Assembly: GCF_022919215.1 (NCBI RefSeq)
Contig: NZ_CP095046.1
Location: 3,214,501-3,278,500, forward strand
Length of the DNA: 64,000 nt
DNA from: Hymenobacter cellulosilyticus
Lineage (GTDB): Bacteria; Bacteroidota; Bacteroidia; Cytophagales; Hymenobacteraceae
Direction of reading: 5' to 3'
Part shown: positions 1-64,000 of the stretch, one piece after another
Layout: the number at the start of each line of letters is the position of its first letter
How positions within the stretch are numbered: position 1 is the stretch's first letter
Translations under genes and position numbers: made by a program
The notes under the pieces: model-generated
Databases searched by the model: none
What the model was told of the DNA's origin: nothing
The model's input: only the letters and a program-made list of their open reading frames with translations

Positions 1-575
1 AGCGTACCAAAAGTGGCGGTGGGGCTCAGATAATGCCCGCCAACATATACGCTCGTGCCGCTGACGGCCAACGAAGTGGCAATATCACTGTATCCACCAC
101 CAAATTGCTGCACCCAGGCGAATGTGCTGGACGAGCCGGCGTCAACTAGCTTGGCGACGAAGCCATCATCACTGCCGATATTGCTAGTGAGCCGTGAGGA
201 GCCAAATTGAGCCCCATCACTCGAAAATTTCCCCGCAATATAAACGTTGGCACCACTGACGGTTATGGCCATAGGGGTGTCAGAATCCGTACCGCCTGCT
301 CGCTGAACCCACAGAAACTGGTTGGCGACCGGACTCCACTTGGCGACAAAAATGTCGCCTTCCCCAGCGCTGACCAGGGTGACCCCGGCCAACTGCAGGG
401 TGCCATAGAAGGTACCTGTCAGAAACACTTCTCCGTTGGCAGTGACAGCCGATTCGATATATGAGGTAGAAGGTGCTTGGCTCAGAGCGAAGGCTGCTTG
501 CCAGGCCGGTGCCTGGGCGTAAGCACCTCGTAGGCCGACAAGAAAAAAAAGGAGGAGTAAAGTGCTTCTTTTCAA
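1..575 (-). CDS. Secreted beta-propeller-like (SBBP-type repeat) protein, C-terminus cut by window edge
   Basis: Reading the minus strand from a TTG at 575 gives a hydrophobic signal peptide (KRSTLLLLFFLVGLRGAYAQ) and then repeats of about 55 residues. Each repeat has the pattern 'G-DIFVAKW ... FLWVQRAGG ... ITVSGANVYIAGKF', as in SBBP/NHL-like propeller blades of secreted Bacteroidota proteins. About 190 residues are visible before the edge. No ATG lies in frame; the other possible start is a TTG at 626, before a stop near 638. The signal peptide favours 575. Many such proteins end in a type IX sorting domain, but that part is outside the window. Substrate and role are unknown. Confidence 0.7.
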   Translation of the reverse strand, partial: MKRSTLLLLFFLVGLRGAYAQAPAWQAAFALSQAPSTSYIESAVTANGEVFLTGTFYGTLQLAGVTLVSAGEGDIFVAKWSPVANQFLWVQRAGGTDSDTPMAITVSGANVYIAGKFSSDGAQFGSSRLTSNIGSDDGFVAKLVDAGSSSTFAWVQQFGGGYSDIATSLAVSGTSVYVGGHYLSPTATFGT

Positions 576-1015
576 ACAGCTAGGAAGCGACGATGACTGA
601 GCGGGAAAAAGGAAAAAGTAAGCCAAAGCGTATAATTATAAACTACCAGTTTAAGACTCGCCGGTGCAGAGGAAGAAGAGTAGTAGAAGACCGTATAGCG
701 CCTTGTAACAGGGCCCAGTCAAAAATACTTCTAACTGATGAGTTGACGGCGAGTGGCTTACGGTGCAAGGAAGTAATGTCGAGCAAAATACTGATGTAGG
801 AGGGCCTTTATCGGCTCGAATGCCCCATTTTCGCTTTTCGGACCGTTTGGTTAAACACATTTGAGAGCGATATACGCCTTCCTATTCTTTTTCTTTCGTT
901 ACGCGTACTGCGCCTGTTCGCTAAGTCCAATATACCTCACTTGACTACCTAGACTGTGCTCTGCTAGAACGCTTAAACGCCGTTTATTCGGGGTTTTCTT
1001 TTGGTGTGCGCGTAT
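576..1015. other. Intergenic stretch, no gene seen
   Basis: Short ORFs exist on both strands, but none shows a domain, a signal peptide or this genome's high-GC third-position bias. It must contain the promoter of the leftward propeller gene. I could not pick out a convincing -33/-7 pair. Confidence 0.5.
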
Positions 1016-1305
1016 CTACAATTCCTGCAGCTCTTTGGGCCACTCGTCTGCTGGAGTAAGCGCAAATAGGACGGCCGCCGACATAACGTCCCGCCGAATC
1101 ACAGTTAACGCGGTGGGGTGGTCAATGAAGTACCGCTCAGTCACATAGTCGGCTGCTTTTTTCGGCCCATTGGTTCGGCAATGCGGTGGGCCAGCTCCAT
1201 GCGCTCCGGCTCTTTCCCAAAGCCGGCAGTTATTTCCAGCAGGGTAGCTGTATGGGTTCGCCCGACCATGCTGGCCGAGACGAGAAGTCGAGCGTTAGAT
1301 TTCAT
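1016..1305 (-). pseudogene. Small hypothetical protein, frameshifted once (about 96 aa if repaired)
   Basis: From the ATG at 1305 the minus strand reads MKSNARLLVSASMVGRTHTA, then TLLEITAGFGKEPERMELAH, and stops after about 54 codons. With one more A in the six-A run (plus-strand T6 at 1157-1162) the frame continues as RKKAADYVTERYFIDHPTAL and on to WPKELQEL and a stop at 1016. The 290-base span becomes 291 bases, exactly 97 codons. The restored protein looks like a small soluble protein. I do not recognise the family. The lesion matches the single-base losses seen elsewhere in this window, so it may not be a true pseudogene. Confidence 0.5.
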
Positions 1306-1596
1306 ACGGTTGCTTGCTGCAGCGCAAGCGCTAGTAGAAGAGTCTAGCGAAAGTGCGTTGGGCAGGATAGATTCATCTTACTACTTACTCTAACACGACA
1401 CGGCCCACACGCAGCAGTCGACCCACGCTCATGAGTACGCCCGGCACCTTAGCCCACTAAGGCATACTATTGGAAGCTTTGTAGTCGTTCTGACAGTAGA
1501 GGCCCATACGGGTAAGATAGAAAAAGCCTGCTGTTTCATCAGTACAGCAGGTTGTTCCGTAATTTATATAATATTTTATATATTATATCAACAGTT
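1306..1596. other. Intergenic stretch between divergent genes
   Basis: It separates the leftward small gene from the rightward acyltransferase and should hold both promoters. The only clear structure is the hairpin at 1521-1551. The AT-rich bases just before 1597 could be the acyltransferase promoter. Confidence 0.4.
1521..1551 (-). terminator. Terminator-like hairpin read on the minus strand
   Basis: CCTGCTGT (1527-1534) pairs with ACAGCAGG (1544-1551) across a 9-base loop. On the minus strand the stem is followed by GC and five T's, the form of an intrinsic terminator. It lies about 45 bases upstream of a rightward gene, so no leftward gene is present for it to end. It may block antisense transcription or be a relic. 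Confidence 0.35.
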
Positions 1597-2772
1597 ATGG
1601 TACGAAATACAGCACGAGTAGCAGAGCTTCGCAAGTCTACCGCGACAGTTCATTTTCCTGGCTTAAATGCCTTTCGCTTTGTGGCTGCTACCGTCGTAGT
1701 ATTGGTTCATATCGCCTTGGTGCAGAAAGAACTCCGAATCAGTTCCTTCCTTGTTCCCATACCCCAGAGTGTAGGCGGCCTGGCTGTCACCTTCTTCTTT
1801 GTGTTGTCGGGCTTCCTAATCACCTATCTGCTCTTACACGAGAGGGCGGCGAGTGGCACGGTGGACGTTGGAAAGTTCTACTGGCGGCGCATTCTGCGCA
1901 TCTGGCCGCTCTACTACCTCATTTTATTTCTAGCCTTTGTTTTTCTGAATAATCGGGCGCTTCTGCCTAGCATTGCTGACCCTGCAGTGTACAAGCAAGC
2001 CCCAACCAACATTGCGCTGTACTTAGTGCTGCTACCCTCATTAGCTTTCACCTACAACATGCAAATCCTGTATGCCAACCAGCTCTGGTCGGTAGGCGTG
2101 GAAGAGCAATTTTATCTGGTGTGGCCTCTGTTTATGAAGCGCCTGGGCAGAAGTGGCCAGTTCTATAGCATGCTGGCTTTGGTTGTCGGCTTCGTGCTGG
2201 TTCGCAATGGGACGGCTCTGCTCATTTGGTTTTTGCCAGAGTATGACCAGGTGCTTTATCGATTTATTGCCCTGCTGACCATTACCCGGATTGACTGTAT
2301 GGCCATTGGCGGCCTGGGCGCCTACGCGCTCTACTACCATCCGCAGTGGGTACACCGGTTTATATCGAGCGTTTACGTGGATATCGTAGTCCTCATAACC
2401 GTTCTGGTACTGGCCTCGCGGGATACCTTTATCCCCTACATACACCACGAGTTCTATAGTGTGCTGTTTTGCTACGTTATCTTGAGCGGCTCCTGTAAGC
2501 CCGGATCCATTCTGCAGCTTAAGGGAAAGACCTGGGACTGGCTTGGCAAACTGTCCTATGGCATTTATATGTGGCATATGGCCGTTATTGCTCTAGCACA
2601 ATTCGCCATCAAGACATTCGCTATTACGCAACATGCTACCATTAATTGGATGCTGTACACCTCGGTAGTGCCGGCCACTATCCTAGTTTCTTGGTTGTCT
2701 TACCAATTCATCGAGCAGCCATTTTTAAAAATAAAGTCCCGCTTTGTGGTTGTAAAAAGTTGTGCTGCATAG
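1597..2772 (+). CDS. Acyltransferase family 3 (OafA/YrhL-like) membrane protein
   Basis: The protein (391 aa) is an integral membrane O-acyltransferase of the acyltransferase-3 family, which moves acetyl or other acyl groups onto cell-surface sugars such as O-antigen or exopolysaccharide. Seen directly: the N-terminal 'FPGLNAFRFVAATVVVLVHI' region carrying the family's R/H pair, the motif 'FFVLSGFLITYLL', 'YWRRILRIWPLYYL', 'NQLWSVGVEEQFYLVWPL', and about ten hydrophobic segments ending in 'SYQFIEQPFLK'. These are the family hallmarks in the expected order and length. I chose the ATG at 1597 over an in-frame TTG at 1552 because the extension adds an atypical N-terminus overlapping a hairpin. 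The acyl acceptor cannot be told. Confidence 0.88.
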   Translation: MVRNTARVAELRKSTATVHFPGLNAFRFVAATVVVLVHIALVQKELRISSFLVPIPQSVGGLAVTFFFVLSGFLITYLLLHERAASGTVDVGKFYWRRILRIWPLYYLILFLAFVFLNNRALLPSIADPAVYKQAPTNIALYLVLLPSLAFTYNMQILYANQLWSVGVEEQFYLVWPLFMKRLGRSGQFYSMLALVVGFVLVRNGTALLIWFLPEYDQVLYRFIALLTITRIDCMAIGGLGAYALYYHPQWVHRFISSVYVDIVVLITVLVLASRDTFIPYIHHEFYSVLFCYVILSGSCKPGSILQLKGKTWDWLGKLSYGIYMWHMAVIALAQFAIKTFAITQHATINWMLYTSVVPATILVSWLSYQFIEQPFLKIKSRFVVVKSCAA

Positions 2773-2804
2773 CGCACACTATAGTCATAGTGGCGACCAT
2801 AAGA

Positions 2805-2843
2805 ATACAAATGCCCTGGCCAGAATAACCAGGGCATTTGTAT
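2805..2843 (+). terminator. Rho-independent terminator after the acyltransferase
   Basis: ATACAAATGCCCTGG (2805-2819) is perfectly complementary to CCAGGGCATTTGTAT (2829-2843) across a 9-base loop. The stem lies 33 bases after the acyltransferase stop codon. Confidence 0.75.
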
Positions 2844-3282
2844 GGTGAAGGATACTCATCCATAGCGCGACACGGCGCCGATCAGAAATAAGGAAATGAG
2901 AGCAACAGGGCCAACGCTACTTGGTCGCTTACACTCCGGTTCGGTTTGTAGGCTTGGGGCCGGTAGGGTCGCCTTTTCTTAGGCAACATACCTCGGGAGT
3001 TTACTCAACCCTGATACGCGAGGCTGGCTAGCTCTTCCTCTTATGGTACCGGCGTTGGAGCTAGCCGCACAGGCGCTGCTAGTTCTACTTATGCCGGCTG
3101 GCCGTCCTTCTCGTCATCCTCCTGTGGCCCATCCAGAACGGTCTGCCACTCCACCCAACCGAGCGGGAATGGGGGCCTGTGGCTTGATAAAATTCAAAAG
3201 CGGAGCAGTAGCTTTTTCATAGTCAGGTTATAACAGGGTGCCAAATTTCTTCAACAAGAAACCTCCTGCCTGCGTCGGGACC
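2844..3282. other. Intergenic stretch, no supported gene
   Basis: No complete ORF with family features is present. Around 3090-3220 the minus strand has a short piece of coding-like sequence (ending roughly WVEWQTVLDG...) broken by stops and frame changes. It could be a remnant of a small gene, but I cannot support it. Confidence 0.4.
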
Positions 3283-3681
3283 TTACCCGCACGCCCAGGC
3301 CCGGGCGGCCGACAAATCCTGGAAGGAGCGCAGCTCGAAGGGCAGCTGCTGCTCGGCCGTTTCCTGGGCCTGACCGATTAAGAGTTTGTTGAGTGGGTCA
3401 ATTGCCTCGATGCGGGCAAACCGCTTGACTCCAGCCCGAACCAATTCGGGCAGCACTTCCACACCAATCCACTCCAGGTCGATTGGGCGTACCGGGCCCA
3501 GCAGCCGGTCGTCGGCAATCCAGCCGGAGATGCCGTGCTGCTGGGCCAGCGCTACGCATTCCAGCGTGGACTGGCGCAAGAGCGCGCTGCTGACAAAACC
3601 TTTCCACTGAGCTTCGATGGCCCGGGAGCTGCCCTCGTGTAAGAATAGCTGTAAATGAGGATAGGAAGCGAGCAGCAGCAT
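3283..3681 (-). CDS. Hypothetical protein (STAS/SpoIIAA-like size and pattern)
   Basis: The 132-aa protein has an ATG start, a coherent hydrophobic/hydrophilic alternation and no signal peptide or membrane segment. It begins MLLLASYPHLQLFLHEGSSR and includes 'QHGISGWIADDRLLGPVRPI' and 'WIGVEVLPELVRAGVKRFAR'. This resembles the small stand-alone STAS/SEC14-like hypothetical proteins frequent in Hymenobacteraceae, with a beta strand, then 'W..D.R....' and a helix. I infer a soluble cytoplasmic protein and cannot assign a function. The opposite-strand ORFs here are shadows. Confidence 0.6.
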   Translation of the reverse strand: MLLLASYPHLQLFLHEGSSRAIEAQWKGFVSSALLRQSTLECVALAQQHGISGWIADDRLLGPVRPIDLEWIGVEVLPELVRAGVKRFARIEAIDPLNKLLIGQAQETAEQQLPFELRSFQDLSAARAWACG

Positions 3682-3919
3682 AAAGTTGATTCGTGGGAAA
3701 AGGACGCTGGTATCCGTAACCCAATACCGGCTCCTTTGTTAACGGCGGCAAAGGTATAGCTTATGCCGGCAAGCGCTATAATGAAGTTACCCAAGCCTTT
3801 CTGCCCGTCTAGGTACAGCATTGCCAGCCAGTACAGCAGGTCCGCAAGCCTAGCTTACTGCCCGGACGTACTGCGTATTCCCTGAAACGAAAGCAGCCCC
3901 TAACGCCATGTTGACTGCT

Positions 3920-5302
3920 TTAGCTGGCCGCAACCGGCCGTCGGGTGAGCAGCACCAAGCCCAGGCTGTAGACCACGACCACGCTCAACAGCAGCTTGCC
4001 CAAGCCGCGCCAGGCGGTAGGCAGTTCGGGCGTGCTGGTGAACGTGTGCCGGGGCTCCCGGGCGTAGTCGGCGTGGGTGAATTCGACTTTGCGGAAGAGA
4101 AACGGGTAGTAAAAGGCCCGCAGCGAATCGTGGTAGCGGGTGACGCTGCGCTGAAAGGCCAGGTGGGTGGGCAGGTCGGAGCCGGCCAGGGCATTGAGGC
4201 TGCTTTGGGCGTTGATGGCCGGGGAAAGCAGGTTGAGCTTCTCCACCAAATCGTAGCGCTGCTGCAGGCCAGTGGCGTAGGCGGCCGCCTCCCGGGCCAC
4301 GGCCTGGTCGCCGAGGTGCTGGAAGGCATAGTACCAGCGCCACACAAACCGCTCCCGGATGGTGGCCGTGTCGCGCCACTGCGGGTAGAGGGCAAAAAAA
4401 CGGTTCATGGTCTGGGTTTTGGGCCGGTCCCAGCCGGCGTGGATTTCCTCCCGCTGCTTTATCGTCAGCTCAATACCCTGGGGTACGGGCCGGGCGGCGG
4501 CTACGCCCAGGTTGAGCAGGCTAGGCACCAGCACGACCAGCAGCAGCCACGCGCCCAGCAAAGCCACCGCATTCACGGCCGAAGAACGGTGCAGCGCCGT
4601 GACAACCAACACCACCCCAAACCAGAACAGGCAGTAGAGCGTGGTCAAAGCCAGCCAACTCAGCACGCGGCCATCCAGCGGCACTTGGGCCCACCCCATG
4701 CCCACCACCGAGAGCAGCCCGGCCAGCCCCAGCACCAGCGCGGTACGGAAGGCCAGCTTAGCCCCGATAACCGTGGCGGGCCGAATGGGCTGGGCCAGCA
4801 GCAAGGTCAGAATTCCTTCCTCGCGCTCAGCAGACAGCAAGTTGAAGCTCAGGGCAATGATGAGCAGCGGTAGCAGGTACACCAGCACGAAGGCCAGGTC
4901 GAAGTTGCCGCTGAGCGTCTTCATCGGGTTGGTGTTGTCGGCGGCGTAGAGCTGGTTGTGCAAGCCCAGCAGGCGCAGCTTCACGTAGCTTGGGTTTACG
5001 TCGCGCAGGCCCAGGGAAAGAGCTGCCCAGGCATCCGGATGGTGCACGGCGAAGGTGGTGTGGTAGTAGCCGATGTCGCCGGCGTCGGCGGGACCGGGAA
5101 ACTTCACCTGCAGCTCCTCCACGTTGCGGCGGGTCAGCTCGGGCAGGGTGGCCAGGTGCTGGCGCTGCCGCTCAATTTCGGTGGTACCGTAGTAGATGCT
5201 GTAGAGGCCCGTAGCCAGCAGCAGGCTGCACAAGAGCACCAGCCCTTTGGCCGCGCGAAAGTGCCGCCACTCGTAGGAAAACAGAATTCGAAATACGCGC
5301 AT
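3920..5302 (-). CDS. ABC transporter permease, DUF3526-type, second permease
   Basis: The 460-aa membrane protein has an N-terminal transmembrane segment (GLVLLCSLLLATGLYSIYY), a long extracytoplasmic stretch with several aromatic residues, then five or so membrane helices in mid-sequence (FVLVYLLPLLIIALSFNLLS and following). The motif 'SAEREEGILTLLLAQPIRPA' is the ABC-2/NosY-like coupling region. A large soluble domain and a final TM helix follow. This is the layout of DUF3526/ABC-2 permeases. The ATG at 5302 lies 4 bases after the stop of the upstream permease, so the two are translationally coupled; an in-frame TTG at 5314 is less likely. It probably forms a heterodimer with its neighbour and the adjacent ATPase. 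The exported or extracted substrate is unknown. Confidence 0.85.
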   Translation of the reverse strand: MRVFRILFSYEWRHFRAAKGLVLLCSLLLATGLYSIYYGTTEIERQRQHLATLPELTRRNVEELQVKFPGPADAGDIGYYHTTFAVHHPDAWAALSLGLRDVNPSYVKLRLLGLHNQLYAADNTNPMKTLSGNFDLAFVLVYLLPLLIIALSFNLLSAEREEGILTLLLAQPIRPATVIGAKLAFRTALVLGLAGLLSVVGMGWAQVPLDGRVLSWLALTTLYCLFWFGVVLVVTALHRSSAVNAVALLGAWLLLVVLVPSLLNLGVAAARPVPQGIELTIKQREEIHAGWDRPKTQTMNRFFALYPQWRDTATIRERFVWRWYYAFQHLGDQAVAREAAAYATGLQQRYDLVEKLNLLSPAINAQSSLNALAGSDLPTHLAFQRSVTRYHDSLRAFYYPFLFRKVEFTHADYAREPRHTFTSTPELPTAWRGLGKLLLSVVVVYSLGLVLLTRRPVAAS

Positions 5303-5306
5303 CAGA

Positions 5307-6725
5307 TTAAGCAACAGTCGTTTTGGAAATCAGCCGCAAGCCCAGCCAGCTCAAGCCCCCGGCCCAGAGCAACAGGGCGGCTACCGGCAGCAGCAGGCGG
5401 GGCAAGGCCCAGCTCAGCGGTGGCGCCTGGTAACTGAACACCGGCAGCTCCTGCCAGGTATGGGCATCCAGGCGCCGCTCCTTATCGCCGTAACCCATGC
5501 CGGCCTGCAAGTGGTTGAGGCGCTGCACTAGGCCGTAGCGGTAAGCTTCGGCGGCTTGCTGGAAGTGCACGTAGTGGGCAAAGTCGGAGCCGGCCAGGCC
5601 CATCGACAAAGGCCGCATGGCCTGGTAGGGATTCAGCAGACCGGCCCAGTCCGACAGGCGGTTTTGCTTTTCGTACGTGGCATTCAGGGCCGCGAAATGC
5701 TGCTGGTACACCCGGGCCGAGTACTCTTCCCCGGCCGCCATTTGCAGGCCCGCCACGCTCACGGGCAGCTTTTCCTCGGAGTCCACGCCGTATTTTTTTA
5801 GCAAGCCAGCTTTGAGCTCGGCGGCGCGCTTGTCCTGCGGGTCGTGGCCGTTGACGCCGTGCTGGGCCTGCTCGTGCACCTCGGCGTCGAGCTGGGCTTT
5901 GGTGATGGTGGGGTAGAGCGAGGCGCCCAGGTTGGCCGTGGCTTTGGGCAGAATAATGCCGCCCAGAATCCAGAGGCCGAGTAACGTGACCAAGGCCGCC
6001 CGGGAACTGGCCTGCCGGGCCGACACGACCACCGAGCCCACTACAAACAGGAAGAAATACAGCGCGTAGCTAAGCCCAAACAAGGCCAAGCGGGCCAGCA
6101 GGTCGGCATTGGAGGCAAACTCCTCGCCCGTAAACAGCAGGGCGGCCGCCAGCAGCAGCGCCGGGGCCACCACCAGCGCCACGGCCTGGCTGTAGCCCCG
6201 GATTTTGCCCCAGGCCACCTGCCGCAGCGTGATGCCCTGGCTGAGCAGCAGCTTAAGCGTACCGGTTTCGCGCTCCTGGGTGAAGGCCCCGAAGCAGAGG
6301 AAGATGATGAGCAAGGGCACCAGCAGCTGCAGCACGAAGGCCACGGTCATTTCCCCGAACCGAATCAGGGAGCCCGACTGCTGGGCCTGGCTGAAGTTGA
6401 CGCTGTTTTGCTGGTGAGCCTCCAGATACACGGCGCTGCCGGTAAACGAGTCCACGCCGGAGTCGAGCAAACTCAGGCCCGACTTGGGCCGGAAGGCAAA
6501 CGAGCCGTAGTGGGCTACCCGGTGCGGGTGCCGGGCGGGCTGGTTGCGAAACTGGTCATTCACGGTTTGCTGGGCCAGGTGCCGTTCCTGCTGCAGGGTG
6601 CGGAAGGAGGCCCGGCCCACCAGCGTGGCCGCTAGCAGCAGGGCCAGCACCAGCGCGCTCAGCACCACGAAGCGCCGGTCGCGCAGGGTACTGACGAATT
6701 CTTTCTGGGCAATACTTTGAATCAT
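5307..6725 (-). CDS. ABC transporter permease, DUF3526-type, first permease
   Basis: The 472-aa protein has the same plan as the downstream permease: N-terminal TM (FVVLSALVLALLLAATLVG), a long periplasmic segment, a cluster of helices containing 'FTQERETGTLKLLLSQGITL' (the ABC-2 coupling motif), a second soluble domain, and a C-terminal helix (LLLPVAALLLWAGGLSWLG). The ATG at 6725 is preceded by the ATPase stop 10 bases upstream. The two permeases look like diverged paralogues, which suggests a heterodimeric channel. No frameshift is seen here, unlike many genes in the window. Confidence 0.86.
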   Translation of the reverse strand: MIQSIAQKEFVSTLRDRRFVVLSALVLALLLAATLVGRASFRTLQQERHLAQQTVNDQFRNQPARHPHRVAHYGSFAFRPKSGLSLLDSGVDSFTGSAVYLEAHQQNSVNFSQAQQSGSLIRFGEMTVAFVLQLLVPLLIIFLCFGAFTQERETGTLKLLLSQGITLRQVAWGKIRGYSQAVALVVAPALLLAAALLFTGEEFASNADLLARLALFGLSYALYFFLFVVGSVVVSARQASSRAALVTLLGLWILGGIILPKATANLGASLYPTITKAQLDAEVHEQAQHGVNGHDPQDKRAAELKAGLLKKYGVDSEEKLPVSVAGLQMAAGEEYSARVYQQHFAALNATYEKQNRLSDWAGLLNPYQAMRPLSMGLAGSDFAHYVHFQQAAEAYRYGLVQRLNHLQAGMGYGDKERRLDAHTWQELPVFSYQAPPLSWALPRLLLPVAALLLWAGGLSWLGLRLISKTTVA

Positions 6726-6735
6726 CGGGGCGGGG

Positions 6736-7443
6736 CTAGTTCATGTAGGTGAGGTAGAGCTGCTCCAGCTCCTGGGCGTTGAGGGCAGTAGTGGCACGCA
6801 CGTCTACCAGCTCGCCCTCGCGCATAATGCCCACGCGGGTGCCCACTTCCTTGGCCCGGAAAATGTCGTGGGTGGCCATGAGCACGGCCGTGCCCTGTGC
6901 GCTGAGGCGGCGTAGCAGTTCCGAGAATTCGTTGGAGGCTTTCGGGTCGAGGCCGGAGGTGGGCTCATCGAGCAGCAGCACCTGGGCGTGCTTGGCTACG
7001 GCAATGGCAATGCCCACTTTCTGGCGCATGCCCTTGGAATAGGTGCCCACCCGCCGCCGGGCTGCTTCGGCCGGCAGGCCCGAGTCGGTGAGGTAGTCGA
7101 GCAGCTCTTTCTCCCGATACTTAAAGCCCGCCAGGCTGCTGAACAAAGCCAGATTTTCCTGGCCCGTCAGGTGGGGGTAGAGCATCACGTTTTCCGGGAT
7201 ATAAGCCAGGTGCTTCTTGATTTCGAGCGAATTAGCCGCTACTTCCAGCCCATTCACAAAGGCCGCGCCCGAGGTGGGCTGCACAAAGCCCAGAAACAGG
7301 TTGATGGTCGTGGACTTGCCCGCGCCGTTCTGGCCCAGCAGGCAGAATATTTCGCCCGGGGCAATCTGCAGATTCAGCCCGCGCAGGGCCAGCTTGTCCG
7401 GGTACTGCTTGCGCAGCTCCCGGGCTTCGAGAAGGTAGGACAT
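6736..7443 (-). CDS. ABC transporter ATP-binding protein (ABC-2 type)
   Basis: The 235-aa ATPase has Walker A GQNGAGKST, a Q-loop region near 'LAYIPENVMLYPHLTGQENL', signature YSKGMRQKV, Walker B VLLLDEPTSGLD and the switch histidine in 'VLMATHDIFRAKE'. It is of the CcmA/NosF-like subfamily that powers ABC-2 permeases. I took the ATG at 7443 (MSYLLEARELRKQYPDKLAL) because the 11-residue extension to 7476 lacks family features. It lies between the TonB receptor and the two permeases in one leftward operon, which ties it to metal or siderophore handling by inference only. Confidence 0.9.
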   Translation of the reverse strand: MSYLLEARELRKQYPDKLALRGLNLQIAPGEIFCLLGQNGAGKSTTINLFLGFVQPTSGAAFVNGLEVAANSLEIKKHLAYIPENVMLYPHLTGQENLALFSSLAGFKYREKELLDYLTDSGLPAEAARRRVGTYSKGMRQKVGIAIAVAKHAQVLLLDEPTSGLDPKASNEFSELLRRLSAQGTAVLMATHDIFRAKEVGTRVGIMREGELVDVRATTALNAQELEQLYLTYMN

Positions 7444-7519
7444 AAGAAAGGAATGGGGAATGAGAAAAGTCGTCAATCAAGCTGCGTAAAGCAGGCACCA
7501 GAGAGGCAGATGATTGGCT

Positions 7520-9961
7520 CTAAAAGCTGTAGCCCACGGTAGCCATGTAGTTGCGGGGGGCGCCGGGGCTGGCCCGGAAGAAGTCGTAACCACCCACGAA
7601 GTAGTACTTATCCAGCAGGTTGTTCACGTTCAGGTGAAAGTTGAACTTGCCGGTGGTGTAGAACAAGGCCGCGTCCAGCACCGTGTAACTCGGCCAGTGC
7701 GCCCAGTACAGCTCCCCGGTAGTGGTGTTTACTACTTGGTTTTCGGTGCGGCGGCGGCTGACGTAGTTGCCCCCCACGGCCACCCCGAGTCCGCGCAAGG
7801 CGGGCAGGACGAAGGTGTATTTGGTCCACAGGCCGGCCGAGTGCTTGGGCGCGTTGGCCAGGGGCTGCCCGTTCTCTACGGCCAGATCAGCCTCCAGCAC
7901 TTCGGAGTGGTTGAAGGCGTAAGTGGCGTTCAAGCTCAGATTCGCCAGAATGTTGCCCACCAGTTCCACTTCGGCCCCGCGGGAGCGGGCCTGCCCATTC
8001 TGCCGGTACACGGGCGCCCCATCGGGAGTTAGCGCCCCGGTGCTTACCAGCTGGTTGCGCTTGATAATCTGGTAGATGGCTACCGTGCCCAGCAGGCCCT
8101 TGTTGAAAAATTCGCCCTTCAGACCAGTTTCAAGCTGGTAGCTGGTTTCGGGGTCGAAGGCGGTGCTGCGGCCGTAGCGCTCGGGAAAGCGGATGTACTC
8201 GGGCTTGAGCGGCCGGAAGCCCGCGCTATAGGAGGCAAAGTAGTTCAGGTTGTCGCGCAGGGCGTAGGTCAGGCCGGCGCGGGGCAGCAGCTGACGCTGC
8301 TGAATGTTCTGGGAACCGTCGCCGTAGTCCCGCTCGTCGGCAAACAGCTCGTAGCGGGCCCCTAGCAGCAACCCCAGACGGGAGGTTACGTCAATCTGGT
8401 CCTGCACGTAGAGGCCGGTGGTGTGGTACACCGAGTTGATGTAGTCAATGAAAAACTGGGGCAGGGGCCGGCGGATGTACTTGGTCGGGTCCTGAATTTC
8501 GTAGAGCGGCTTTTTCAGATCAAACGTGAGCGGGGTTGCCACGCCGTTCACCGTCTTCTGCCGGGCCTCAAACATGGTGCTCTGCGGGTCGGTGTTGTAG
8601 CGGATATAGTCCACGCCCGCCACCACTTTGTGCTGCACCGAGCCCGTGGCGCGGTTCAGGGCAAAGTAGGCGGCCAAGTTCTTGGTGTATTCCTCGGCGC
8701 GCCGGTCGAAGTAGCGCAGGTTCATCACCGTGTTGGCCGGCGCGTCGGCGTACGTGTTCAGGGTGCGGTGCTCACTCAGGTCTTCGTGGTAGGTGAAGTC
8801 GAGGTAGGAGGCATTAAAGGAAAGCCAGTCGGTAAACTTGTGGTTGAGCGAGGCGTTGAGGTAATAGGTGCTGGTGCGGAAATAGTCGCTGGGCTGGCTC
8901 AAGGTAAAGGAGCGGGGCAGGGCAAACAGCTCACCGCCCCGGATGGGCAGGCCCCGGTCCAGGTAGCCGTCGATGTGGGTGTAAACCAGCTCGGCATTAA
9001 TCGTCGTTTTATCCGTCGGCAGGAAGGTCACCGTGGGCGCTACCATCAGGGAGCGGGTATCGTTTACCGACCGGAACGTATTTGATTTCTCAAACCCCGT
9101 ATTGAAGCGGTAGAGCACGTTTTTGCGCTCATTGAGCGGACCCGTCAGGTCGGCCGTGGCCCGCATCGTGTTGAAAGAGCCGGTAGAGAAAGTCAACGCC
9201 TGCCGGGCCACGTCCAGGGGCTTTTTGGTCACCATGTTTACCGTGCCGCCGGGGTTGATGTCGCCGTACAGCGCCGCTCCGGGCCCTTTCAGTACTTCCA
9301 CCCGCTCCAGGTTTACCGTGAGCGGGGCCTGGGTAAAGGAGTTGCCGTAGCTGAAGCCCGAGCGCAGCCCGTTGAGCAGCCGGAAGCCGCTTTCGTAGCC
9401 GTTGCGGAAGCCCCGGATGGTCAAATCGTCGTAGTGGGAGTACTGCGTCACGCCGGCAATATTCTTTACCACGTCGGGCAGGCGCAGGGCCTGGCGGTCC
9501 TCCATCAGCTCTTTAGTAACCGTCGAAATGGACTGCGGCACATCGATGGGGCGAGTGGCCGTTTTGGTACCCACAAAGCTGTAGTCGCTCTTGTAAGTGG
9601 TTTCCTTACGACCCAGCACTTCCACTTCCTGCAAGGCCGTTACCATGGGCTGCAAACTGAAATCCACCGTCAGATTCGGCGTTTCGGCGGTCAGGACCAC
9701 GGTGCGGCGCTGCTCCTGGTGGCTTAGGCTGCGGGTAATGAGCGTATGTTCACCCAGGGGCAGGTCCAGCGAAAAATGGCCGTCGGCGCCACTCAAGGCC
9801 GAAAACCGGCCGGTCGGCTCCAGCACAGAAACTCCCTCGATTCCCCGGCCGCCCGGGTTGGTGATATGGCCGTCGATATGGCCGGATGATTGGCCAGTCA
9901 GGTTTTGACCAGCGGCCAGCAACGGCCAGCAAAGCAACACAAACAGAATAAGTCGCTGCAT
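7520..9961 (-). CDS. TonB-dependent siderophore-type outer-membrane receptor
   Basis: The 813-aa receptor starts at the ATG at 9961 with a clear signal peptide (MQRLILFVLLCWPLLAAGQN); the longer ORF upstream is spurious. A carboxypeptidase-regulatory-like domain follows (INPGGRGIEGVSVLEP-like, with 'FSLDLPLGEHTLITRSL'). Next comes the plug, with 'KTATRPIDVPQSISTVTKEL' and 'VEVLKGPGAALYGDINPGGT', typical of the TIGR01783 siderophore receptors. A 22-strand-type barrel ends in 'NYMATVGYSF' with terminal Phe. Known role of the family: TonB-driven uptake of ferric siderophores or other metal chelates. Downstream are an ABC-2 ATPase and two permeases rather than a FecCD importer, which is unusual for iron import. 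The ligand is unknown. Confidence 0.9.
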   Translation of the reverse strand: MQRLILFVLLCWPLLAAGQNLTGQSSGHIDGHITNPGGRGIEGVSVLEPTGRFSALSGADGHFSLDLPLGEHTLITRSLSHQEQRRTVVLTAETPNLTVDFSLQPMVTALQEVEVLGRKETTYKSDYSFVGTKTATRPIDVPQSISTVTKELMEDRQALRLPDVVKNIAGVTQYSHYDDLTIRGFRNGYESGFRLLNGLRSGFSYGNSFTQAPLTVNLERVEVLKGPGAALYGDINPGGTVNMVTKKPLDVARQALTFSTGSFNTMRATADLTGPLNERKNVLYRFNTGFEKSNTFRSVNDTRSLMVAPTVTFLPTDKTTINAELVYTHIDGYLDRGLPIRGGELFALPRSFTLSQPSDYFRTSTYYLNASLNHKFTDWLSFNASYLDFTYHEDLSEHRTLNTYADAPANTVMNLRYFDRRAEEYTKNLAAYFALNRATGSVQHKVVAGVDYIRYNTDPQSTMFEARQKTVNGVATPLTFDLKKPLYEIQDPTKYIRRPLPQFFIDYINSVYHTTGLYVQDQIDVTSRLGLLLGARYELFADERDYGDGSQNIQQRQLLPRAGLTYALRDNLNYFASYSAGFRPLKPEYIRFPERYGRSTAFDPETSYQLETGLKGEFFNKGLLGTVAIYQIIKRNQLVSTGALTPDGAPVYRQNGQARSRGAEVELVGNILANLSLNATYAFNHSEVLEADLAVENGQPLANAPKHSAGLWTKYTFVLPALRGLGVAVGGNYVSRRRTENQVVNTTTGELYWAHWPSYTVLDAALFYTTGKFNFHLNVNNLLDKYYFVGGYDFFRASPGAPRNYMATVGYSF

Positions 9962-10298
9962 ACAAGAATGAGCATACCCGGTCATGGAAGGCCGTAGCCC
10001 CGACGGGTTGAAGTCAGAAAATAGGAGAGGGGAGCCCAGCCCTTGCCAGCCGAGCGTGAAGGGGCTGGTAAGCGCACAAAAGGGCTTGGATGCCAGTGGC
10101 AGACTTGCGGCCGGCTCGGGAATAAAAGGGCGCACAACAGGGCTACCCGGGCACCAGGCCCGCTTGAAACCCGCTGGCCATACGCACGCACAGCTGCCAG
10201 CCTGGGCTACAGGGGCCGGGGCAGGGCTGCGGTAGTAGCAGCAGGGCTAGATAGGAGTGGGCAGGGCCGCCCGGGGCAGCTGAGGCTGCCGGGTGCGA
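9962..10298. other. Intergenic stretch inside the leftward operon
   Basis: There are 337 bases between the small His-rich gene and the receptor. No supported gene is present; the plus- and minus-strand ORFs are Pro/Arg-rich shadows. It may carry a second promoter for the receptor or simply a long leader. I see no clear terminator. Confidence 0.4.
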
Positions 10299-10685
10299 CT
10301 AGGCGCGCCGGGCCGGCGGGCCACGCAGGGAAGCGCCGTCGAGCAGGTGCGAAGCCCGGCAAACGGGGGCCTGCGGCCGGTACGTGGCGTAAGTCAGCAG
10401 GCGTACGGGAGCGGGCACGGCAACTGGTACGGCGGGCTGAAAAGGCGCGTTGAAGAGTTGCTCGACGTGGCAGTGCTGGTGCTGGGGCGAAAGCGCGGCC
10501 TTGGTGCCGGGCTTGGCCGAGTAGCTCACCTGGGGCTTGTCGTCGGTGTGCTGGTGCCGGTGCAGGCGCAGCACGGCAGCCTCGGGCGTCAGCACGCGCA
10601 CTAGCAGCACTAACAGCCACCATGCTACAATTTGACGCCCTTTTTGCACTCGTTCCCTGAGTTGGTGATGAGCAAATGTAGGCAC
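10299..10685 (-). CDS. Small His-rich membrane-anchored protein upstream of the TonB receptor
   Basis: The ORF has no ATG. Starts are GTG at 10685 or, more likely, GTG at 10649, because a TAnnTTTG element (10680-10673) sits between them. The product has one N-terminal hydrophobic segment (IVAWWLLVLLVRVL) and then 'LRLHRHQHTDDKP', 'LSPQHQHCHVEQLFNAPFQP' and a tail 'RASHLLDGASLRGPPA'. The His/Cys clusters (HRHQH, HQHCHVE) are plausible metal ligands on the periplasmic side. I do not know a named family. Being first in the operon with a TonB receptor and an ABC-2 transporter suggests a metal-binding accessory. Function is inferred only from the residues and the context. Confidence 0.6.
   Translation of the reverse strand: MPTFAHHQLRERVQKGRQIVAWWLLVLLVRVLTPEAAVLRLHRHQHTDDKPQVSYSAKPGTKAALSPQHQHCHVEQLFNAPFQPAVPVAVPAPVRLLTYATYRPQAPVCRASHLLDGASLRGPPARRA
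10673..10680 (-). promoter_or_regulatory. Candidate -7 promoter element (TACATTTG) of the His-rich/TonB/ABC operon
   Basis: On the minus strand the sequence is TACATTTG, an exact match to the Bacteroidota -7 consensus TAnnTTTG. It lies 24 bases upstream of the GTG at 10649. No good TTTG at the expected -33 spacing is visible, and the -33 region is instead occupied by the palindrome at 10696-10712. Confidence 0.45.
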
Positions 10686-10695
10686 AATTTCCTAC

Positions 10696-10712
10696 ATGCA
10701 GCATTGCTGCAT
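10696..10712. promoter_or_regulatory. Palindrome ATGCAGCA-T-TGCTGCAT, candidate operator
   Basis: A 17-base near-perfect palindrome (8-base half sites around one T) begins 16 bases upstream of the TACATTTG element, overlapping the -33 region of the leftward operon. Its size and position suit a dimeric metalloregulator (Fur/DtxR/MarR-like). It stands alone here and no regulator gene is adjacent. The distance to the rightward kinase start is about 300 bases, so it most likely acts on the leftward operon. Confidence 0.45.
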
Positions 10713-11008
10713 CTGTAAAATTATGCGGCGGGCCGGATTTCATTCGGGCCGGGGCCAGGCTGGCTTGTGCGCACACGGGGCCGTCCGGTCGTCGACAACC
10801 GGGGACGAATTTACTCCTGTACCAGTGTCTTAAAGGCGCTTTGCCAGCCCGAAATACACGGGTTTCGGTTACTTTGCAAAAGCGTGGTAAGTGTTGTATT
10901 GGCAAGTGAGCCTTACGCAAGGACGGATTACGTTAGCTCCGCAACGCAAGGGGGTAGGCAACATTGCTTCTAGCCCAGCCGGTGCGGCCGCCGAACTTGC
11001 TATTTGCT

Positions 11009-12880
11009 GTGTCCCTGAAGCTTCCCGCGTTGTATGTTGCCTACCCAGTCCCCGATACTTCTTCTCTTTCTCCGGGCTCTGGGCTGCCGCATCCGCTGCC
11101 TGCCGCCCTGCCGCTGCAGGTGCTGCAGAGTCTGCCCGGGGCCGTTGTGGTCCTCGATGCTTCGGGCATTGTGCAGCTGGTGAATCCGGCCGCGGCGCAG
11201 TTGCTCCGGTGCCAGCCGGCGGCCCTGCTAGGGCAGCCCTTGTATGCCGCGCTGCCCGCCGAGCTTCATGAGCAGCTGCAGCAGGCCGGAGCTGCGGGAG
11301 AAAAATTTCAACTGGAGTATTTCGAGCCCGGCCGGGCCGCGTGGTTTTGCTGGGTGGGCGTTCCGCTGGAAGCCGGCCTGCTGCTGACCATTGAGGACAT
11401 TACCCAGGCCAAGCAGGCCCGGCAGGAGTTGCAGCAGGCTTACGCGCAGCTGGAAGCAATTTTTGAAGCTGTTCCGGCCCAGCTGGGCTACTACCAGGCC
11501 GTGCGCGACGAGCAGGGCCAGCTCATCGATTTGCGCTCGGTGGCCATAAACCGAGCTTCCAATACCCTTATGCAACTATCTGACCGCCCCGGAGCCGAGC
11601 TCATGTCGGTCCTGGTGCCGGGCCTGCGGGAGCTGCCGGTCTGGCAAACCATTACGCAGGTTGTGAGCACCGGGGAGCCACAGCGCCTGGAGCTGGAGCA
11701 CCGCTTCGGTAACCAGGTGCGGTGGCTCGACGTGTACTACGCCCGCCTCGGCGACGGGCTGATCAACGCCTCCCTCGACATCACGGCCCGCAAAGAGCTG
11801 GAACAGGAGCTGCGCGCGGGCAAGGATCGGCTGCAGGCCGTATTCGACAGCTCCACGCTGGCCCTGCACGTGCTCAAGAGCGTGCGCGACGCGGCCGGCC
11901 GCATCATCGACTTCGAAGTAGTGCTGGCCAACAAGGCAGCGGAAGTGGAGGCCCAGGGCCCCGTGGTGGGCCGGCGGATGCTGGTCGACTGGCCCCATAG
12001 CCGGAAAGTAGGCCTCTTTGATGGAATACGGCGCACCGTCGAAACCGGCCAGCCCCTGGATCTGGAGCACTACTTCGATGGCGACGGGTTTCAGGGCTGG
12101 TTTCGGTGGACGGCCGTCAAGCTCGGCGACGGGGTGGCCTCCACCGTGGAAAATATCACGGCCCGCAAGCAGGACACGGCTGAGCTGCTGCGTCTGGAGC
12201 GGGTGCAGCAGCAGCAGTTGGCCAATGCCGTGCTGGCAGCCCAGGAAACCGAGCGGCGGCGCATTGCCGAGAGCCTGCACAATGGGGTGGGCCAGCAGCT
12301 CTACGCCGCCCAGCTGCACCTCGATGGTTTGGCCCGCACCGATAATCCGGCCGCTTTTGCCGAGTGTAAAAGTCAGGTTCTGCAGCTGCTGCGGACGGCC
12401 GTTTGGCAAACCCGGGACCTTTCCCACCAGCTTATTCCCACGGAGCTTGAGGATTTTGGACTCGTGGCGGTTCTGCAGGGTATCTGCCGCGACTTTACCA
12501 CCCCGCAGCTGCGCTTTACCTGTGAAGTAGGCCAATTCCCGACTCTGCCGCCGGCCCTGGAACTGGCTTTTTACCGCATGGCGCAGGAATTGGCCAACAA
12601 CATCGTCAAGCACGCCCAGGCTTCGGAAGCCACGCTGCACCTGCGCGCGCCGGCCGGCTGGCTAGAGCTCTGGGCCGATGATAACGGCCGCGGCTTCAGC
12701 GCAACGGCGCGACCAGACCGGGGCTTGGGCCTGCAAATGCTTACCGACCGGGTAGAGCTGCTGGGCGGCACGCTTACCATCGATTCTTCGCCCGGCTACG
12801 GCACGCAGGTACGAATCCGGATTCCGCACCAGCCCGTGCCGTTGGGGGTAGGGCTGCCACCTGAGCCCGGGCTGGCATAA
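11009..12880 (+). CDS. PAS-domain sensor histidine kinase (HisKA_3 / NarX-like)
   Basis: The protein, about 623 aa, has no transmembrane segment. It has three PAS-like sensory modules (starting near LQVLQSLPGAVVVLDASGIV, LEAIFEAVPAQLGYYQAVRD and LQAVFDSSTLALHVLKSVRD). A HisKA_3 dimerisation domain follows, with the phosphoacceptor in ERRRIAESLHNGVGQQLYAA. The HATPase domain has N-box 'QELANNIVKHAQ' and G-boxes 'ADDNGRGF' and 'GLGLQMLTDRVELLGG'. There is no ATG near the start; GTG at 11009 is my choice and TTG at 10964 is the alternative. Kinases of this type usually phosphorylate a LuxR-family regulator, and none is adjacent, so it is an orphan here. The signal is unknown. Confidence 0.85.
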   Translation: MSLKLPALYVAYPVPDTSSLSPGSGLPHPLPAALPLQVLQSLPGAVVVLDASGIVQLVNPAAAQLLRCQPAALLGQPLYAALPAELHEQLQQAGAAGEKFQLEYFEPGRAAWFCWVGVPLEAGLLLTIEDITQAKQARQELQQAYAQLEAIFEAVPAQLGYYQAVRDEQGQLIDLRSVAINRASNTLMQLSDRPGAELMSVLVPGLRELPVWQTITQVVSTGEPQRLELEHRFGNQVRWLDVYYARLGDGLINASLDITARKELEQELRAGKDRLQAVFDSSTLALHVLKSVRDAAGRIIDFEVVLANKAAEVEAQGPVVGRRMLVDWPHSRKVGLFDGIRRTVETGQPLDLEHYFDGDGFQGWFRWTAVKLGDGVASTVENITARKQDTAELLRLERVQQQQLANAVLAAQETERRRIAESLHNGVGQQLYAAQLHLDGLARTDNPAAFAECKSQVLQLLRTAVWQTRDLSHQLIPTELEDFGLVAVLQGICRDFTTPQLRFTCEVGQFPTLPPALELAFYRMAQELANNIVKHAQASEATLHLRAPAGWLELWADDNGRGFSATARPDRGLGLQMLTDRVELLGGTLTIDSSPGYGTQVRIRIPHQPVPLGVGLPPEPGLA

Positions 12881-13161
12881 AAGGCCGGAAAGGTTCTGGC
12901 TAAGCTAGGCTGAGCGAGTGCCGAGGCTGATTTCTGGGCAGGTTTGCACCAGGGTTGGGGACCATGTCGGGCTTAGTCGCTAAATTTGCGGGAAAGCTGA
13001 GCACTAACTACTTACTGCCGCTGCCGCCTGCCCACTGGCAGCGGTAGCGCAGAAGAAGGGCAGGCAGGCTGTGTTGTGGCGCCGTTGGGCTAAATTCTAT
13101 ATTGTCGAGGGTTCGGGAAAATTATGCTACTTGCCCTTACACCTCCCATCCGACGATTGTT
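12881..13161. other. Intergenic stretch between two kinases
   Basis: No ORF with coding character is seen. It should hold the promoter of the hybrid kinase. An in-frame TTG at 13102 could extend that kinase by 20 residues into this stretch. Confidence 0.4.
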
Positions 13162-16100
13162 GTGAACGAGCAATTTTCTACTAACTCCACCAATCCCTGG
13201 GAGACGGACTTGCAGTTGGTGCAGCAGGTTTTTGACGCGGTGGCAGTACTCGATCAGCACGGTAGCATCCTGTGGAGCAACGACGGTCTGACCAGTCTGC
13301 TGGGCTATTCGCCCGCCGAGCTGCGGCAGCAGTCGGCGTGGGCGGTGCTGGGCGGCAGTGGGGCGGGGCGGGTTGAAGCCGCCTTCCTGCAGGAGCAGCT
13401 GCGCCTCCGGGTGCCCTTTCGCTACGAGGCCCTGCTGCGGCATTCCAATGGCTCGGCCCAGCCGGTACGGGTTAAAATGCAGCCCCTGCCGCCCACGGCT
13501 GCGCCCGGGCAGTTTGTGGCCTTGCTGGAGCTGGTAGCCGATTCTCAGGCGGTTCAGCAAGCGTTGGCGGAAAACGAAGTGCGCTTCCGCTACCTGACCG
13601 AGCACGTGCCCGGAGTCTTGTTTCAGTGGCGCGAAAACCATAGCAAGCCTTCTGGCCTGGTGTACGTCAGCCCGCGCCTGCGCGAAATCTTCGGCATTGT
13701 GCTGACCCCGGAGCAGGACCTCGACCAGTTTATTGACCCCCAGGACCGGCCCCGCTGGAAAGCAGCCATACAGCAGGCCCGCCACCAGGGCGACAACTGG
13801 ACCTTCGAAGGCCGCCTATTGGTGCCGGGGCAGCCCGTGCGCTGGTGCCGCGGCACGGCCGTCCGCTCCCTTACCGATGCCGAGGGCAGTCTGCACAGCG
13901 GCATTCTGGTGGATATTACGGACCTGAAGCGGGCCGAGGAAGCCCTGCGCGTCAATGAGCAGCGCTGGCAGCTGGCCATGGAGCGGTTTGGCGACGGAGC
14001 CTGGGAGTTCAATTACCAGACGGGGGAAGAGTATTTCTCCTCGGCCTATCGGGCCATGCTGGGCTACAGCGAAGAGGAGTTTGCCAAATTACAGCAGACC
14101 TGGCTGTCCCACGTGCACCCCGACGATATTGCCATCAGCCTGCAGGCCTCAGATGCCTATCTGAGCGGCCGGGAGCCTATCTATGCCGTGGAGCGCCGCC
14201 TGCGCTGCCAGAACGGCGAGTACAAATGGGTGCTTACCCGCGGCCTGGTTACCAAAGTCGATGCCGAGGGCAAGCCCCTGATTATGACCGGGGTTCACAC
14301 CGACATTTCGGCCATTAAGGCGGCTAATGCAGCCGTGGAAGCCTCGCGCCTGCGGCTTTCCACTACCATTGCCAACTTCCAGGAAGGCATTCTGCTGGTC
14401 GATGAGCATCACCGCGTAATGCTGGCCAACGAGGCCATCTGCCGGCTGTTCAATACGATGGTTAGCGGGGCCGAACTGGTCGGCCTCGACGCCCGGCTTT
14501 TCGGGCAGCAGGCCAAAAACCGCCTGCGCGACGAAGCCGGGTTTGTGGCACGCTACGACCAGCTGATTCGGCAGCAGCAGCTCGTAACCGGGGAAATCTT
14601 CGCCCTGAAAGATGGCCGCACCCTGGAAGGCGACTTTGTGCCCATCCACATCGACGAGCAGTACATAGGTTACCTGTGGAAGTTTCAGGACATTACCGAG
14701 CGGCAGATCAGCGAAGACAAGCTGCGCCGCCGCGAGGAAAAGTACCGCAGCATTATCGAATACATGAAGCTGGGTCTGGTAGAAATGGACGCGAATGGAG
14801 TAATTACCTACGTTAACCAGGCTTTCTGCGACATTACCGGCTTTGAGTCCGACGAGTTCCTGCATCAGCAGGCCATGCAGCGCGTGGTCAGCCCCGAGGA
14901 TTTGCAGCTGCTGAAGCAAAAAACCGCGGACCGGGCCCGGGGCATCTCCGATACCTATGAGCTGACGATTACCAGCAAGAGTGGGCAGCGCAAGTGGCTG
15001 CTTATCAGTGCGGCCCCGGTGTACAACGATGCCCGGGAGGTGTACGGCTCCATTAGCATCACCCTCGATATTACGGACCGCAAGGAGCTGGAGCACAACC
15101 TGCGCACGGCCAAGGAGTCGGCCGAGGAGTCGGCGCGCAGCAAGGAGCTGTTTCTGGCCAACATGAGCCACGAAATCCGCACGCCCATGAATGCCATTCT
15201 GGGCATGGGGCAGCTGCTGGCCAAAACTCCGCTCGACGCCGAGCAGCAGAACTACCTGCGGGCCATTGCCACTTCGGGCGAAAACCTGCTGGTCATCATC
15301 AACGACATTCTCGACTTGTCCAAAATCGGGGCCAGCCAGCTGTTCATCGAGCGAATTGGCTTTAGCCTGACTACCCTGCTTCAGCAAATCGAGAAGAGCC
15401 TGCACTTCAAAGCCGAGGAAAAAGGCCTGCGCTTCCTGATTCAAACCGATGCCCAGGTGCCCCAGGTGCTGCTCGGCGACCCGTACCGCATCACCCAGGT
15501 GCTGCTGAACCTGGCGGGCAACTCCATCAAGTTCACCGAAAAGGGGGAGGTGTCGGTAGCCTGCGAGCTGCTGCGCCAGCTGCCCGGGCACGTAGAGCTG
15601 CGCTTCACCGTGGCCGACACCGGCATTGGCATCGACGCCGAATTTCTGGGCAACATCTTCCAGGAATTCAGCCAGGAAGACTCGTCAGTGACCCGCAAGT
15701 TTGGGGGCACGGGGCTGGGCCTGAGCATTAGCCGCAGCTTGGTAAACCTGATGGGCGGGGAAATTACTATTGTCAGCCAAAAAAACGAGGGAACCCGCAG
15801 CTCCTTCACCTTGCTACTGCCCGTTGGCACGGAAAAAGACCTGCCCCACAAGGCCGCTATTACGGCCGACATCCGGGAGCGGCTGCGCGGCAAGCGGGTG
15901 CTGCTTACCGAAGACAATTCTTTCAACCGCCAGATTGCCAAGGGTTTTCTGCAAAACGCAGCCCTGCAGGTAACGGAAGCCGAAAATGGGGCCGTGGCCG
16001 TGGAGCTGGCCCGGCACCAAGCTTTCGACCTGATTCTGATGGACGTGCAGATGCCGGTGATGAACGGCTTGGAAGCCACAGCCCAGCTGCGGGAAACCCT

Positions 16101-16664
16101 GAGCCTGACCACACCCATTATTGCCCTGACGGCCAACGCCATTAAGGGGGAGCGGGAAAAGTGCCTGCGCGCGGGCATGAACGACTATCTTTCCAAGCCG
16201 TTTCAGGAAGACGACCTGCTTAAAGTCATCAGCTATTGGACCCTGGGCGAGCCGCTGGTGGGCAGCAATACCGTGCAGGAACCGGGGGCGCCCGCGCTGG
16301 TCGCTCCGCTCTACAATCTGAACCTGATCTACCAGATTGGGCAGGGCGACCCCGACTTCACGGTGCTGATGCTGGAATCGTTTATCGAAGGCGCCGAGGA
16401 GGCCGTGCGCGACCTGCGCCAGGCCCAGCAAACCCGGAACGTCGAGCTGCTGCGGGCCACTACCCACAAACTCAAGCCCAGCCTGGAGCATCTACAGGTG
16501 CACCTGATTTTGCCCGTGGTGCAACAGCTCGACACGTGGCGCGAAGCCTACGACGAGGCTCATCTCAGCCCCTGATTGACCGCACCAGCCACGTGTTGCA
16601 GCGTCTGATTGCCCACCTGAACATGGAGTTGCAGGATGCCCGCCTAAGCGTGGGGCCGGGGTAA
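13162..16664 (+). CDS. Hybrid histidine kinase: multiple PAS, HisKA, HATPase, REC, Hpt (frameshift near the end)
   Basis: This cytosolic hybrid kinase of about 1,167 aa carries five PAS/PAC modules in its N-terminal 650 residues. HisKA follows (phospho-His in LANMSHEIRTPMNAILGMGQ), then HATPase (LNLAGNSIKFTEKGE; GTGLGLSISRSLVNLMGG) and a receiver (VLLTEDNSFNRQIAKGF; phospho-Asp in LILMDVQMPVMNG). A C-terminal Hpt domain has its His in LRATTHKLKPSLEHL. I chose GTG at 13162 since no ATG exists; TTG at 13102 is an alternative. The literal frame stops at 16575. One extra C in the run at 16569-16572 continues it as PLIDRTSHVLQRLIAHLNME and on to a stop at 16664, completing the Hpt helices. It is a full phosphorelay in one chain. 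Output partner unknown. Confidence 0.88.
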
Positions 16665-16681
16665 CAGGGCCGCGCATACGC

Positions 16682-17395
16682 CTAAGCGGCGCCGGGCCAA
16701 GAAGAATGCCAGGCGCCCAGCTCGCGGCGCAGGCGCTGGGCTGTGTCGTCGGCTTCCCGGCCGATGGCCTGTTTGACCTTGATAACCTGCTCGGCCGAGG
16801 GCTGGGCCTGGCGCGTGAGCGTAGCGCTCAGGGTCTGCATCCACCGCATGGAATCTTCCACGGCCTCGTACACGCCCGTCGCAATCGGGGCGCTCTGGGC
16901 CTCGGCGCGGTACAGATCCAGCAAAACGACCGTCAGGCGGGAGTAGGATTCGAGCAGCAGCTGGTCCTCAATAGTGGTTTTTTGGGGGCAGTGGTCGGCA
17001 ATGGCCAGCACGCCAATGTTGAAGCCGTCGGCCGTTTTGAGCGGAATTCCCACGAAAAACTGTAGGTTGAGCAGTTCAATTTCGCCCGACTGAATCAGTT
17101 GACACGGCTCTTTGCGCAGGTTCTCAAACACCGTGGCCTCATCCTGCAGAATGGCTACCGAACACAGGCTGTAGTCGCGGGCCAAGTGCTCGGTGCCGGT
17201 CCAGCCGGTGGTGTAGCGAAACCAGACCGACTCGGCTTCAACCAAGGATAAAAACGAGATGGAAACTCCGCATAAGCACGCGGCCAGGGCTACTAACTCG
17301 TCAAAAACCCGCTCGTGGAGGTTTCCTAGACTGCGGTAGCGGGCCACAGCCCGGAGCCGGGCAGCTTCATTAGCAGGGATAAGTCTACTATCCAT
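16682..17395 (-). CDS. GAF domain-containing protein
   Basis: The 237-aa soluble protein starts MDSRLIPANEAARLRAVARY at an ATG. It matches the common stand-alone GAF proteins that begin 'E..RL..L..Y.ILDT..E..FD.L..LAA..CG.PI...SL'; here that region reads 'NLHERVFDELVALAACLCGV'. 'ARDYSLCSVAILQDEATVFE' and 'NLQFFVGIPLKTADGFNIGV' are the usual GAF core motifs. A C-terminal helical tail of about 80 residues follows. It may bind a small ligand or sense redox state. It is convergent with the hybrid kinase (about 17 bases between the restored stop and its own stop), so a functional link is possible but unproven. Confidence 0.82.
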   Translation of the reverse strand: MDSRLIPANEAARLRAVARYRSLGNLHERVFDELVALAACLCGVSISFLSLVEAESVWFRYTTGWTGTEHLARDYSLCSVAILQDEATVFENLRKEPCQLIQSGEIELLNLQFFVGIPLKTADGFNIGVLAIADHCPQKTTIEDQLLLESYSRLTVVLLDLYRAEAQSAPIATGVYEAVEDSMRWMQTLSATLTRQAQPSAEQVIKVKQAIGREADDTAQRLRRELGAWHSSWPGAA

Positions 17396-17805
17396 ATAAG
17401 GTGTAGCAAGCTGAACGGTAAGTATATGATTAAAACAATGTACTAGAAAAATGCCTGCATCCTACTCTGTGGCCACAAAATGCCTACTGCTAGCTTGGCA
17501 GATGTCGGCGTTGCGCTGAATAAGCAGGAGCTTTTTGTCAACACCAGCAGCCGAGTCAAGCCTGCCGGATAACGCTGTTTGCGGGTCGAGTGGGAGCAGT
17601 AATTTTTTCGCCCTCAAAAGCACAATCGGGATTTGAAGCAGCTGTGGAGGCAATAATAATTTGTTGGTTATTTGGTGCGATTTCCTTAACCTTACTCACC
17701 AATGCCCGCTGAAGCGTTGAGGACCGCTGCCTGATTTTTTCAAAAACCCCTCTGAGAGCCTCCAAAACGCGTTTTTCTAACCAGAGCTTTTTTTTTGACC
17801 CTTTA

Positions 17806-17819
17806 CACAATCGTTTGTG
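17806..17819 (+). promoter_or_regulatory. LacI-type operator copy 1 (CACAATCGTTTGTG)
   Basis: A 14-base palindrome with CACAA/TTGTG arms and central CG, as LacI-family sites have. It is 61 bases upstream of the SusC start. It is the reverse complement of copy 2; the centres are 27 bases apart. Confidence 0.75.
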
Positions 17820-17832
17820 AAATCATTTTACG

Positions 17833-17846
17833 CACAAACGATTGTG
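17833..17846 (+). promoter_or_regulatory. LacI-type operator copy 2 (CACAAACGATTGTG)
   Basis: Same 14-base palindrome, 34 bases before the SusC start. Together with copy 1 it makes a larger perfect inverted repeat (ACACAATCGTTTGTG / CACAAACGATTGTGT). A dimer pair or tetramer could occupy both. Confidence 0.75.
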
Positions 17847-17880
17847 TTAACACCTCTCCAATTCCCACAATTTTTTTTCT

Positions 17881-20800
17881 ATGAAAAAGTCAGTACCCAA
17901 AATGGGTCGGATTACGCTTCCGGCTTTGCTCTGCTGCCTACCCCTGCAGTCTGCCTTAGCCGACGTGACCAGGGTTGATGCCAGTATCGAGCGGGCAACG
18001 TCTTCCGCTCTGCAGGATATCAGCATCAGTGGCCGCGTCGTTGACGCGACTGGGGCCGGTTTGCCCGGCGTGACCGTGCTGGTGAAAGGCACTTCTACCG
18101 GTACCTCCTCTAACGCCGATGGTACCTTTTTGATTACGGCTCCCACTGGCAGCGTGCTGGTGTTCAGCTATGTAGGCTACGTGCGCAGGGAAATAACCGT
18201 AACTGACGCCATGAAGACGCTGGAAGTTGCCATGGCCGAGGACATGACTGCCCTGAGCGAAGTAGTGGTGGTGGGCTACCTGACAGAAAACCGCCAGAAT
18301 CTGAGTAGTTCGGTGAGTAGCTTGGACGTGGCACAGGCCACCAAAGCTCCCGTGGCTACGGCTACCCAGGCGCTACAGGGCCGTTTGCCCGGCGTGCAGG
18401 TCACCGGCTCGGGCGGCCCCGGTGACGCGCCGGTTATCAATATCCGCGGCATCGGTACGCTTGGCAATGCCAGCAGCGCGCCGCTGTACGTAATTGACGG
18501 CCTCTGGACCGACAATATCCGCGACCTGAACCCCAATGACATAGAAAGCCTAAACGTGCTGAAGGATGCTTCCTCAACGGCCGTATATGGCTCCCGGGGA
18601 GCCAACGGGGTAGTGCAGATTACCACCAAAAAAGGCCGGGCCGGCGCGCCCAGCATCAGTTTTAATGCGTATCGGGGCGTAGACCAGATCTATAAGCGCT
18701 ACAACCTGACCAATGCCAGCGAATGGGCCGACCGTGCCGTGCAGGCCTACGCCAATGCCAAAATAGATCCGCTGAGTGCCGGCCAGAACAGCCTGGCCGG
18801 GGCCGTGAAAGGCCCCGGCGGAGCCTTTAACCCCAACGTGGATACGGACTGGCAGAAAGAGTTTTTCCAGACCGGCACGCTTGAAGACTACAACGTGTCG
18901 TTTTCGGGCGGCTCGGTGGGCGAAAAGAATGCCACGAACTTCCTGATTTCGGGGAGTATTTTCACCAAGAAGGCATCGTGAAAGGCCCCGACTTCAAGCG
19001 CTACAGCCTGCGTCTGAACTCGGGCCTAACCCGCGGCCGGTTTAAGTTTCAGGAGAACGTGCAGCTTACTCACCTCGACGTGACGCTGCTCAACGGCGCC
19101 CCGTTTATCGATGTGCTGATCATGATTCCGACCATTCCGGTGTATGACCCGGCTAATAAAGGCGGCTTCGGGTCAGGCTCACCTACCATTAACACATTTG
19201 CTACCAACCCGGTGGGGCTCAGGAGCTGCTGCGCCGCACCCAGTCGGACAACCGCCTAGCGGGCAACGTGAGCACCGATTTCTCCATCTTCGACTTTCTG
19301 ACCTACCGGCTGAATGTGGCCCTGGACGGGCATACCTACAGCAACGCCGATGCACAGAAAGTGGGCATCATCCGTCAGAACAGCGAAATTTCTACCGCCT
19401 CGCTGAATGAGTTTCTGGGCTACGACCTGTTTTTGCTGGGCGAAAACACCCTGAACTTCAATAAGCGCTTCGGCAACCACAACCTCAACGCGCTGGGCGG
19501 CTACTCCGAGCAAAGCTTCCGGTCGCACAACGTCCAGGGCGGTACCACCGGCTTCACGTCTTCGCCCCAGTACTACTTTCAGCTGGGCGCCGGCCCCGAC
19601 AAGGGCGTTATTGACGGTTCCAGCTTCATTTACACCAAGCGCTCCTTCTTTGCCCAGGCCAGCTACGACTACAACAACCGCTACCTGGTGACGGTGAGCG
19701 GCCGGCGCGACGGCTCGTCGCGCTTTACCAAGGCCAACCGCTGGGGCAACTTCGGAGCGGCTTCGCTGGGCTGGCGCATCAGTGAGGAAAGCTTCTTCAA
19801 GGGCGCGCTGCCCCAAGTCAACAACCTGAAGCTGCGCGCCAGCTACGGCTCGAACGGCAACGACGCGCTGGGTGGCCCGTTTGGCGGTGCCTACCTGCCG
19901 TATGCGGTGATTGGTCAAAACGTGAACTACGTAATAGGCACCGGTCAGGGCATCGTGAATGGCGCGGCGCAGCTGGCGCTGCCCAGCCCCGATATCCGCT
20001 GGGAAGAGCGCTATACCAAGGACCTGGGCCTGGACGTGAGCGTGCTCAGCAACCGCCTTACGATGTCGGCCGACTACTACATTTCGCAGACCCGCAACGC
20101 CCTGGCCCCCGTGCAGGTAGCTACCTACCTCGGCCACTTCGGCCAGGACCTGTTCCAGAATGCTGGCGACATCGAGAATAAAGGCTTTGAGCTGGCTTTG
20201 GGCTACCACGACACCAAGAAGGACTTCACCTACGGGGCCGACTTTACCCTGACGACCATCAAAAACAAGCTGACGGCCGTGCCGGTGCAAGGCCAGTCGT
20301 TCAACGGCGCCGACCTGACCCGCTCGGAAGTAGGCTCGTCGCTGGGCGAGTTCTACCTGATTCAGTTCGACGGAATTTTCCAATCGGATGACGAGGCAGC
20401 TAACTACAAGAACTCGAAAGGCGTCCGGATTCAGCCCAACGCCTCGGCCGGCGACGTGCGCTACAAAGACCTCAACGACGACGGCAAGATTGACAACGCC
20501 GACCGCACGTACGTGGGGCAGGCCATTCCGAATCTGCAGATGGGCCTCAACCTGAATGCAGCCTACAAAGGATTTGACCTGGCCATTTTCCTGAACTCGG
20601 TGAGCGGCAACAAGGTCTATAACCAGGCCCGGCGCGACCTGGAAGGCTACCTCGGCCCCAACAACTACAACGCCGACGTGACGCCCTGGACGCCGGAGAA
20701 CCGCTCCAACACCACGCCACGCCTGCTGCAGGGTGGGGGAGCCGGCGCGCTGGGCGAAGCCGCCGCTTCCAATGCCCGCTTCAACACCACGCGCTGGCTG

Positions 20801-21049
20801 GAAGACGGCTCCTACATCCGGCTGCGCAACGTGCAGCTGGGCTATACCATCCCCAAGAGCCTGACCGGCAAAGTACCCAGCCTGGGCAGCGTACGGGTGT
20901 ATATAACGGGTCGTAACCTGTTCACCATCACCGATTACACCGGCTTCGACCCCGAAGTAACCGGTACCGGCTTCTACAGCCGTGGCGTCGACGTGAGTGC
21001 CTATCCCAACGTGCGCAGTGTCATTGGCGGCCTGCAGGTGAACTTCTAA
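17881..21049 (+). CDS. SusC/RagA-family TonB-linked outer-membrane protein (two frameshifts)
   Basis: If repaired this is a 1,056-aa SusC-type importer of oligosaccharides, working with the SusD lipoprotein encoded next. It has a signal peptide (LPALLCCLPLQSALA), a carboxypeptidase-like N-domain (GLPGVTVLVKGTSTGTSSNA), a TonB box/plug start (ALSEVVVVGYLTENRQNLSS), 'GRLPGVQVTGSGGPGDAPVI' and 'IESLNVLKDASSTAVYGSRG'. A 22-strand barrel ends SVIGGLQVNF. The literal frame breaks at 18981 and 19259. One extra G at GG 18972-18973 gives TKKGIVKGPDF, and one at GGGG 19214-19217 gives NPVGAQELLRRT. Two added bases make 3,171 = 1,057 codons. The operators upstream imply arabinose-responsive control. Confidence 0.9.
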
Positions 21050-21116
21050 ACTCAAGGCGAGCAGTGTCGGACGCGCATCTGACCCCGCCCATTCCCACCG
21101 ACTTTTCTCTCCGATC

Positions 21117-22673
21117 ATGAAAGTAAATAAGATAGCAACCCTGCTGCTGGCAGGAAGCCTTTTTGCCGCCTCGGGCTGCAAAAAAGACTTGCTGGACCAA
21201 GCCAACCCCAACGCTCCGACGACGGACCAGTTCTGGAAAACTCAGGACGACGCCACCAAGGGCATTTATTCCTGCTACTCCGGTTTGCAGCAGTTTGCCT
21301 GCTACTACCGCAGCTTCCACTTTATGGCTCACCGCTCCGATGAGTCGTACAGCCAGAGCCCGTTTGTGGAGCTGGCCAACTTTACGCGCTTCATCACGCC
21401 GGACAACAACTTCTTCATTTCGTCTTTTGCCTGGAACGACTATTACCGCACGATTTACCGCACCAACCAGGTAATCACCCACGTGCCCGATATCCAGATG
21501 AACGAGGGGCTGCGCAAGCAGATCGTGGCCGAAGCCCGCTTTATCCGGGCCCTGTCGTATTTCGACCTGACGTACTTCTTCGGCAACGTGCCCCTGATTC
21601 TGGTGGAGCCCGTGGTAACGACCCGGGCGCCCCAGGCCACCCAGGCCCAGACCGAGGAGCAACTCATCATCGACCTGCAGGCCGCTATTCCCGACCTGCC
21701 CCTGTCGTACTCCGATGCCGAGAAAGGCCGGGTGACGAAAGGCGCCGCGCAGGCGTTATTGGCCAAGGTGTATATGCAGCAGCGTAAGTGGTCGGAAGCC
21801 TCGGCGCTGCTAGCCCAGGTGATTAGCTCGGGGCAGTACGATATTGTGCCCAGCTACCTCGACAACTTCACCGAAGCCAACGAAAACAACCGCGAGTCGG
21901 TATTTGAGGTACAGTTTACCAACCTGAACAACACCCGCCTGGAGCTGGGCCAGGGGCAAGACCGAGCCTCCTCGGCCGAAACCCACGACCGACCCAACTT
22001 CTTCGGACCTCCCGGCCCTACGTATGCCGACGTGCAGCCCCGGCGCTGGCTGCTGGATGAGTACAAGGACTCGACCGTTGCCTTTGCTCCCGGCAGCACC
22101 ACCAAGCACCTAATTGACCCGCGTCGCGACATCAGCATCATTCATGCCGGCAACCCTGACCAGTTCTATGGCAAGACCTTTGGCGAATGGAACTGGAACC
22201 CGGATCAGCAGTACTGGCGCAAGTACCTCAATGACCGGACCCGCACGGCACCCGGCCAGCAGAATGAGAACTTCTCCTCGGGCATCAACCACCGCGTGAT
22301 TCGGTTTGCCGACGTGCTGCTGATGCAGGCCGAGGCCTTGATCGAACTCAACCAGACGAGCACGGCCGTGCCGCTCATCAACCGGGTGCGCCAGCGGGCT
22401 TCCGTCAACCTGGCCCCGCTTACCGGCACCTATAGCCGGGAGCAGATGCGCCAGATTATCCGCAGCGAAAGAGCAAAGGAGCTGGCTGGTGAAGGCACCC
22501 GCTGGTTCGACATTCTGCGCTGGGGCCTGATGGACAACCAGACCGGCATTGAAGAACTCAAAACCCGGGACGCGGACTTTGTCAACTTCCGCCTGGGCGT
22601 GTCGAAGCTGCTGCCCATCCCGCAGCGCGACATCGACATTGACCCCAACATGCGGCAGAACCCCGGCTACTAA
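21117..22673 (+). CDS. SusD/RagB-family nutrient-binding lipoprotein
   Basis: The 518-aa surface lipoprotein caps the SusC channel and binds the glycan before import. The lipobox is LFAASGC with Cys21, followed by the typical 'KKDLLDQANPNAPTTDQFWK'. TPR-like helices follow, with 'GLRKQIVAEARFIRALSYFD' and 'LTYFFGNVPLIL'. The SusD C-terminal region includes 'VIRFADVLLMQAEALIEL', 'RSERAKELAGEGTRWFDILR' and 'LLPIPQRDIDIDPNMRQNPG'. The ATG at 21117 lies 67 bases after SusC, so the two are one transcript. No frameshift is seen. The ligand is inferred to be arabino-oligosaccharides from the enzymes downstream. Confidence 0.93.
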   Translation: MKVNKIATLLLAGSLFAASGCKKDLLDQANPNAPTTDQFWKTQDDATKGIYSCYSGLQQFACYYRSFHFMAHRSDESYSQSPFVELANFTRFITPDNNFFISSFAWNDYYRTIYRTNQVITHVPDIQMNEGLRKQIVAEARFIRALSYFDLTYFFGNVPLILVEPVVTTRAPQATQAQTEEQLIIDLQAAIPDLPLSYSDAEKGRVTKGAAQALLAKVYMQQRKWSEASALLAQVISSGQYDIVPSYLDNFTEANENNRESVFEVQFTNLNNTRLELGQGQDRASSAETHDRPNFFGPPGPTYADVQPRRWLLDEYKDSTVAFAPGSTTKHLIDPRRDISIIHAGNPDQFYGKTFGEWNWNPDQQYWRKYLNDRTRTAPGQQNENFSSGINHRVIRFADVLLMQAEALIELNQTSTAVPLINRVRQRASVNLAPLTGTYSREQMRQIIRSERAKELAGEGTRWFDILRWGLMDNQTGIEELKTRDADFVNFRLGVSKLLPIPQRDIDIDPNMRQNPGY

Positions 22674-22795
22674 CCCCTCCGGCCCGTGCCACGCCCTTCC
22701 CGACAGCCGTTCCGGCCCCGTGCTTGGAGCGGCTGTCGTGCTTCGGGGCTAGCCCGAGCTTCATTATCTGCTTGTCACGTTGCTAGCTGCTGCAA

Positions 22796-23860
22796 ATGAA
22801 AAGGAACACTCTGAGAATCGGGCGGCTGCTGCCGGTGCTGCTGGCCGTAGCGCTGGGCTGTAAAAGCGGGAGCGAAACCGCCGGCCCCGCCCCGCCGCCC
22901 ACTGCGGCCAATACCTTCACCAACCCGCTGCTGCCCTCCGGGCCCGACCCATGGGTATACCAGAAGGACGGTTTTTACTACTACCTGCACACGACCAACA
23001 CCAACCTGCGCATCTGGAAAACGGCGAAGATGTCGGACCTGGGTGCCACTTCCAGCGTGCTGGCCTGGGCGCCAGTGGCCGGCAGCCCGGCTTCCAGCAA
23101 CCTCTGGGCCCCGGAGTTGCACTTTCTGGACGGCAAGTGGTACATCTACTACTCGGCCGGCCCGGCTGGCCCCGATTTGGGCCGACAACGGACCTGGGTG
23201 CTGGAAAATGCTGCCGCCGACCCCACCACCGGTACCTGGGTAGATAAAGGCAAGCTTTTCAGCCCCGGCGCCGACTTTTGGGCCATCGACGGCACGGTGC
23301 TGGAGCAAAACGGCCGGCGCTACTTTGTCTGGTCGGGCCACAACGGCACGGATGCTATTCAGCGCATCTACATTTCGGCCATGAGCAACCCCTGGACGCT
23401 GAGCGGGCCGCGGGTAGAGCTTTCCCACCCCGAGTACAACTGGGAAAACGTAGGCCCGCCCTACGTGAATGAAGGCCCCGAAATCCTGAAGCACGGCGAC
23501 AAAACCTTTCTGGTGTACTCGGCCAGCTTCTGCGGCACCGACCAGTACGCGCTAGGCATGCTCACGGCCGCCGCCACTGCCGACCCGCTGCTGCCCGTCT
23601 CCTGGCAGAAGTCGACCAAGCCGGTGTTTGTCCAGAACCCCGCCGGCCGGGCCTACGCCACGGGGCACAACTCCTTCTTCAAGTCGAAAGACGGGCAGGA
23701 GGACTGGATTATCTACCACGCCAACTCCAACTCCAATGAGGGTTGCGTGGAAAAGCGCAATCCGCGCATGCAAAAGTTTACCTGGAATCCCGATGGTACG
23801 CCGAACTTCGGCACCCCAGTAGCCATCAACACGCCCATTGCCAAGCCCGGCGGCGAATAG
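22796..23860 (+). CDS. GH43 arabinofuranosidase/arabinosidase, lipoprotein
   Basis: The 354-aa protein has a lipobox (LLAVALGC, Cys22) and a five-bladed GH43 propeller. The three catalytic acids are visible: base Asp in SGPDPWVYQ, pKa-modulating Asp in WAIDGTVLE, and acid Glu in VNEGPEILK. 'FTNPLLPSGPDPWVYQKDGF' and 'NNLWAPELHFLDGKWYIYYS'-like blade motifs resemble the GH43 exo-arabinanase group (family 26-like). That group releases arabinose from alpha-1,5-arabino-oligosaccharides. Cell-surface or periplasmic attachment fits trimming of oligosaccharides close to SusC/D. Subfamily is inferred from motif impressions only. Confidence 0.88.
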   Translation: MKRNTLRIGRLLPVLLAVALGCKSGSETAGPAPPPTAANTFTNPLLPSGPDPWVYQKDGFYYYLHTTNTNLRIWKTAKMSDLGATSSVLAWAPVAGSPASSNLWAPELHFLDGKWYIYYSAGPAGPDLGRQRTWVLENAAADPTTGTWVDKGKLFSPGADFWAIDGTVLEQNGRRYFVWSGHNGTDAIQRIYISAMSNPWTLSGPRVELSHPEYNWENVGPPYVNEGPEILKHGDKTFLVYSASFCGTDQYALGMLTAAATADPLLPVSWQKSTKPVFVQNPAGRAYATGHNSFFKSKDGQEDWIIYHANSNSNEGCVEKRNPRMQKFTWNPDGTPNFGTPVAINTPIAKPGGE

Positions 23861-23904
23861 CGGCCACTACCTGACCTTTTCCTCAACCCCAAATCCCACC
23901 TGCT

Positions 23905-25599
23905 ATGCTTTCATTACTACTCCGTTTGCGCCGTCTCGGGTCGGGCTGCGGCCTCATCCTGCTGGTCCTGCTGCTCACCTTGCTGGCCCGGCCCCAGGCC
24001 CAGGCCCTGCAAGGGTTTCCCGGGGCCCACGACCCTTCCACCATTGTCAAGGAAGGCAACAAATACTGGATTTTCACCACCGGTCGGGGCATTTATAACA
24101 TGTATTCGACGGATCTGGTAAACTGGACGCCCAGCCCCCGGGCCGTGTTCGTGAACAACGCCTACCCCAGCTGGATCAACACCAAGGTGCCCAACTTCCA
24201 GGGTGATTTCTGGGCGCCCGAGTGCGTGTTTATGAACGGGAAATACTACCTGTACTACTCGTGCTCCACGTTTGGCTCCAAGGTGTCGGCCATCGGGCTG
24301 GCGACCAACGTTACCCTGGACCCCACCAGTCCCAACTACCGCTGGGAAGACCAAGGCGAAGTAGTTTCCTCTAACGCGTCGAGTTCGGCCAACGCCATTG
24401 ATCCGGCCATTTTTCAGGACACTAATGGTGACGTTTGGCTGACGTACGGCTCATTTTTTGGCGGCTTGCGCAGCTTACAGCTTAATGCCACCACCGGCAA
24501 GCCTCTGAACTCTACTTCGTACGCGCTGGCCAACGGCGACGTGGAAGCGGCATTTTTGACCAAGCAAGGCAGTTTCTACTACCTGTTTATCAACCGCGGC
24601 AGCTGCTGCAACGGCATCAACAGCACCTACCACATCCGCGTTGGGCGCGCCTCGTCGCCCACCGGGCCCTTCCTCGACCAGAACGGCACCAGCCTGAACA
24701 GCAACGGCGGTACGTTGGTGCTGGGCAGCGCCGGCCGCTTTATCGGGCCCGGACACGCGGGCATCTTTACCGAGGGCGGCGTCAACTACTTTTCCCACCA
24801 TTATTACGATGGCGAAGAAAACGGCGCGCCCAAGCTCGGCCTGGCCCGCCTTACGTGGAATGCGGCTGGCTGGCCCGTAGTCAGCCGCGACTGGGTGGCG
24901 GCCGGGCGCTACGAAATCAAGAATCAGAACAGCAACCTGATCTGGGATGCCTGGGGCTGCACCGGCGCGGCGGGCCAGATGATTGCCCAGGGCACCCCGG
25001 CCGGCCTCGACTGTCAGCGCTGGGACTTTACGGCGCTGGGTAACGGCGAGTATAAAATCACCAACGCCCTGGGGGGCCTGGCCGCCAACGTAGCGGGCTG
25101 CTCGGCCGCGGCTGGGGCCAAGCTACAGCTTGCGGCCTACACCGGGGCCACTTGCCAACGTTTCCGCATCGACCGGGCCAACGATGGTACGCTGGTGCTG
25201 GCCTCGGCCAACGGCAACCGGGTAGTGGAAGTGCCCAACGCGGCCACTACCGCCGGGCAGCAGCTGGGCTTGTGGGATTACAACGGCTGCCCCTGTCAAC
25301 GCTGGAGCCTGACTGCGGTAAGCGGTACGCTGGCTACCGCCAAGCGGCAACTGCCGGGCGTAGCTGTGTATCCAGTTCCGGCCTCGCGCACAGGCTTTAC
25401 CGTTGAGCTCAGCGCCTCCTCCGGTACCGGAACCACGCAGGTCAGCGTAGCCGACGTGGCCGGGCGGCGGCTTTACCAGGGTTCCTTTGGCTCCCAACAG
25501 CAGGTGTTACAGGTGGCAGTGGCGCTACCGGCCGGCTTGTATGTGGTGCAAGTGGAACGTGGCGGGCACGTGAGTACCCAAAAAATCACGGTTCAGTAG
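23905..25599 (+). CDS. GH43 endo-arabinanase with ricin-type lectin domain and type IX sorting tail
   Basis: The 564-aa secreted enzyme has a signal peptide to about residue 36, then a GH43 domain (residues about 40-330). The base Asp is in GAHDPSTIV, the second Asp in NAIDPAIFQ and the acid Glu in GDVEAAFL. 'DFWAPECVFMNGKYYLYYS' is the blade motif typical of endo-1,5-alpha-L-arabinanases. A ricin B/CBM13-like domain follows (about 335-480; 'WDAWGCTGAAGQMIAQG' and repeated 'CQRW/CQRF'). The last 80 residues form a type A sorting domain (VAVYPVPAS ... LPAGLYVVQVE), so export by the type IX system is expected. It is a close paralogue of the gene at 33354. It starts 44 bases after the previous GH43 stop, in the same transcript. 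Confidence 0.9.
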   Translation: MLSLLLRLRRLGSGCGLILLVLLLTLLARPQAQALQGFPGAHDPSTIVKEGNKYWIFTTGRGIYNMYSTDLVNWTPSPRAVFVNNAYPSWINTKVPNFQGDFWAPECVFMNGKYYLYYSCSTFGSKVSAIGLATNVTLDPTSPNYRWEDQGEVVSSNASSSANAIDPAIFQDTNGDVWLTYGSFFGGLRSLQLNATTGKPLNSTSYALANGDVEAAFLTKQGSFYYLFINRGSCCNGINSTYHIRVGRASSPTGPFLDQNGTSLNSNGGTLVLGSAGRFIGPGHAGIFTEGGVNYFSHHYYDGEENGAPKLGLARLTWNAAGWPVVSRDWVAAGRYEIKNQNSNLIWDAWGCTGAAGQMIAQGTPAGLDCQRWDFTALGNGEYKITNALGGLAANVAGCSAAAGAKLQLAAYTGATCQRFRIDRANDGTLVLASANGNRVVEVPNAATTAGQQLGLWDYNGCPCQRWSLTAVSGTLATAKRQLPGVAVYPVPASRTGFTVELSASSGTGTTQVSVADVAGRRLYQGSFGSQQQVLQVAVALPAGLYVVQVERGGHVSTQKITVQ

Positions 25600-25892
25600 C
25601 AATTATAGACTGGCAATGGGTAAAAAGAGCGACTGAAACAGATTACGTAATGCACAAACGATTGTGTAACTCCGGAAGTTTATCTACTTTACGCACCATA
25701 TTGCCGGCTAGGAAAGTAGCTACTACTTATTTTCTGGGTCGAATGATATGCATTAATACCCTGTAATTAAAGAGGATATGCTTGGTTTTGGCCTGCACAA
25801 TCCATTGTTGTTCTTTTTGCTACGGAATGCCTTGCTTATGACTGCTACTAGCGCGGCCTCTTACTTCTTGCAATCCCACCTTTTTTCCGCTC
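25600..25892. other. Control region upstream of the mutarotase-araBDA unit
   Basis: It contains operator copy 3 at 25653-25666. TTG within the operator and TACTTTAC at 25685-25692 are spaced about 20 bases and could be a -33/-7 pair, so the repressor would cover the -33 element. Confidence 0.45.
25653..25666 (+). promoter_or_regulatory. LacI-type operator copy 3 (CACAAACGATTGTG)
   Basis: It is identical in 14 of 14 bases to copy 2. It lies 227 bases before the mutarotase start and about 20 bases upstream of a TACTTTAC element. Confidence 0.75.
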
Positions 25893-27118
25893 ATGACCAA
25901 CGCTAAAAATACTGCCGGCCGATTTCTGGGGAGCGTGGCTGCCATAACCAGTCTGCTGACCCTGGGCGCTTGCAACCAAACCTCTTCCCCGGAACAGGGC
26001 GCGGCCTCTGCCACAACAGCAGCCTCTGACACGACCAGCGCCCAAAACGGAGCTACAGCTGCCATGCCTACATCTGCTTCCTTCGGCAAAACCTCGGACG
26101 GCACCGAGGTGCAGCTCTTTACCCTGACTAACGCCCACGGCCTGCAAGCCACCATCAGCACCTACGGGGCATCGTGACCAGCCTGCTTGTGCCCGACAAA
26201 GCTGGCAAACTCGGCGACATCGTGCTGGGCTTCGACAATGTAAGTGGCTACCAGAGCCCCGAATACCAGAAATCGGGCCCGTACTTCGGGGCCCTGATCG
26301 GGCGCTACGGCAACCGCATTGCTAAGGGCCAGTTTACCCTGGAGGGCAAAACCTACACACTGGCCAAGAACAACGGGCCCAACCACCTGCACGGCGGGCT
26401 CAAGGGCTTCGACAAAGTCATCTGGCAGGCCGAGCCCGGCAGTTCAGCGGCGGGCCAAACGCTGAAGCTGACCTACCAAAGCAAGGACGGGGAAGAAGGC
26501 TACCCAGGCAATTTGACCGTGACGGTGGTCTATACCCTGACCCAAGACGACGCGCTGCAGATCGACTACTCGGCCACCACCGACAAGGCCACGCCCGTCA
26601 ACCTGACCAACCACAGCTACTTCAACCTGAGCGCGGGCCAGCGCCCGGACGTGCTGGCCCACCAGGTCACGCTGCCCGCCGACCGCTACACCGTGGTCGA
26701 TGCCGACCTGATTCCCACCGGCGAGCTGCGGGCGGTGAAGGGTACGGCCTTCGACTTTACCACGGCCCACGCCATCGGTGAGCGGATTGCCCAGGTGCCC
26801 GGCGGCTACGACCACAACTGGGTGCTAAATGCGGCTACTGAGGGGCAACATCCGGCCGCTACGGTCTACGAGCCCACGTCGGGCCGCACGATGCAGGTGA
26901 GCACCACCGAGCCCGGGGTGCAGTTCTACACCGGCAACTTTCTCGACGGTAGCCTGACGGGCAAGGGCGGCCGGGTCTACGGCAAGCACGCGGGCTTCTG
27001 CCTGGAAACCCAGCACTTCCCCGACTCGCCCAACCAGCCTAAGTTCCCCTCCACCACCCTGCAGCCCGGCCAGACCCTGCGCTCCACTACTACCTACCAG
27101 TTTGGCGTGCGTAAGTAG
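25893..27118 (+). CDS. galM: Aldose 1-epimerase (galactose mutarotase), lipoprotein (frameshifted)
   Basis: If repaired this is a 408-aa enzyme that interconverts alpha and beta anomers of aldoses, here probably arabinose released by the glycosidases. The lipobox LLTLGAC (Cys28) and a Ser/Thr/Ala-rich linker precede the GalM fold. Catalytic His is in NLTNHSYFNL and catalytic Glu in FCLETQHFPDSPN; substrate His is in GPNHLHGG. The literal frame stops at 26177. One extra G in the GGGG at 26166-26169 gives TYGGIVTSLLVPDKAG and an open frame to 27118 (1,227 = 409 codons). Extracytoplasmic mutarotases are common in Bacteroidota sugar loci. Confidence 0.87.
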
Positions 27119-27261
27119 CAGAAATGGTGAAGTTGAGAAAGGTGAAGTTGTAAACTGGAGTTTGACAGCGCGTTGTGCGCTACAGCACCACAGCTCACCA
27201 TTTCACCATCTCGCAAACTCACCATTTCACCATTTCACCACTTCTCAACTTTACCTTCCCC
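27119..27261. repeat. GGTGA / TCACC inverted repeat element, copy A
   Basis: The left half carries AAATGGTGAAGTTGAGAAAG; the right half carries several CACCATTTCACCAT units ending in TTCTCAACTTTACC, so the two ends are largely complementary. The centre is GTTTGACAGCGCGTTGTGCG, itself near-palindromic. A related copy stands at 54272-54391. It separates galM from araB and extends to the GTG of araB. Confidence 0.55.
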
Positions 27262-28974
27262 GTGCAAACTTCCGACTCATACGTTATTGGCATCGACTAC
27301 GGCACCGACTCGGTGCGGGCCCTGCTGGTGAATGCCCGCACCGGCGCCGAAGTAGCGCAGGCCGTGCATCCCTACGCCCGCTGGAAAGAGCAGCGCTACT
27401 GCAACGCGGCCAAAAACCAGTTCCGCCAACACCCACTCGACCATATCGAAGGCCTCGAAGCCACGGTGCGGCAGGTGGCCAGTCGCGTACCCGCCGAGCA
27501 GATTGTGGGCCTGGCCGTGGACACCACCGGCTCGACGCCCGGCCCGGTAAACGAGCAGGGCGTGGCCTTGGCCTTGCTGCCCGAATTCGCCGAGAATCCC
27601 AACGCCATGTTCGTGCTCTGGAAAGACCACACGGCCCTGGCCGAGGCGGCCGAAATCAACCAGAAAGCCCGCACCTGGGGCGGCGACGATTACACGAAGT
27701 TCGAGGGCGGCATCTACTCCTCGGAGTGGTTTTGGGCCAAGATCATGCACGTAACCCGCCAGGATGAGGCCGTGGCCCAGGCCGCCTACTCCTGGATGGA
27801 GCACTGCGACTGGCTTACGCTGCTGCTCACCGGCGCGGACCTGCACACCTTCAAGCGCAGCCGCTGCGCCGCCGGCCACAAGGCCATGTGGCACCACAGC
27901 TGGGGCGGCCTGCCGATGGAGCACTTCATCGTGGAGCTGGAGCCTAAGCTTACCCTGCTGCGCGGCCACCTCTACCAGGACACGTTTACGGCCGACGAAG
28001 TAGCGGGCCACCTCTCCGAAGAGTGGGCTACCCGCCTGGGCCTGACCACCAAAACCGTGGTGGCCGTGGGTACTTTCGACGCTCATGCCGGGGCTGTAGC
28101 CGGTGAAATCGAGGCGTATTCCATGGTGAAGGTCATGGGTACCAGCACCTGCGACATCGTGGTGGCGCCCATGGACGAAGTAGGGGAGAAGCTTGTGCCC
28201 GGCATCTGCGGGCAGGTCGACGGCTCGGTGATTCCGGGCATGCTGGGCCTGGAAGCGGGGCAGTCGGCCGTGGGCGACCTGCTGGCCTGGTTCCGCCAAG
28301 TAATCGAGTGGCCGCTGAACACCATGCTGGCCGGTTCCAAAGTGCTGAGTGCCGAGCAGCAGCAGGCCTTGCGCCAGGAAATGAGCGACACAATTATGGT
28401 GGAGCTCAACCAAGCCGCCGCGGCCATCGACCCCGAGGAAACCGCCGTACTGGCCCTCGACTGGGTAAACGGCCGCCGCACCCCCGACGCCAACCAGGCC
28501 CTGAAGGGCGCCATTATGAACCTCACGATGGGCACCACCGCCCCGCACATTTTCCGGGCGCTGGTGGAGGCCATCTGCTACGGCTCCAAGCAAATCGTGG
28601 AGCGCTTCGAGCAGGAAGGCATTCCTATCAAGCAGGTCATCGGCCTGGGTGGCGTGGCCAAGAAGTCGGCCTTTATGATGCAGACCCTGGCCGACGTGCT
28701 CAACCGCCCCATTAAAGTAGCCGAGTCGGACCAGGCCCCGGCTCTGGGCGCAGCCATGTACGCGGCCGTTGCCGCCGGCATTCACCCCGACGTGGTGTCG
28801 GCCCAGCGGGCCATGGGCAACGGCTTTGCCGATACCTACGAGCCCAACCCGCAGCGCGTGGCTGACTACCAGCGCCGCTACGAGCAGTATCAGGCCTTTG
28901 GGCAGTATGTAGAACAGGCTACCGAGCTGCGCCGCGGCGAAGTAGCCGAAACCGAGTTGATCGAGCAAGCATGA
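27262..28974 (+). CDS. araB: Ribulokinase
   Basis: The 570-aa FGGY-family kinase phosphorylates L-ribulose to L-ribulose 5-phosphate in the cytoplasm. The N-terminal phosphate-binding loop is YVIGIDYGTDSVRALLVN; other family motifs are 'GLAVDTTGSTPGPVNEQG', 'MVKVMGTSTCDIVV', and the C-terminal 'GLGGVAKKSAFMMQTLADVL' and 'DQAPALGAAMYAAVAAG'. I chose GTG at 27262, since the ORF upstream to 27175 translates the TCACC repeats. Length and order match the E. coli enzyme (566 aa). Its stop overlaps the araD start as ATGA. Confidence 0.95.
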   Translation: MQTSDSYVIGIDYGTDSVRALLVNARTGAEVAQAVHPYARWKEQRYCNAAKNQFRQHPLDHIEGLEATVRQVASRVPAEQIVGLAVDTTGSTPGPVNEQGVALALLPEFAENPNAMFVLWKDHTALAEAAEINQKARTWGGDDYTKFEGGIYSSEWFWAKIMHVTRQDEAVAQAAYSWMEHCDWLTLLLTGADLHTFKRSRCAAGHKAMWHHSWGGLPMEHFIVELEPKLTLLRGHLYQDTFTADEVAGHLSEEWATRLGLTTKTVVAVGTFDAHAGAVAGEIEAYSMVKVMGTSTCDIVVAPMDEVGEKLVPGICGQVDGSVIPGMLGLEAGQSAVGDLLAWFRQVIEWPLNTMLAGSKVLSAEQQQALRQEMSDTIMVELNQAAAAIDPEETAVLALDWVNGRRTPDANQALKGAIMNLTMGTTAPHIFRALVEAICYGSKQIVERFEQEGIPIKQVIGLGGVAKKSAFMMQTLADVLNRPIKVAESDQAPALGAAMYAAVAAGIHPDVVSAQRAMGNGFADTYEPNPQRVADYQRRYEQYQAFGQYVEQATELRRGEVAETELIEQA

Positions 28975-29672
28975 GCCAGTTTCAGGAATTAAAGCAGGCC
29001 TGCTACGCGGCCAACATGCAGCTGCCCGAGTTGGGGCTGGTGCTCTTCACCTTCGGCAACGCCAGCGTCGTGGACCGCGAAAAGCGGGTGTTTGCCATTA
29101 AGCCCAGCGGGGTGCCCTACGCCACGCTCAAGCCCGAAGACATCGTCATCGTGGACTTCGCCAACAACATCGTGGAAGGGGAGAAACGGCCTTCCTCCGA
29201 TACCAAAACCCATGCGGTGCTTTACTCGCACTGGGAGCATATCGGCGGCATCGTGCACACGCACAGCACCTACGCCACGGCCTGGGCCCAGGCCCAGCTG
29301 GACATCCCGATTCTGGGCACCACCCACGCCGACCACCTCACCGCCGACATTCCCTGTGCCCCGCCCATGGACGACCAGATGATAGCCGGCGACTACGAGC
29401 ACCAGACCGGCTGGCAGATTATCAACGAGTTTCAGCGCCGCGGCCTTTCGCCCGAGGAAGTGGAAATGGTACTGCTCAGCAACCACGCGCCCTTTACCTG
29501 GGGCAAAACCGTGGAAAAAGCCGTCTACCACAGCGCTGTGCTCGAGGAAGTAGCCCGCATGGCTTTCCTCAGCTGCACGCTGCGGCCCGACGTGCCCCGC
29601 CTCAAGCAGGCCCTGATTCAGAAGCACTACGAGCGGAAGCACGGCCTGCATTCCTACTACGGCCAAAGCTAA
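28971..29672 (+). CDS. araD: L-ribulose-5-phosphate 4-epimerase
   Basis: The 233-aa class II aldolase-fold zinc enzyme converts L-ribulose 5-phosphate to D-xylulose 5-phosphate, linking arabinose to the pentose phosphate pathway. Zinc ligands are in GIVHTHSTYATAWAQAQ (two His) and VLLSNHAPFTWG (third His). Other family motifs are 'TFGNASVVDREKRVFAIKPS' and 'PSSDTKTHAVLYSHW'. The size equals E. coli AraD (231 aa). The ATG overlaps the araB stop by 4 bases, so the genes are coupled. Confidence 0.96.
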   Translation: MSQFQELKQACYAANMQLPELGLVLFTFGNASVVDREKRVFAIKPSGVPYATLKPEDIVIVDFANNIVEGEKRPSSDTKTHAVLYSHWEHIGGIVHTHSTYATAWAQAQLDIPILGTTHADHLTADIPCAPPMDDQMIAGDYEHQTGWQIINEFQRRGLSPEEVEMVLLSNHAPFTWGKTVEKAVYHSAVLEEVARMAFLSCTLRPDVPRLKQALIQKHYERKHGLHSYYGQS

Positions 29673-29802
29673 ACCGGCAAATCTGTGGCAGCAAGTTGCC
29701 GCAGATTGCCGCGCCTAAAACGATTTAACGACTAATCCAACCCATACCCTAGCCGGCGTGGCGCCTTCGCCCAGCGTCAGGTTCTTCCCGGCTCCTTCAC
29801 TC

Positions 29803-31293
29803 ATGATTAACATCTCCAACTACGAAGCCTGGTTCATTACTGGCAGCCAGCACCTCTACGGCCCCGAAACCTTGGAGCAAGTAGCCCAGCATTCCCAGCA
29901 GATTGCCGAAGCCTTGGGAAGCGCCCTGCCCATCAAAATCGTGTACAAAGACGTGCTGACCGGGCCCGAGGGCATTACCCAGCTGGTGCAGCAGGCCAAC
30001 ACGACGCCGAACTGCGTGGGGCTGATTGCCTGGATGCACACTTTCTCGCCGGCCAAAATGTGGATCAACGGCCTGAAGATTCTGCAGAAGCCCCTGGCGC
30101 ATTTGCACACTCAGTTCAACCGCGACATTCCCTGGGCCGATATCGACATGGACTTCATGAACACCAACCAGTCGGCCCACGGCGACCGGGAGTTTGGCTT
30201 CATCGGGGCCCGCTTGAAGCTGAAGCGCAAGGTGGTAGTGGGCCACTGGCAGAGTGCCGACGTGCACGAGCGCCTGAGCATCTGGAGCCGCGCCGCTTGC
30301 GCCTGGGCCGACTGGCAGGGGGCCCGCATCGTGCGCTTCGGCGACAACATGCGCTACGTGGCCGTAACCGAAGGCGACAAAGTAGAGGCCGAATTCAAGT
30401 TTGGCTACTCAGTGAACACCTACGGCATCGGCGACCTGGTAGCCGTTATCAACGCGGCTTCTGACGAGCAGGTAAATGCGCTGCTGGCCACTTACGAGCA
30501 GGAATACGAGCTGGCCGATTCGCTCAAGGAAGGCGGGGAGCAGCGCGAATCCTTGCGCGAGGCGGCCCGGATTGAAGTAGGCATGCGCCAGTTTTTGCAA
30601 GACACCAAGGCCATCGGCTTCACTGATACCTTCGAGGATCTGCATGGCATGGCCCAGCTGCCCGGCATTGCTACCCAGCGTCTGATGGCCGAAGGCTACG
30701 GCTTCGGCGGCGAGGGCGACTGGAAGACTTCCGCCCTGGTGCGGGCCATGAAGGTGATGGGCGCGGGCCTGCCCGGCGGCAACTCCTTTATGGAAGACTA
30801 CACCTACCACTTCCAGCCCGGCAACGAGCTGGTGCTGGGCTCCCACATGCTGGAAATCTGCCCTACCATTGCGGAAGGCAAGCCCAAAGTAGAGGTACAC
30901 CCGCTGGGCATCGGCGGCAAGGCCGACCCGGCCCGCTTGGTGTTCAACTGTCCAGCCGGCCCGGCCCTGAATGCTACCATCGTGGACTTGGGTCACCGTT
31001 TCCGTTTGGTAGTCAACGAAGTGGAAGCCGTAGCGCCCGAGCAGGATTTGCCCAAGTTGCCCGTAGCCCGGGTGCTCTGGCAAGTGAAGCCCAGCTTGAA
31101 CGTAGGCGCCGCCGCCTGGATTTATGCCGGCGGGGCTCACCACACCGGTTACAGCCAGAACCTGACGGCCGAGTACCTGGAGGACTTTGCCGAAATGGCC
31201 GGCATCGAGTACGTCATCATCGACGAGGAAACCAAGCTGCGCACCTTCAAGAACGAGCTGCGCTACAACGAGGTAGCCTTCAGCCAACGCTAA
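29803..31293 (+). CDS. araA: L-arabinose isomerase
   Basis: The 496-aa enzyme converts L-arabinose to L-ribulose in the cytoplasm. Active-site residues are Glu in [10 protein letters not shown], Glu in [10 protein letters not shown], His in [10 protein letters not shown] and His in [10 protein letters not shown], in the expected order. I chose ATG at 29803 ([20 protein letters not shown]) over the upstream start at 29758, because family members begin a few residues before '[10 protein letters not shown]'. It follows araD by 130 bases and completes araB-araD-araA in the same direction. No frameshift is seen. Confidence 0.96.
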
Positions 31294-31322
31294 GCCCGAG
31301 CAGTTAATGCATTAAATCAAAC

Positions 31323-31433
31323 AGAACGTCATGTCGAGCCTGAGCGAGACATCTCGCGTGCTGCGGTTGGATTGTTCGTCCAACCACAGTGCGCCAGGTG
31401 CTTCGCCTGCGCCTCTGCATGACGTTCTTTTTT
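31323..31433. repeat. Intergenic repeat AGAACGTCATG...CATGACGTTCT with internal hairpin
   Basis: Outer arms AGAACGTCATG (31323-31333) and CATGACGTTCT (about 31418-31428, then T's) enclose GCGAGACATCTCGCG and an inner hairpin GGTTGGA/TCCAACC. The same words (ACGTCATG, CATCTCGC, CATGACGT) recur at 50312-50483. The T run after the right arm could end the araA transcript. Confidence 0.55.
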
Positions 31434-31487
31434 AGCCCGAATTTTCTTTTAGCCCGCTTCCTTCCCTCCATTTCCCGCCCCACATTC

Positions 31488-33187
31488 ATGCGTAATAACC
31501 TTACTACGCTCGATCTGCTGGTCTTTTTCGTGTACTTAATCGGGGTTTCGGCCTACGGTTTCTACATCTACAAAAGCAAGCAAAAGGCCGAGCAAAGCAC
31601 CAAAGACTACTTCCTGGCCGAAGGCTCCCTGACCTGGTGGGCCATCGGGGCAAGTATGATTGCCTCCAACATTTCGGCCGAGCAATTCATTGGCATGTCG
31701 GGCTCGGGCTTTAAGGTGGGCGTGGCCGTGGCGGCCTACGAGTGGGTGGCGGCCGTGGTGCTCATCATCGTGGCCGTGTTCTTTATGCCGGTGTATTTGA
31801 AGAACCACATCTTCACGATGCCCCAGTTTCTGGAGCAGCGCTACAACAGCACGCTCAGCCTGATTATGAGCATTTTCTGGCTGTTTCTCTACGTGCTCGT
31901 CAACCTGACCTCCATTCTCTACCTGGGCGCGCTGGCGTTGAGCAACCTGATTGGCGGCGACACTTTCCACCTCATCATCGTGCTGCTGGCCGTTTTCTCC
32001 CTGCTGATTTCCATCGGGGGATGAAAGTGGTGGGCTACACCGACGTGGTCCAGGTCGTGGTGCTGGTAGTCGGCGGTTTGGTCACGACCTACATTGCCCT
32101 GACGCTGGTCAGTGAGCAGTTTGGCCTGGGCGGGGGCGCTATTGCGGGTTTCAATGCCCTGATGGAAAAGGCCCCGGACCACTTCCACATGATTTTCGAC
32201 AAGCCCACCCAAGGCACCCCGCAGGTGGAGGTCGATAAGTACCTGGCCTTGCCCGGCATTGCCATGTACTTTGCAGGCCAGTGGATTGTAAACCTGAACT
32301 ACTGGGGCTGCAACCAGTACATCACCCAGCGCGCCCTGGGCGCCGATTTGCACACGGCCCGCACCGGTATTCTGTTTGCCGGCCTGCTCAAGCTCATGAT
32401 GCCGGTGATTGTAATGCTGCCCGGCATTGCGGCCTACGTGCTGTACAAGAACGGCGGCTTGCAGGCCGAAATGTCGAGCACCGGTTCGTTCAACTCCGAC
32501 AACGCCTACTCGGCCATTCTCACCTTTTTGCCCAACGGCCTCAAGGGTTTGAGCATGGCCGCCCTCACGGCCGCCATTGTGGCTTCGTTGGCGGGCAAGG
32601 TCAACTCGATTTCGACCATCTTCACCCTCGACATCTACAAGCGCTACCTCAACCCCGAAGCCACCGAGAAAAAGCAGGTGTGGGTGGGGCGGCTCACCAT
32701 TCTGGCTGCCGTGGTACTGAGCGTGGCTTTCACCTGGAAGGATTTGCTGGGCATCGGTGGGGAAGGGGGCTTCCAGTTTATTCAGAAGTACACCGGCTTT
32801 ATTTCGCCCGGTATCCTGGCCGTGTTCCTGCTGGGTATGTTCTGGAAGCGCACCACCGCCACCGCGGGCATCGTGGGCATTCTGGCGGGCTTTGCCCTGT
32901 CGGTATTCTTCAATAACTACGCCCCGGCGGTGCTGGGCCCCGAAACCATCCTGTACACGGCCTTCCGCAACAGCGCCGGAGCCTACGAAATCCCCTTCCT
33001 GATCTGCATGGGCCTCTCATTTGCCATCACCATGGTCCTGATGATAGGCGTGAGTCTGGCCGGGCCGGTGGTGAATCCCAAGGCTATTGACCTGCCCGCG
33101 GGCATGTTCCGGGTGAGCCGGCAAACCATGTCGCTCATCGTGGTGACCATGCTGCTGCTCACGGCTTTGTACGTGCGGTTCTGGTAG
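31488..33187 (+). CDS. Sodium/solute symporter (SSS family), probably L-arabinose (frameshifted)
   Basis: If repaired this is a 566-aa inner-membrane symporter of the SSS family with about 14 TM helices. The sequence shows 'DYFLAEGSLTWWAIGASMIA', 'NISAEQFIGMSGSGF', 'WVNLNYWGCNQYI'-like motif and 'ALTAAIVASLAGKVNSISTI', all typical of the sugar branch (SglT-like). The literal frame ends at 32024. One extra G in GGGGG at 32016-32020 gives SIGGMKVVGYTDVVQVVV and an open frame to 33187 (1,701 = 567 codons). The ATG at 31488 fits the family N-terminus. Position after araA points to L-arabinose or arabino-oligosaccharide as substrate; this is an inference. Confidence 0.88.
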
Positions 33188-33269
33188 CCCCACGCCCCGC
33201 GCCATTTTCTTTCTGAGCTGCTGAAAACCAGCTTGCCGCGGCCAGCCTACTGCTGCCGCCGATTCCACC

Positions 33270-33305
33270 AAAACGGGGACGTGAACTTAAGTCGCGTCCC
33301 CGTTT
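33270..33305 (+). terminator. Hairpin terminator after the symporter
   Basis: AAAACGGGGACG (33270-33281) pairs with CGTCCCCGTTTT (33294-33305) across a 12-base loop, 82 bases after the symporter stop. Confidence 0.6.
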
Positions 33306-33353
33306 TGGCTTCCGACCCCTCGCTCTGCCTTTTTCCAACCAATTCCCACAACC

Positions 33354-35117
33354 ATGTTCCATTCTTCTACTGCTGCCCTGGTCTTGCGCCGGGCTACCTT
33401 CCGCTTCCTTGCCGGCCGCCGGCCTGGCTACCTTCTGCTTCTGCTGCTGGCGCTGCTGGGCTTGAGTCCCGCAGCCCGCGCCCTGCAAGGCAATGACAAC
33501 TGCCACGACCCGTCGAGCATCGTCAAGGATGGTAGCAAATACTGGATTTTCACTACCGGCACCGGCATCTACGGCATGTACTCCTCCGACCTGGTGAAGT
33601 GGGAATCGGGGCCGCGGCCGGTGTTTGCGGCCGGCGCCTACCCGAGCTGGATTAAAACCAAAGTGCCCGGCTTCACTGGTGACTTCTGGGCCCCAGAGTG
33701 CGTGTACCGCAACGGCAAGTTTTACCTCTACTACTCCGTATCCACGTTCGGCTCCAGCGTGTCGACCATCGGGCTGGCCACCAACGTAACCCTGGACCCC
33801 ACGAGCCCCAACTATCAGTGGGTGGATCAGGGCGAAGTGGTGTCGAGCGGCTCGGGTAGCGCCTGCAACGCCATTGACCCGGCCGTGGTAACGGACGCCA
33901 GCGGAGGGCTGTGGATGAGCTACGGCTCATTTTTCAAGGGCATCGGCCTGATTAAGCTCGACGCCACCACCGGCAAACGCTCCGGTACGAGCTTTACCTG
34001 GCTGGCCGGCAACGTAGCCGCCGACGGGGTGAGTCGCAGCAACAGCGGCAGCGAGGCGCCCTACATCGTGCGCAACGGCAGCTACTATTACCTGTTTATC
34101 AATAAGGGCGCCTGCTGCAACGGCTCGGCCAGCACCTACTACATCCAGGTGGGCCGCTCCACCAGCATCACCGGGCCTTACGTCGACAAAAACGGCGTGG
34201 ATATGAACCGCAACGGCGGCACTACGCTCATGGCTACCCAGGGCAACTACGTCGGGCCGGGCCACGTGGGGCTGTACCAGGAAAACGGTGCTAACTACTT
34301 CAGCCACCACTACTACGACTCGAACCAGAACGGCCGGGCCCGCCTTAGCGTGGGCAACATGGGCTGGGACGCCGCGGCCTGGCCCTTCCTCACCCGCGAC
34401 TGGCTGGCCACCGGCCGCTACACGCTGCGCAACCAGAGTAGTAACCTCGTCTGGGATGCCTGGGGCTGCACCGGCGCTTCAGGCCAAGCCATTGCCCAGG
34501 GCACCTACAGCGCCGGCCTGGCCTGCCAGCAATGGAATCTGATGCCCGACGGCAACGGCGAGTACAAAATAACCTCGGCCGTAGGCGCGGGCCTCGCGGC
34601 CGACGTGGTTAACAACAGCCCCAGCAACGGTGCCAAATTGCAACTTTACGCCTACAGCGGCATTGCTGGGCAGCGCTTCAAAATCGAGCGGACCAACGTG
34701 GGCAACTACGTTGTGTCGTCGGTGAACGGGGGGCGGGTGGTAGAAGTGCCAGGCTGCGCCACAACGGCCGGCGTGCAGCTGGCTTTGTATGATTATCTGT
34801 CCAACAACTGCCAGAAATGGGGCATAGCCCCGGCTACTGCCGCTCGGCCACTGTCGGCCCAAACAGCTGTGCTCCGCAACGTTTCCGTGTTTCCCAACCC
34901 CGCCGAGCTGGGCCGTTTTGTGGTCAACCTGGGGGAGGAACTCCGCAACACGTCCGTAACTATTACGCTGACTGATACTCAGGGCCGGACGGTCTATACC
35001 CGCGCTAGTTCAGGCACAACAACACTACCCGTGGAAACCGGGTTGCGCACGGGGCTCTACTTACTTCATGTGAGCAGTGCGCAGGGCGGATACAGCCAAA
35101 AAGTAGTGCTACAATAA
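33354..35117 (+). CDS. GH43 endo-arabinanase with ricin-type lectin domain and type IX sorting tail (paralogue)
   Basis: The 587-aa secreted protein has the same architecture as the gene at 23905: signal peptide, then GH43. The catalytic acids are in NCHDPSSIV, NAIDPAVVT and GSEAPYIVR. A ricin/CBM13-like domain (WDAWGCTGASGQAIAQG, then CQQW/CQKW repeats) and a type A sorting tail (VSVFPNPAELGRFVV ... LRTGLYLLHV) follow. The middle acid motif differs from its paralogue (SEAPYI versus VEAAFL), so substrate length or linkage preference may differ. It has an ATG start and no frameshift. It lies alone after the symporter's terminator-like hairpin, so it may have its own promoter. Confidence 0.9.
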   Translation: MFHSSTAALVLRRATFRFLAGRRPGYLLLLLLALLGLSPAARALQGNDNCHDPSSIVKDGSKYWIFTTGTGIYGMYSSDLVKWESGPRPVFAAGAYPSWIKTKVPGFTGDFWAPECVYRNGKFYLYYSVSTFGSSVSTIGLATNVTLDPTSPNYQWVDQGEVVSSGSGSACNAIDPAVVTDASGGLWMSYGSFFKGIGLIKLDATTGKRSGTSFTWLAGNVAADGVSRSNSGSEAPYIVRNGSYYYLFINKGACCNGSASTYYIQVGRSTSITGPYVDKNGVDMNRNGGTTLMATQGNYVGPGHVGLYQENGANYFSHHYYDSNQNGRARLSVGNMGWDAAAWPFLTRDWLATGRYTLRNQSSNLVWDAWGCTGASGQAIAQGTYSAGLACQQWNLMPDGNGEYKITSAVGAGLAADVVNNSPSNGAKLQLYAYSGIAGQRFKIERTNVGNYVVSSVNGGRVVEVPGCATTAGVQLALYDYLSNNCQKWGIAPATAARPLSAQTAVLRNVSVFPNPAELGRFVVNLGEELRNTSVTITLTDTQGRTVYTRASSGTTTLPVETGLRTGLYLLHVSSAQGGYSQKVVLQ

Positions 35118-35579
35118 GGAGACTATTGTGGAAATTTTTCTGCACCTCAACCACTCTACTCCGCAACAAATGCCTGAAAGCCGCAACGTTTCGATGAGGT
35201 TTTTGACCAACTGCTGGCGGCCACTACCTGGCTTGGCTGACGTTGCGCAACTTGCCGCAACGCAAAATCAAGCCTCCGCAACATTCCTGCACCAGCGGGC
35301 TCTGTGGCTCATGAGCTGGAGCAGCAGTTTCAGGCCTGCTATTGGGCCAAATATAGGCGGAAAAGCGGTTTAAAGTACGTGGCGGTGGATAGCAGCTCAA
35401 CTTGTTTTCTTCGGCCATCAGCCGCAATGCACCCAAGCCGCTGGCTGCTTATAGACCCGCCTGGGGTTCTGGTTTGGTCGTTTGTCCGCCGCCACGGGGC
35501 CAAGCTTTCACGTTTATAATTCTCAAAATGTAAGCCGGCGGCCCATCATCGTTTTTCTCTTTTCTCTCTTGCCTTTGCT
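35118..35579. other. Intergenic stretch before GH127, no gene seen
   Basis: ORFs on both strands overlap each other and show no domain. No operator copy is present here. The AT-rich bases at 35515-35535 (TTTATAATTCTCAAAATG) could be part of the GH127 promoter. Confidence 0.4.
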
Positions 35580-37630
35580 ATGAAAAGCCTCGTTCCTGCT
35601 TTGTTAATGGCCGGTTTGCTAAGCGCGCCGGCCCGGGCCCAAACCCTCAAACGCTCCGACTACCCGATTCAGGCCGTGTCGTTTACCAAGGTCAAGCTGG
35701 CGGATACCTTCTGGCTGCCCCGGCTCAAGACCAACACCGATGTGACCATTCCGGCTTCGTTTCAGCGCTGTGAGGCCACCAATCGGGTCAAGAACTTCGA
35801 AATGGCCGCCGCCCGGCAGGGGAAGTTTGCCACCATCTTTCCCTTCGACGACACCGACATCTACAAAACCATCGAAGGCGCCTCGTACTCGCTCAAGCTC
35901 TATCCCGACGAAGAGCTGGACCAGTACATGGATGAGCTGATTAAGAAGGTGGCCGCAGCCCAGGAGCCCGACGGCTACCTTTACACGGCCCGTACCATCG
36001 ACCCGGCCCACCCGCACAACTGGGCCGGGCCGGAGCGGTGGGTGAAGGAGCGGGAGCTGAGCCACGAGCTCTACAACTCGGGCCACCTCTACGAGGCCGC
36101 CGTGGCCCACTACGAGGCTACCGGCAAGAAAAACCTGCTCACTATTGCCCTCAAGAATGCCGATCTGGTGTGCTCGGTATTCGGGCCGGGCAAGCGGGCC
36201 GTGGCGCCCGGCCACGAAATCGTGGAAATGGGTCTGGTGAAGCTCTACCGCGTCACGGGCAAGCCCGAGTACCTGAGCACCGCCAAGTTTTTCCTCGACC
36301 AGCGGGGACAGTTTAAGGGCTACGACCCCAAAAGCCCCGATGCCTGGCGCAACGGCTCCTACTGGCAGGATCATAAGCTCGTGGTAGACCAGAAAGAAGC
36401 CGAGGGCCACGCCGTGCGGGCCGAATACCTGTACTCGGCCATGGCCGACGTGGCCGCCCTCACCGGCGACCAAAAGCTGCTGGCGGCCGTGGACAGTATC
36501 TGGCAGAACATGGTCAGCAAGAAGCTCTACGTGACCGGCGGTACGGGCGCGGTGCCGGGTGGGGAACGGTTTGGGGGCAATTACGAGCTGCCCAACACCA
36601 CGGCCTACAACGAAACCTGCGCCGCGGTAGCCAACATCTACTGGAACCAGCGCATGTTCCAGCTCCACGGCGAGGCCAAATACGTGGACGTGCTGGAAAA
36701 AGTGCTCTACAACGGCCTGATTTCGGGCGTGGGGCTGGATGGCAAGTCCTTCTTTTACAGCAACGCCATGCAGGTGAAAAACAGCACGAGCTTCCCCCAG
36801 ACCGAGCCCCAGCGCGCCGGCTGGTTCGACTGCTCCTGTTGCCCCACCAACCTGGCCCGCCTCATGCCGTCTTTGCCCGGCTACGTGTATGCCCAAAACG
36901 GCCGCGACGTGTACGCCAACCTGTTTATCAGCGGCACCACCAATTTGCTGGTCAACCAGAAGCCCGTGCGCATCACACAGCAGAACAACTACCCCTGGCA
37001 GGGCGACCTGAAATTCACCGTGAATTCCGCGGCTACTACCGACTTCAATCTGCTGGTGCGCCTGCCCGGCTGGGCCCGCGGTGAGGCCGTGCCGTCCGAT
37101 TTGTACCGCTTTGCTACCCCTACTGAGCCGAAAATCAACATCCGCGTCAACGGGCAGCCGGTGGCGTATACCACCCGTAACGGCTACGCAGTGCTGGCCC
37201 GCAAGTGGCGCAAAAACGACGTGGTAGAAGTGCAGCTGCCCATGGACGTGCGCCAGGTGGTAGCCAACCCAAGGTGCAGGACGACCTGGGCAAAGTGGCC
37301 CTGCAGCGTGGACCGGTAATGTACTGTGCCGAGTGGAAAGACAACGGCGGCAAGGCCAGCAACCTGATTGTGCCCGCTGTTACCACGTTCACGGCCCGCT
37401 TTCAGCCCCAGGTGCTCAACGGCATCATGCAGCTCCAGGCCACCGTGCCCGCTGTGCAGCTCGACGCGGCCAACACTAGCATCAGCACCACGCGCCAGAC
37501 CATGACGGCCATTCCCTACTACGCCTGGGCCAACCGCGGCAAGGGCGAAATGACCGTCTGGTTTCCCCAGCAGCTCACCGACGTAGACCTGATTTCTCGC
37601 CAGCCCCAGGAAGTAACGGTAGGCAAGTAA
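35580..37630 (+). CDS. GH127 beta-L-arabinofuranosidase (frameshifted)
   Basis: If repaired this is a 683-aa exported enzyme that removes beta-L-arabinofuranose. A signal peptide (LLMAGLLSAPARAQ) precedes the GH127 (alpha/alpha)6 barrel. The zinc and catalytic residues are visible: Glu and Cys in NETCAAVANIYWNQRMF, and the paired Cys in FDCSCCPTNLARL (nucleophile Cys and Zn ligand). 'RRARQGKFATIF'-type and 'EPDGYLYTARTID' motifs agree. The literal frame ends at 37319 in junk. One extra C in CCC 37268-37270 gives VVANPKVQDDLGKVALQRGP and an open frame to 37630 (2,052 = 684 codons). It suggests the locus handles arabinan or glycoproteins with beta-linked arabinose too. Confidence 0.88.
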
Positions 37631-37644
37631 CAGTTGCGCCGCAA

Positions 37645-37684
37645 TGAAAAAGCCCCGTGGTAGCATTACCACGGGGCTTTTTTT
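37645..37684. terminator. Bidirectional terminator between convergent glycosidases
   Basis: AAAAAGCCCCGTGGTA and TACCACGGGGCTTTTT pair across a GCAT loop, with A's before and T's after. It sits between the stop of GH127 (plus) and that of GH43 (minus), so it serves both. Confidence 0.8.
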
Positions 37685-37712
37685 ACGATTCTCTATTCAC
37701 CTTTCGGCCAGC

Positions 37713-38707
37713 TCAGGGCTGTACCACCGGCCAGCCGGCGGCGTCCCAGGTAAGCTTTTCAATCCGGAGCTTGGAGTGGCCTTTGTCGGCCGCGTCGTAG
37801 CCGTGAAACACGAGGTAATCCTGATTGTCGAAAGTATACACCGAGTTGTGGCCCAGGCCAAACCAGTTTTTGTCGCCGACCAGCACTGGGGTGCCGCCGC
37901 CCTGGTCCAGGGCCACGCCGGCCCGGTCCACAAATGGGCCCGTCACGGATTTGGAGCGGCCCACCATGATTTTGTAAGTGCTCTGGGGGCCGCGGCAGCA
38001 GTAGTCGAACGAGGTGAACAGGTAATAGAAGCCGTTTTTGCGGAAGATAAACGGGGCTTCGATGGCGCCGTCGCCGGGCAGGGAGTCGTTCAGTTTGGGG
38101 TCCCGGGGCGGCGGGCCAGGGTGCGCCACTGCTCGGGCTGGGCCGGGGCTTTCAGGTCGGGCCGCAGCTTTACCAGCTTGATGCCCTCCCAAAACGAGCC
38201 GAAGCTAAGCCAGGGCGTGCCGGCCTCGTCCCGAATCAGGTTGGGGTCAATGGCGTTCCACATATCCCGCCCCGGCACCGACTGAATTACCCGCCCGTGG
38301 TCGATCCACTTATAGTCGGGCGACTTCGGGTTCAGGGTTTTATTCGTGGCCAGCCCGATGCAGGAGGTGTTTTTGCCAAAGGCGGAAATCGAGTAAAACA
38401 GCGAGTACACGCCGTTGTGAAACGAAATGTCGGGGGCCCAGATGTGGTTGTTCTGGAAGCCCGGCACGGCCTGTACTGCCCAGGCCGGGGCCTGGGCAAA
38501 TACCGGCTGCTCCCGCGTCCAGTTCAGCCGGTCCTTCGACGACCACACCGCAATGCCCGGCCCGGTCCCGAACATGTAGTACGTGCCGTCCTGCCGGATC
38601 AGCACCGGGTCGTGGGCCCCAATCAGCGGCGGCGCGGTCTGGGCCTGGGCCCCAAGCACGGTGAGCAGTAAAACCAGGCACCAGAGCTGGCTAAGAGAGA
38701 AGCGCAT
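37713..38707 (-). CDS. GH43 arabinanase/arabinosidase, secreted (frameshifted)
   Basis: If repaired this is a 331-aa exported GH43 enzyme. A signal peptide (CLVLLLTVLGAQAQ) precedes the propeller. The catalytic acids are in IGAHDPVLI, NAIDPNLIR and AIEAPFIFR, in family order. 'NNHIWAPDISFHNGVYSLFY' is typical of endo-alpha-1,5-L-arabinanases. The literal frame from the ATG at 38707 ends near 38090. One extra base in the plus-strand GGGG at 38105-38108 gives RRPRDPKLNDSLPGDGAIEA and an open frame to 37713 (996 = 332 codons). The shift falls just before the third catalytic residue, so unrepaired it would be inactive. It lies 127 bases downstream of the next GH43. Confidence 0.87.
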
Positions 38708-38834
38708 ACGGCTGGGGTGGGCGGGAAGTGACTTGCCCAAGCGCTGAGCCCGGGCAAGTCCGTTGAGAAATCTTCGTGGAAAGCATGCTCGTCAGCTCGA
38801 AGCGTCGGTCTGAAAAAGGTGGTAAAAACCGGCT

Positions 38835-39817
38835 CTACTTCACGGGCTGCACGCCTTCGGTGGTCATTACCACGCGCTTCATCGTGCCGTCCTTGTTGTA
38901 TTCCAGCTTGTCGATGCAGACGGAGCGGCGGAAAGAGCTCCCGTCGGTGGGGATGCTGCCGTTGTGGTAGATGAAGTAGCTCTGGCCCTTAAAGTCGATG
39001 ATGGCCTGGTGGTTGGTATTGGAATTGCCGGCCACCTCGTTTAAAATGCCCTTGAACTCCCACGGCCCTCGATGCTGCGGCTCATGGCGTAGGCAATTTT
39101 CTCGGGAAACTGGTAGGCGTAGCTCAGGTAATACCAGTTGCCGCGCTTGTGCACCCACGGCGCCTCCGTGAACTTGGGCAGCGTGGTCACCTTGTTGATG
39201 GGCCCGTCCAGTTCGGTCATATTGGGCTTGAGCTTGGCCCAGTAGCAAATCGTGTTGCCCCAGTACAGGTAGGCCTGGCCTTTCTCGTCGACAATCACCG
39301 TGGGGTCAATATCGTCCCAGCTGATTTTGGCCTCGGTGGTCATGTCGTTGGTAATCAAGGCCGAGCCCCGGGCGTCTTTAAACGGACCAGTGGGGCTGTC
39401 GGACACCGCCACGCCAATGGCTTTGCCGGGAATGGAACCGTGCTCCACGGCGGCATACCAGTAAAACTTACCGTTCCGCTCTATCACCTGCGAGGCCCAG
39501 GCGTCGTCCTTGGCCCAGGCAAAAGCCTTGACGTTGAGCGGGGAAGGGTGCTCTTTCCAGGTCACCATGTCCTGGGAGGAGTAGCAAAGCCACTCGTGCA
39601 TCACGTAGCGCTCCTGCCGGGCCGGAGCTTCATCGTGGCCAGCGTACAGGTACACCGTGCCCTTGTGCACCAGCGCGGCCGGGTCGGCCGTGTATTTGTC
39701 TTTGATAATCGGGTTGCCGGCCACGGGTTCGGGCCGGGCCTGGGCCTGCGCCGCCGTTGGCAGCAGTGCCGGGGTCAGCAGCAGGCAAATCAGGCGGGCT
39801 AAGGTGTTGATTGTCAT
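38835..39817 (-). CDS. GH43 glycosidase (arabinofuranosidase/xylosidase-type), secreted (frameshifted)
   Basis: If repaired this is a 327-aa exported GH43. A signal peptide (LLLTPALLPTAAQAQ) precedes 'NPIIKDKYTADPAALVHKGT' (base Asp), 'WDDIDPTVIVDEKGQAYLYW' (second Asp) and 'PKFTEAPWVHKRGNWYYLSY' (acid Glu). This is the motif set of GH43 enzymes acting on arabinofuranosyl side chains of arabinan or arabinoxylan. The ATG at 39817 is preferred to a TTG at 39826. The literal frame breaks near 39050. One extra base at plus-strand GG 39064-39065 gives SRSIEGPWEFKGILNEVAGN and an open frame to 38835 (984 = 328 codons). It starts 12 bases after the GH51 stop, so the two are one operon. Confidence 0.87.
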
Positions 39818-39829
39818 GACTGCCAAGGC

Positions 39830-41941
39830 TTAGCGCTTGCCGGGAATGCGCAGCACCGTGAATGAATTCGGGGCCAGCGTGTAAGTCAGGTTGGCCGAAC
39901 TTACCTTGAACGACTCGTCCTTGGGAGCCACGTTCAGGGGCTGGTCCAGGGTATTCACGGCGTTCAGGTCATTGCTAGCCAGCACAGTAGCCTTGCCGGT
40001 TTTGCCCAGCTTTTTCACGCCCTGCAGGTTGATGGCCACGGGCCGGGCCTCAGGGGAGTAGTTGATCAGCTTCACCACAATTTCCCCGGTTTTGTCGTCG
40101 GCCACGGCGCTGCTGAACAGGTTGTCCTGCCCGTTTTGGCCGTTATCGGCGCGCTGCACCGGCAGCATGGTGGTGCCGGGGTTGGTGGAGTACATTTTCT
40201 GCACGTAGTAGTTGGGCGTCCCGTAAGCGCGCAGGTTGTCGAACCAAATCATGTCCGGCGTCCACTGCCAGGCGTCGACGTGGGCGAACAGCGGGGCGTA
40301 GGAGGCCATAATCACTTTGTCGGCGTTGCGCTCCAGCCCCGTCATAAAGGCCGCTTCCGAAAGGGCGCAGTCCCAGCTGTTTTTGTTGTCGGGGCTAGCA
40401 ATGCCCACGCTCTGGGCCGCGTACTCGCCGGCAAAAATCTTGGAGCCGGTGGTGGGGTAGTTGTCGTAGCGGCCCACGTTTTTGCGGAACCACTCCGGAC
40501 TGGCGTAGTAGTGCTCATCAATCACCTCGGCCTTCAGTTCGCGCAGGCGCTTGGTGGCTTTGTCAAACAAGTCCCCGTCGGGGCTGGGGCCTACGCTGGA
40601 CACGATGTTGATGCCCGGATACTTGGCTTTCAGGGCCTTAGCAAACGGCTCGTAGCGCTCCAGGTACTGCGGGCCCCACTGCTCGTTGCCGATACCGATA
40701 TACTTCAGGTCGAAAGGCTTCGGGTGGCCCATGGCCACGCGCTTGGCGCCCCAGGGGCTGCTGGCCGGACCGTTGGCAAATTCCACCAGGTCCAGGGCGT
40801 CCTGAATAAAGGTTTCCAGCGTGGGGTCGTCATCGGCGTGATTATGGGCCGGCACCTCATTCACGCTCGGTCCGCCGGCAGCCGTGGTTATGGGGGCCAG
40901 CTCCGAGGAGTTGAACTGGCAGGCCATGCCCACGTTCAGAATCGGCACGGGCTCGGCCCCAATGTCCTCGGAAAGCTGGAAATACTCGAAAAAGCCCAGG
41001 CCAAACGACTGATAATAGTCCGGGGTGGAGCGGTGGCGGAACTCCATGTTCCAGCGGTTCACCAGCGGCACGCGGGAGGCCACGTCGCCGATGGTTTCCT
41101 TCCACTGGTAGCGCTCCGTCAGGGTGCGGCCCTCCACGATGCAGCCGCCGGGAAAGCGCAGAAAACCCGGGTTCATGTCCTTGAGCAGCTGCACCAGGTC
41201 GGTGCGCAGGCCGTTTTCGCGCTTGTTCCAGGTGTCTTTCGGAAACAGCGTTACCACGTCCATGTCCAGCGTGCCGGCCCCGTCCAGGGTCAGCTTGAGC
41301 CGGGCCTTGGCCGCCGTCCCCGCCGACTTGAGAACCACGGTATACTTCTTCCAGTCGGCGGTGAGGCCCGTAATCTTGGTTTGGGCCAGCACCCGGCCCG
41401 AGGGGCTTACTTCCGGGCCGGCACCGCGGCCACCTTCCTCTTCCAGGGTCACGTTCAGGCCGCTCACACTGCCCAGGCCGCGGCGCAGGTACACGGAGAA
41501 AGTATATTCCGCATTCTGCTTGATACCCATGCCCCGGAACCCTTCGTTGATCAGGCCCGCGTCGGGGCTGGCCGTTTTGGCCGTGAGGCGCACAAAGTGG
41601 TTGTTGGTGGCGCTAATCGGCTTTTCGCTGCTGACCGTGTAGGTTTCCAGGGCCGCTGCCCCGCGAATAGCGTTCCAGCCAATAAAGTGTTGCCCGGGAA
41701 TCTCAAACGACTTGTTCTTGACCAGCTCGGGGTAGAGGCCCCCGTCGGCGGCGAAGTTGATGTCTTCGAAAAACAGGCCGTACATCGTTTTGGCGATGGG
41801 TGCTCCGGGCTTGTTGACCTGCACGGTAATGGTATTAGCCGCCGTCGGCTTGGTTTGGGCTAGGGCCGGAGCCAGGCTCAGCGTGCACAGGGCCGCGCTG
41901 CTAGCTAACTGCACAAATCGGGTGGGGGAAAAGGTGGGCAT
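39830..41941 (-). CDS. GH51 alpha-L-arabinofuranosidase with carbohydrate-binding insert, secreted
   Basis: The 703-aa exported enzyme removes terminal alpha-L-arabinofuranose from arabinan and related polymers. A signal peptide (SAALCTLSLAPALAQ) is followed by the N-terminal 'IAKTMYGLFFEDINFAADGG' and a CBM4/9-like stretch of about 130 residues ('YTFSVYLRRGL'). The GH51 barrel follows, with acid/base Glu in IGIGNEQWGPQYLE and nucleophile Glu in IFAGEYAAQS. A C-terminal beta domain ends TLAPNSFTVLRIPG. It has an ATG start and no frameshift. It is first in a leftward operon GH51-GH43-GH43, with an operator 124 bases upstream. Confidence 0.94.
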   Translation of the reverse strand: MPTFSPTRFVQLASSAALCTLSLAPALAQTKPTAANTITVQVNKPGAPIAKTMYGLFFEDINFAADGGLYPELVKNKSFEIPGQHFIGWNAIRGAAALETYTVSSEKPISATNNHFVRLTAKTASPDAGLINEGFRGMGIKQNAEYTFSVYLRRGLGSVSGLNVTLEEEGGRGAGPEVSPSGRVLAQTKITGLTADWKKYTVVLKSAGTAAKARLKLTLDGAGTLDMDVVTLFPKDTWNKRENGLRTDLVQLLKDMNPGFLRFPGGCIVEGRTLTERYQWKETIGDVASRVPLVNRWNMEFRHRSTPDYYQSFGLGFFEYFQLSEDIGAEPVPILNVGMACQFNSSELAPITTAAGGPSVNEVPAHNHADDDPTLETFIQDALDLVEFANGPASSPWGAKRVAMGHPKPFDLKYIGIGNEQWGPQYLERYEPFAKALKAKYPGINIVSSVGPSPDGDLFDKATKRLRELKAEVIDEHYYASPEWFRKNVGRYDNYPTTGSKIFAGEYAAQSVGIASPDNKNSWDCALSEAAFMTGLERNADKVIMASYAPLFAHVDAWQWTPDMIWFDNLRAYGTPNYYVQKMYSTNPGTTMLPVQRADNGQNGQDNLFSSAVADDKTGEIVVKLINYSPEARPVAINLQGVKKLGKTGKATVLASNDLNAVNTLDQPLNVAPKDESFKVSSANLTYTLAPNSFTVLRIPGKR

Positions 41942-42064
41942 AGAAGAAGATGAAGTGAGCGAAAGGAATTCCGGGCCCTGAAAAGGCCAGATCAGAAGGA
42001 CATAGAAAAAGCCGGTTTTGCCAAGCCAGCCGCGCAGGTTAGGTGAGGACGACTAAACAACTGG

Positions 42065-42078
42065 CACAATCGATTGTG
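42065..42078 (+). promoter_or_regulatory. LacI-type operator copy 4 (CACAATCGATTGTG)
   Basis: A perfect 14-base palindrome, the most symmetrical of the five. It lies 124 bases upstream of GH51 on the minus strand and 206 bases upstream of the regulator. Confidence 0.75.
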
Positions 42079-42218
42079 TAAAGTAAAAAGAAAAACGCAA
42101 CATGCTCGTCTTTGCCGCTAAAATTTACTGGTACTGCTGGGGTTTGTCTTCGCTCAGCCTTGAGTTGATAAGTCGTTTTACCAACCCAAAATTATGGAAT
42201 AGTACCCGCTAAGGCCGG

Positions 42219-42254
42219 TTTTGTATTGCCGGATACTATATAATACTATCTTTA
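42219..42254 (+). promoter_or_regulatory. Candidate promoter of the LacI-type regulator
   Basis: TTG at 42226-42228 and TATCTTTA at 42247-42254 are separated by 18 bases, close to the Bacteroidota TTTG / TAnnTTTG arrangement. A TTTTG at 42219-42223 is an alternative -33. Operator copy 5 starts at the next base, so bound repressor would cover the transcription start. Confidence 0.45.
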
Positions 42255-42268
42255 CACAAAGCATTGTG
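42255..42268 (+). promoter_or_regulatory. LacI-type operator copy 5 (CACAAAGCATTGTG)
   Basis: The CACAA/TTGTG arms are conserved; the centre is GC instead of CG. It is 15 bases before the regulator's ATG and directly after its -7-like element, which suggests autoregulation. Confidence 0.65.
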
Positions 42269-42283
42269 TAGTCTATTCCCTCT

Positions 42284-43387
42284 ATGGCGCCCCGAAAAAA
42301 ACAAGCCCCGGCCCCAATTTCCTCTAGTCCCGTGTCGATGGCCGACCTTGCCCGGGAGCTGGGCGTGTCGATGACGACAATTTCGCGGGCCCTGAGCGAC
42401 CATCACAGCATTGGGCCAGCCATGAAGCAGAAGGTGCTCAAGCTGGCCAAAAAGTATAACTACCAGCCCAACCGCCTGGCCTCAGCCCTGCGCAAAGGCA
42501 AAAGCCAGCTCATCGGTATTATCGTGCCCTATATCGAAGGCCGCTTTTTCCCGTCGGTAGTGCACGGTATCGAAACGGCGGCTAGCAAAGCAGGCTACAA
42601 CGTGATTATCTGCCAGTCGAACGAGGACGTAGCCCAGGAGCGGCGCAACCTCGAAATCTTGCTCAGCGCCCAGGTCGCGGGCATCCTGGTGTCGTTGTCG
42701 CGCACAACCCTCGACGTGCGCCACTTCGAGAAAGTACGCAGCCGGGGCTTGCCGCTGGTGTTTTTCGACCGGATTGTGGAGGGTGACAACGTGAATGCCG
42801 TGGTGCTCAACGACCAGGAGGGGGGCTACCTTTCCACCCGCCACCTGCTAAGCCAAGGCTGCCGCCGTATTGCCCACCTGGCCGGTCCCCAGCACCTGAA
42901 TATCTACAAAAACCGCCGCCAGGGCTACCTCGACGCGCTTCGAGAAGCCGGCATTGCCGAGGATGAGCAGCTGATTCACTACGCCGACATGAGCCAGGAG
43001 CAGGGCTCCACGGCCATGCGCCAGCTGCTGACCTTGCCCGAGCCGCCCGACGCCGTGTTTGCCGCCGGCGACTACAGCGCCCTCGGAGCCATGCAGGAAG
43101 CCCGGCGTCAGGGCCTGCGCGTGCCCCAGGACATGGCTATTACTGGCTTCAGCAACGAGACCTTCACGCTTATCACTGAGCCGGCCATGACCACCATCGA
43201 CCAGCGCTGCGAGGAAATGGGCCAGGCCGCCGTGCGGCTGCTGCTGGAGGTAATCGACGCGGGTGGAGCCCCATTTACGCCCCGGCAGGTGGCCTTGCGA
43301 CCTGAGTTGCTGGTTCGCACTTCCTCCGTACGCCAAACGGAGCCCGAACTGGTAGCCCGGAGCTATACCAGCACCTTTGTCCCGTAG
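42284..43387 (+). CDS. LacI-family transcriptional regulator, likely arabinan-locus repressor
   Basis: The 367-aa regulator has a helix-turn-helix at residues about 18-40 (SMADLARELGVSMTTISRAL) and a hinge helix (YQPNRLASALRKGKS). A periplasmic-binding-protein-like sensor domain follows, with 'LIGIIVPYIEGRFFPSVVHG', 'PLVFFDRIVEGDNVNAVVLN' and 'DMAITGFSNETFTLITEPAM'. Family members bind palindromes with a central CpG and release on binding a sugar ligand. Four of the five CACAA...TTGTG sites here have that CpG. One lies immediately upstream of this gene. The effector is probably L-arabinose or an arabino-oligosaccharide, by inference. It has an ATG start and no frameshift. Confidence 0.92.
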   Translation: MAPRKKQAPAPISSSPVSMADLARELGVSMTTISRALSDHHSIGPAMKQKVLKLAKKYNYQPNRLASALRKGKSQLIGIIVPYIEGRFFPSVVHGIETAASKAGYNVIICQSNEDVAQERRNLEILLSAQVAGILVSLSRTTLDVRHFEKVRSRGLPLVFFDRIVEGDNVNAVVLNDQEGGYLSTRHLLSQGCRRIAHLAGPQHLNIYKNRRQGYLDALREAGIAEDEQLIHYADMSQEQGSTAMRQLLTLPEPPDAVFAAGDYSALGAMQEARRQGLRVPQDMAITGFSNETFTLITEPAMTTIDQRCEEMGQAAVRLLLEVIDAGGAPFTPRQVALRPELLVRTSSVRQTEPELVARSYTSTFVP

Positions 43388-43786
43388 CAGTTTCACTTCC
43401 GTTTTCTTGCCCGGTGCTAAGGCCTGTTGCTTTGGTAGCTACTATTCGGGCGCGGCTGCTTGTCAGCGCCTGGCTACTTAGGAGTCGTGCCGGAAATCGG
43501 GTTAGTAGCTAAATGGGGGGCGGTTGCCGAGCCACGTCCTTCCGGGTAGCTTTCTAGGCCTTAAGTCGGAAGGAACTCGACGCGTATTGGTTTCTAAACT
43601 GTGTTATCGGGGAGCTGCAAAAGGGAGGATAAAAGGCGGTTAAGTGCCTAATTCTTCTAGCTTTAAGGAGTCAAATACGTCTGTCTTCTAGGCGGGCTGG
43701 AAGGTCGCGGTGCAGTTGCGGCGGCGGCCCGCAGGCTTGGGTGGAGGAGGGCGTAGCGTTTTCTCTTTTTGCCTAACCGTACCCTT
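43388..43786. other. Intergenic stretch between regulator and permease
   Basis: There are 399 bases without a supported gene and without an operator copy. This suggests the permease downstream is not part of the arabinose regulon. Confidence 0.45.
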
Positions 43787-45292
43787 ATGCCTGCACCTCT
43801 ACCCAGTGCCGTCCGGACTGCTGACCCGGGCCTCAGCAGTGAAGATCTGGCCCCTATTGCCCCAACGGAGCGTAGCTGGGGTACCGGCAACTACGCTGCC
43901 CTCTGGATCAGCATGAGCCTGTGCATCCCGACCTACATGCTGGCCAGCTCCCTGATTGAGGGCGGTATGAACTGGTGGCAGGCGCTGCTGACCATCTTTC
44001 TGGGCAACTCCATCGTGCTGGTGCCCATGCTGCTCAATGGCCGGGCGGGCGCCAAGTATGGCATTCCGTTTCCGGTGCTGGCCCGGGCTAGCTTTGGCGT
44101 GCGTGGGGCCAACGTGCCGGCTCTGCTCCGGGCCCTGATTGCCTGCGGCTGGTTTGGCATTCAGACCTGGATTGGGGGTTACGCACTGTATCAGATGGGT
44201 GTGCTCTGGCTGCCAGGACTGGCTACATTGCCGGCCGTGTTTCCAACTTCCTGGGCCCTGGCCACGGGACCAGCCATCACGTTTGTGCTGTTCTGGCTGC
44301 TCAATATGTACGTGGTACACCTCGGGGTGGAAAGCATCCGCAAGCTGCTGGTGTTCAAGGCGTTTTTTCTGCCGGTTGCCGCCCTGGCCCTGCTGTGGTG
44401 GGCCATTTCGGCCGGCCATGGGCTGGGTCCGATTCTGGCTCAACCGTCCAAATTTGCTTCCAGCGCAGCTTTTTGGGCGTTCTTCTTTCCCTCCCTGACT
44501 GGTATGGTGGGCTTTTGGGCCACGCTGTCCTTGAACATTCCCGATTTCACCCGCTACGCCGTTAGTCAGCGGGCCCAGCTGCTGGGGCAGGCCCTAGGCT
44601 TACCATCTTCCATGACGGTTTTCTCTTTTGTGGGCGTGGTCGTCACCTCGGCTACCTTCGTGATTTACGGCAAAACCATCTGGGACCCGGTCGTGCTGGC
44701 CGGCAAGTTTGACAGCAAGCTGCTGGTGAGCGTGGCCATGCTGGCCGTGGCCCTCTCGACATTGGCAACCAACATTGCGGCCAACATCGTGAGTCCGGCC
44801 AACGACTTTGCCAACGTGTCGCCCGAGCGGATTTCGTTTAAAACTGGGGGCTACATTACCGGCGTGCTGGGTTTGCTGATTTTTCCCTGGAAGCTCATTG
44901 CCGACCCTTCAGGCTATATTTTCACCTGGCTGGTGGGCTATTCGGGCCTGCTCGGGCCCATTGGCGGCATCATGCTGGCCGACTACTACCTGCTGCGCAA
45001 AGAGTACCTCAATGTGCCTGAGCTGTACCAGTACCAGGGCCAGTATACCTACCGGCAGGGCTATAACCTGCGGGCCCTAGCGGCACTTGTCGTTGGTATT
45101 CTGCCCAATATTCCGGGCTTTCTGGCCGCCGTCGGCGCGGTCGACAAGCAAACCCTTTGGCCCGCCCTGGTTGCCCTCTACTACTACGCCTGGTTTGTCG
45201 GCTTCTTCGTGTCGGGCGGCGTGTATCTGCTGCTCATGGCTCAGGAGAAGCGGGCTGGAGTATCTTCTCCGCTGGAGGTAGCACAAGGCTAA
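43787..45292 (+). CDS. NCS1-family nucleobase/cation symporter
   Basis: The 501-aa inner-membrane protein has about 12 TM helices. Its N-terminus 'PTERSWGTGNYAALWISMSL' is characteristic of NCS1 transporters (cytosine, allantoin, hydantoin, uracil, thiamine-like). Other family motifs are 'NSIVLVPMLLNGRAGAKYGI', 'FPVLARASFGVRGANVPALL', 'GWFGIQTWIGG' and 'NIPDFTRYAVSQRAQLLGQA'. I chose ATG at 43787 over the upstream TTG at 43769. The substrate is probably a purine or pyrimidine derivative and cannot be fixed from sequence. It lies next to the arabinan locus without an operator, so it is probably unrelated to it. Confidence 0.9.
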   Translation: MPAPLPSAVRTADPGLSSEDLAPIAPTERSWGTGNYAALWISMSLCIPTYMLASSLIEGGMNWWQALLTIFLGNSIVLVPMLLNGRAGAKYGIPFPVLARASFGVRGANVPALLRALIACGWFGIQTWIGGYALYQMGVLWLPGLATLPAVFPTSWALATGPAITFVLFWLLNMYVVHLGVESIRKLLVFKAFFLPVAALALLWWAISAGHGLGPILAQPSKFASSAAFWAFFFPSLTGMVGFWATLSLNIPDFTRYAVSQRAQLLGQALGLPSSMTVFSFVGVVVTSATFVIYGKTIWDPVVLAGKFDSKLLVSVAMLAVALSTLATNIAANIVSPANDFANVSPERISFKTGGYITGVLGLLIFPWKLIADPSGYIFTWLVGYSGLLGPIGGIMLADYYLLRKEYLNVPELYQYQGQYTYRQGYNLRALAALVVGILPNIPGFLAAVGAVDKQTLWPALVALYYYAWFVGFFVSGGVYLLLMAQEKRAGVSSPLEVAQG

Positions 45293-45620
45293 GTGCTGCC
45301 CATATGCCCTTCCGGTCGGGAACTGAAGCTAACCGGTGTATTCCTGCCCAGGCAAAGCGGACACTTATTAATCCCTGATCTTCTACCCTGATTGGTGCTG
45401 TTTCTTGGATTGGCTCAAAATTATGGTAAGAGTCTGTCCTGGGGTTACCATCGTACCCCAGCCCGACCTTTTCTGGGATAGGGTCATTAATTTTGTGATT
45501 TTTAGAGTCAGTAGTAAATTATTGTAAATCAAGGCGCTACTTAAAAGGTGAGTAAGCACTTACTAAAAATTTATACGATGATAGTGCAACTGTAAAACCT
45601 GTTGCTTAATATTGTCCCAG

Positions 45621-45655
45621 TTATCAGCCAGCTAATCCCCCCGGCTGGCTGATAA
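45621..45655 (+). terminator. Strong hairpin TTATCAGCCAGC / GCTGGCTGATAA
   Basis: A perfect 12-base stem (45621-45632 with 45644-45655) encloses an 11-base loop and is followed by TTAAAATT. It is about 330 bases past the NCS1 stop. It may end that transcript or an unannotated RNA. Confidence 0.5.
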
Positions 45656-45774
45656 TTAAAATTCCCACGCCCTGTTTACCGGATGAACCCCACCCCATCT
45701 GGCAAGTACTACTGAGAAATCAACCGGCTCTCCCACTCAGCAAGTTGACCTATCGGTATCCCAAAATTCGTAGT

Positions 45775-45817
45775 CGGCCGAATCGGTGTTCCACTGATTC
45801 GGCCGGTTTGTTTTTAA
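45775..45817 (+). terminator. Hairpin GGCCGAATC / GATTCGGCC followed by TTTGTTTTT
   Basis: A 9-base stem with an 11-base loop is followed by GGTTTGTTTTT, the form of an intrinsic terminator. No rightward gene ends nearby, so something transcribed between 45,660 and 45,770 may end here. Confidence 0.5.
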
Positions 45818-46567
45818 GCCAGCCGAAACTACGGTTGAGTTAGTCCTCACCTTTGGTGTAGATTAGGAAGAGTACTTGCAGTTGGCAACGACAGTTTCCA
45901 GTGCTATTGGCGGGCGCATCAGCGTGAATTCTGTTTCTGATGCCGTGCTCTAGCTACATGCAGCAAGCAGTAGGAGGGAACCCAGAGTTACAGTAAATAA
46001 AGTCAGCCTCTTGCTAGGCTCAGTTCCGGAAAGTAAGGGCACAAAAAAAGGCGCCCCACCCGGAACGCCCTTTCAATGAATCGTGACCGGCGAAAATTCC
46101 CACCCAACGCCAGTCCGATCCTTTATCAGTAAGCCGTGGCTAACTCCTCTACTAGGTAGCTACTCCACGAATTTATTCTTTAAAGAAGGTTGAATAACGG
46201 GGCTCCAATTAAGCTCAACGGTTATCAAACCCGAGAACCAGACAGCGGTGTTTTTGTGCCTTGTTCTATAATACTAAGGTAGGGGGAGTAAACACCGGAT
46301 TCCACTACTATTTTTGCCACTTATGGTACTGTATTGACCGAATTATTGGCAGTAACTATACCTTTCTTGGTATTGTGGTAATAATTGCTGCTAAAATTAC
46401 AATTTTGCTGGCATTCTGGTCTTAGAAAGACCTTGAACAGACCAGTGGGCTTTCGTGCGAGAAATGCCGCAGCTGCTTGTGGCAGCAAGACTCCAGTGCG
46501 GCGACCAATACGTCAGTCAATAGCGTATTGGGTAAGGCACGCCGGCTGCATACGTATATAGTGCAGC

Positions 46568-46816
46568 TTAGGTTGGGTTAGTCAACTCTGGTGGGGCGGG
46601 CAAGGGCATCCAGTGCGTAACGCCTTTTACGTAACGGTCGACGCCGCGCGGATCCGGAGTAACAAACATATGCGCCGATTTAGAGGCGTTGGTCGGCTTG
46701 TAGGTAGCTACCGTTATTTCCAGCCAGGAAGTAGGAACGTATACCAATACTTGCTGATTAGGCTGGGGCAGCTGCTGAGCACGGGCAATCCATAGTGGGG
46801 TAGTAACAGGGGGCAT
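46568..46816 (-). CDS. DUF551-like small protein
   Basis: The 82-aa protein MPPVTTPLWIARAQQLPQPN... has the DUF551 pattern: 'W(I)....LP.PNQQVLVYVP' at the start and 'VTHWMPLPAPPE' at the end. DUF551 proteins are short, of unknown function, and often found in phages and prophages. No phage gene is seen nearby, so this may be a domesticated or stray copy. There is an ATG start and no recognisable signal peptide. The opposite-strand ORF is a shadow. Confidence 0.7.
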   Translation of the reverse strand: MPPVTTPLWIARAQQLPQPNQQVLVYVPTSWLEITVATYKPTNASKSAHMFVTPDPRGVDRYVKGVTHWMPLPAPPELTNPT

Positions 46817-47103
46817 AACCTTGCGGAACTAATGAGCTGCAAAATTACACCGGCGCGGAGTTAGAAAGGCCGCAAAGTTTTCCTGTGCGCATTACTCTAT
46901 TGTTGTTTGTCCTTGATGCGTAATAAGTTAAAAAATTCTGAGGCCGAATAAATAGATTTTAGAGGCCGGTGGAGGTGTTTTTAGGTAGTCCTTGGATAAT
47001 CTCAGCTGATATTTTACGCTCTAGTCTGGCCTTAGAAGGCGTTACTAGTGGGAGGATTGGATATTAAAATAAGATTAAATAAAGCTAGGTGCAGTGAAAG
47101 CTT

Positions 47104-47694
47104 TTGCGGTATTTTTGTTTACATCACCGCTTTTCTTGCTCCTTGAGGCAGCTTACTTCTCTTGTGCTCCTGTTGTTGTTCGTCTACAACCTGGTAGGGT
47201 TCTACCCGGCTTATACGTGGCGGCAGCACCAGTTTCGGCAGCAGGCAGAGCAACAGCGCCGGGCCCAGCTGCCCGATGACGCTTTGGTGCAAATTCGGGT
47301 AGCCCGCCACGAAGCCCCCGGCACGGCACTGCAGTGGCAGGAGCAACATGAGTTTCGGTGGCGCGGCAAGCTCTACGACGTGGTACGCCAGCACGCCGAC
47401 GCGGATAGTATTACCTATTTCTGTTGGCACGACCAAGGTGAGGAAAAGCTGCTGGCTGGGCTGCAAAAGCACGTCGAGCAGATTTCCCACCCCAGTGCCT
47501 CTGCTGGGAAAACGGCCAAGAAGCTGTTCGACCACCTGTTTAAGCTGGCCTTTCTGCCTCCGCCTTCCCAGCAGGCACCCGCAGTAGTTTTACCGGACCC
47601 CCTACGACAGTACCGGCCCTGGCGGGCAGCTACGCTGCATCCGGTAGCCGCCGTGGTAGTGCCGCCACCGGAGCCGGGTCGGGCTACGGCCTGA
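47104..47694 (+). CDS. Membrane-anchored protein of unknown function upstream of the haem receptor
   Basis: The 196-aa protein has one N-terminal TM segment (SLVLLLLFVYNLVGFYPAY) and a soluble part of about 150 residues ('WRQHQFRQQAEQQRRAQLPD', 'QEQHEFRWRGKLYDVVRQHA', 'ITYFCWHDQGEEKLLAGLQK') with a Pro-rich end. The start is a TTG at 47104; a GTG at 47094 in another frame leads to a different short ORF, so a lost base near the start is possible. I do not know the family. It occupies the same place as the His-rich small protein before the other TonB receptor, and so could be an accessory of the receptor. It is not His-rich itself. Confidence 0.55.
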   Translation: MRYFCLHHRFSCSLRQLTSLVLLLLFVYNLVGFYPAYTWRQHQFRQQAEQQRRAQLPDDALVQIRVARHEAPGTALQWQEQHEFRWRGKLYDVVRQHADADSITYFCWHDQGEEKLLAGLQKHVEQISHPSASAGKTAKKLFDHLFKLAFLPPPSQQAPAVVLPDPLRQYRPWRAATLHPVAAVVVPPPEPGRATA

Positions 47695-47989
47695 AGGCCC
47701 CTTTTCGCCTGCGCTGGGCGAGTATACCCTGTACCGCCTTTAGGTAGTGCCGGTATAGCTCTGCCTTATTCTGAGCTTAGGGCGCAACAACAGGCTGCTT
47801 GCCTTTAGAGCTGCCCCAAAGCAGGGTAGCCTAGGCGTGGGCTCCAACCTCATTTTCCTGGTAAGCCCGGACTTGGCTGCTGGCAGGCAACTTCTTGCCC
47901 CGGCCAAAGCTCGGGCCACCCCCGCCAGCTTGTGTAGCGGCGGGTGCTAACTCATTGGCCCCAGGTGGGCCGCAACCTCTTTGCATTTC
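47695..47989. other. Intergenic stretch before the haem receptor
   Basis: There are 295 bases with no supported gene. No clear promoter, operator or terminator was found. Confidence 0.35.
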
Positions 47990-50299
47990 ATGAAACCACT
48001 TATAACCCGTATGCTCCTGCTGTGGGGCTTACTTTTCCTGAGCACGGGCGCCTTTGCGCAGTATACCACGGCGGGCACCGTCGTCGACCAGCAGACCCGC
48101 CAGCCCCTGATAGGCGCCGTGGTAGCGGCCAGCACGGCCACGGCTGCCACTACCGATAAGGACGGGCATTTTCAGCTGACTTCCACCGAAGAGCTGCGCA
48201 CCGTGAAGGTGCAGTATCTGGGCTACGTGGCCCAGGATGTTACCATCAAGCCCAGTAATGCCAGCTCCCTGACCATTGCCCTGGAGCCCTCTAACACGGG
48301 ACTGAGCGAAGTGCAGGTGGTGGGCTACGCCACCGAAAAAAAGCTGCTCGAAACGCCTGTGGCCCTGAGCGTGGTGACGGAAAAGGACCTGCAGCGCAAC
48401 AACACCATCTTTCTGCAGAACACCCTAAACCAGGTGCCCGGCGTGCGGATGAACGTGCGCAGCGCCGCCTCGCAGTCCAACCTGGTGATACGCGGCATCG
48501 GTAGCACTTACGGGCGCTTCAGCATCCGGGGCATCAAGCTGTATCAGAACGGGATTCCGCTGTCGGAAGCGGATGGCACGACTTCGCTCGATGATCTGGA
48601 CTTCACAACCATTGGCCGCATGGACGTAATTAAAGGCCCGGCATCGAGCATTTACGGCGCTACCCTGGGCGGCGTCGTGTCGTTTCAGACCCGCAAGGCC
48701 GCGCCCGGTACGAGCATTAATCTGGGTACCGTGGTGGGCAAGTACGGTTTGTTCCGGACCAACACCGGCATCGGTATCGGCACCGATAAGGTCAACCTGC
48801 TGGTAAACTACGGCCACCAGGAAACCCGCGGCTTCCGCGACGACCACTCCAACAGCCGCAAGGACTTCGTGACCGTAGCCGGCGACTTTTACGTGAGCGA
48901 CAAGCAGACGGTGAGTGTGCTGGGTACCTACACGAACCAGCACGACAACTACGCCGGAGAGCTGGACAGCACCGACTTTTTTACGAACTATACCAAGCTG
49001 GCGCCCGCCTATAAGCTCAAGGACGTGGGCGTGGACGCGGAAATCACCCGTCTGGGTTTGACCCACACCTACCGCTTTACCAGCAACTTTGTGAACACCA
49101 CGAGCTTGTTTATGAGCACCTCGTACGCGCTGAGCCCCGCGGAGCCGAGCTTCGCCCACACCCAGCGCGGTAAGCGCGGCGTGCGCAGCGTGTTTACCTA
49201 CGCCCCCGAACTGAGTGGTTTGCAGACGCGCTTTGCCCTGGGCACCGAGTATATTTCCAACCAGGACAACAACAAGCGCTACGGCATTACGGCCCTGGGC
49301 GCCTCGACGGCCCTGACTTCCGACCAGGAAATCCGCGCAACTCAGCTCAACACCTTTGCCCAGGCCGAGGCTTCCATTACCGAGCACACCACTCTTACCG
49401 TGGGGGCCAGCTACAACGTGGTGACCTACGACATTCAGGACCTAATTCCCAAGACGGCTCCCGCCCTGAGCCTGACCGGCTACAAGCAGTTCAAGCCCGT
49501 CGTGACGCCCCGCGTAGCCTTGATTCACACCTTTAACGACCAGTTCTCGGTATTTGCCCAGTACAGCACCGGCTTCTCGCCGCCCATCAGCAGCCAGATT
49601 TCGTTGTCGACCGGCCCGATTAATCCCGACCTCAAGCCCGAAACCAACGCCAACTTCGAGCTGGGTTCCCGCGGCAGCATTCTGGCCAACAAGCTCAACT
49701 ACGACGTGACGGCCTTCCACATGCAGGTGAAAAACGGTCTGGTGTCGCAGACCAACGCCGACAAGGTGACCTACTTCGTCAACTCGGGCGAGTCGGAGTA
49801 CAAGGGCGTGGAGGTGGCCTTGTCGGGCAACCTCGTGGACGCCGAAAAAGCCGGCTTACTGACCCAGGTGCGGCCCTTCGTGAGCTACACTTACACCGAT
49901 GCCGAGTTCAAGTCTTACCAGCTGGCTGCCAATGACTTCAGTGGCAAGCAGGTGCCCGGCACGTTCAAAAACCTTTTTACCGGCGGCCTTGACCTCGAAA
50001 CCAAGGTGGGCGTGTACCTGAACCTGACCTCGCAGTACACCGACCAAACGCCGATGGCCGACAGCAACAACCGCTTTGCCGCTGCTTACTGGCTGTTTAA
50101 CAGCAAGGTAGGGGCCCGCGGTAAAATTGCTGGCCACCTGAGCTACGACGTATTTGCCGGCCTCGACAACCTCACCGACAAGCACTACGCCGTGTCCATT
50201 GCCTTGAACCAGGCCACGCCCGTGAAGGCCCCAACCTTCTATAACCCCGGTATGCCCCGCAACTGGTACAGCGGCGCCAACCTGAGCTACACTTTTTAA
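47990..50299 (+). CDS. TonB-dependent outer-membrane receptor, probably haem
   Basis: The 769-aa receptor has a signal peptide (MLLLWGLLFLSTGAFAQ) and a carboxypeptidase-regulatory-like domain (TVVDQQTRQPLIGAVVAAST). A TonB box region (LSEVQVVGYATEKKLLETPV), plug motifs (LNQVPGVRMNVRSAASQSNL; MDVIKGPASSIYGATLGGVV) and a barrel ending NWYSGANLSYTF follow. The ATG at 47990 places the signal peptide correctly; TTG at 47981 is only three codons earlier. It is followed by an HmuT-HmuU-HmuV ABC importer, which points to haem as the ligand. The receptor alone could equally be a siderophore receptor. No frameshift is seen. Confidence 0.88.
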   Translation: MKPLITRMLLLWGLLFLSTGAFAQYTTAGTVVDQQTRQPLIGAVVAASTATAATTDKDGHFQLTSTEELRTVKVQYLGYVAQDVTIKPSNASSLTIALEPSNTGLSEVQVVGYATEKKLLETPVALSVVTEKDLQRNNTIFLQNTLNQVPGVRMNVRSAASQSNLVIRGIGSTYGRFSIRGIKLYQNGIPLSEADGTTSLDDLDFTTIGRMDVIKGPASSIYGATLGGVVSFQTRKAAPGTSINLGTVVGKYGLFRTNTGIGIGTDKVNLLVNYGHQETRGFRDDHSNSRKDFVTVAGDFYVSDKQTVSVLGTYTNQHDNYAGELDSTDFFTNYTKLAPAYKLKDVGVDAEITRLGLTHTYRFTSNFVNTTSLFMSTSYALSPAEPSFAHTQRGKRGVRSVFTYAPELSGLQTRFALGTEYISNQDNNKRYGITALGASTALTSDQEIRATQLNTFAQAEASITEHTTLTVGASYNVVTYDIQDLIPKTAPALSLTGYKQFKPVVTPRVALIHTFNDQFSVFAQYSTGFSPPISSQISLSTGPINPDLKPETNANFELGSRGSILANKLNYDVTAFHMQVKNGLVSQTNADKVTYFVNSGESEYKGVEVALSGNLVDAEKAGLLTQVRPFVSYTYTDAEFKSYQLAANDFSGKQVPGTFKNLFTGGLDLETKVGVYLNLTSQYTDQTPMADSNNRFAAAYWLFNSKVGARGKIAGHLSYDVFAGLDNLTDKHYAVSIALNQATPVKAPTFYNPGMPRNWYSGANLSYTF

Positions 50300-50311
50300 A
50301 GGTTAGACCCC

Positions 50312-50483
50312 AGAACGTCATGCTGAGCATGTGGCGCATCAAGCCAGGACTGAGGCATCTCGCTTGCAATGGTAATCAAGAATTACTGTGACGGGAGAGA
50401 TGCTTTGACTTCGCTCAGCATGACGTGCTTTTTCAACAACGTCAGCACGCGAGATGTCTCGCGTTGGCTCGACATGACGTTCC
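50312..50483. repeat. Intergenic repeats: AACGTCATGCTGAGC ... GCATCTCGC units in both orientations
   Basis: Forward AGAACGTCATGCTGAGC...GAGGCATCTCGC at the left; reversed GAGATGCTTTGACTTCGCTC with AGCATGACGT, and GCGAGATGTCTCGCG with CGACATGACGTTCC, at the right. These share words with the element at 31323-31433. They have the look of short palindromic interspersed elements and lie between receptor and hmuT. Confidence 0.55.
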
Positions 50484-50498
50484 TACGACCATCAATCA

Positions 50499-51383
50499 AT
50501 GAAAAAAGTCCTGTACGCAACCCTGTTGCTGGCCTCAGTGGCCTGCAACCGGTTTCGCAACGAAGATAAAACCGCCGCCGACGCGCCCGGCAAGGAGCGC
50601 ATCGTGTCGGTGTCGAAGCAGCTCACGGAAATGATTTTTGCCCTCGGCGCCGGCGACAAGCTCGTGGGCGTGGATTTGAGCAGCACCTATCCGGCTGAGG
50701 CCAAAAAGTTGCCCACCGTGGGCTACCATCGGTTGCTCAACTCCGAAGGCATCGTGTCGCTGAAGCCCACGGTGGTGTATTCGGATGGCAACGTGGCCCC
50801 AGAGGCCGTGATGACCCAGCTGCAGAAGGTGGGCATTCCGGTGAAGGAGTTCAAGCAAACCAAGACCATCGAAGAGGCTTGCCAACTCCTGCAGCAGCTC
50901 GGCGACGGGTTCGGCAAGCGGAAAGTAGCCGACAGCCTGGCCCGGCAGCTCACGGCCGACATGGCCACGGCCGCCGCGAAACGCAAGCAGTTTGGTGACC
51001 AGCCCGTGAAGGTGGTTATCATTCACTACGGTCTGCAGAAGAACATTTACCTGGCTATGGGCCAAAAAAGCACCGGCACCCAGATGCTGCAGTGGGCCGG
51101 CGGAGTGAATTCCATCAACGCTACTGAAGGCATGAAGCCCATCAGCCCCGAGCTGATTGCCGCCGCCCAGCCCGACGTGATTCTGGCCACCGACTTCGGC
51201 TTCGACCGGATGGGCGGGCTCGAAAAGTTCAAGACCCTGCCCGGGGTGGCCCTCACGCCGGCGGCCAAGAACAACCGCATCTACCGCGTTGAGGAGCACG
51301 ATATGGTATACCTGGGCCCGCGCACGGGTCAAAACGTGCTCAAGCTCATGGAATTGATTCACCAGCCTGCTCCCAAGCTGTGA
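50499..51383 (+). CDS. hmuT: Haem ABC transporter substrate-binding lipoprotein
   Basis: The 294-aa lipoprotein (lipobox LLASVAC, Cys16) has the type III binding-protein fold of the FecB/BtuF/HmuT class: 'RIVSVSKQLTEMIFALGAGD', 'YPAEAKKLPTVGYHRLLNSE', 'GIVSLKPTVVYSDGNVAPEA' and 'PDVILATDFGFDRMGGLEKF'. 'LPTVGYHR.L..EGI.SLKP' is characteristic of HmuT-type haem carriers. It hands haem to HmuUV in the inner membrane. It has an ATG start and its stop overlaps the hmuU start (GTGA). There is no frameshift. Confidence 0.85.
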   Translation: MKKVLYATLLLASVACNRFRNEDKTAADAPGKERIVSVSKQLTEMIFALGAGDKLVGVDLSSTYPAEAKKLPTVGYHRLLNSEGIVSLKPTVVYSDGNVAPEAVMTQLQKVGIPVKEFKQTKTIEEACQLLQQLGDGFGKRKVADSLARQLTADMATAAAKRKQFGDQPVKVVIIHYGLQKNIYLAMGQKSTGTQMLQWAGGVNSINATEGMKPISPELIAAAQPDVILATDFGFDRMGGLEKFKTLPGVALTPAAKNNRIYRVEEHDMVYLGPRTGQNVLKLMELIHQPAPKL

Positions 51384-52455
51384 GGCTGAGCGCGGGCCGG
51401 GTGCGGCTGTATTTCGGCGGGCTGCTGGCGTTGCTGGTGGTAAGCATCATCGTGTCGGCAAGGCTGGGCGCGGTGGTGCTGACCTTCGATGAAATTGGGG
51501 GCTTCGTACTGCAAAGCCTGAGCCTTAGTGCCGGCAAGCCCGACCCCACGGCCATGCTGCACGAGGGCGTGTTTTTCCAGATCCGGCTGCCGCGGGTGCT
51601 GCTCTGCGCCGTGGTGGGCGCGGCCCTGTCCGTGTCGGGCACCCTGATGCAGGCCTTGTTTCGCAACCCCATCGTGGAGCCGGGCCTGATTGGCACCTCG
51701 GCCGGGGCAGCCTTGGGTGCAGCCGTTGTGTTTGTGCTGGGCGCTTCGATGAGCGGGGTTAATTCCACGTTTCTGGGTCATTTCGTACTGCCCGCCGCGG
51801 CCTTTGTAGGCGCTTTGGCGGCTACAGGCCTGGTGTACCGCCTCTCGCGGGTGCAGGGCCGGGTTACGGTGGCGTCCATGCTGCTGGCCGGCATTGCCGT
51901 CAATGCCCTGGCGGCCGGGGGCACGGGCTTTCTGGCCTACATTGCCCGCGACCCCAAGCCCGCTCCATCACCTTCTGGAACCTGGGCAGCTTCAGCAGCG
52001 CCGACTGGCCCTCGTTCTATATGGTGCTGACGGTGACAGTGGTAGGAGTGGGGCTGGCCTTGCGCTTTGCCAAGGCCCTGAATGCCTTGCAGCTCGGAGA
52101 AAACGAGGCTCAGTATCTGGGCATAAATACCCGGCAGCTGCAAACCCGCATCCTGCTGCTCAATACGTTGCTGGTCGCCGTGGCGACTTCCACAGTGGGC
52201 GTTATCGGCTTCGTGGGCCTAGTGGTACCCCACCTGCTGCGGCTGCTCCGCCTGGCCGACAACCGCCTGCTGATTCTGGGCTCCAGCCTGCTGGGCGCCA
52301 TTCTGATGATAATTTCCGACACGGTGGCCCGCACCATCATTGCCCCGGCCGAGCTGCCTATCGGCGTACTCACGGCCTTTATCGGGGCGCCGGTGTTTTT
52401 GTGGATGCTTTCCCATTATCAGCAACTCAACCAGCGGGGCGGATTTTATGCTTAG
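51380..52455 (+). CDS. hmuU: Haem ABC transporter permease, FecCD family (frameshifted)
   Basis: If repaired this permease has about 10 TM helices, as FecCD permeases do. It begins with GTG overlapping the hmuT stop. Family motifs: 'IRLPRVLLCAVVGAALSVSG', 'LMQALFRNPIVEPGLIGTSA', 'GAALGAAVVFVLG', and 'VGVIGFVGLVVPHLLRLL' with the coupling region 'GADNRLLILGSSLLGA'-like. The literal frame ends at 52030. One extra C in CCCC 51952-51955 gives RDPQARSITFWNLGSFSSAD and an open frame to 52455. The restored 1,077 bases are 359 codons. It overlaps hmuV by 8 bases, a coupled pair. Confidence 0.87.
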
Positions 52456-53233
52456 AGCCGATAACGTTAGCTTCCAAATCAAGGACAAGATGCTGCTGCA
52501 CAACGCTTCGGTGGAGTGCCGGCCCGGCGAGTTTACGGTGCTCATGGGGCCCAACGGGGCCGGCAAAACCACGCTGCTGCGCCTGCTGGCCGGGTTGTAT
52601 CAGCCCTCGGCAGGGCAGGTACTCTACCACGAGCAGCCGCTGAGCACGTTTTCGACGGCCGAGTTGGCCAAGTCCCGGGCGGTGCTGTCCCAGGAAATCC
52701 AACTGGCTTTCCCCTTGAGCGTGGCCGATGTGGTGCTGATGGGCCGCTACCCGCACTTTCAACGCACGCCCTCCGCGCGGGACCACGCCATTGCCCAGCA
52801 AGCCCTGGCCGATTTGGGCATGAGTGACTTTGCTGACCGGGACTATTCTACCTTGTCGGGTGGGGAGGCCCAGAAGGTGCAGATGGCCCGGGTGCTGGCC
52901 CAAATCTGGGAAGCGCCCGGGCACGGCACCCGCGTACTGCTGCTCGATGAGCCCGTATCCAGCCTCGATTTGCGCTATCAGCATCAGCTCCTGCAGATTG
53001 CCCGCGACTTTTCCCGCCAGCAAAGCATTGTAATAGCGGTGCTGCACGATATTAACCTGGCTCTGGCCTACGCCGATAAGCTTGTCTTCATCAAGCAGGG
53101 ACAGGTGCATACTACCTTACCCGACCCCGGCGAGCTGGATGAGCAGACTTTGCAAGAGGTATTTGGCCTGTCGATGCGCATCATTGCCAACCCGTTTACC
53201 CAGAAGCCCCTGGTCGTGTACGCCGACTCGTAG
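52448..53233 (+). CDS. hmuV: Haem ABC transporter ATP-binding protein
   Basis: The 261-aa ATPase has Walker A GPNGAGKTT, signature LSGGEAQKV, Walker B VLLLDEPVSSLD and switch His in 'VIAVLHDINLALAYADKLVF'. It has the HmuV-type 'AVLSQEIQLAFPLSVADVVL' and 'MGRYPHF' region. It powers haem import by HmuU. The ATG at 52448 lies inside the hmuU end, so translation is coupled; the longer ORF upstream is a shadow. No haem oxygenase or HmuS is found nearby. Confidence 0.9.
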   Translation: MLRADNVSFQIKDKMLLHNASVECRPGEFTVLMGPNGAGKTTLLRLLAGLYQPSAGQVLYHEQPLSTFSTAELAKSRAVLSQEIQLAFPLSVADVVLMGRYPHFQRTPSARDHAIAQQALADLGMSDFADRDYSTLSGGEAQKVQMARVLAQIWEAPGHGTRVLLLDEPVSSLDLRYQHQLLQIARDFSRQQSIVIAVLHDINLALAYADKLVFIKQGQVHTTLPDPGELDEQTLQEVFGLSMRIIANPFTQKPLVVYADS

Positions 53234-53636
53234 GAGTTTCCGGCGAGAGTCAGGCAACCTGATTTAGCCACAAAAGGGGCACCGCGCGTAGCGGCGCCCC
53301 CTTTTGCTTTGTATTCGAAGCTCTTGCCCGGGTTCCCCGCTTAGTGGCTCAGCCGTTTGCGGCGGTACAGCCGTGCACCAACGGCAGCGGGTTTTTACCG
53401 TTCTGCTCGTAACCTCAACCATACCCCGGCGTAAGCTACAGGTTGACTTTGTGCAGGTAGGAGCGCAGCCGAAATATGGTCATTGCCCATAACCTGCCGT
53501 GCAGTTGGTGGTTAGATGAAGACTTACTGCTGATCCGGAGCCTTGCCTGCAAGGCGTTTCTTGTTGTGTCGAAGCCTTGCTTCGGTGTGCCTGCTGCTGT
53601 GTTTTATCCCGTTGGTCATTCGAACCTAGTATTGTC
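53234..53636. other. Intergenic stretch with terminator, before the oxidoreductase genes
   Basis: It contains the terminator at 53271-53306. The rest carries the promoter for the following operon, which I cannot place. No supported gene is present. Confidence 0.4.
53271..53306 (+). terminator. Terminator after hmuV
   Basis: CAAAAGGGGCACCGC pairs with GCGGCGCCCCCTTTTG (one small mismatch) with a short GCGTA loop, and T-rich sequence follows. It closes the haem-uptake operon. Confidence 0.7.
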
Positions 53637-54271
53637 ATGAGTCAAGATATTACGGCAGATTCAGCTGCTACTCCGCAGGGTCCCGCGCCCGAAGACGGCA
53701 CCCGCCGCTCCTTTATCAAGCAGGCCGGCGGCTTTCTGGGCCTGGCCCTGGCGCCGCCCCTCATTAGTCAGGCCGAGCGGCTCACCAAGTTTTCCAAAAC
53801 GGTGGAGGGCGTCACCAGCCTCACGCTGAAGGTAAACGGCACGGCCCGTACCCTGCAAGCCGAGCCCCGGGTGAGCCTGCTCGACGCCCTGCGCGAAAAC
53901 CTGGACCTGACCGGCACCAAGAAAGGCTGTGACCATGGCCAGTGCGGGGCCTGCACGGTGCTCGTGGATGGGCGCCGCGTGAATAGCTGCCTTACCCTGG
54001 CCATCATGAACCAGGGCAAGGAAATTACCACCATTGAGGGTCTGGCCCAGGGCGAGCAGCTGCACCCCATGCAGGCCGCTTTCCTCAAGCACGACGGCTT
54101 CCAGTGCGGCTACTGCACCCCGGCCAGATTATGTCGGGCGTAGCCTGCGTCAAGGAAGGCCACGCCACGACCGACGAACAGACCCGGGAGTGGATGAGCG
54201 GCAACCTCTGCCGCTGCGGCGCTTACCCCAACATCGTGGCCGCCGTGCGCGAAGTAGCCGGGAAAGCCTAG
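53637..54271 (+). CDS. Periplasmic aldehyde oxidoreductase, [2Fe-2S] subunit (PaoA/YagT-like; frameshifted)
   Basis: If repaired this is a 211-aa subunit with a Tat signal (RRSFIKQAGGFLGLALAPP) and two [2Fe-2S] clusters: the first in GCDHGQCGACTVLVDGRRVN, the second in CGYCTPG ... NLCRCGAYPNIV. The Tat signal on the small subunit is the hallmark of periplasmic PaoABC, as against cytosolic xanthine dehydrogenase. The literal frame ends at 54143 after CGYCTPA. One extra base at CCCCGG 54118-54123 gives CGYCTPGQIMSGVACVKEGH and an open frame to a TAG at 54269-54271 (636 = 212 codons). Without repair the second cluster would lack half of its ligands. Confidence 0.85.
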
Positions 54272-54391
54272 GTGGGATAGTGAGGTAGTGAATGAGTGAG
54301 TTGTCGTTTGACCCGCGCGAAATGCGCCAAACGCACCACCAGCGCATCTAACTCACCATCTCACCATTTCACCATTTCACCACCCAGAGGG
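54272..54391. repeat. GGTGA / TCACC inverted repeat element, copy B
   Basis: Left side AGTGAGGTAGTGAATGAGTG; centre GTTTGACCCGCGCG... with GCGCC; right side repeated TCACCATTTCACCA. It has the same organisation as copy A at 27119-27261: near-palindromic centre beginning GTTTGAC and right arm made of TCACCAT units. It separates the [2Fe-2S] and FAD subunit genes. Confidence 0.55.
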
Positions 54392-55371
54392 ATGAACAAC
54401 TTCAGCTACACCCAGGCCGCCACGGCCAAAGAGGCCACCGGTCTTCGCAAGGATAAAAAGGACATTGCTTTTATTGCCGGCGGCACTACGCTGCTGGATT
54501 TGATGAAGGCCAACATCGAGCAGCACCCGCAGCTGGTCGATATCAATATGCTACCCTTCAAAGGCATTCAGGAAACCAGTGACGGGCTGCGCATCGGGGC
54601 CATGGAGCGCATGAGCGACGTGGGCGAAAACCCGCTGGTCGTGCAGCAGTACCCGGTTATTTCCGAGGCCCTGCTGTTGAGCGCCTCTCCCCAACTGCGC
54701 AACATGGCCAGCATCGGGGCAACCTGCTGCAGCGCACCCGCTGCGGCTACTTTCGCGACCCGGCTTTTCCCTGCAACAAGCGCAACCCCGGCTCGGGCTG
54801 CCCGGCCCAGACCGGCGATAACCGCAATCTGGCTATTCTGGGGGGCAGTGAGGCCTGCATTGCTACCAACGCCGGCGACCTGGCCGTAGCCCTGGTGGCC
54901 CTCGACGCAGTAGTAACCTTGGAAAACGCCAAGGGCAAGCAGCGTCGCGTGTCGTTGCTGGAGTTTCACCTGCTGCCCGGCACCACGCCCCAGCGCGAAA
55001 CCGTCATTGAGCCCGACGAGCTGATTGTGGCCATTACGGTGCCGGCCGCGGCCCACGCCCGGAAGTCGCGCTACGTGAAGGTGCGCGACCGGGCTTCCTA
55101 CGCCTTTGCCCTGGTTTCGGCAGCGGTAGGGCTCGATGTGCAGGGCGGGCAAATTCGCTCGGCCCGCATTGCCCTGGGCGGGGTGGGTACCAAACCCTGG
55201 CGGGCCCAGGAAGCTGAGCAAATGCTGGTGGGCAAGGCGGCTACCGAGGAAAACTTCCGGGCCGCTGCCGCCGTGGCCGTGCGCGGGGCCCAGCCCCGGG
55301 AGCACAACCGCTTCAAGGTGGAAATGGTCCAGAAAACGGTAGTGCAGGCCCTGCAGGAGCTTATGGCCTAA
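54392..55371 (+). CDS. Aldehyde oxidoreductase FAD subunit with [4Fe-4S] loop (PaoB/YagS-like; frameshifted)
   Basis: If repaired this is a 326-aa FAD-binding subunit of the CO dehydrogenase/xanthine dehydrogenase class. FAD motif: 'FIAGGTTLLDLMKANIEQHP'. The literal frame leaves the true reading at 54716-54719 (GGGG). With one more G the sequence becomes ASIGGNLLQRTRCGYFRDPA, then FPCNKRNPGSGCPAQ, then 'IATNAGDLAVALVALDA'. The four Cys in this stretch are the ligands of the extra [4Fe-4S] cluster seen in PaoB but not in most xanthine dehydrogenases. The frame is then open to 55371 (981 = 327 codons). Start ATG 54392. Confidence 0.86.
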
Positions 55372-55418
55372 CCGCCCGGCGTTTTATCCACCTCATTCTT
55401 AGCAACGGATTTTCTAGT

Positions 55419-57748
55419 ATGGATACCGAACCAGCTTTCTTCGAAACCAACGCCACGCCGGGCGTCGTGGGCCTGCCGCTCGACCGGGTCGACGGCTTTG
55501 CCAAAGTAACCGGGCAGGCCAAGTACTCGGCCGAGTACAAGCTGCCGGGCCTGACCTACGGCGTGCTGCGCACCAGCGAAATTGCCCGGGGCCGGATTCA
55601 GAGTATTGATACCAGCGCGGCGGCCCGGGAGCCCGGCGTCATTGCCATCTTGACCCACCTGAACCTGCCCAAGCTGGCCAAAACGCCCAACACCCCCGAC
55701 GATAAAAAGGCCATTGGCGCGCCCATGGGCTTTCTGCCCCTGACCTCCGACCAGGTGCACTACGCTGGTCAGCCGGTAGCCCTGGTAGTGGCCGACACCA
55801 TTGAGCGGGCCCTGCACGCGGCTTCACTGGTGAAGGTGCAGTACGCGGTGGAAAAGCCCGTTACCTCGTTTTTGGACCCGCAGGCGAAGATATTCGACCC
55901 GGAGAAGGTGCAGGACGGCAAAACGCCCGGCCATACCCGGCGCGGCAACCCCCAGGAAGCCTTTGCCGCCGCCCCCATTCAGCTTACGGCCACCTACGAA
56001 CACGCCATCAACCACCACAACCCCATGGAGCCCGGCGCCACTACGGCCGTGTGGGACGGCCCTGAGCGGCTGACGGTCTACGAGTCGACGCAGGGGGTGA
56101 CGCGCACGCAGAAGGCCCTGAGCACCATGCTGGGTTTGCCCACCGAGCAGGTGCGGGTGGTAACCCGGTATCTGGGCGGCGGCTTCGGCTGCAAAGGCTC
56201 GACCTGGCCCCATACCATCTTGACGGTGCAGGCAGCCAAAGCCTTGGGCCGGCCCGTGTGCTTGTCCTTGACCCGCCCGCAGATGTTTACCGGTATGGGG
56301 CACCGCGAAGACCAACACCAGACCCTCAAGCTGGGCGCGACCAAGGAAGGTAAGCTCACGGCCCTGATTCACGAGAAGACCTCCACGACTTCGCCCTGGG
56401 ACAACTACGCCGAGCCCAACAGCCGCATTATCAATCTGCTCTATAACTGTCCCACGTTCGAGTCGACCTACCAGCTGGGGCGGGCCAACGTGATGACCTC
56501 CACCTTTACCCGGGCCCCCGGTGAGGCTCCTGGTTCCTTCGCCATAGAGTGCTCGATGGACGACTTGGCCTACCAGCTTGGCATCGACCCGCTGCAGATC
56601 CGGCTCTTGAACTACGCCGACAAGGACCCCACCAACGGCAAGCCCTGGAGCAGCAAGAGCCTGAAGCAGTGCTACGCCCGCGGCGCGGAGCTCTTCGGCT
56701 GGAGCAAGCGCAACCCCCGCAACGGGGCTACCCGCAACGGGAAATACCTGATTGGCTACGGCATGGCCACGGCCAGCTACCCGGTGCACAACAACCAGGG
56801 CACGGCCCGAGTGCGCCTCTACGCCGACGGCCATGCCCTGGTCCAAACCGGCGCTACTGACCTGGGCACGGGCACCTACACCGTCATGACCCAGGTAGCG
56901 GCCGACTCCCTGGGCATAGCGCCCGACAAAGTCCGCTTTGAGCTGGGCGACACCCGCCTGCCCACGGCGCCCAACTCGGGCGGCTCGGTGGCGGCCGGCA
57001 CGGTGTCGTCGTCTATCTACATGGCGGCCCAGGACGTATGGCAAAAGCTTATCAAGCAGGCCGTGACGGATAAAAAGTCGCCGCTGTTCCGGGCCAAGCC
57101 CGCCGATGTGGTAGTGGAAAAGGGCCGGATGCAGCTCAAAGCCGACAAAACGAAAGGGGAGGACTTCATGACCCTGATGAAGCGCGCCGAAATGGCCGAC
57201 ATTGAGGGTATGGGCAACGGCAAGTACGGGGCTGGCTACGAAACCGGCATGGCCCCGGGCCCGCCAGCTCGGGCCACGAAGACGACAAGGGCGGCCACTC
57301 CATGCACTCCTTCGGCACCCACTTCTGCGAGGTGCGCGTCGACCCGGAAGTGGGCACCGTGCGCGTCACGCGCTGGGTGAGTGTGCACGCGGCCGGCCGC
57401 ATTCTAAACGCCAAGACGGCCCGCAGCCAGATTATCGGCGGCAGCATCTTCGGCATCGGCGCGGCCCTGATGGAGGAAACCTTCCGGGACCCCAACCTAG
57501 CCCGCTACACCAACGCCAGCCTGGGCGAGTACCACATTCCCGTCAATGCCGACATTCCCAACATGACCGTGGAGTTCATCGAGGAGCACGACCCCTACAT
57601 CAACGCCATGGGCGTGAAGGGCATCGGCGAAATCTCGATGGTGGGCGTGGCCGCCGCTGTAGCCAACGCCGTATTCCACGCCACCGGCAAGCGCATCCGC
57701 AGCCTGCCGATTACCCCGGATAAGGTGATGAACAGTCTGGCTGTGTAA
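55419..57748 (+). CDS. Aldehyde oxidoreductase molybdopterin subunit (PaoC/YagR-like; frameshifted)
   Basis: If repaired this is a 776-aa molybdenum subunit that oxidises aldehydes to carboxylic acids. Visible motifs: 'GLPLDRVDGFAKVTGQAKYS', 'YEHAINHHNPMEPGATTAVW', 'YLGGGFGCKGSTWPHTILTV', 'TRAPGEAPGSFAIECSMDDL', 'QTGATDLGTGTYTVMTQVAA', and the catalytic Glu in GVKGIGEISMVGVAAAVAN. The literal frame ends at 57380. One extra C near 57260-57262 gives GPASSGHEDDKGGHSMHSFG and an open frame to 57748 (2,331 = 777 codons). The partner genes are the two subunits upstream. It would fold in the cytoplasm and travel with the Tat-bearing small subunit. Confidence 0.88.
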
Positions 57749-58064
57749 GGGTGTTCTTGCCAAAGCTAGGAACCTAGAAACCTAATTAATAGAGCGAAAG
57801 AGTTAGTTCCCCTCCTCAGATGAGGAGGGGTTAGGGGAGGTTGAAACAGGTGAACGACTTTTTAGAACTAGTTATAGTAGCCGTTCAACGCTCCGGTCAA
57901 CCACCCTAGCCCCTCCTCATCTGAGGAGGGGAACTAGCTTTTCTAACTCTACCCTCTAGCTTTCCTAGCTCTTCAACCTAGCTTCTAACTCTGCCTCAAG
58001 GCAGCTTTAGCGTACCCTGTGCAGCTTTTGCCCGTACTAGCTAGTCAGTACGCTTTTACCTCTT
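57749..58064. other. Intergenic stretch dominated by an inverted repeat
   Basis: Apart from the repeat at 57806-57935, a run of CTAG-rich words (CTAGCT, CCTAGCT) fills 57935-57985. No gene is seen. Confidence 0.45.
57806..57935. repeat. Inverted repeat with AGTTCCCCTCCTCAGATGAG arms
   Basis: The left arm (57806-57843) contains a small palindrome (CCCCTCCTCA G ATGAGGAGGGG type) and runs on as TTAGGGGAGGTTG. The right arm (57898-57935) reads CAACCACCCTAGCCCCTCCT and on to GGGGAACT, its near-perfect reverse complement. About 54 bases separate them. It looks like a mobile intergenic element of the short palindromic type and may end the paoABC transcript. Confidence 0.6.
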
Positions 58065-59249
58065 ATGAACGAATTACAACGTCTTATCCTCGCCTACGAC
58101 GAGCACCGTGCTGCTGGCCGGGCCTGCGCCCTGGCCTCGGTGGTGGATGTGGCCGGCTCGGCCTACCGCCGGCCCGGGGCCCGTATGCTCGTCACCGAAG
58201 ACGGGCAATTAACTGGGGCCATTAGCGGGGCTGCCTGGAGGGAGATGCCCGCCGCCGGGCCCGCCAAACGATATTGCAGGGCCGCCCCACGGTGGTTACC
58301 TACGACTCGACCGACCCCGAAGACGACCTGCAGTTCGGGGCAGCGCTGGGTTGCCAGGGCATCGTGCAGATCTTGCTCGAGCCCCTCGACTTCCAGAACC
58401 CCGACAACCCACTGGAGCTGCTGCGCCGCTGGGCTGCGGGCGTGGAGGCTCCCGCCGTGGTGGCTACCGTGTTTAGCCTGAGCGGTACCGCCGCCAATGC
58501 CCAGGTCGGGGAGCGGCTGTTGCTGACTTCGCAGGGAGAGGTGGAAGGCAGTCTGCGGGAAAGCTTCGAGCTGTATTCAACCATTCTGACCGAAGCCCGG
58601 GCGGCGTTGGCGGCTGGTCAGCCGGCCACGCGGCACTTTCCGCTCGGGGCTGCCACGGTGCGGGTGAGTCTGGAGATACTGCGGCCCCGGTGCGCCTGAC
58701 GGTGTACGGGGCCGGCAACGACGTGCAGCCGGTGGTGCGCCTGGCGACCGGCCTGGGCTGGCGGGTGCAGGTCGTGGATGGGCGACCCAACCAAGCCCAG
58801 GCCCTGCGCTTTCCCGAGGCCGAAACCGTGCGGGTGCTGCCCCTGGCTCAGGTAGAACAGGAGCCCTACGACCGGAGTTTCGCCCTGCTGATGACCCACA
58901 ACTATTACTACGACCTGGCCGTGCTGCGCCACCTGCTGGCTGGTCCCGCGCCCTACATCGGCCTGCTGGGGCCGCGCAAGAAATACGACCGGCTGCTGGA
59001 AGACCTCAGACAAGACGTGCCCAACGCTGCCGAGCAGCTCGCCGGCCGGCTCTACAGCCCCATTGGCCTGAACCTGGGGCCGAGACGCCCGAGGAAATTG
59101 CCCTTTCCATTGTGGCCGAGATTCAGGCGGTGCTGGCCGGGCGGCCCGCGGGCTTCTTGCGCGACTCGCCCCACCCGATTCACCCGCCCCTGCAAGCCAA
59201 CGGCCCGCTGGTGGCCGAGGGGCGCACCACGGCCGCCTGTGACCTCTGA
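58065..59249 (+). CDS. XdhC/PaoD-like molybdenum-cofactor chaperone (three frameshifts)
   Basis: If repaired this is a 395-aa XdhC-family protein that binds molybdopterin cofactor and loads it into the large subunit. N-terminal motif 'VVDVAGSAYRRPGARMLVTE' and 'DGQLTGAISGGCLEGDARRR' (after repair); Rossmann part 'RLTVYGAGNDVQPVVRLATG' and 'LLMTHNYYYDLAVLRHLL'; then 'IGLLGPRKKYDRLLEDLRQD' and 'SPIGLNLGAETPEEIALSIV' (after repair). Single bases are missing at GGGG 58227-58230, CCCC 58685-58688 and GGGG 59076-59079. Three added bases make 1,188 = 396 codons. It overlaps the next gene by 11 bases. Confidence 0.85.
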
Positions 59250-59823
59250 TAACGCCCTGATTCTGCTGGCCGCCGGAGCTTCCACCCGCCTGGGGCAGCC
59301 CAAGCAACTGCTGCACTACCAGGGCCAGACCCTGCTGCGCCGCGCCGCCCAAACCGCCGTGACGGCCGCCCAGGGCGGGTCGGTGCTCGTCGTAACCGGG
59401 GCCTTGCACGCCGAGCTGCTGCCCGAATTAGCCGGCCTGCCGGTGCGGGTGGTGCAGTGCGCGGAGTGGGAGCGGGGTATGGGCGCCTCGCTTAAAACCG
59501 GCCTGGCGGCCCTGGAAACTGCTCGTCCGCTCACAGTCGTTACTGTTTTGCTCTGCGACCAGCCCCACGTCACGCCCGAGCTGCTGGCCCAGTTGCGCCA
59601 AGCACAGGCTACTTCCGGCCAGCCCATCGTGGCAACGGAGTACGCCGGAGTGCGGGGCGTGCCGGTGCTCTTCGCAGGAGCGGCGCTGCCCCTGCTGCGC
59701 ACCCTGCCCGATGCCGCCGGGGCCGCCCAGCTGCTGCGCCGCCACCCCAAGCTGGTCGCCGCCGTGCCCTTCGCCGCCGCCGCCGTGGATGTAGACACCC
59801 CGAGCAGTACCAGCAGCTGCTAG
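59239..59823 (+). CDS. Molybdopterin cytidylyltransferase-like nucleotidyltransferase (MocA/MobA family)
   Basis: The protein of about 195 aa has the family signature ALILLAAGASTRLGQPKQLL at its N-terminus and 'VVTVLLCDQPHVTPELLAQL' in mid-sequence. MocA attaches CMP to molybdopterin to make the cytosine dinucleotide form used by PaoABC. The position behind the chaperone suits that, though MobA-like is also possible. The start is GTG at 59239, inside the chaperone stop. The literal end at 59823 reads DVDTPSSTSSC. One extra C in CCCC 59798-59801 would give the family-like ending VDVDTPEQYQQLLA, after which the frame runs to 59921 through a repeat. Confidence 0.82.
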   Translation: MTSDNALILLAAGASTRLGQPKQLLHYQGQTLLRRAAQTAVTAAQGGSVLVVTGALHAELLPELAGLPVRVVQCAEWERGMGASLKTGLAALETARPLTVVTVLLCDQPHVTPELLAQLRQAQATSGQPIVATEYAGVRGVPVLFAGAALPLLRTLPDAAGAAQLLRRHPKLVAAVPFAAAAVDVDTPSSTSSC

Positions 59824-59858
59824 CCACCAACTCCCCATCTCTGTCATCCTCCCCCGCT

Positions 59859-60018
59859 TGTCATCCTGAGCACAGCGAAGGACCTTCCTCACTTAACCCA
59901 CTGCGTCTTATACCGATGTGACAAAGCCCTTCACTACACTTGTGGTACAGGGCTTTATTTCGTTGAAGAGAACTTGTCACGAGGAGGAGGAAGGTCCTTT
60001 GCTGTGCTCAGGATGGCA
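59859..60018. repeat. Inverted repeat TGTCATCCTGAGCACAGCGA with nested terminator hairpin
   Basis: The left arm (59859-59890, ending GGACCTTCCTC) and right arm (59987-60018, GAGGAAGGTCC through CAGGATGGCA) are nearly perfect complements. Between them AAAGCCCT/AGGGCTTT (about 59925-59957) forms a smaller hairpin followed by ATTT. It is related in style to the GTCATGCTGAGC elements elsewhere and lies after the mocA-like gene. Confidence 0.6.
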
Positions 60019-60166
60019 GGTGATTTTGTGAATTGTTATGATAATGGCGAAGAGTTGGAGGATATGTAACTACTGATTGAAAATATCTTAATCAAAGGGG
60101 CTATGTGTTGAATATTATATAAATAGCTCCCGCTATATTACTAGCTCATCTTTAACCCTTTTACCT

Positions 60167-60574
60167 ATGCCTATCGAATATTCTCTGGCTGAGCGCGGCA
60201 ACCCCGCCAAGCCCAACGAAGCCAAGAAGTTTTATGCTAGTGCCAAAAGCACGGGCGAAACCACCGTCCGCGACTTAGCGGAGCGTATCAGCGACATTTC
60301 CACGGTGAGTACGGTCGACGTAATGGCCGTGTTAGAAGCCTTGTTCCAAACCGTTCCGCGCGAACTTACTAGTGGCCGTATCGTGCGCATGGGCGAGTTT
60401 GGCTCTTTTCGGGTGACGCTACGCGGCGAAGGAGCCGAGTCGGTGAAGACCTTCGATGCCAGCCTTATTACCGATGTAAACGTAAGCTTCAACCCAGGCC
60501 GGCTCTTCGACCTAGCTATGCAAGGCGCCCAGCTACGCCGCTCGGAAGTAGATAAGCTCAACGGCGCGAAGTAA
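60167..60574 (+). CDS. HU-family (histone-like) DNA-binding protein
   Basis: The 135-aa protein is of the Bacteroidota 'histone-like' HU type (TIGR01201-like). It has an N-terminal extension (MPIEYSLAERGNPAKPNEAK), an HU core with 'TVRDLAERISDISTVSTVDV', and the beta-arm 'GRIVRMGEFGSFRVTLRGEG'. It would bind and bend chromosomal DNA. An AT-rich stretch just upstream (60105-60145, TTGAATATTATATAAATAGC) is a plausible promoter. It has its own terminator and is not part of the neighbouring operons. It has an ATG start and no frameshift. Confidence 0.9.
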   Translation: MPIEYSLAERGNPAKPNEAKKFYASAKSTGETTVRDLAERISDISTVSTVDVMAVLEALFQTVPRELTSGRIVRMGEFGSFRVTLRGEGAESVKTFDASLITDVNVSFNPGRLFDLAMQGAQLRRSEVDKLNGAK

Positions 60575-60579
60575 CCCAG

Positions 60580-60620
60580 AAATCGACGGGACCTTTTTCA
60601 AAAAGGTCCCGTCGATTTTT
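60580..60620 (+). terminator. Strong terminator after HU
   Basis: AAATCGACGGGACCTTTTT and AAAAAGGTCCCGTCGATTT are perfect complements with one base between them, followed by T's. A second, less perfect stem (AAAATCGTCC... with GACGGGACGATTT) follows immediately to about 60660. Confidence 0.8.
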
Positions 60621-60775
60621 AAAATCGTCCTGTCCATTTTTAAAATCGACGGGACGATTTGCGCAAACGGACGGCTCCGTTTGGTTTAGCACTCTGCGGG
60701 CCTGCCAAATCCGGCAGGCCCGTTATTTTTGGGGCCGGGCCACTTCCCGCGCCCGGCATCCTTACCTTTCGTGCT

Positions 60776-62227
60776 ATGTCCAAGCAACCCGCCACCCCGC
60801 CGCCCGCCTACTTCCTCTCCCTCAGCCTGGAAAACGTACGCAGCTTCGGAGAGAAGCAGACGATATATTTCACCAAAGGCGGGGAGAAATACCAAGAAAC
60901 ATCTGAAGATCAAATAGGCGATGGGGAGCCGGCACAATGGACTATTATACTTGGAGATAATGCAGTTGGTAAAACAACATTACTCAAAGCTTTAGCGGCA
61001 TTGATACCGAGTAAAGAAGCATTAAAGAAAGGGCCTCTCAAAACTGACAATAACTTCTATTTCCTACCTGCATATTCTAGTAGTTGGGGGCATAATTGGA
61101 CTGTCTCTCGTTTTAGCGGTAATAGTAATTATAGAGCAGAAACAAGTTATCTTATGTATGTGGCATGCAAGGGTAAATTTCTTTCTGATTTTTCAGGAAA
61201 GCCTTATGATTCCAAGACTAGCCATTTTATGGCTAACATACATACCTCGTACGGGAGAGATACACCGGATTATAATACATTCTCATTAGTCGATAAGAGT
61301 GATTTGGGCTTAATATGTTATGGGTATGGCGCTGGCCGTACAGTAGGAAATTCAACAATAGGAGAAGTTCCTGATGAATTAGATACCTGTGCCAGCCTTT
61401 TCGATGACCGTGCCGACCTGCTCAATCCCGAAGAGTGGTTTCTAAACATCGATTACGGCAGTAAGCTAGCCGGTGATAATGCCGAGCAGTTGAACAGAGC
61501 CCGGTCTTTAGTTGAAGAGATGCTAAAGACGGTCTTGCCGGGCGTCACAGAGTTGCGCATAGCTTCGACTGGCACGCCTCAGAAGCCCCAGATCAGTTTG
61601 CAATTCCTCTTGTTCGATACTTGGGTGCGGCTGCGTGACATGAGCCTGGGATACCAAACCCTGGTCGTGTGGCTTACCGACTTCGCCAGCAAGCTCTTCA
61701 TCCGCTACCCCGATAGCCCGAATCCTCTGGAAGAGCCGGCCATCGTGCTCATTGATGAAATCGACCTGCACCTGCACCCAAGTTGGCAGCGCAAGCTCAT
61801 TGGCTTCCTCAGCGGCATCTTCAAGAACACCCAGTTTATTGCCACCGCCCACAGCCCCTTAGTAGTGCAGGCCGCCGGCGACGCCAATGCCAACGTGGTA
61901 CTGCTCAAGCGCGAAGGCGACCAGACAATCGTATACCAGAACCCCGAGGACGTGCGCGGCTGGCGTATCGACCAAATTCTGACTAGCAGCTTCTTCAATC
62001 TGGAAACGGCCCGCTCCCTCGAAACCGAGAAGAAGCTGGAGCGCCAGGCGAAGCTGCTCAACAAGGCCAAGCTGACGGCCAAAGAGCGGCAGGAACTCGA
62101 CGCACTAACGCTCGAATTGGAAGGCCAACCTATGGGTAGCACCGGGGCCGAAAAAGAAGAGGCCGAGCTACTCCGCCAGATAGCCGAGCGCCTCGGCACA
62201 AACCTTCCTAAGCCGGCCGCCGAGTAA
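60776..62227 (+). CDS. AAA-family ATPase, PtuA-like (Septu-type defence)
   Basis: The 483-aa P-loop ATPase begins FLSLSLENVRSFGEKQTIYF, the usual start of the SMC/RecF/OLD-like AAA_21/23 group. Walker A: ILGDNAVGKTTLLKAL. It has a conserved 'GYGAGR', 'LRDMSLGYQTLVVWLTDF', Walker B VLIDEIDLHLHPSWQ, and 'QFIATAHSPLVVQAAGD'. A charged helical tail follows (ETEKKLERQAKLLNKAKLTA). It is directly joined to an HNH nuclease gene by a 1-base overlap (TAATG), the layout of PtuA-PtuB. I chose ATG 60776 over an ORF start at 60659. Base composition is 32-40% G+C in the two 60-base lines I counted in its first half and 53-63% in two lines of its second half, suggesting a mosaic or transferred origin. It may sense phage or license the nuclease. 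Confidence 0.85.
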   Translation: MSKQPATPPPAYFLSLSLENVRSFGEKQTIYFTKGGEKYQETSEDQIGDGEPAQWTIILGDNAVGKTTLLKALAALIPSKEALKKGPLKTDNNFYFLPAYSSSWGHNWTVSRFSGNSNYRAETSYLMYVACKGKFLSDFSGKPYDSKTSHFMANIHTSYGRDTPDYNTFSLVDKSDLGLICYGYGAGRTVGNSTIGEVPDELDTCASLFDDRADLLNPEEWFLNIDYGSKLAGDNAEQLNRARSLVEEMLKTVLPGVTELRIASTGTPQKPQISLQFLLFDTWVRLRDMSLGYQTLVVWLTDFASKLFIRYPDSPNPLEEPAIVLIDEIDLHLHPSWQRKLIGFLSGIFKNTQFIATAHSPLVVQAAGDANANVVLLKREGDQTIVYQNPEDVRGWRIDQILTSSFFNLETARSLETEKKLERQAKLLNKAKLTAKERQELDALTLELEGQPMGSTGAEKEEAELLRQIAERLGTNLPKPAAE

Positions 62228-63051
62228 TGATTCGGGTAAAGAAAACTCGCCGGGTACCCGCCGCGCTACAAACCGCCGACGTAACGGCAGCCCTCCATGC
62301 GCTGGAAGCCGGTTACGACGCGGCCCCCGCTGCCTGCCGGGCACCGCGCAACCAGTTGCTGCATGTGCCGGCCACGCTCTACAATATACCTGCCATCAAG
62401 GCCCGGCTCATTGCTGACCAGAAAGAGAAGTGCTGCTATTGCGAAGGTAAGCTGCTGCACATCGGCTACGGGGACGTAGAGCACTACCGGCCGAAGAACG
62501 GCTTTAAGCAAAGCCCAACCACCAAGCTCGAAAAGCCGGGATACTACTGGCTGGCCTATCAGTGGACCAATCTGCTCTTTACCTGTAAGCGCTGTAACGG
62601 CGGCCACAAGCGCAACTATTTCCCGTTGGCGAATCATCCGGCCGGCCGGGCTTATTGCCACCACGACGACCTAGGGCAGGAGCAACCCTTGCTACTCCAT
62701 CCAGTACTTGATAATCCGGCAGACCACATCAGGTTCCGGCGAGCCGTGGCCGTTGGCAAAACCGCACGGGGCCGGGCCACTATTACTATCTGCGGTCTGA
62801 ACCGCAAGCATACGCTAGAGCGCCGCCGAACCCACTTGGCGCACATGGAAAGTCACGATTTGATGGCCGATAAAGACATTACCACCATGTCAGCTACGGA
62901 CTTAGCCCGGGAGATAGCCAAGTGCGGAACTGCGCAGGCATTGGTACGCCGTATCCTACAAGCAAGAGCCATTCGAGACCAAGCCGCCCTCGACTCAGCC
63001 GAGTATGCCGGCATGGTGCGGGCCAACTTCCCCTTGTTACCGCAGCGTTAA
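62227..63051 (+). CDS. HNH endonuclease, PtuB-like (TIGR02646-like)
   Basis: The 274-aa protein carries the HNH fold with zinc ligands: first pair in EKCCYCEGKLL, the catalytic histidine region DVEHYRPKNGFKQ, and the second pair in LFTCKRCNGGHKRNYFPL. 'YWLAYQWTNLLFTCKRCN' and 'NHPAGRAYCHHDDLGQEQPL' match the TIGR02646 type, found beside AAA ATPases in Septu and in some retron systems. The ATG overlaps the last A of the ATPase stop. It is expected to cut DNA or RNA upon infection. No reverse transcriptase or msr/msd is seen in the flanks, so retron association is not supported here. Confidence 0.86.
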   Translation: MIRVKKTRRVPAALQTADVTAALHALEAGYDAAPAACRAPRNQLLHVPATLYNIPAIKARLIADQKEKCCYCEGKLLHIGYGDVEHYRPKNGFKQSPTTKLEKPGYYWLAYQWTNLLFTCKRCNGGHKRNYFPLANHPAGRAYCHHDDLGQEQPLLLHPVLDNPADHIRFRRAVAVGKTARGRATITICGLNRKHTLERRRTHLAHMESHDLMADKDITTMSATDLAREIAKCGTAQALVRRILQARAIRDQAALDSAEYAGMVRANFPLLPQR

Positions 63052-63127
63052 AGAAGCAAGCTCGGCAACGGCAACCCGGAATTCCCGTTATCTTGCCCAG
63101 CACCACACTGCCAACCTTTCAGCCCTC

Positions 63128-64000
63128 ATGACCACCGCCTCTACCGCTCCGGCCGCCGCGCCCGATGCTTCTTTTTCGGATATTCCCAAGGACGACAAGC
63201 GCATCACCCGCGGCTGGACCTTCTACGACTGGGCCAACTCGGTGTACCCGCTGGTGATTACCAGCTCCATCTTTCCCATTTACTGGGGCGCGATGGTTAA
63301 GCAGGTGACCGGTACCGACAGCGGCAAAAGCCCCGTCGACTTCCTGGGTTTCCAGGTGCCGGGCTCGTCACTGCTGACCTACGCCATATCGGCCGCCTTC
63401 CTGCTTATTGCCCTCATTAGCCCGTTTCTGACGTCCTTGGCCGACTTCTCAGGCCGCAAGAAGCTGTTTATGCAGATCTTCTGCTACCTGGGCGCGGCTT
63501 CCTGCACGGCCTTGTTCTTCTTCACCCCCGACACGTTTACGGCCAGCACCTTCGTCTTCATCTCAGCCACCATTGGCTTCTCGGGCTCCATCGTGTTCTA
63601 CAACTCCTACCTGCCCCTGATTGCCTCCGAGGAGAAGTACGATTCGCTCTCGGCCCGCGGCTTTTCCATGGGTTACATCGGCTCGGTATTGCTGCTTGTT
63701 ATCTGCCTGGGTTTGATTATGGGCCACGACAAGCTGGGGCTGGAAGAAGGCTTTGCCACCCGCCTGGCCTTCCTGCTGACCGGTATCTGGTGGGCTGGGT
63801 TCGCCCAGATTCCCTTCTTCACCCTGCCCGCCGACCCGGGGCGCCCCGCCGGCGCCGCCGATGATTCGGGCTGGCTGCTCAACGGCTTTCGGGAGCTGGG
63901 CAAGGTGTGGGACCAACTCAAGCACTTACCCAACCTGAAGCGCTTCCTGCTGGCTTATTTCACTTATAACATGGGCGTGCAGACGGTGATGTACGTGGCC
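63128..64000 (+). CDS. MFS transporter, UMF1-type, C-terminus cut by window edge
   Basis: The ORF from the ATG at 63128 has no stop before the edge. It starts with a polar tail, then RITRGWTFYDWANSVYPLVI, the N-terminal motif of the UMF1 family (Atg22-like vacuolar and bacterial transporters). Further segments: 'FLLIALISPFLTSLADFSGR', 'KKLFMQIFCYLGAASCTALF' and 'GFSGSIVFYNSYLPLIASEE'. At least seven TM helices lie in the 291 visible residues. The substrate is unknown. The longer minus-strand ORFs here are shadows. Confidence 0.88.
   Translation, partial: MTTASTAPAAAPDASFSDIPKDDKRITRGWTFYDWANSVYPLVITSSIFPIYWGAMVKQVTGTDSGKSPVDFLGFQVPGSSLLTYAISAAFLLIALISPFLTSLADFSGRKKLFMQIFCYLGAASCTALFFFTPDTFTASTFVFISATIGFSGSIVFYNSYLPLIASEEKYDSLSARGFSMGYIGSVLLLVICLGLIMGHDKLGLEEGFATRLAFLLTGIWWAGFAQIPFFTLPADPGRPAGAADDSGWLLNGFRELGKVWDQLKHLPNLKRFLLAYFTYNMGVQTVMYVA

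Follow-up and report, generated by a model that had tools for sequence, protein, structure and literature searches.

In Bacteroides thetaiotaomicron, the regulator BtAraR (BT0354) is a member of the NrtR family and not of the GntR family, and L-arabinose is its negative effector (PMC4666351). An earlier note on the DNA studied here had listed AraR together with GntR-type regulators for Bacteroidota, which is wrong for the Bacteroides AraR. LacI regulators are not foreign to sugar metabolism in Bacteroides. Four uronate regulators, KdgR, UxaR, UxmR and UxuR, belong to this family (PMC3878776; PMC4052901), and in the survey of LacI factors the phylum is represented by a single taxonomic group (PMC4052901). 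A review also counts AraR and XylR, which repress arabinanase and xylanase genes, among the LacI-family proteins (PMC10766802). Here, a 64-kb window (the whole stretch of DNA that was analysed) of the 6.09-Mb genome of Hymenobacter cellulosilyticus contains an arabinan locus, the features of which are collected in Table 1. The regulon is new, but its kind is well known. The full best explanation is that the LacI-family protein in the last row of the table very probably acts as a local regulator that represses the use of arabinan and L-arabinose. No comparable regulator-operator pair in Hymenobacter was found in the open papers searched, and the locus provides a testable pair for an entire PUL-type regulon in this genus.

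The regulator has an N-terminal LacI helix-turn-helix (PF00356, 42.2 bits against a cut-off of 27) and a periplasmic-binding-protein-like effector domain (PF13377 and PF00532, above cut-off); among the NCBIfam models listed, it reaches the cut-off of none. These LacI domains stand in place of the Nudix-like domain and winged helix of an NrtR-type AraR, and the only PF21906 match of the genome (C1:1776095) is about 1.4 Mb away from the window. Gene calls for SusC, SusD, the GH43s, galM, araB, araD, araA, GH127, GH51 and LacI were confirmed with Pfam. In the assembly, the frames of SusC, galM and both GH43 genes behind GH51 are broken; the SusC frame is unbroken, at 1054-1084 codons, in eight of nine relatives examined, the exception being G010. 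A hybrid kinase (13102-16575) adjoins the locus and has PAS, HisKA, HATPase and receiver domains; in an HTCS check of this locus, an AraC-type DNA-binding domain was absent among its Pfam matches.

Table 1. Features of the arabinan locus, in window coordinates.
Feature	Position	Strand	Basis or remark
Predicted operator 1 before SusC, CACAATCGTTTGTG	17806..17819	+	Exact match
Predicted operator 2 before SusC, CACAAACGATTGTG	17833..17846	+	Exact match; 27 bp from operator 1
SusC-like TonB-dependent receptor	17881..21049	+	Pfam; frame-broken between 18981 and 19268 in assembly
SusD-like lipoprotein	21117..22673	+	PF07980, PF14322
GH43 glycoside hydrolase	22796..23860	+	PF04616
GH43 with ricin-type lectin domain and Por secretion tail	23905..25599	+	Pfam
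Predicted operator before galM-araBDA, CACAAACGATTGTG	25653..25666	+	Exact match
Candidate -7 element CTACTTTAC	25684..25692	+	17 bp downstream of galM operator
galM aldose 1-epimerase	25893..27118	+	Pfam; frame break near 26165
araB ribulokinase	27175..28974	+	Profile match
araD ribulose-5-phosphate 4-epimerase	28971..29672	+	Profile match
araA arabinose isomerase	29758..31293	+	Profile match
Sodium:solute symporter, possible arabinose importer	31742..33187	+	PF00474
GH43 with ricin-type lectin domain	33354..35117	+	Pfam
GH127 beta-L-arabinofuranosidase	35580..37319	+	Pfam
GH43, frame-broken	37713..38707	-	Pieces 38090-38707 and 37713-38192; PF04616 in both
GH43, frame-broken	38835..39826	-	Pieces 39041-39826 and 38835-39248; PF04616, second piece below cut-off
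GH51-type alpha-L-arabinofuranosidase	39830..41941	-	Pfam
Predicted operator before GH51, CACAATCGATTGTG	42065..42078	-	Exact match
Candidate -7-like element TATCTTTA of regulator promoter	42247..42254	+	Sequence; touches self-site
Self-site CACAAAGCATTGTG, GC centre	42255..42268	+	Exact match; upstream of lacI
LacI-family regulator, proposed arabinan/arabinose repressor	42284..43387	+	Pfam, tree

The earlier note had reported five palindromes, a CpG at the centre of four of them with GC at the self-site, and no copy before NCS1, and all of this holds. The pattern CACAANNNNTTGTG has exactly five exact matches in the window against a chance expectation of 0.08, a number reached by none of 100 dinucleotide shuffles, and an exact scan of the window found no copy before NCS1 or anywhere else beyond the five. 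The centres are TCGT, ACGA, ACGA and TCGA at the four target sites and AGCA at the self-site. Genome-wide there are six copies, five of them in the 24.5 kb of the arabinan locus, and the reversed control pattern likewise has six; what is significant is therefore that the copies cluster and that they have the CG form. This form, CACAAWCGWTTGTG, has four copies in the genome, every one at the arabinan locus, against none for its control. The operators of CcpA and PurR are also even palindromes centred on CG. Among 196 distinct exact sites in the DNA compared (from loci chosen by motif or gene, and thus not a random sample), 158 have an ACGA, TCGA or ACGT centre, and the self-site has none of these. 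The sixth genome copy (C1:1081208) has no CG and no locus proteins matched nearby, and was treated as chance. An additional one-mismatch site at 25796 also lacks the CG, and nothing supports a function for it. Allowing up to two mismatches gave no genome-wide excess of sites (30 against 38 for the control), and a wider regulon in H. cellulosilyticus was dropped on this ground.

The palindrome and the regulator occur together in related genomes. In the genus set, CACAAWCGWTTGTG is found in 24 of 37 genomes, exactly those with a LacI protein in one clade of the tree (69 rows; SH-aLRT 100 for the orthologue clade). In the family set of 204 genomes, it is present in all 93 with a high-scoring LacI orthologue, a set drawn after motif counts were visible, with a threshold of 505 bits and with G005 and G020 added by tree; 24 of the 93 were placed directly by tree, and the remainder, plus G114 and G134, were assigned by score. 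Only 4 of the 111 genomes outside this set carry the motif, once each, so that 366 sites stand against 4, and the reversed control has one match each in 6 of the 204. The LacI protein of G149 (492 bits), left out of this set, is nearest to the basal orthologue (70% to that of G032), and its genome has neither site nor araA; it probably represents an orthologue that lacks the motif, making the tally 93/94. What the sequences show directly is the sites, how they are conserved, and that they occur together with the regulator. The prediction that the motif recurs near the orthologous regulator and upstream of orthologous arabinan genes was borne out, and this co-occurrence supports the LacI-type arabinan regulon with mapped sites that the earlier note had proposed.

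The arabinan locus is a partial confounder here, since araA is present in 23 of the 24 genus-set genomes with the orthologue and in none of the other 13. Motif, araA and regulator travel together, as they also would if the motif merely marked the locus by hitchhiking conservation and were not a protein site. However, sites are also found at sugar genes unlinked to the locus and where the gene order has changed, and G114 and G134 possess the pathway, with galM-araBDA 75-90% identical, yet have neither the orthologue nor any site genome-wide. The flanks of the self-site are also divergent, with a mean column identity of 0.46 upstream in 17 sequences (the value of 1.0 at the site itself is by construction, as only exact-site sequences were anchored). 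Hitchhiking is therefore close to negligible as an explanation, and a protein-binding site is preferred.

Across genomes, sites precede SusC, galM-araBDA, GH51, GH43 and GH127 genes, and transketolase at other loci. Of 32 unlinked loci examined, 30 have a glycan or sugar gene next to the site, among them four further arabinofuranosidases and two transketolases; some neighbours were unexpected (alanine dehydrogenase, a fucosidase, a GH10 gene and a glutaminase-like gene). Targets at these loci were assigned by position only, and no target gene was identified at L176 and L232. Among 69 further orthologue genomes, the gene context of sites was read in G070, G218 and G223. In G026, G023 and G029, some CACAAWCGWTTGTG sites lie beside genes of paralogous LacI proteins 52-59% identical, so that cross-binding is possible, and the 10 LacI-domain matches of the H. 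cellulosilyticus genome provide several candidate readers. It is nevertheless highly improbable that the palindromes are read by a paralogue, or by several LacI regulators, and not mainly by the encoded protein. All 13 genomes of the genus set that lack the orthologue have no sites, and for 10 of them the best LacI hit is in the tree and outside the clade. The recognition helices also differ: T31 and T32 are present in all 81 orthologue rows (some genomes counted twice), whereas S31 is found in 44 of 47 rows of the paralogue set, whose two T31 rows are misplaced orthologues (L163 and L164). Several paralogues carry a different palindrome upstream of their own gene, and the gene of the orthologue is itself preceded by the site.

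As to how the encoded LacI protein acts, we infer binding, repression rather than activation, and an inducer. A dimer would bind ACACAAWCGWTTGTGT palindromes that overlap promoter elements: those at GH51 and at lacI itself lie around the start, the one at galM-araBDA covers the likely -33 region, and SusC is preceded by two. An intracellular arabinan breakdown product, most likely L-arabinose or a short arabino-oligosaccharide, would release it and jointly open uptake (SusCD), degradation (GH43, GH51, GH127) and catabolism (araBDA). The -7 and -33 elements are candidates. Of the 24 genus-set genomes with the orthologue, 16 have an exact site directly upstream of galM, and NTACTTTAC or CTACTTTGG follows at a similar distance in 9 of 13 sequences compared, our own counted; the galM start, read by eye, is about 225 bp past the site. 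Being upstream of a -7-like element, this site occupies a position open to activators too. The lacI and GH51 sites, on the other hand, are directly past such an element, which is a blocking position, and most LacI regulators bind without ligand (PMC4052901), so that activation, or action both ways, is very unlikely. At GH51, the element TTACTTTA (in GH51 direction) abuts the site, and the contact is kept in 10 of 10 named relatives compared (11 were chosen, and L138, without a CG site there, was dropped). The SusC promoter shows no clear fit to either element. Its pair of sites, 25-28 bp apart, is present in 9 of 11 genomes compared, with one mismatch in one member in G026, and G034 and G022 have a single site. 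The earlier note took the 27-bp pair to suggest cooperative binding. This was not borne out, because 25-28 bp, or about 2.4-2.7 helical turns, falls between the peaks at 22 and 32 bp read as cooperative in the LacI survey, about half a turn off (PMC4052901).

By repressing from its GC-centred, deviant site, the regulator may limit its own expression; autoregulation is found in 72% of surveyed LacI factors (PMC4052901). This site may also bind more weakly, as the earlier note suggested. What is new is the fixed odd centre: 25 copies of the regulator gene, from 24 genomes, have AGCA 27-29 bp upstream of lacI, constant in sequence and orientation. The self-site is present in 20 of 25 rows of the regulator's subclade (exact in 17), and TATCTTTA is present at 11 of 17 named loci carrying it. 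G146 has a second self-site-like copy (C1:2604327), with no locus proteins matched within its 3 kb. Tentatively, the self-site could be a deliberately off-consensus operator: the regulator would tolerate the non-palindromic AGCA, and overlap with the start of its transcript would keep one orientation under selection, giving weaker and later autoregulation than the CG sites. If this is true, one regulator has two classes of operator, distinguished by nothing but their four central bases. The conserved GC-centred self-site provides a natural experiment on how the central step matters in LacI operators.

Outside Hymenobacter and genus g27, an NrtR-type regulator adjoins araBDA in three of four loci read (G046, G054 and G184); none was found on the 6.4-kb ara contig of G052, nor near ara in G114 and G134. 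Within one family, the same pathway appears with NrtR beside araBDA in g26 (one genome read) and with LacI in Hymenobacter and g27. This is probably a regulator swap, whose direction we infer, the LacI protein taking the place held by the NrtR-type regulator in some related lineages.

Compared with BtAraR, the locus is alike in that L-arabinose catabolism is controlled together with GH51, GH43 and SusCD genes, and differs in that BtAraR combines a Nudix-like effector domain with a winged helix (PMC4666351), while in Hymenobacter it is a LacI protein that goes with the regulon. CcpA and PurR, the closest solved structures by sequence, share the domain layout but are global or purine regulators. 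The C. glutamicum ATCC 31831 AraR is, by the title of its report, a LacI-family L-arabinose-responsive repressor (Kuge 2014, cited in PMC13056197); it comes from another phylum, and that title is limited to L-arabinose utilization genes. KdgR, UxaR, UxmR and UxuR share with the Hymenobacter regulator the LacI family, the phylum and local sugar regulons, but they control the use of other sugars.

The palindrome CACAANNNNTTGTG has five exact matches in the window, where dinucleotide shuffles give a mean of 0.08 and never five, and all of them lie where the earlier note had placed its five sites. In the whole genome of H. cellulosilyticus (6.09 Mb), there are six copies, five of them inside the window. 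The stricter form CACAAWCGWTTGTG occurs four times, always in the arabinan locus, and the reversed control has no match; the genome-wide search for CACAAWCGWTTGTG gave no additional unlinked site with central CG. Pfam and NCBIfam agree with the gene identities claimed for the locus, and the named proteins most closely related to the regulator come from Hymenobacter species. In this assembly, SusC, galM and two GH43 genes carry frame breaks. The SusC frame is unbroken in eight of nine relatives examined, and the breaks are likely to be sequencing errors.

Features of the arabinan locus (window positions)
Feature	Position	Strand	Gene order
Palindromes before SusC	17806; 17833		
SusC group	17881-21049 (SusC)		SusC, SusD, two GH43
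Palindrome before galM	25653		
galM group	25893-27118 (galM)		galM, araB, araD, araA, sodium:solute symporter, GH43, GH127
Two frame-broken GH43 genes	within 37713-39826		
Palindrome before GH51	42065		
GH51 group		opposite	GH51, two GH43 behind
Palindrome before regulator (self-site)	42255		
Regulator group	42284-43387 (regulator)	+	LacI gene, NCS1 transporter

The motif follows the regulator across genomes. When the LacI protein and the motif were each searched in the same 59 genomes (37 of Hymenobacter, 22 of other genera), the motif was found in 24 of the former and none of the latter, and in a LacI tree of 114 rows the LacI proteins of exactly those 24 genomes form one clade (69 rows, SH-aLRT 100). 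Best LacI hits from ten of the 13 motif-free Hymenobacter genomes all fall outside this orthologue clade; those of G004, G016 and G027 are weak (E 4e-4 to 2e-69) and were left out of the tree. Among 204 genomes of the family, with orthologues defined by at least 505 bits, and with G005 and G020 added because of their place in the tree, the motif is present in 93/93 orthologue genomes (366 sites) and in 4/111 others, one copy each, while the reversed control has a single match in each of 6/204. In genus g27 of this family, the orthologue is present in five of eight genomes, and the motif in exactly those five. Genome G149, with no motif and no araA, carries a LacI protein 70% identical to the basal orthologue of G032 and no more than 63% identical to any paralogue row printed; it is probably an orthologue below the 505-bit threshold. 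Once it is counted, the motif accompanies the orthologue in 93 of 94 genomes, which upholds the proposal of a LacI-type arabinan regulon with mapped sites. Immediately before the G149 LacI gene (L304, ~9940-9960) lies CACAATATTTGTG with a three-base spacer, perhaps a changed operator. In G032 (L024), TTTACGCAAAGCGTTGCGTAA stands directly before the basal orthologue in the layout of the self-site, with paired changes of CACAA to CGCAA.

A rival reading, very unlikely, is that the motif only travels along with the arabinan pathway. Since araA is found in 23 of 24 orthologue genomes (the exception is G029) and in none of the 13 other Hymenobacter genomes, regulator and pathway are strongly linked. 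Of nine further motif-free genomes of the genus, two, G114 and G134, have araA. These two break the link: their galM-araBDA genes are present and 75-90% identical, neither genome has the orthologue as judged by score, and the motif is absent from both entire genomes. An exact site lies immediately before galM in 16 of 24 orthologue genomes (G000, the window's own, G003, G005, G006, G009, G010, G011, G013, G014, G018, G019, G020, G023, G024, G026 and G035), a count that excludes G015, whose galM is beyond the stretch fetched, and G022 and G028, whose galM region was not read. The galM site heads a longer operon in G021, G033 and G034, has one mismatch in G032, and precedes a galM without araBDA in G029.

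The recognition helix also separates the orthologue from its paralogues. All 81 orthologue rows (some genomes counted twice) have T31 and T32, and 44 of 47 rows printed as paralogues, two of which (L163, L164) are misplaced orthologue loci, have S31. The hinge leucine, which in known LacI structures inserts at the central step, is Leu69 here and occurs in 128/128 LacI rows. Several paralogues, including that of the window's genome (L241), have a different, GTGCAAACGTTTGCAC-like upstream palindrome, which is absent at many of the 32 paralogue loci examined. At L241, L149, L153, L155, L157, L158 and L159, it is conserved 127-185 bp before the LacI gene. Against clean specificity, G026, G023 and G029 each have CACAAWCGWTTGTG in the neighbourhood of a paralogous LacI gene, in a small number of cases overall.

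Away from the home locus, sites at 32 loci were read in relatives (L176-L182, L184-L199, L202, L223, L224, L226-L228, L231-L233), and a glycan or sugar gene, the target by position, adjoins the site in 30; L176, whose reading frames were listed only, and L232 have no gene assigned. The neighbours include SusC, GH43, GH127, galM, four further GH51-type arabinofuranosidases (L190, L199, L223, L231), GH42 (L194, L196), GH53 and GH10 (L224), GH31 (L187), a fucosidase (L226), galactokinase (L192) and a PfkB kinase (L198). Transketolase in two genomes (L180, L185; G026, G032) and a transaldolase-phosphoglucose isomerase fusion (L177; G018) fit pentose breakdown, and in some species the regulon may take in the pentose phosphate pathway. 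On the far side of some sites are alanine dehydrogenase (L187, L226), glutaminase-like (L188) and ribD-like (L193) genes.

Site positions suggest how the regulator would act. The -7 element consensus of the phylum is TAnnTTTG, which TTACTTTA and TATCTTTA resemble. The GH51 site immediately follows TTACTTTA in ten named relatives, and the self-site immediately follows TATCTTTA in 11 of 17 named loci carrying it. The galM site would cover the -33 region, because a CTACTTTAC-like element lies ~17-18 bp downstream in 9/13 sequences. From these blocking positions, we infer a repressor, whose binding would block the GH51, lacI and galM promoters; judging from regulon content, the inducer is probably L-arabinose or an arabino-oligosaccharide. 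The two sites before SusC are spaced 25-28 bp in nine genomes, and G034 and G022 have a single site. Cooperative binding, which the earlier note had read from its 27-bp spacing, gains no support, since the excerpted LacI survey gives peaks at 13, 22 and 32 bp, the latter two taken as cooperative, and 27 bp falls between these two (PMC4052901). At 15 named loci that carry both the GH51 site and the self-site, the distance between them is 179-191 bp in 11 and 167 or 268-272 bp in the remaining four. It is often close to a whole number of helical turns, but independent changes among the loci are too few for a judgement.

The self-site departs from the CG sites at its centre, which is GC where they use ACGA, TCGA or ACGT. 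In the excerpted survey, 1173 of 1251 LacI regulators with even palindromes have a CG centre (PMC4052901). At 80 named loci, we examined the stretch upstream of the regulator. The subclade holding the window's genome has 25 rows in the tree, and the self-site is present in 20 of them, 17 as exactly CACAAAGCATTGTG and three with one change, all with the GC centre. By distances computed by hand, 24 genomes have CACAAAGCATTGTG 27-29 bp ahead of the regulator gene, always in the same orientation (25 copies, as G104 carries two regulator genes). CACAAWGCWTTGTG has 36 copies in 33/204 genomes, and the other 11 are elsewhere, seven in genus g26 of the family, where by score no genome has the orthologue. 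The off-consensus centre is thus conserved, and may mean either weaker autoregulation or a start-site constraint. A one-mismatch form, CATAAACGATTGTG or CATAATCGATTGTG, recurs upstream of the regulator (L105, L108, L112, L123, L124 and others), between it and a GH43 gene where seen (G003, G035, G026), and is perhaps a weaker operator class.

Other phyla have LacI-type arabinose repressors (PMC10766802, PMC13056197). The Bacteroides LacI regulators in the tabulated part of PMC3878776 serve uronates, and in the passages on Flavobacteria PULs, LacI is a gene label in xylan or pectin loci, with no operators given (PMC5306329, PMC4891872). Searches of open-access papers gave no account of an arabinan regulon under a LacI protein in Bacteroidota, and the regulon described here, though new, belongs to a familiar kind. 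Its two points of interest are the conserved off-consensus self-site and an apparent swap of regulator. Four araBDA loci were read outside Hymenobacter and g27. An NrtR-type protein adjoins araBDA in G046, G054 and G184, the last of the same family as the window's genome; none was seen on the short araBDA contig of G052. From these gene neighbourhoods, the simplest account is that the regulator was swapped and the regulon content kept. In Bacteroides, hybrid two-component systems act beside AraR, according to the relevant part of PMC3878776. AraR there governs arabinose genes and arabinan PUL genes and, as excerpted, belongs to the NrtR family (PMC4666351), not the GntR type that the earlier note had mentioned, whereas here the same kind of regulon goes with a LacI protein.
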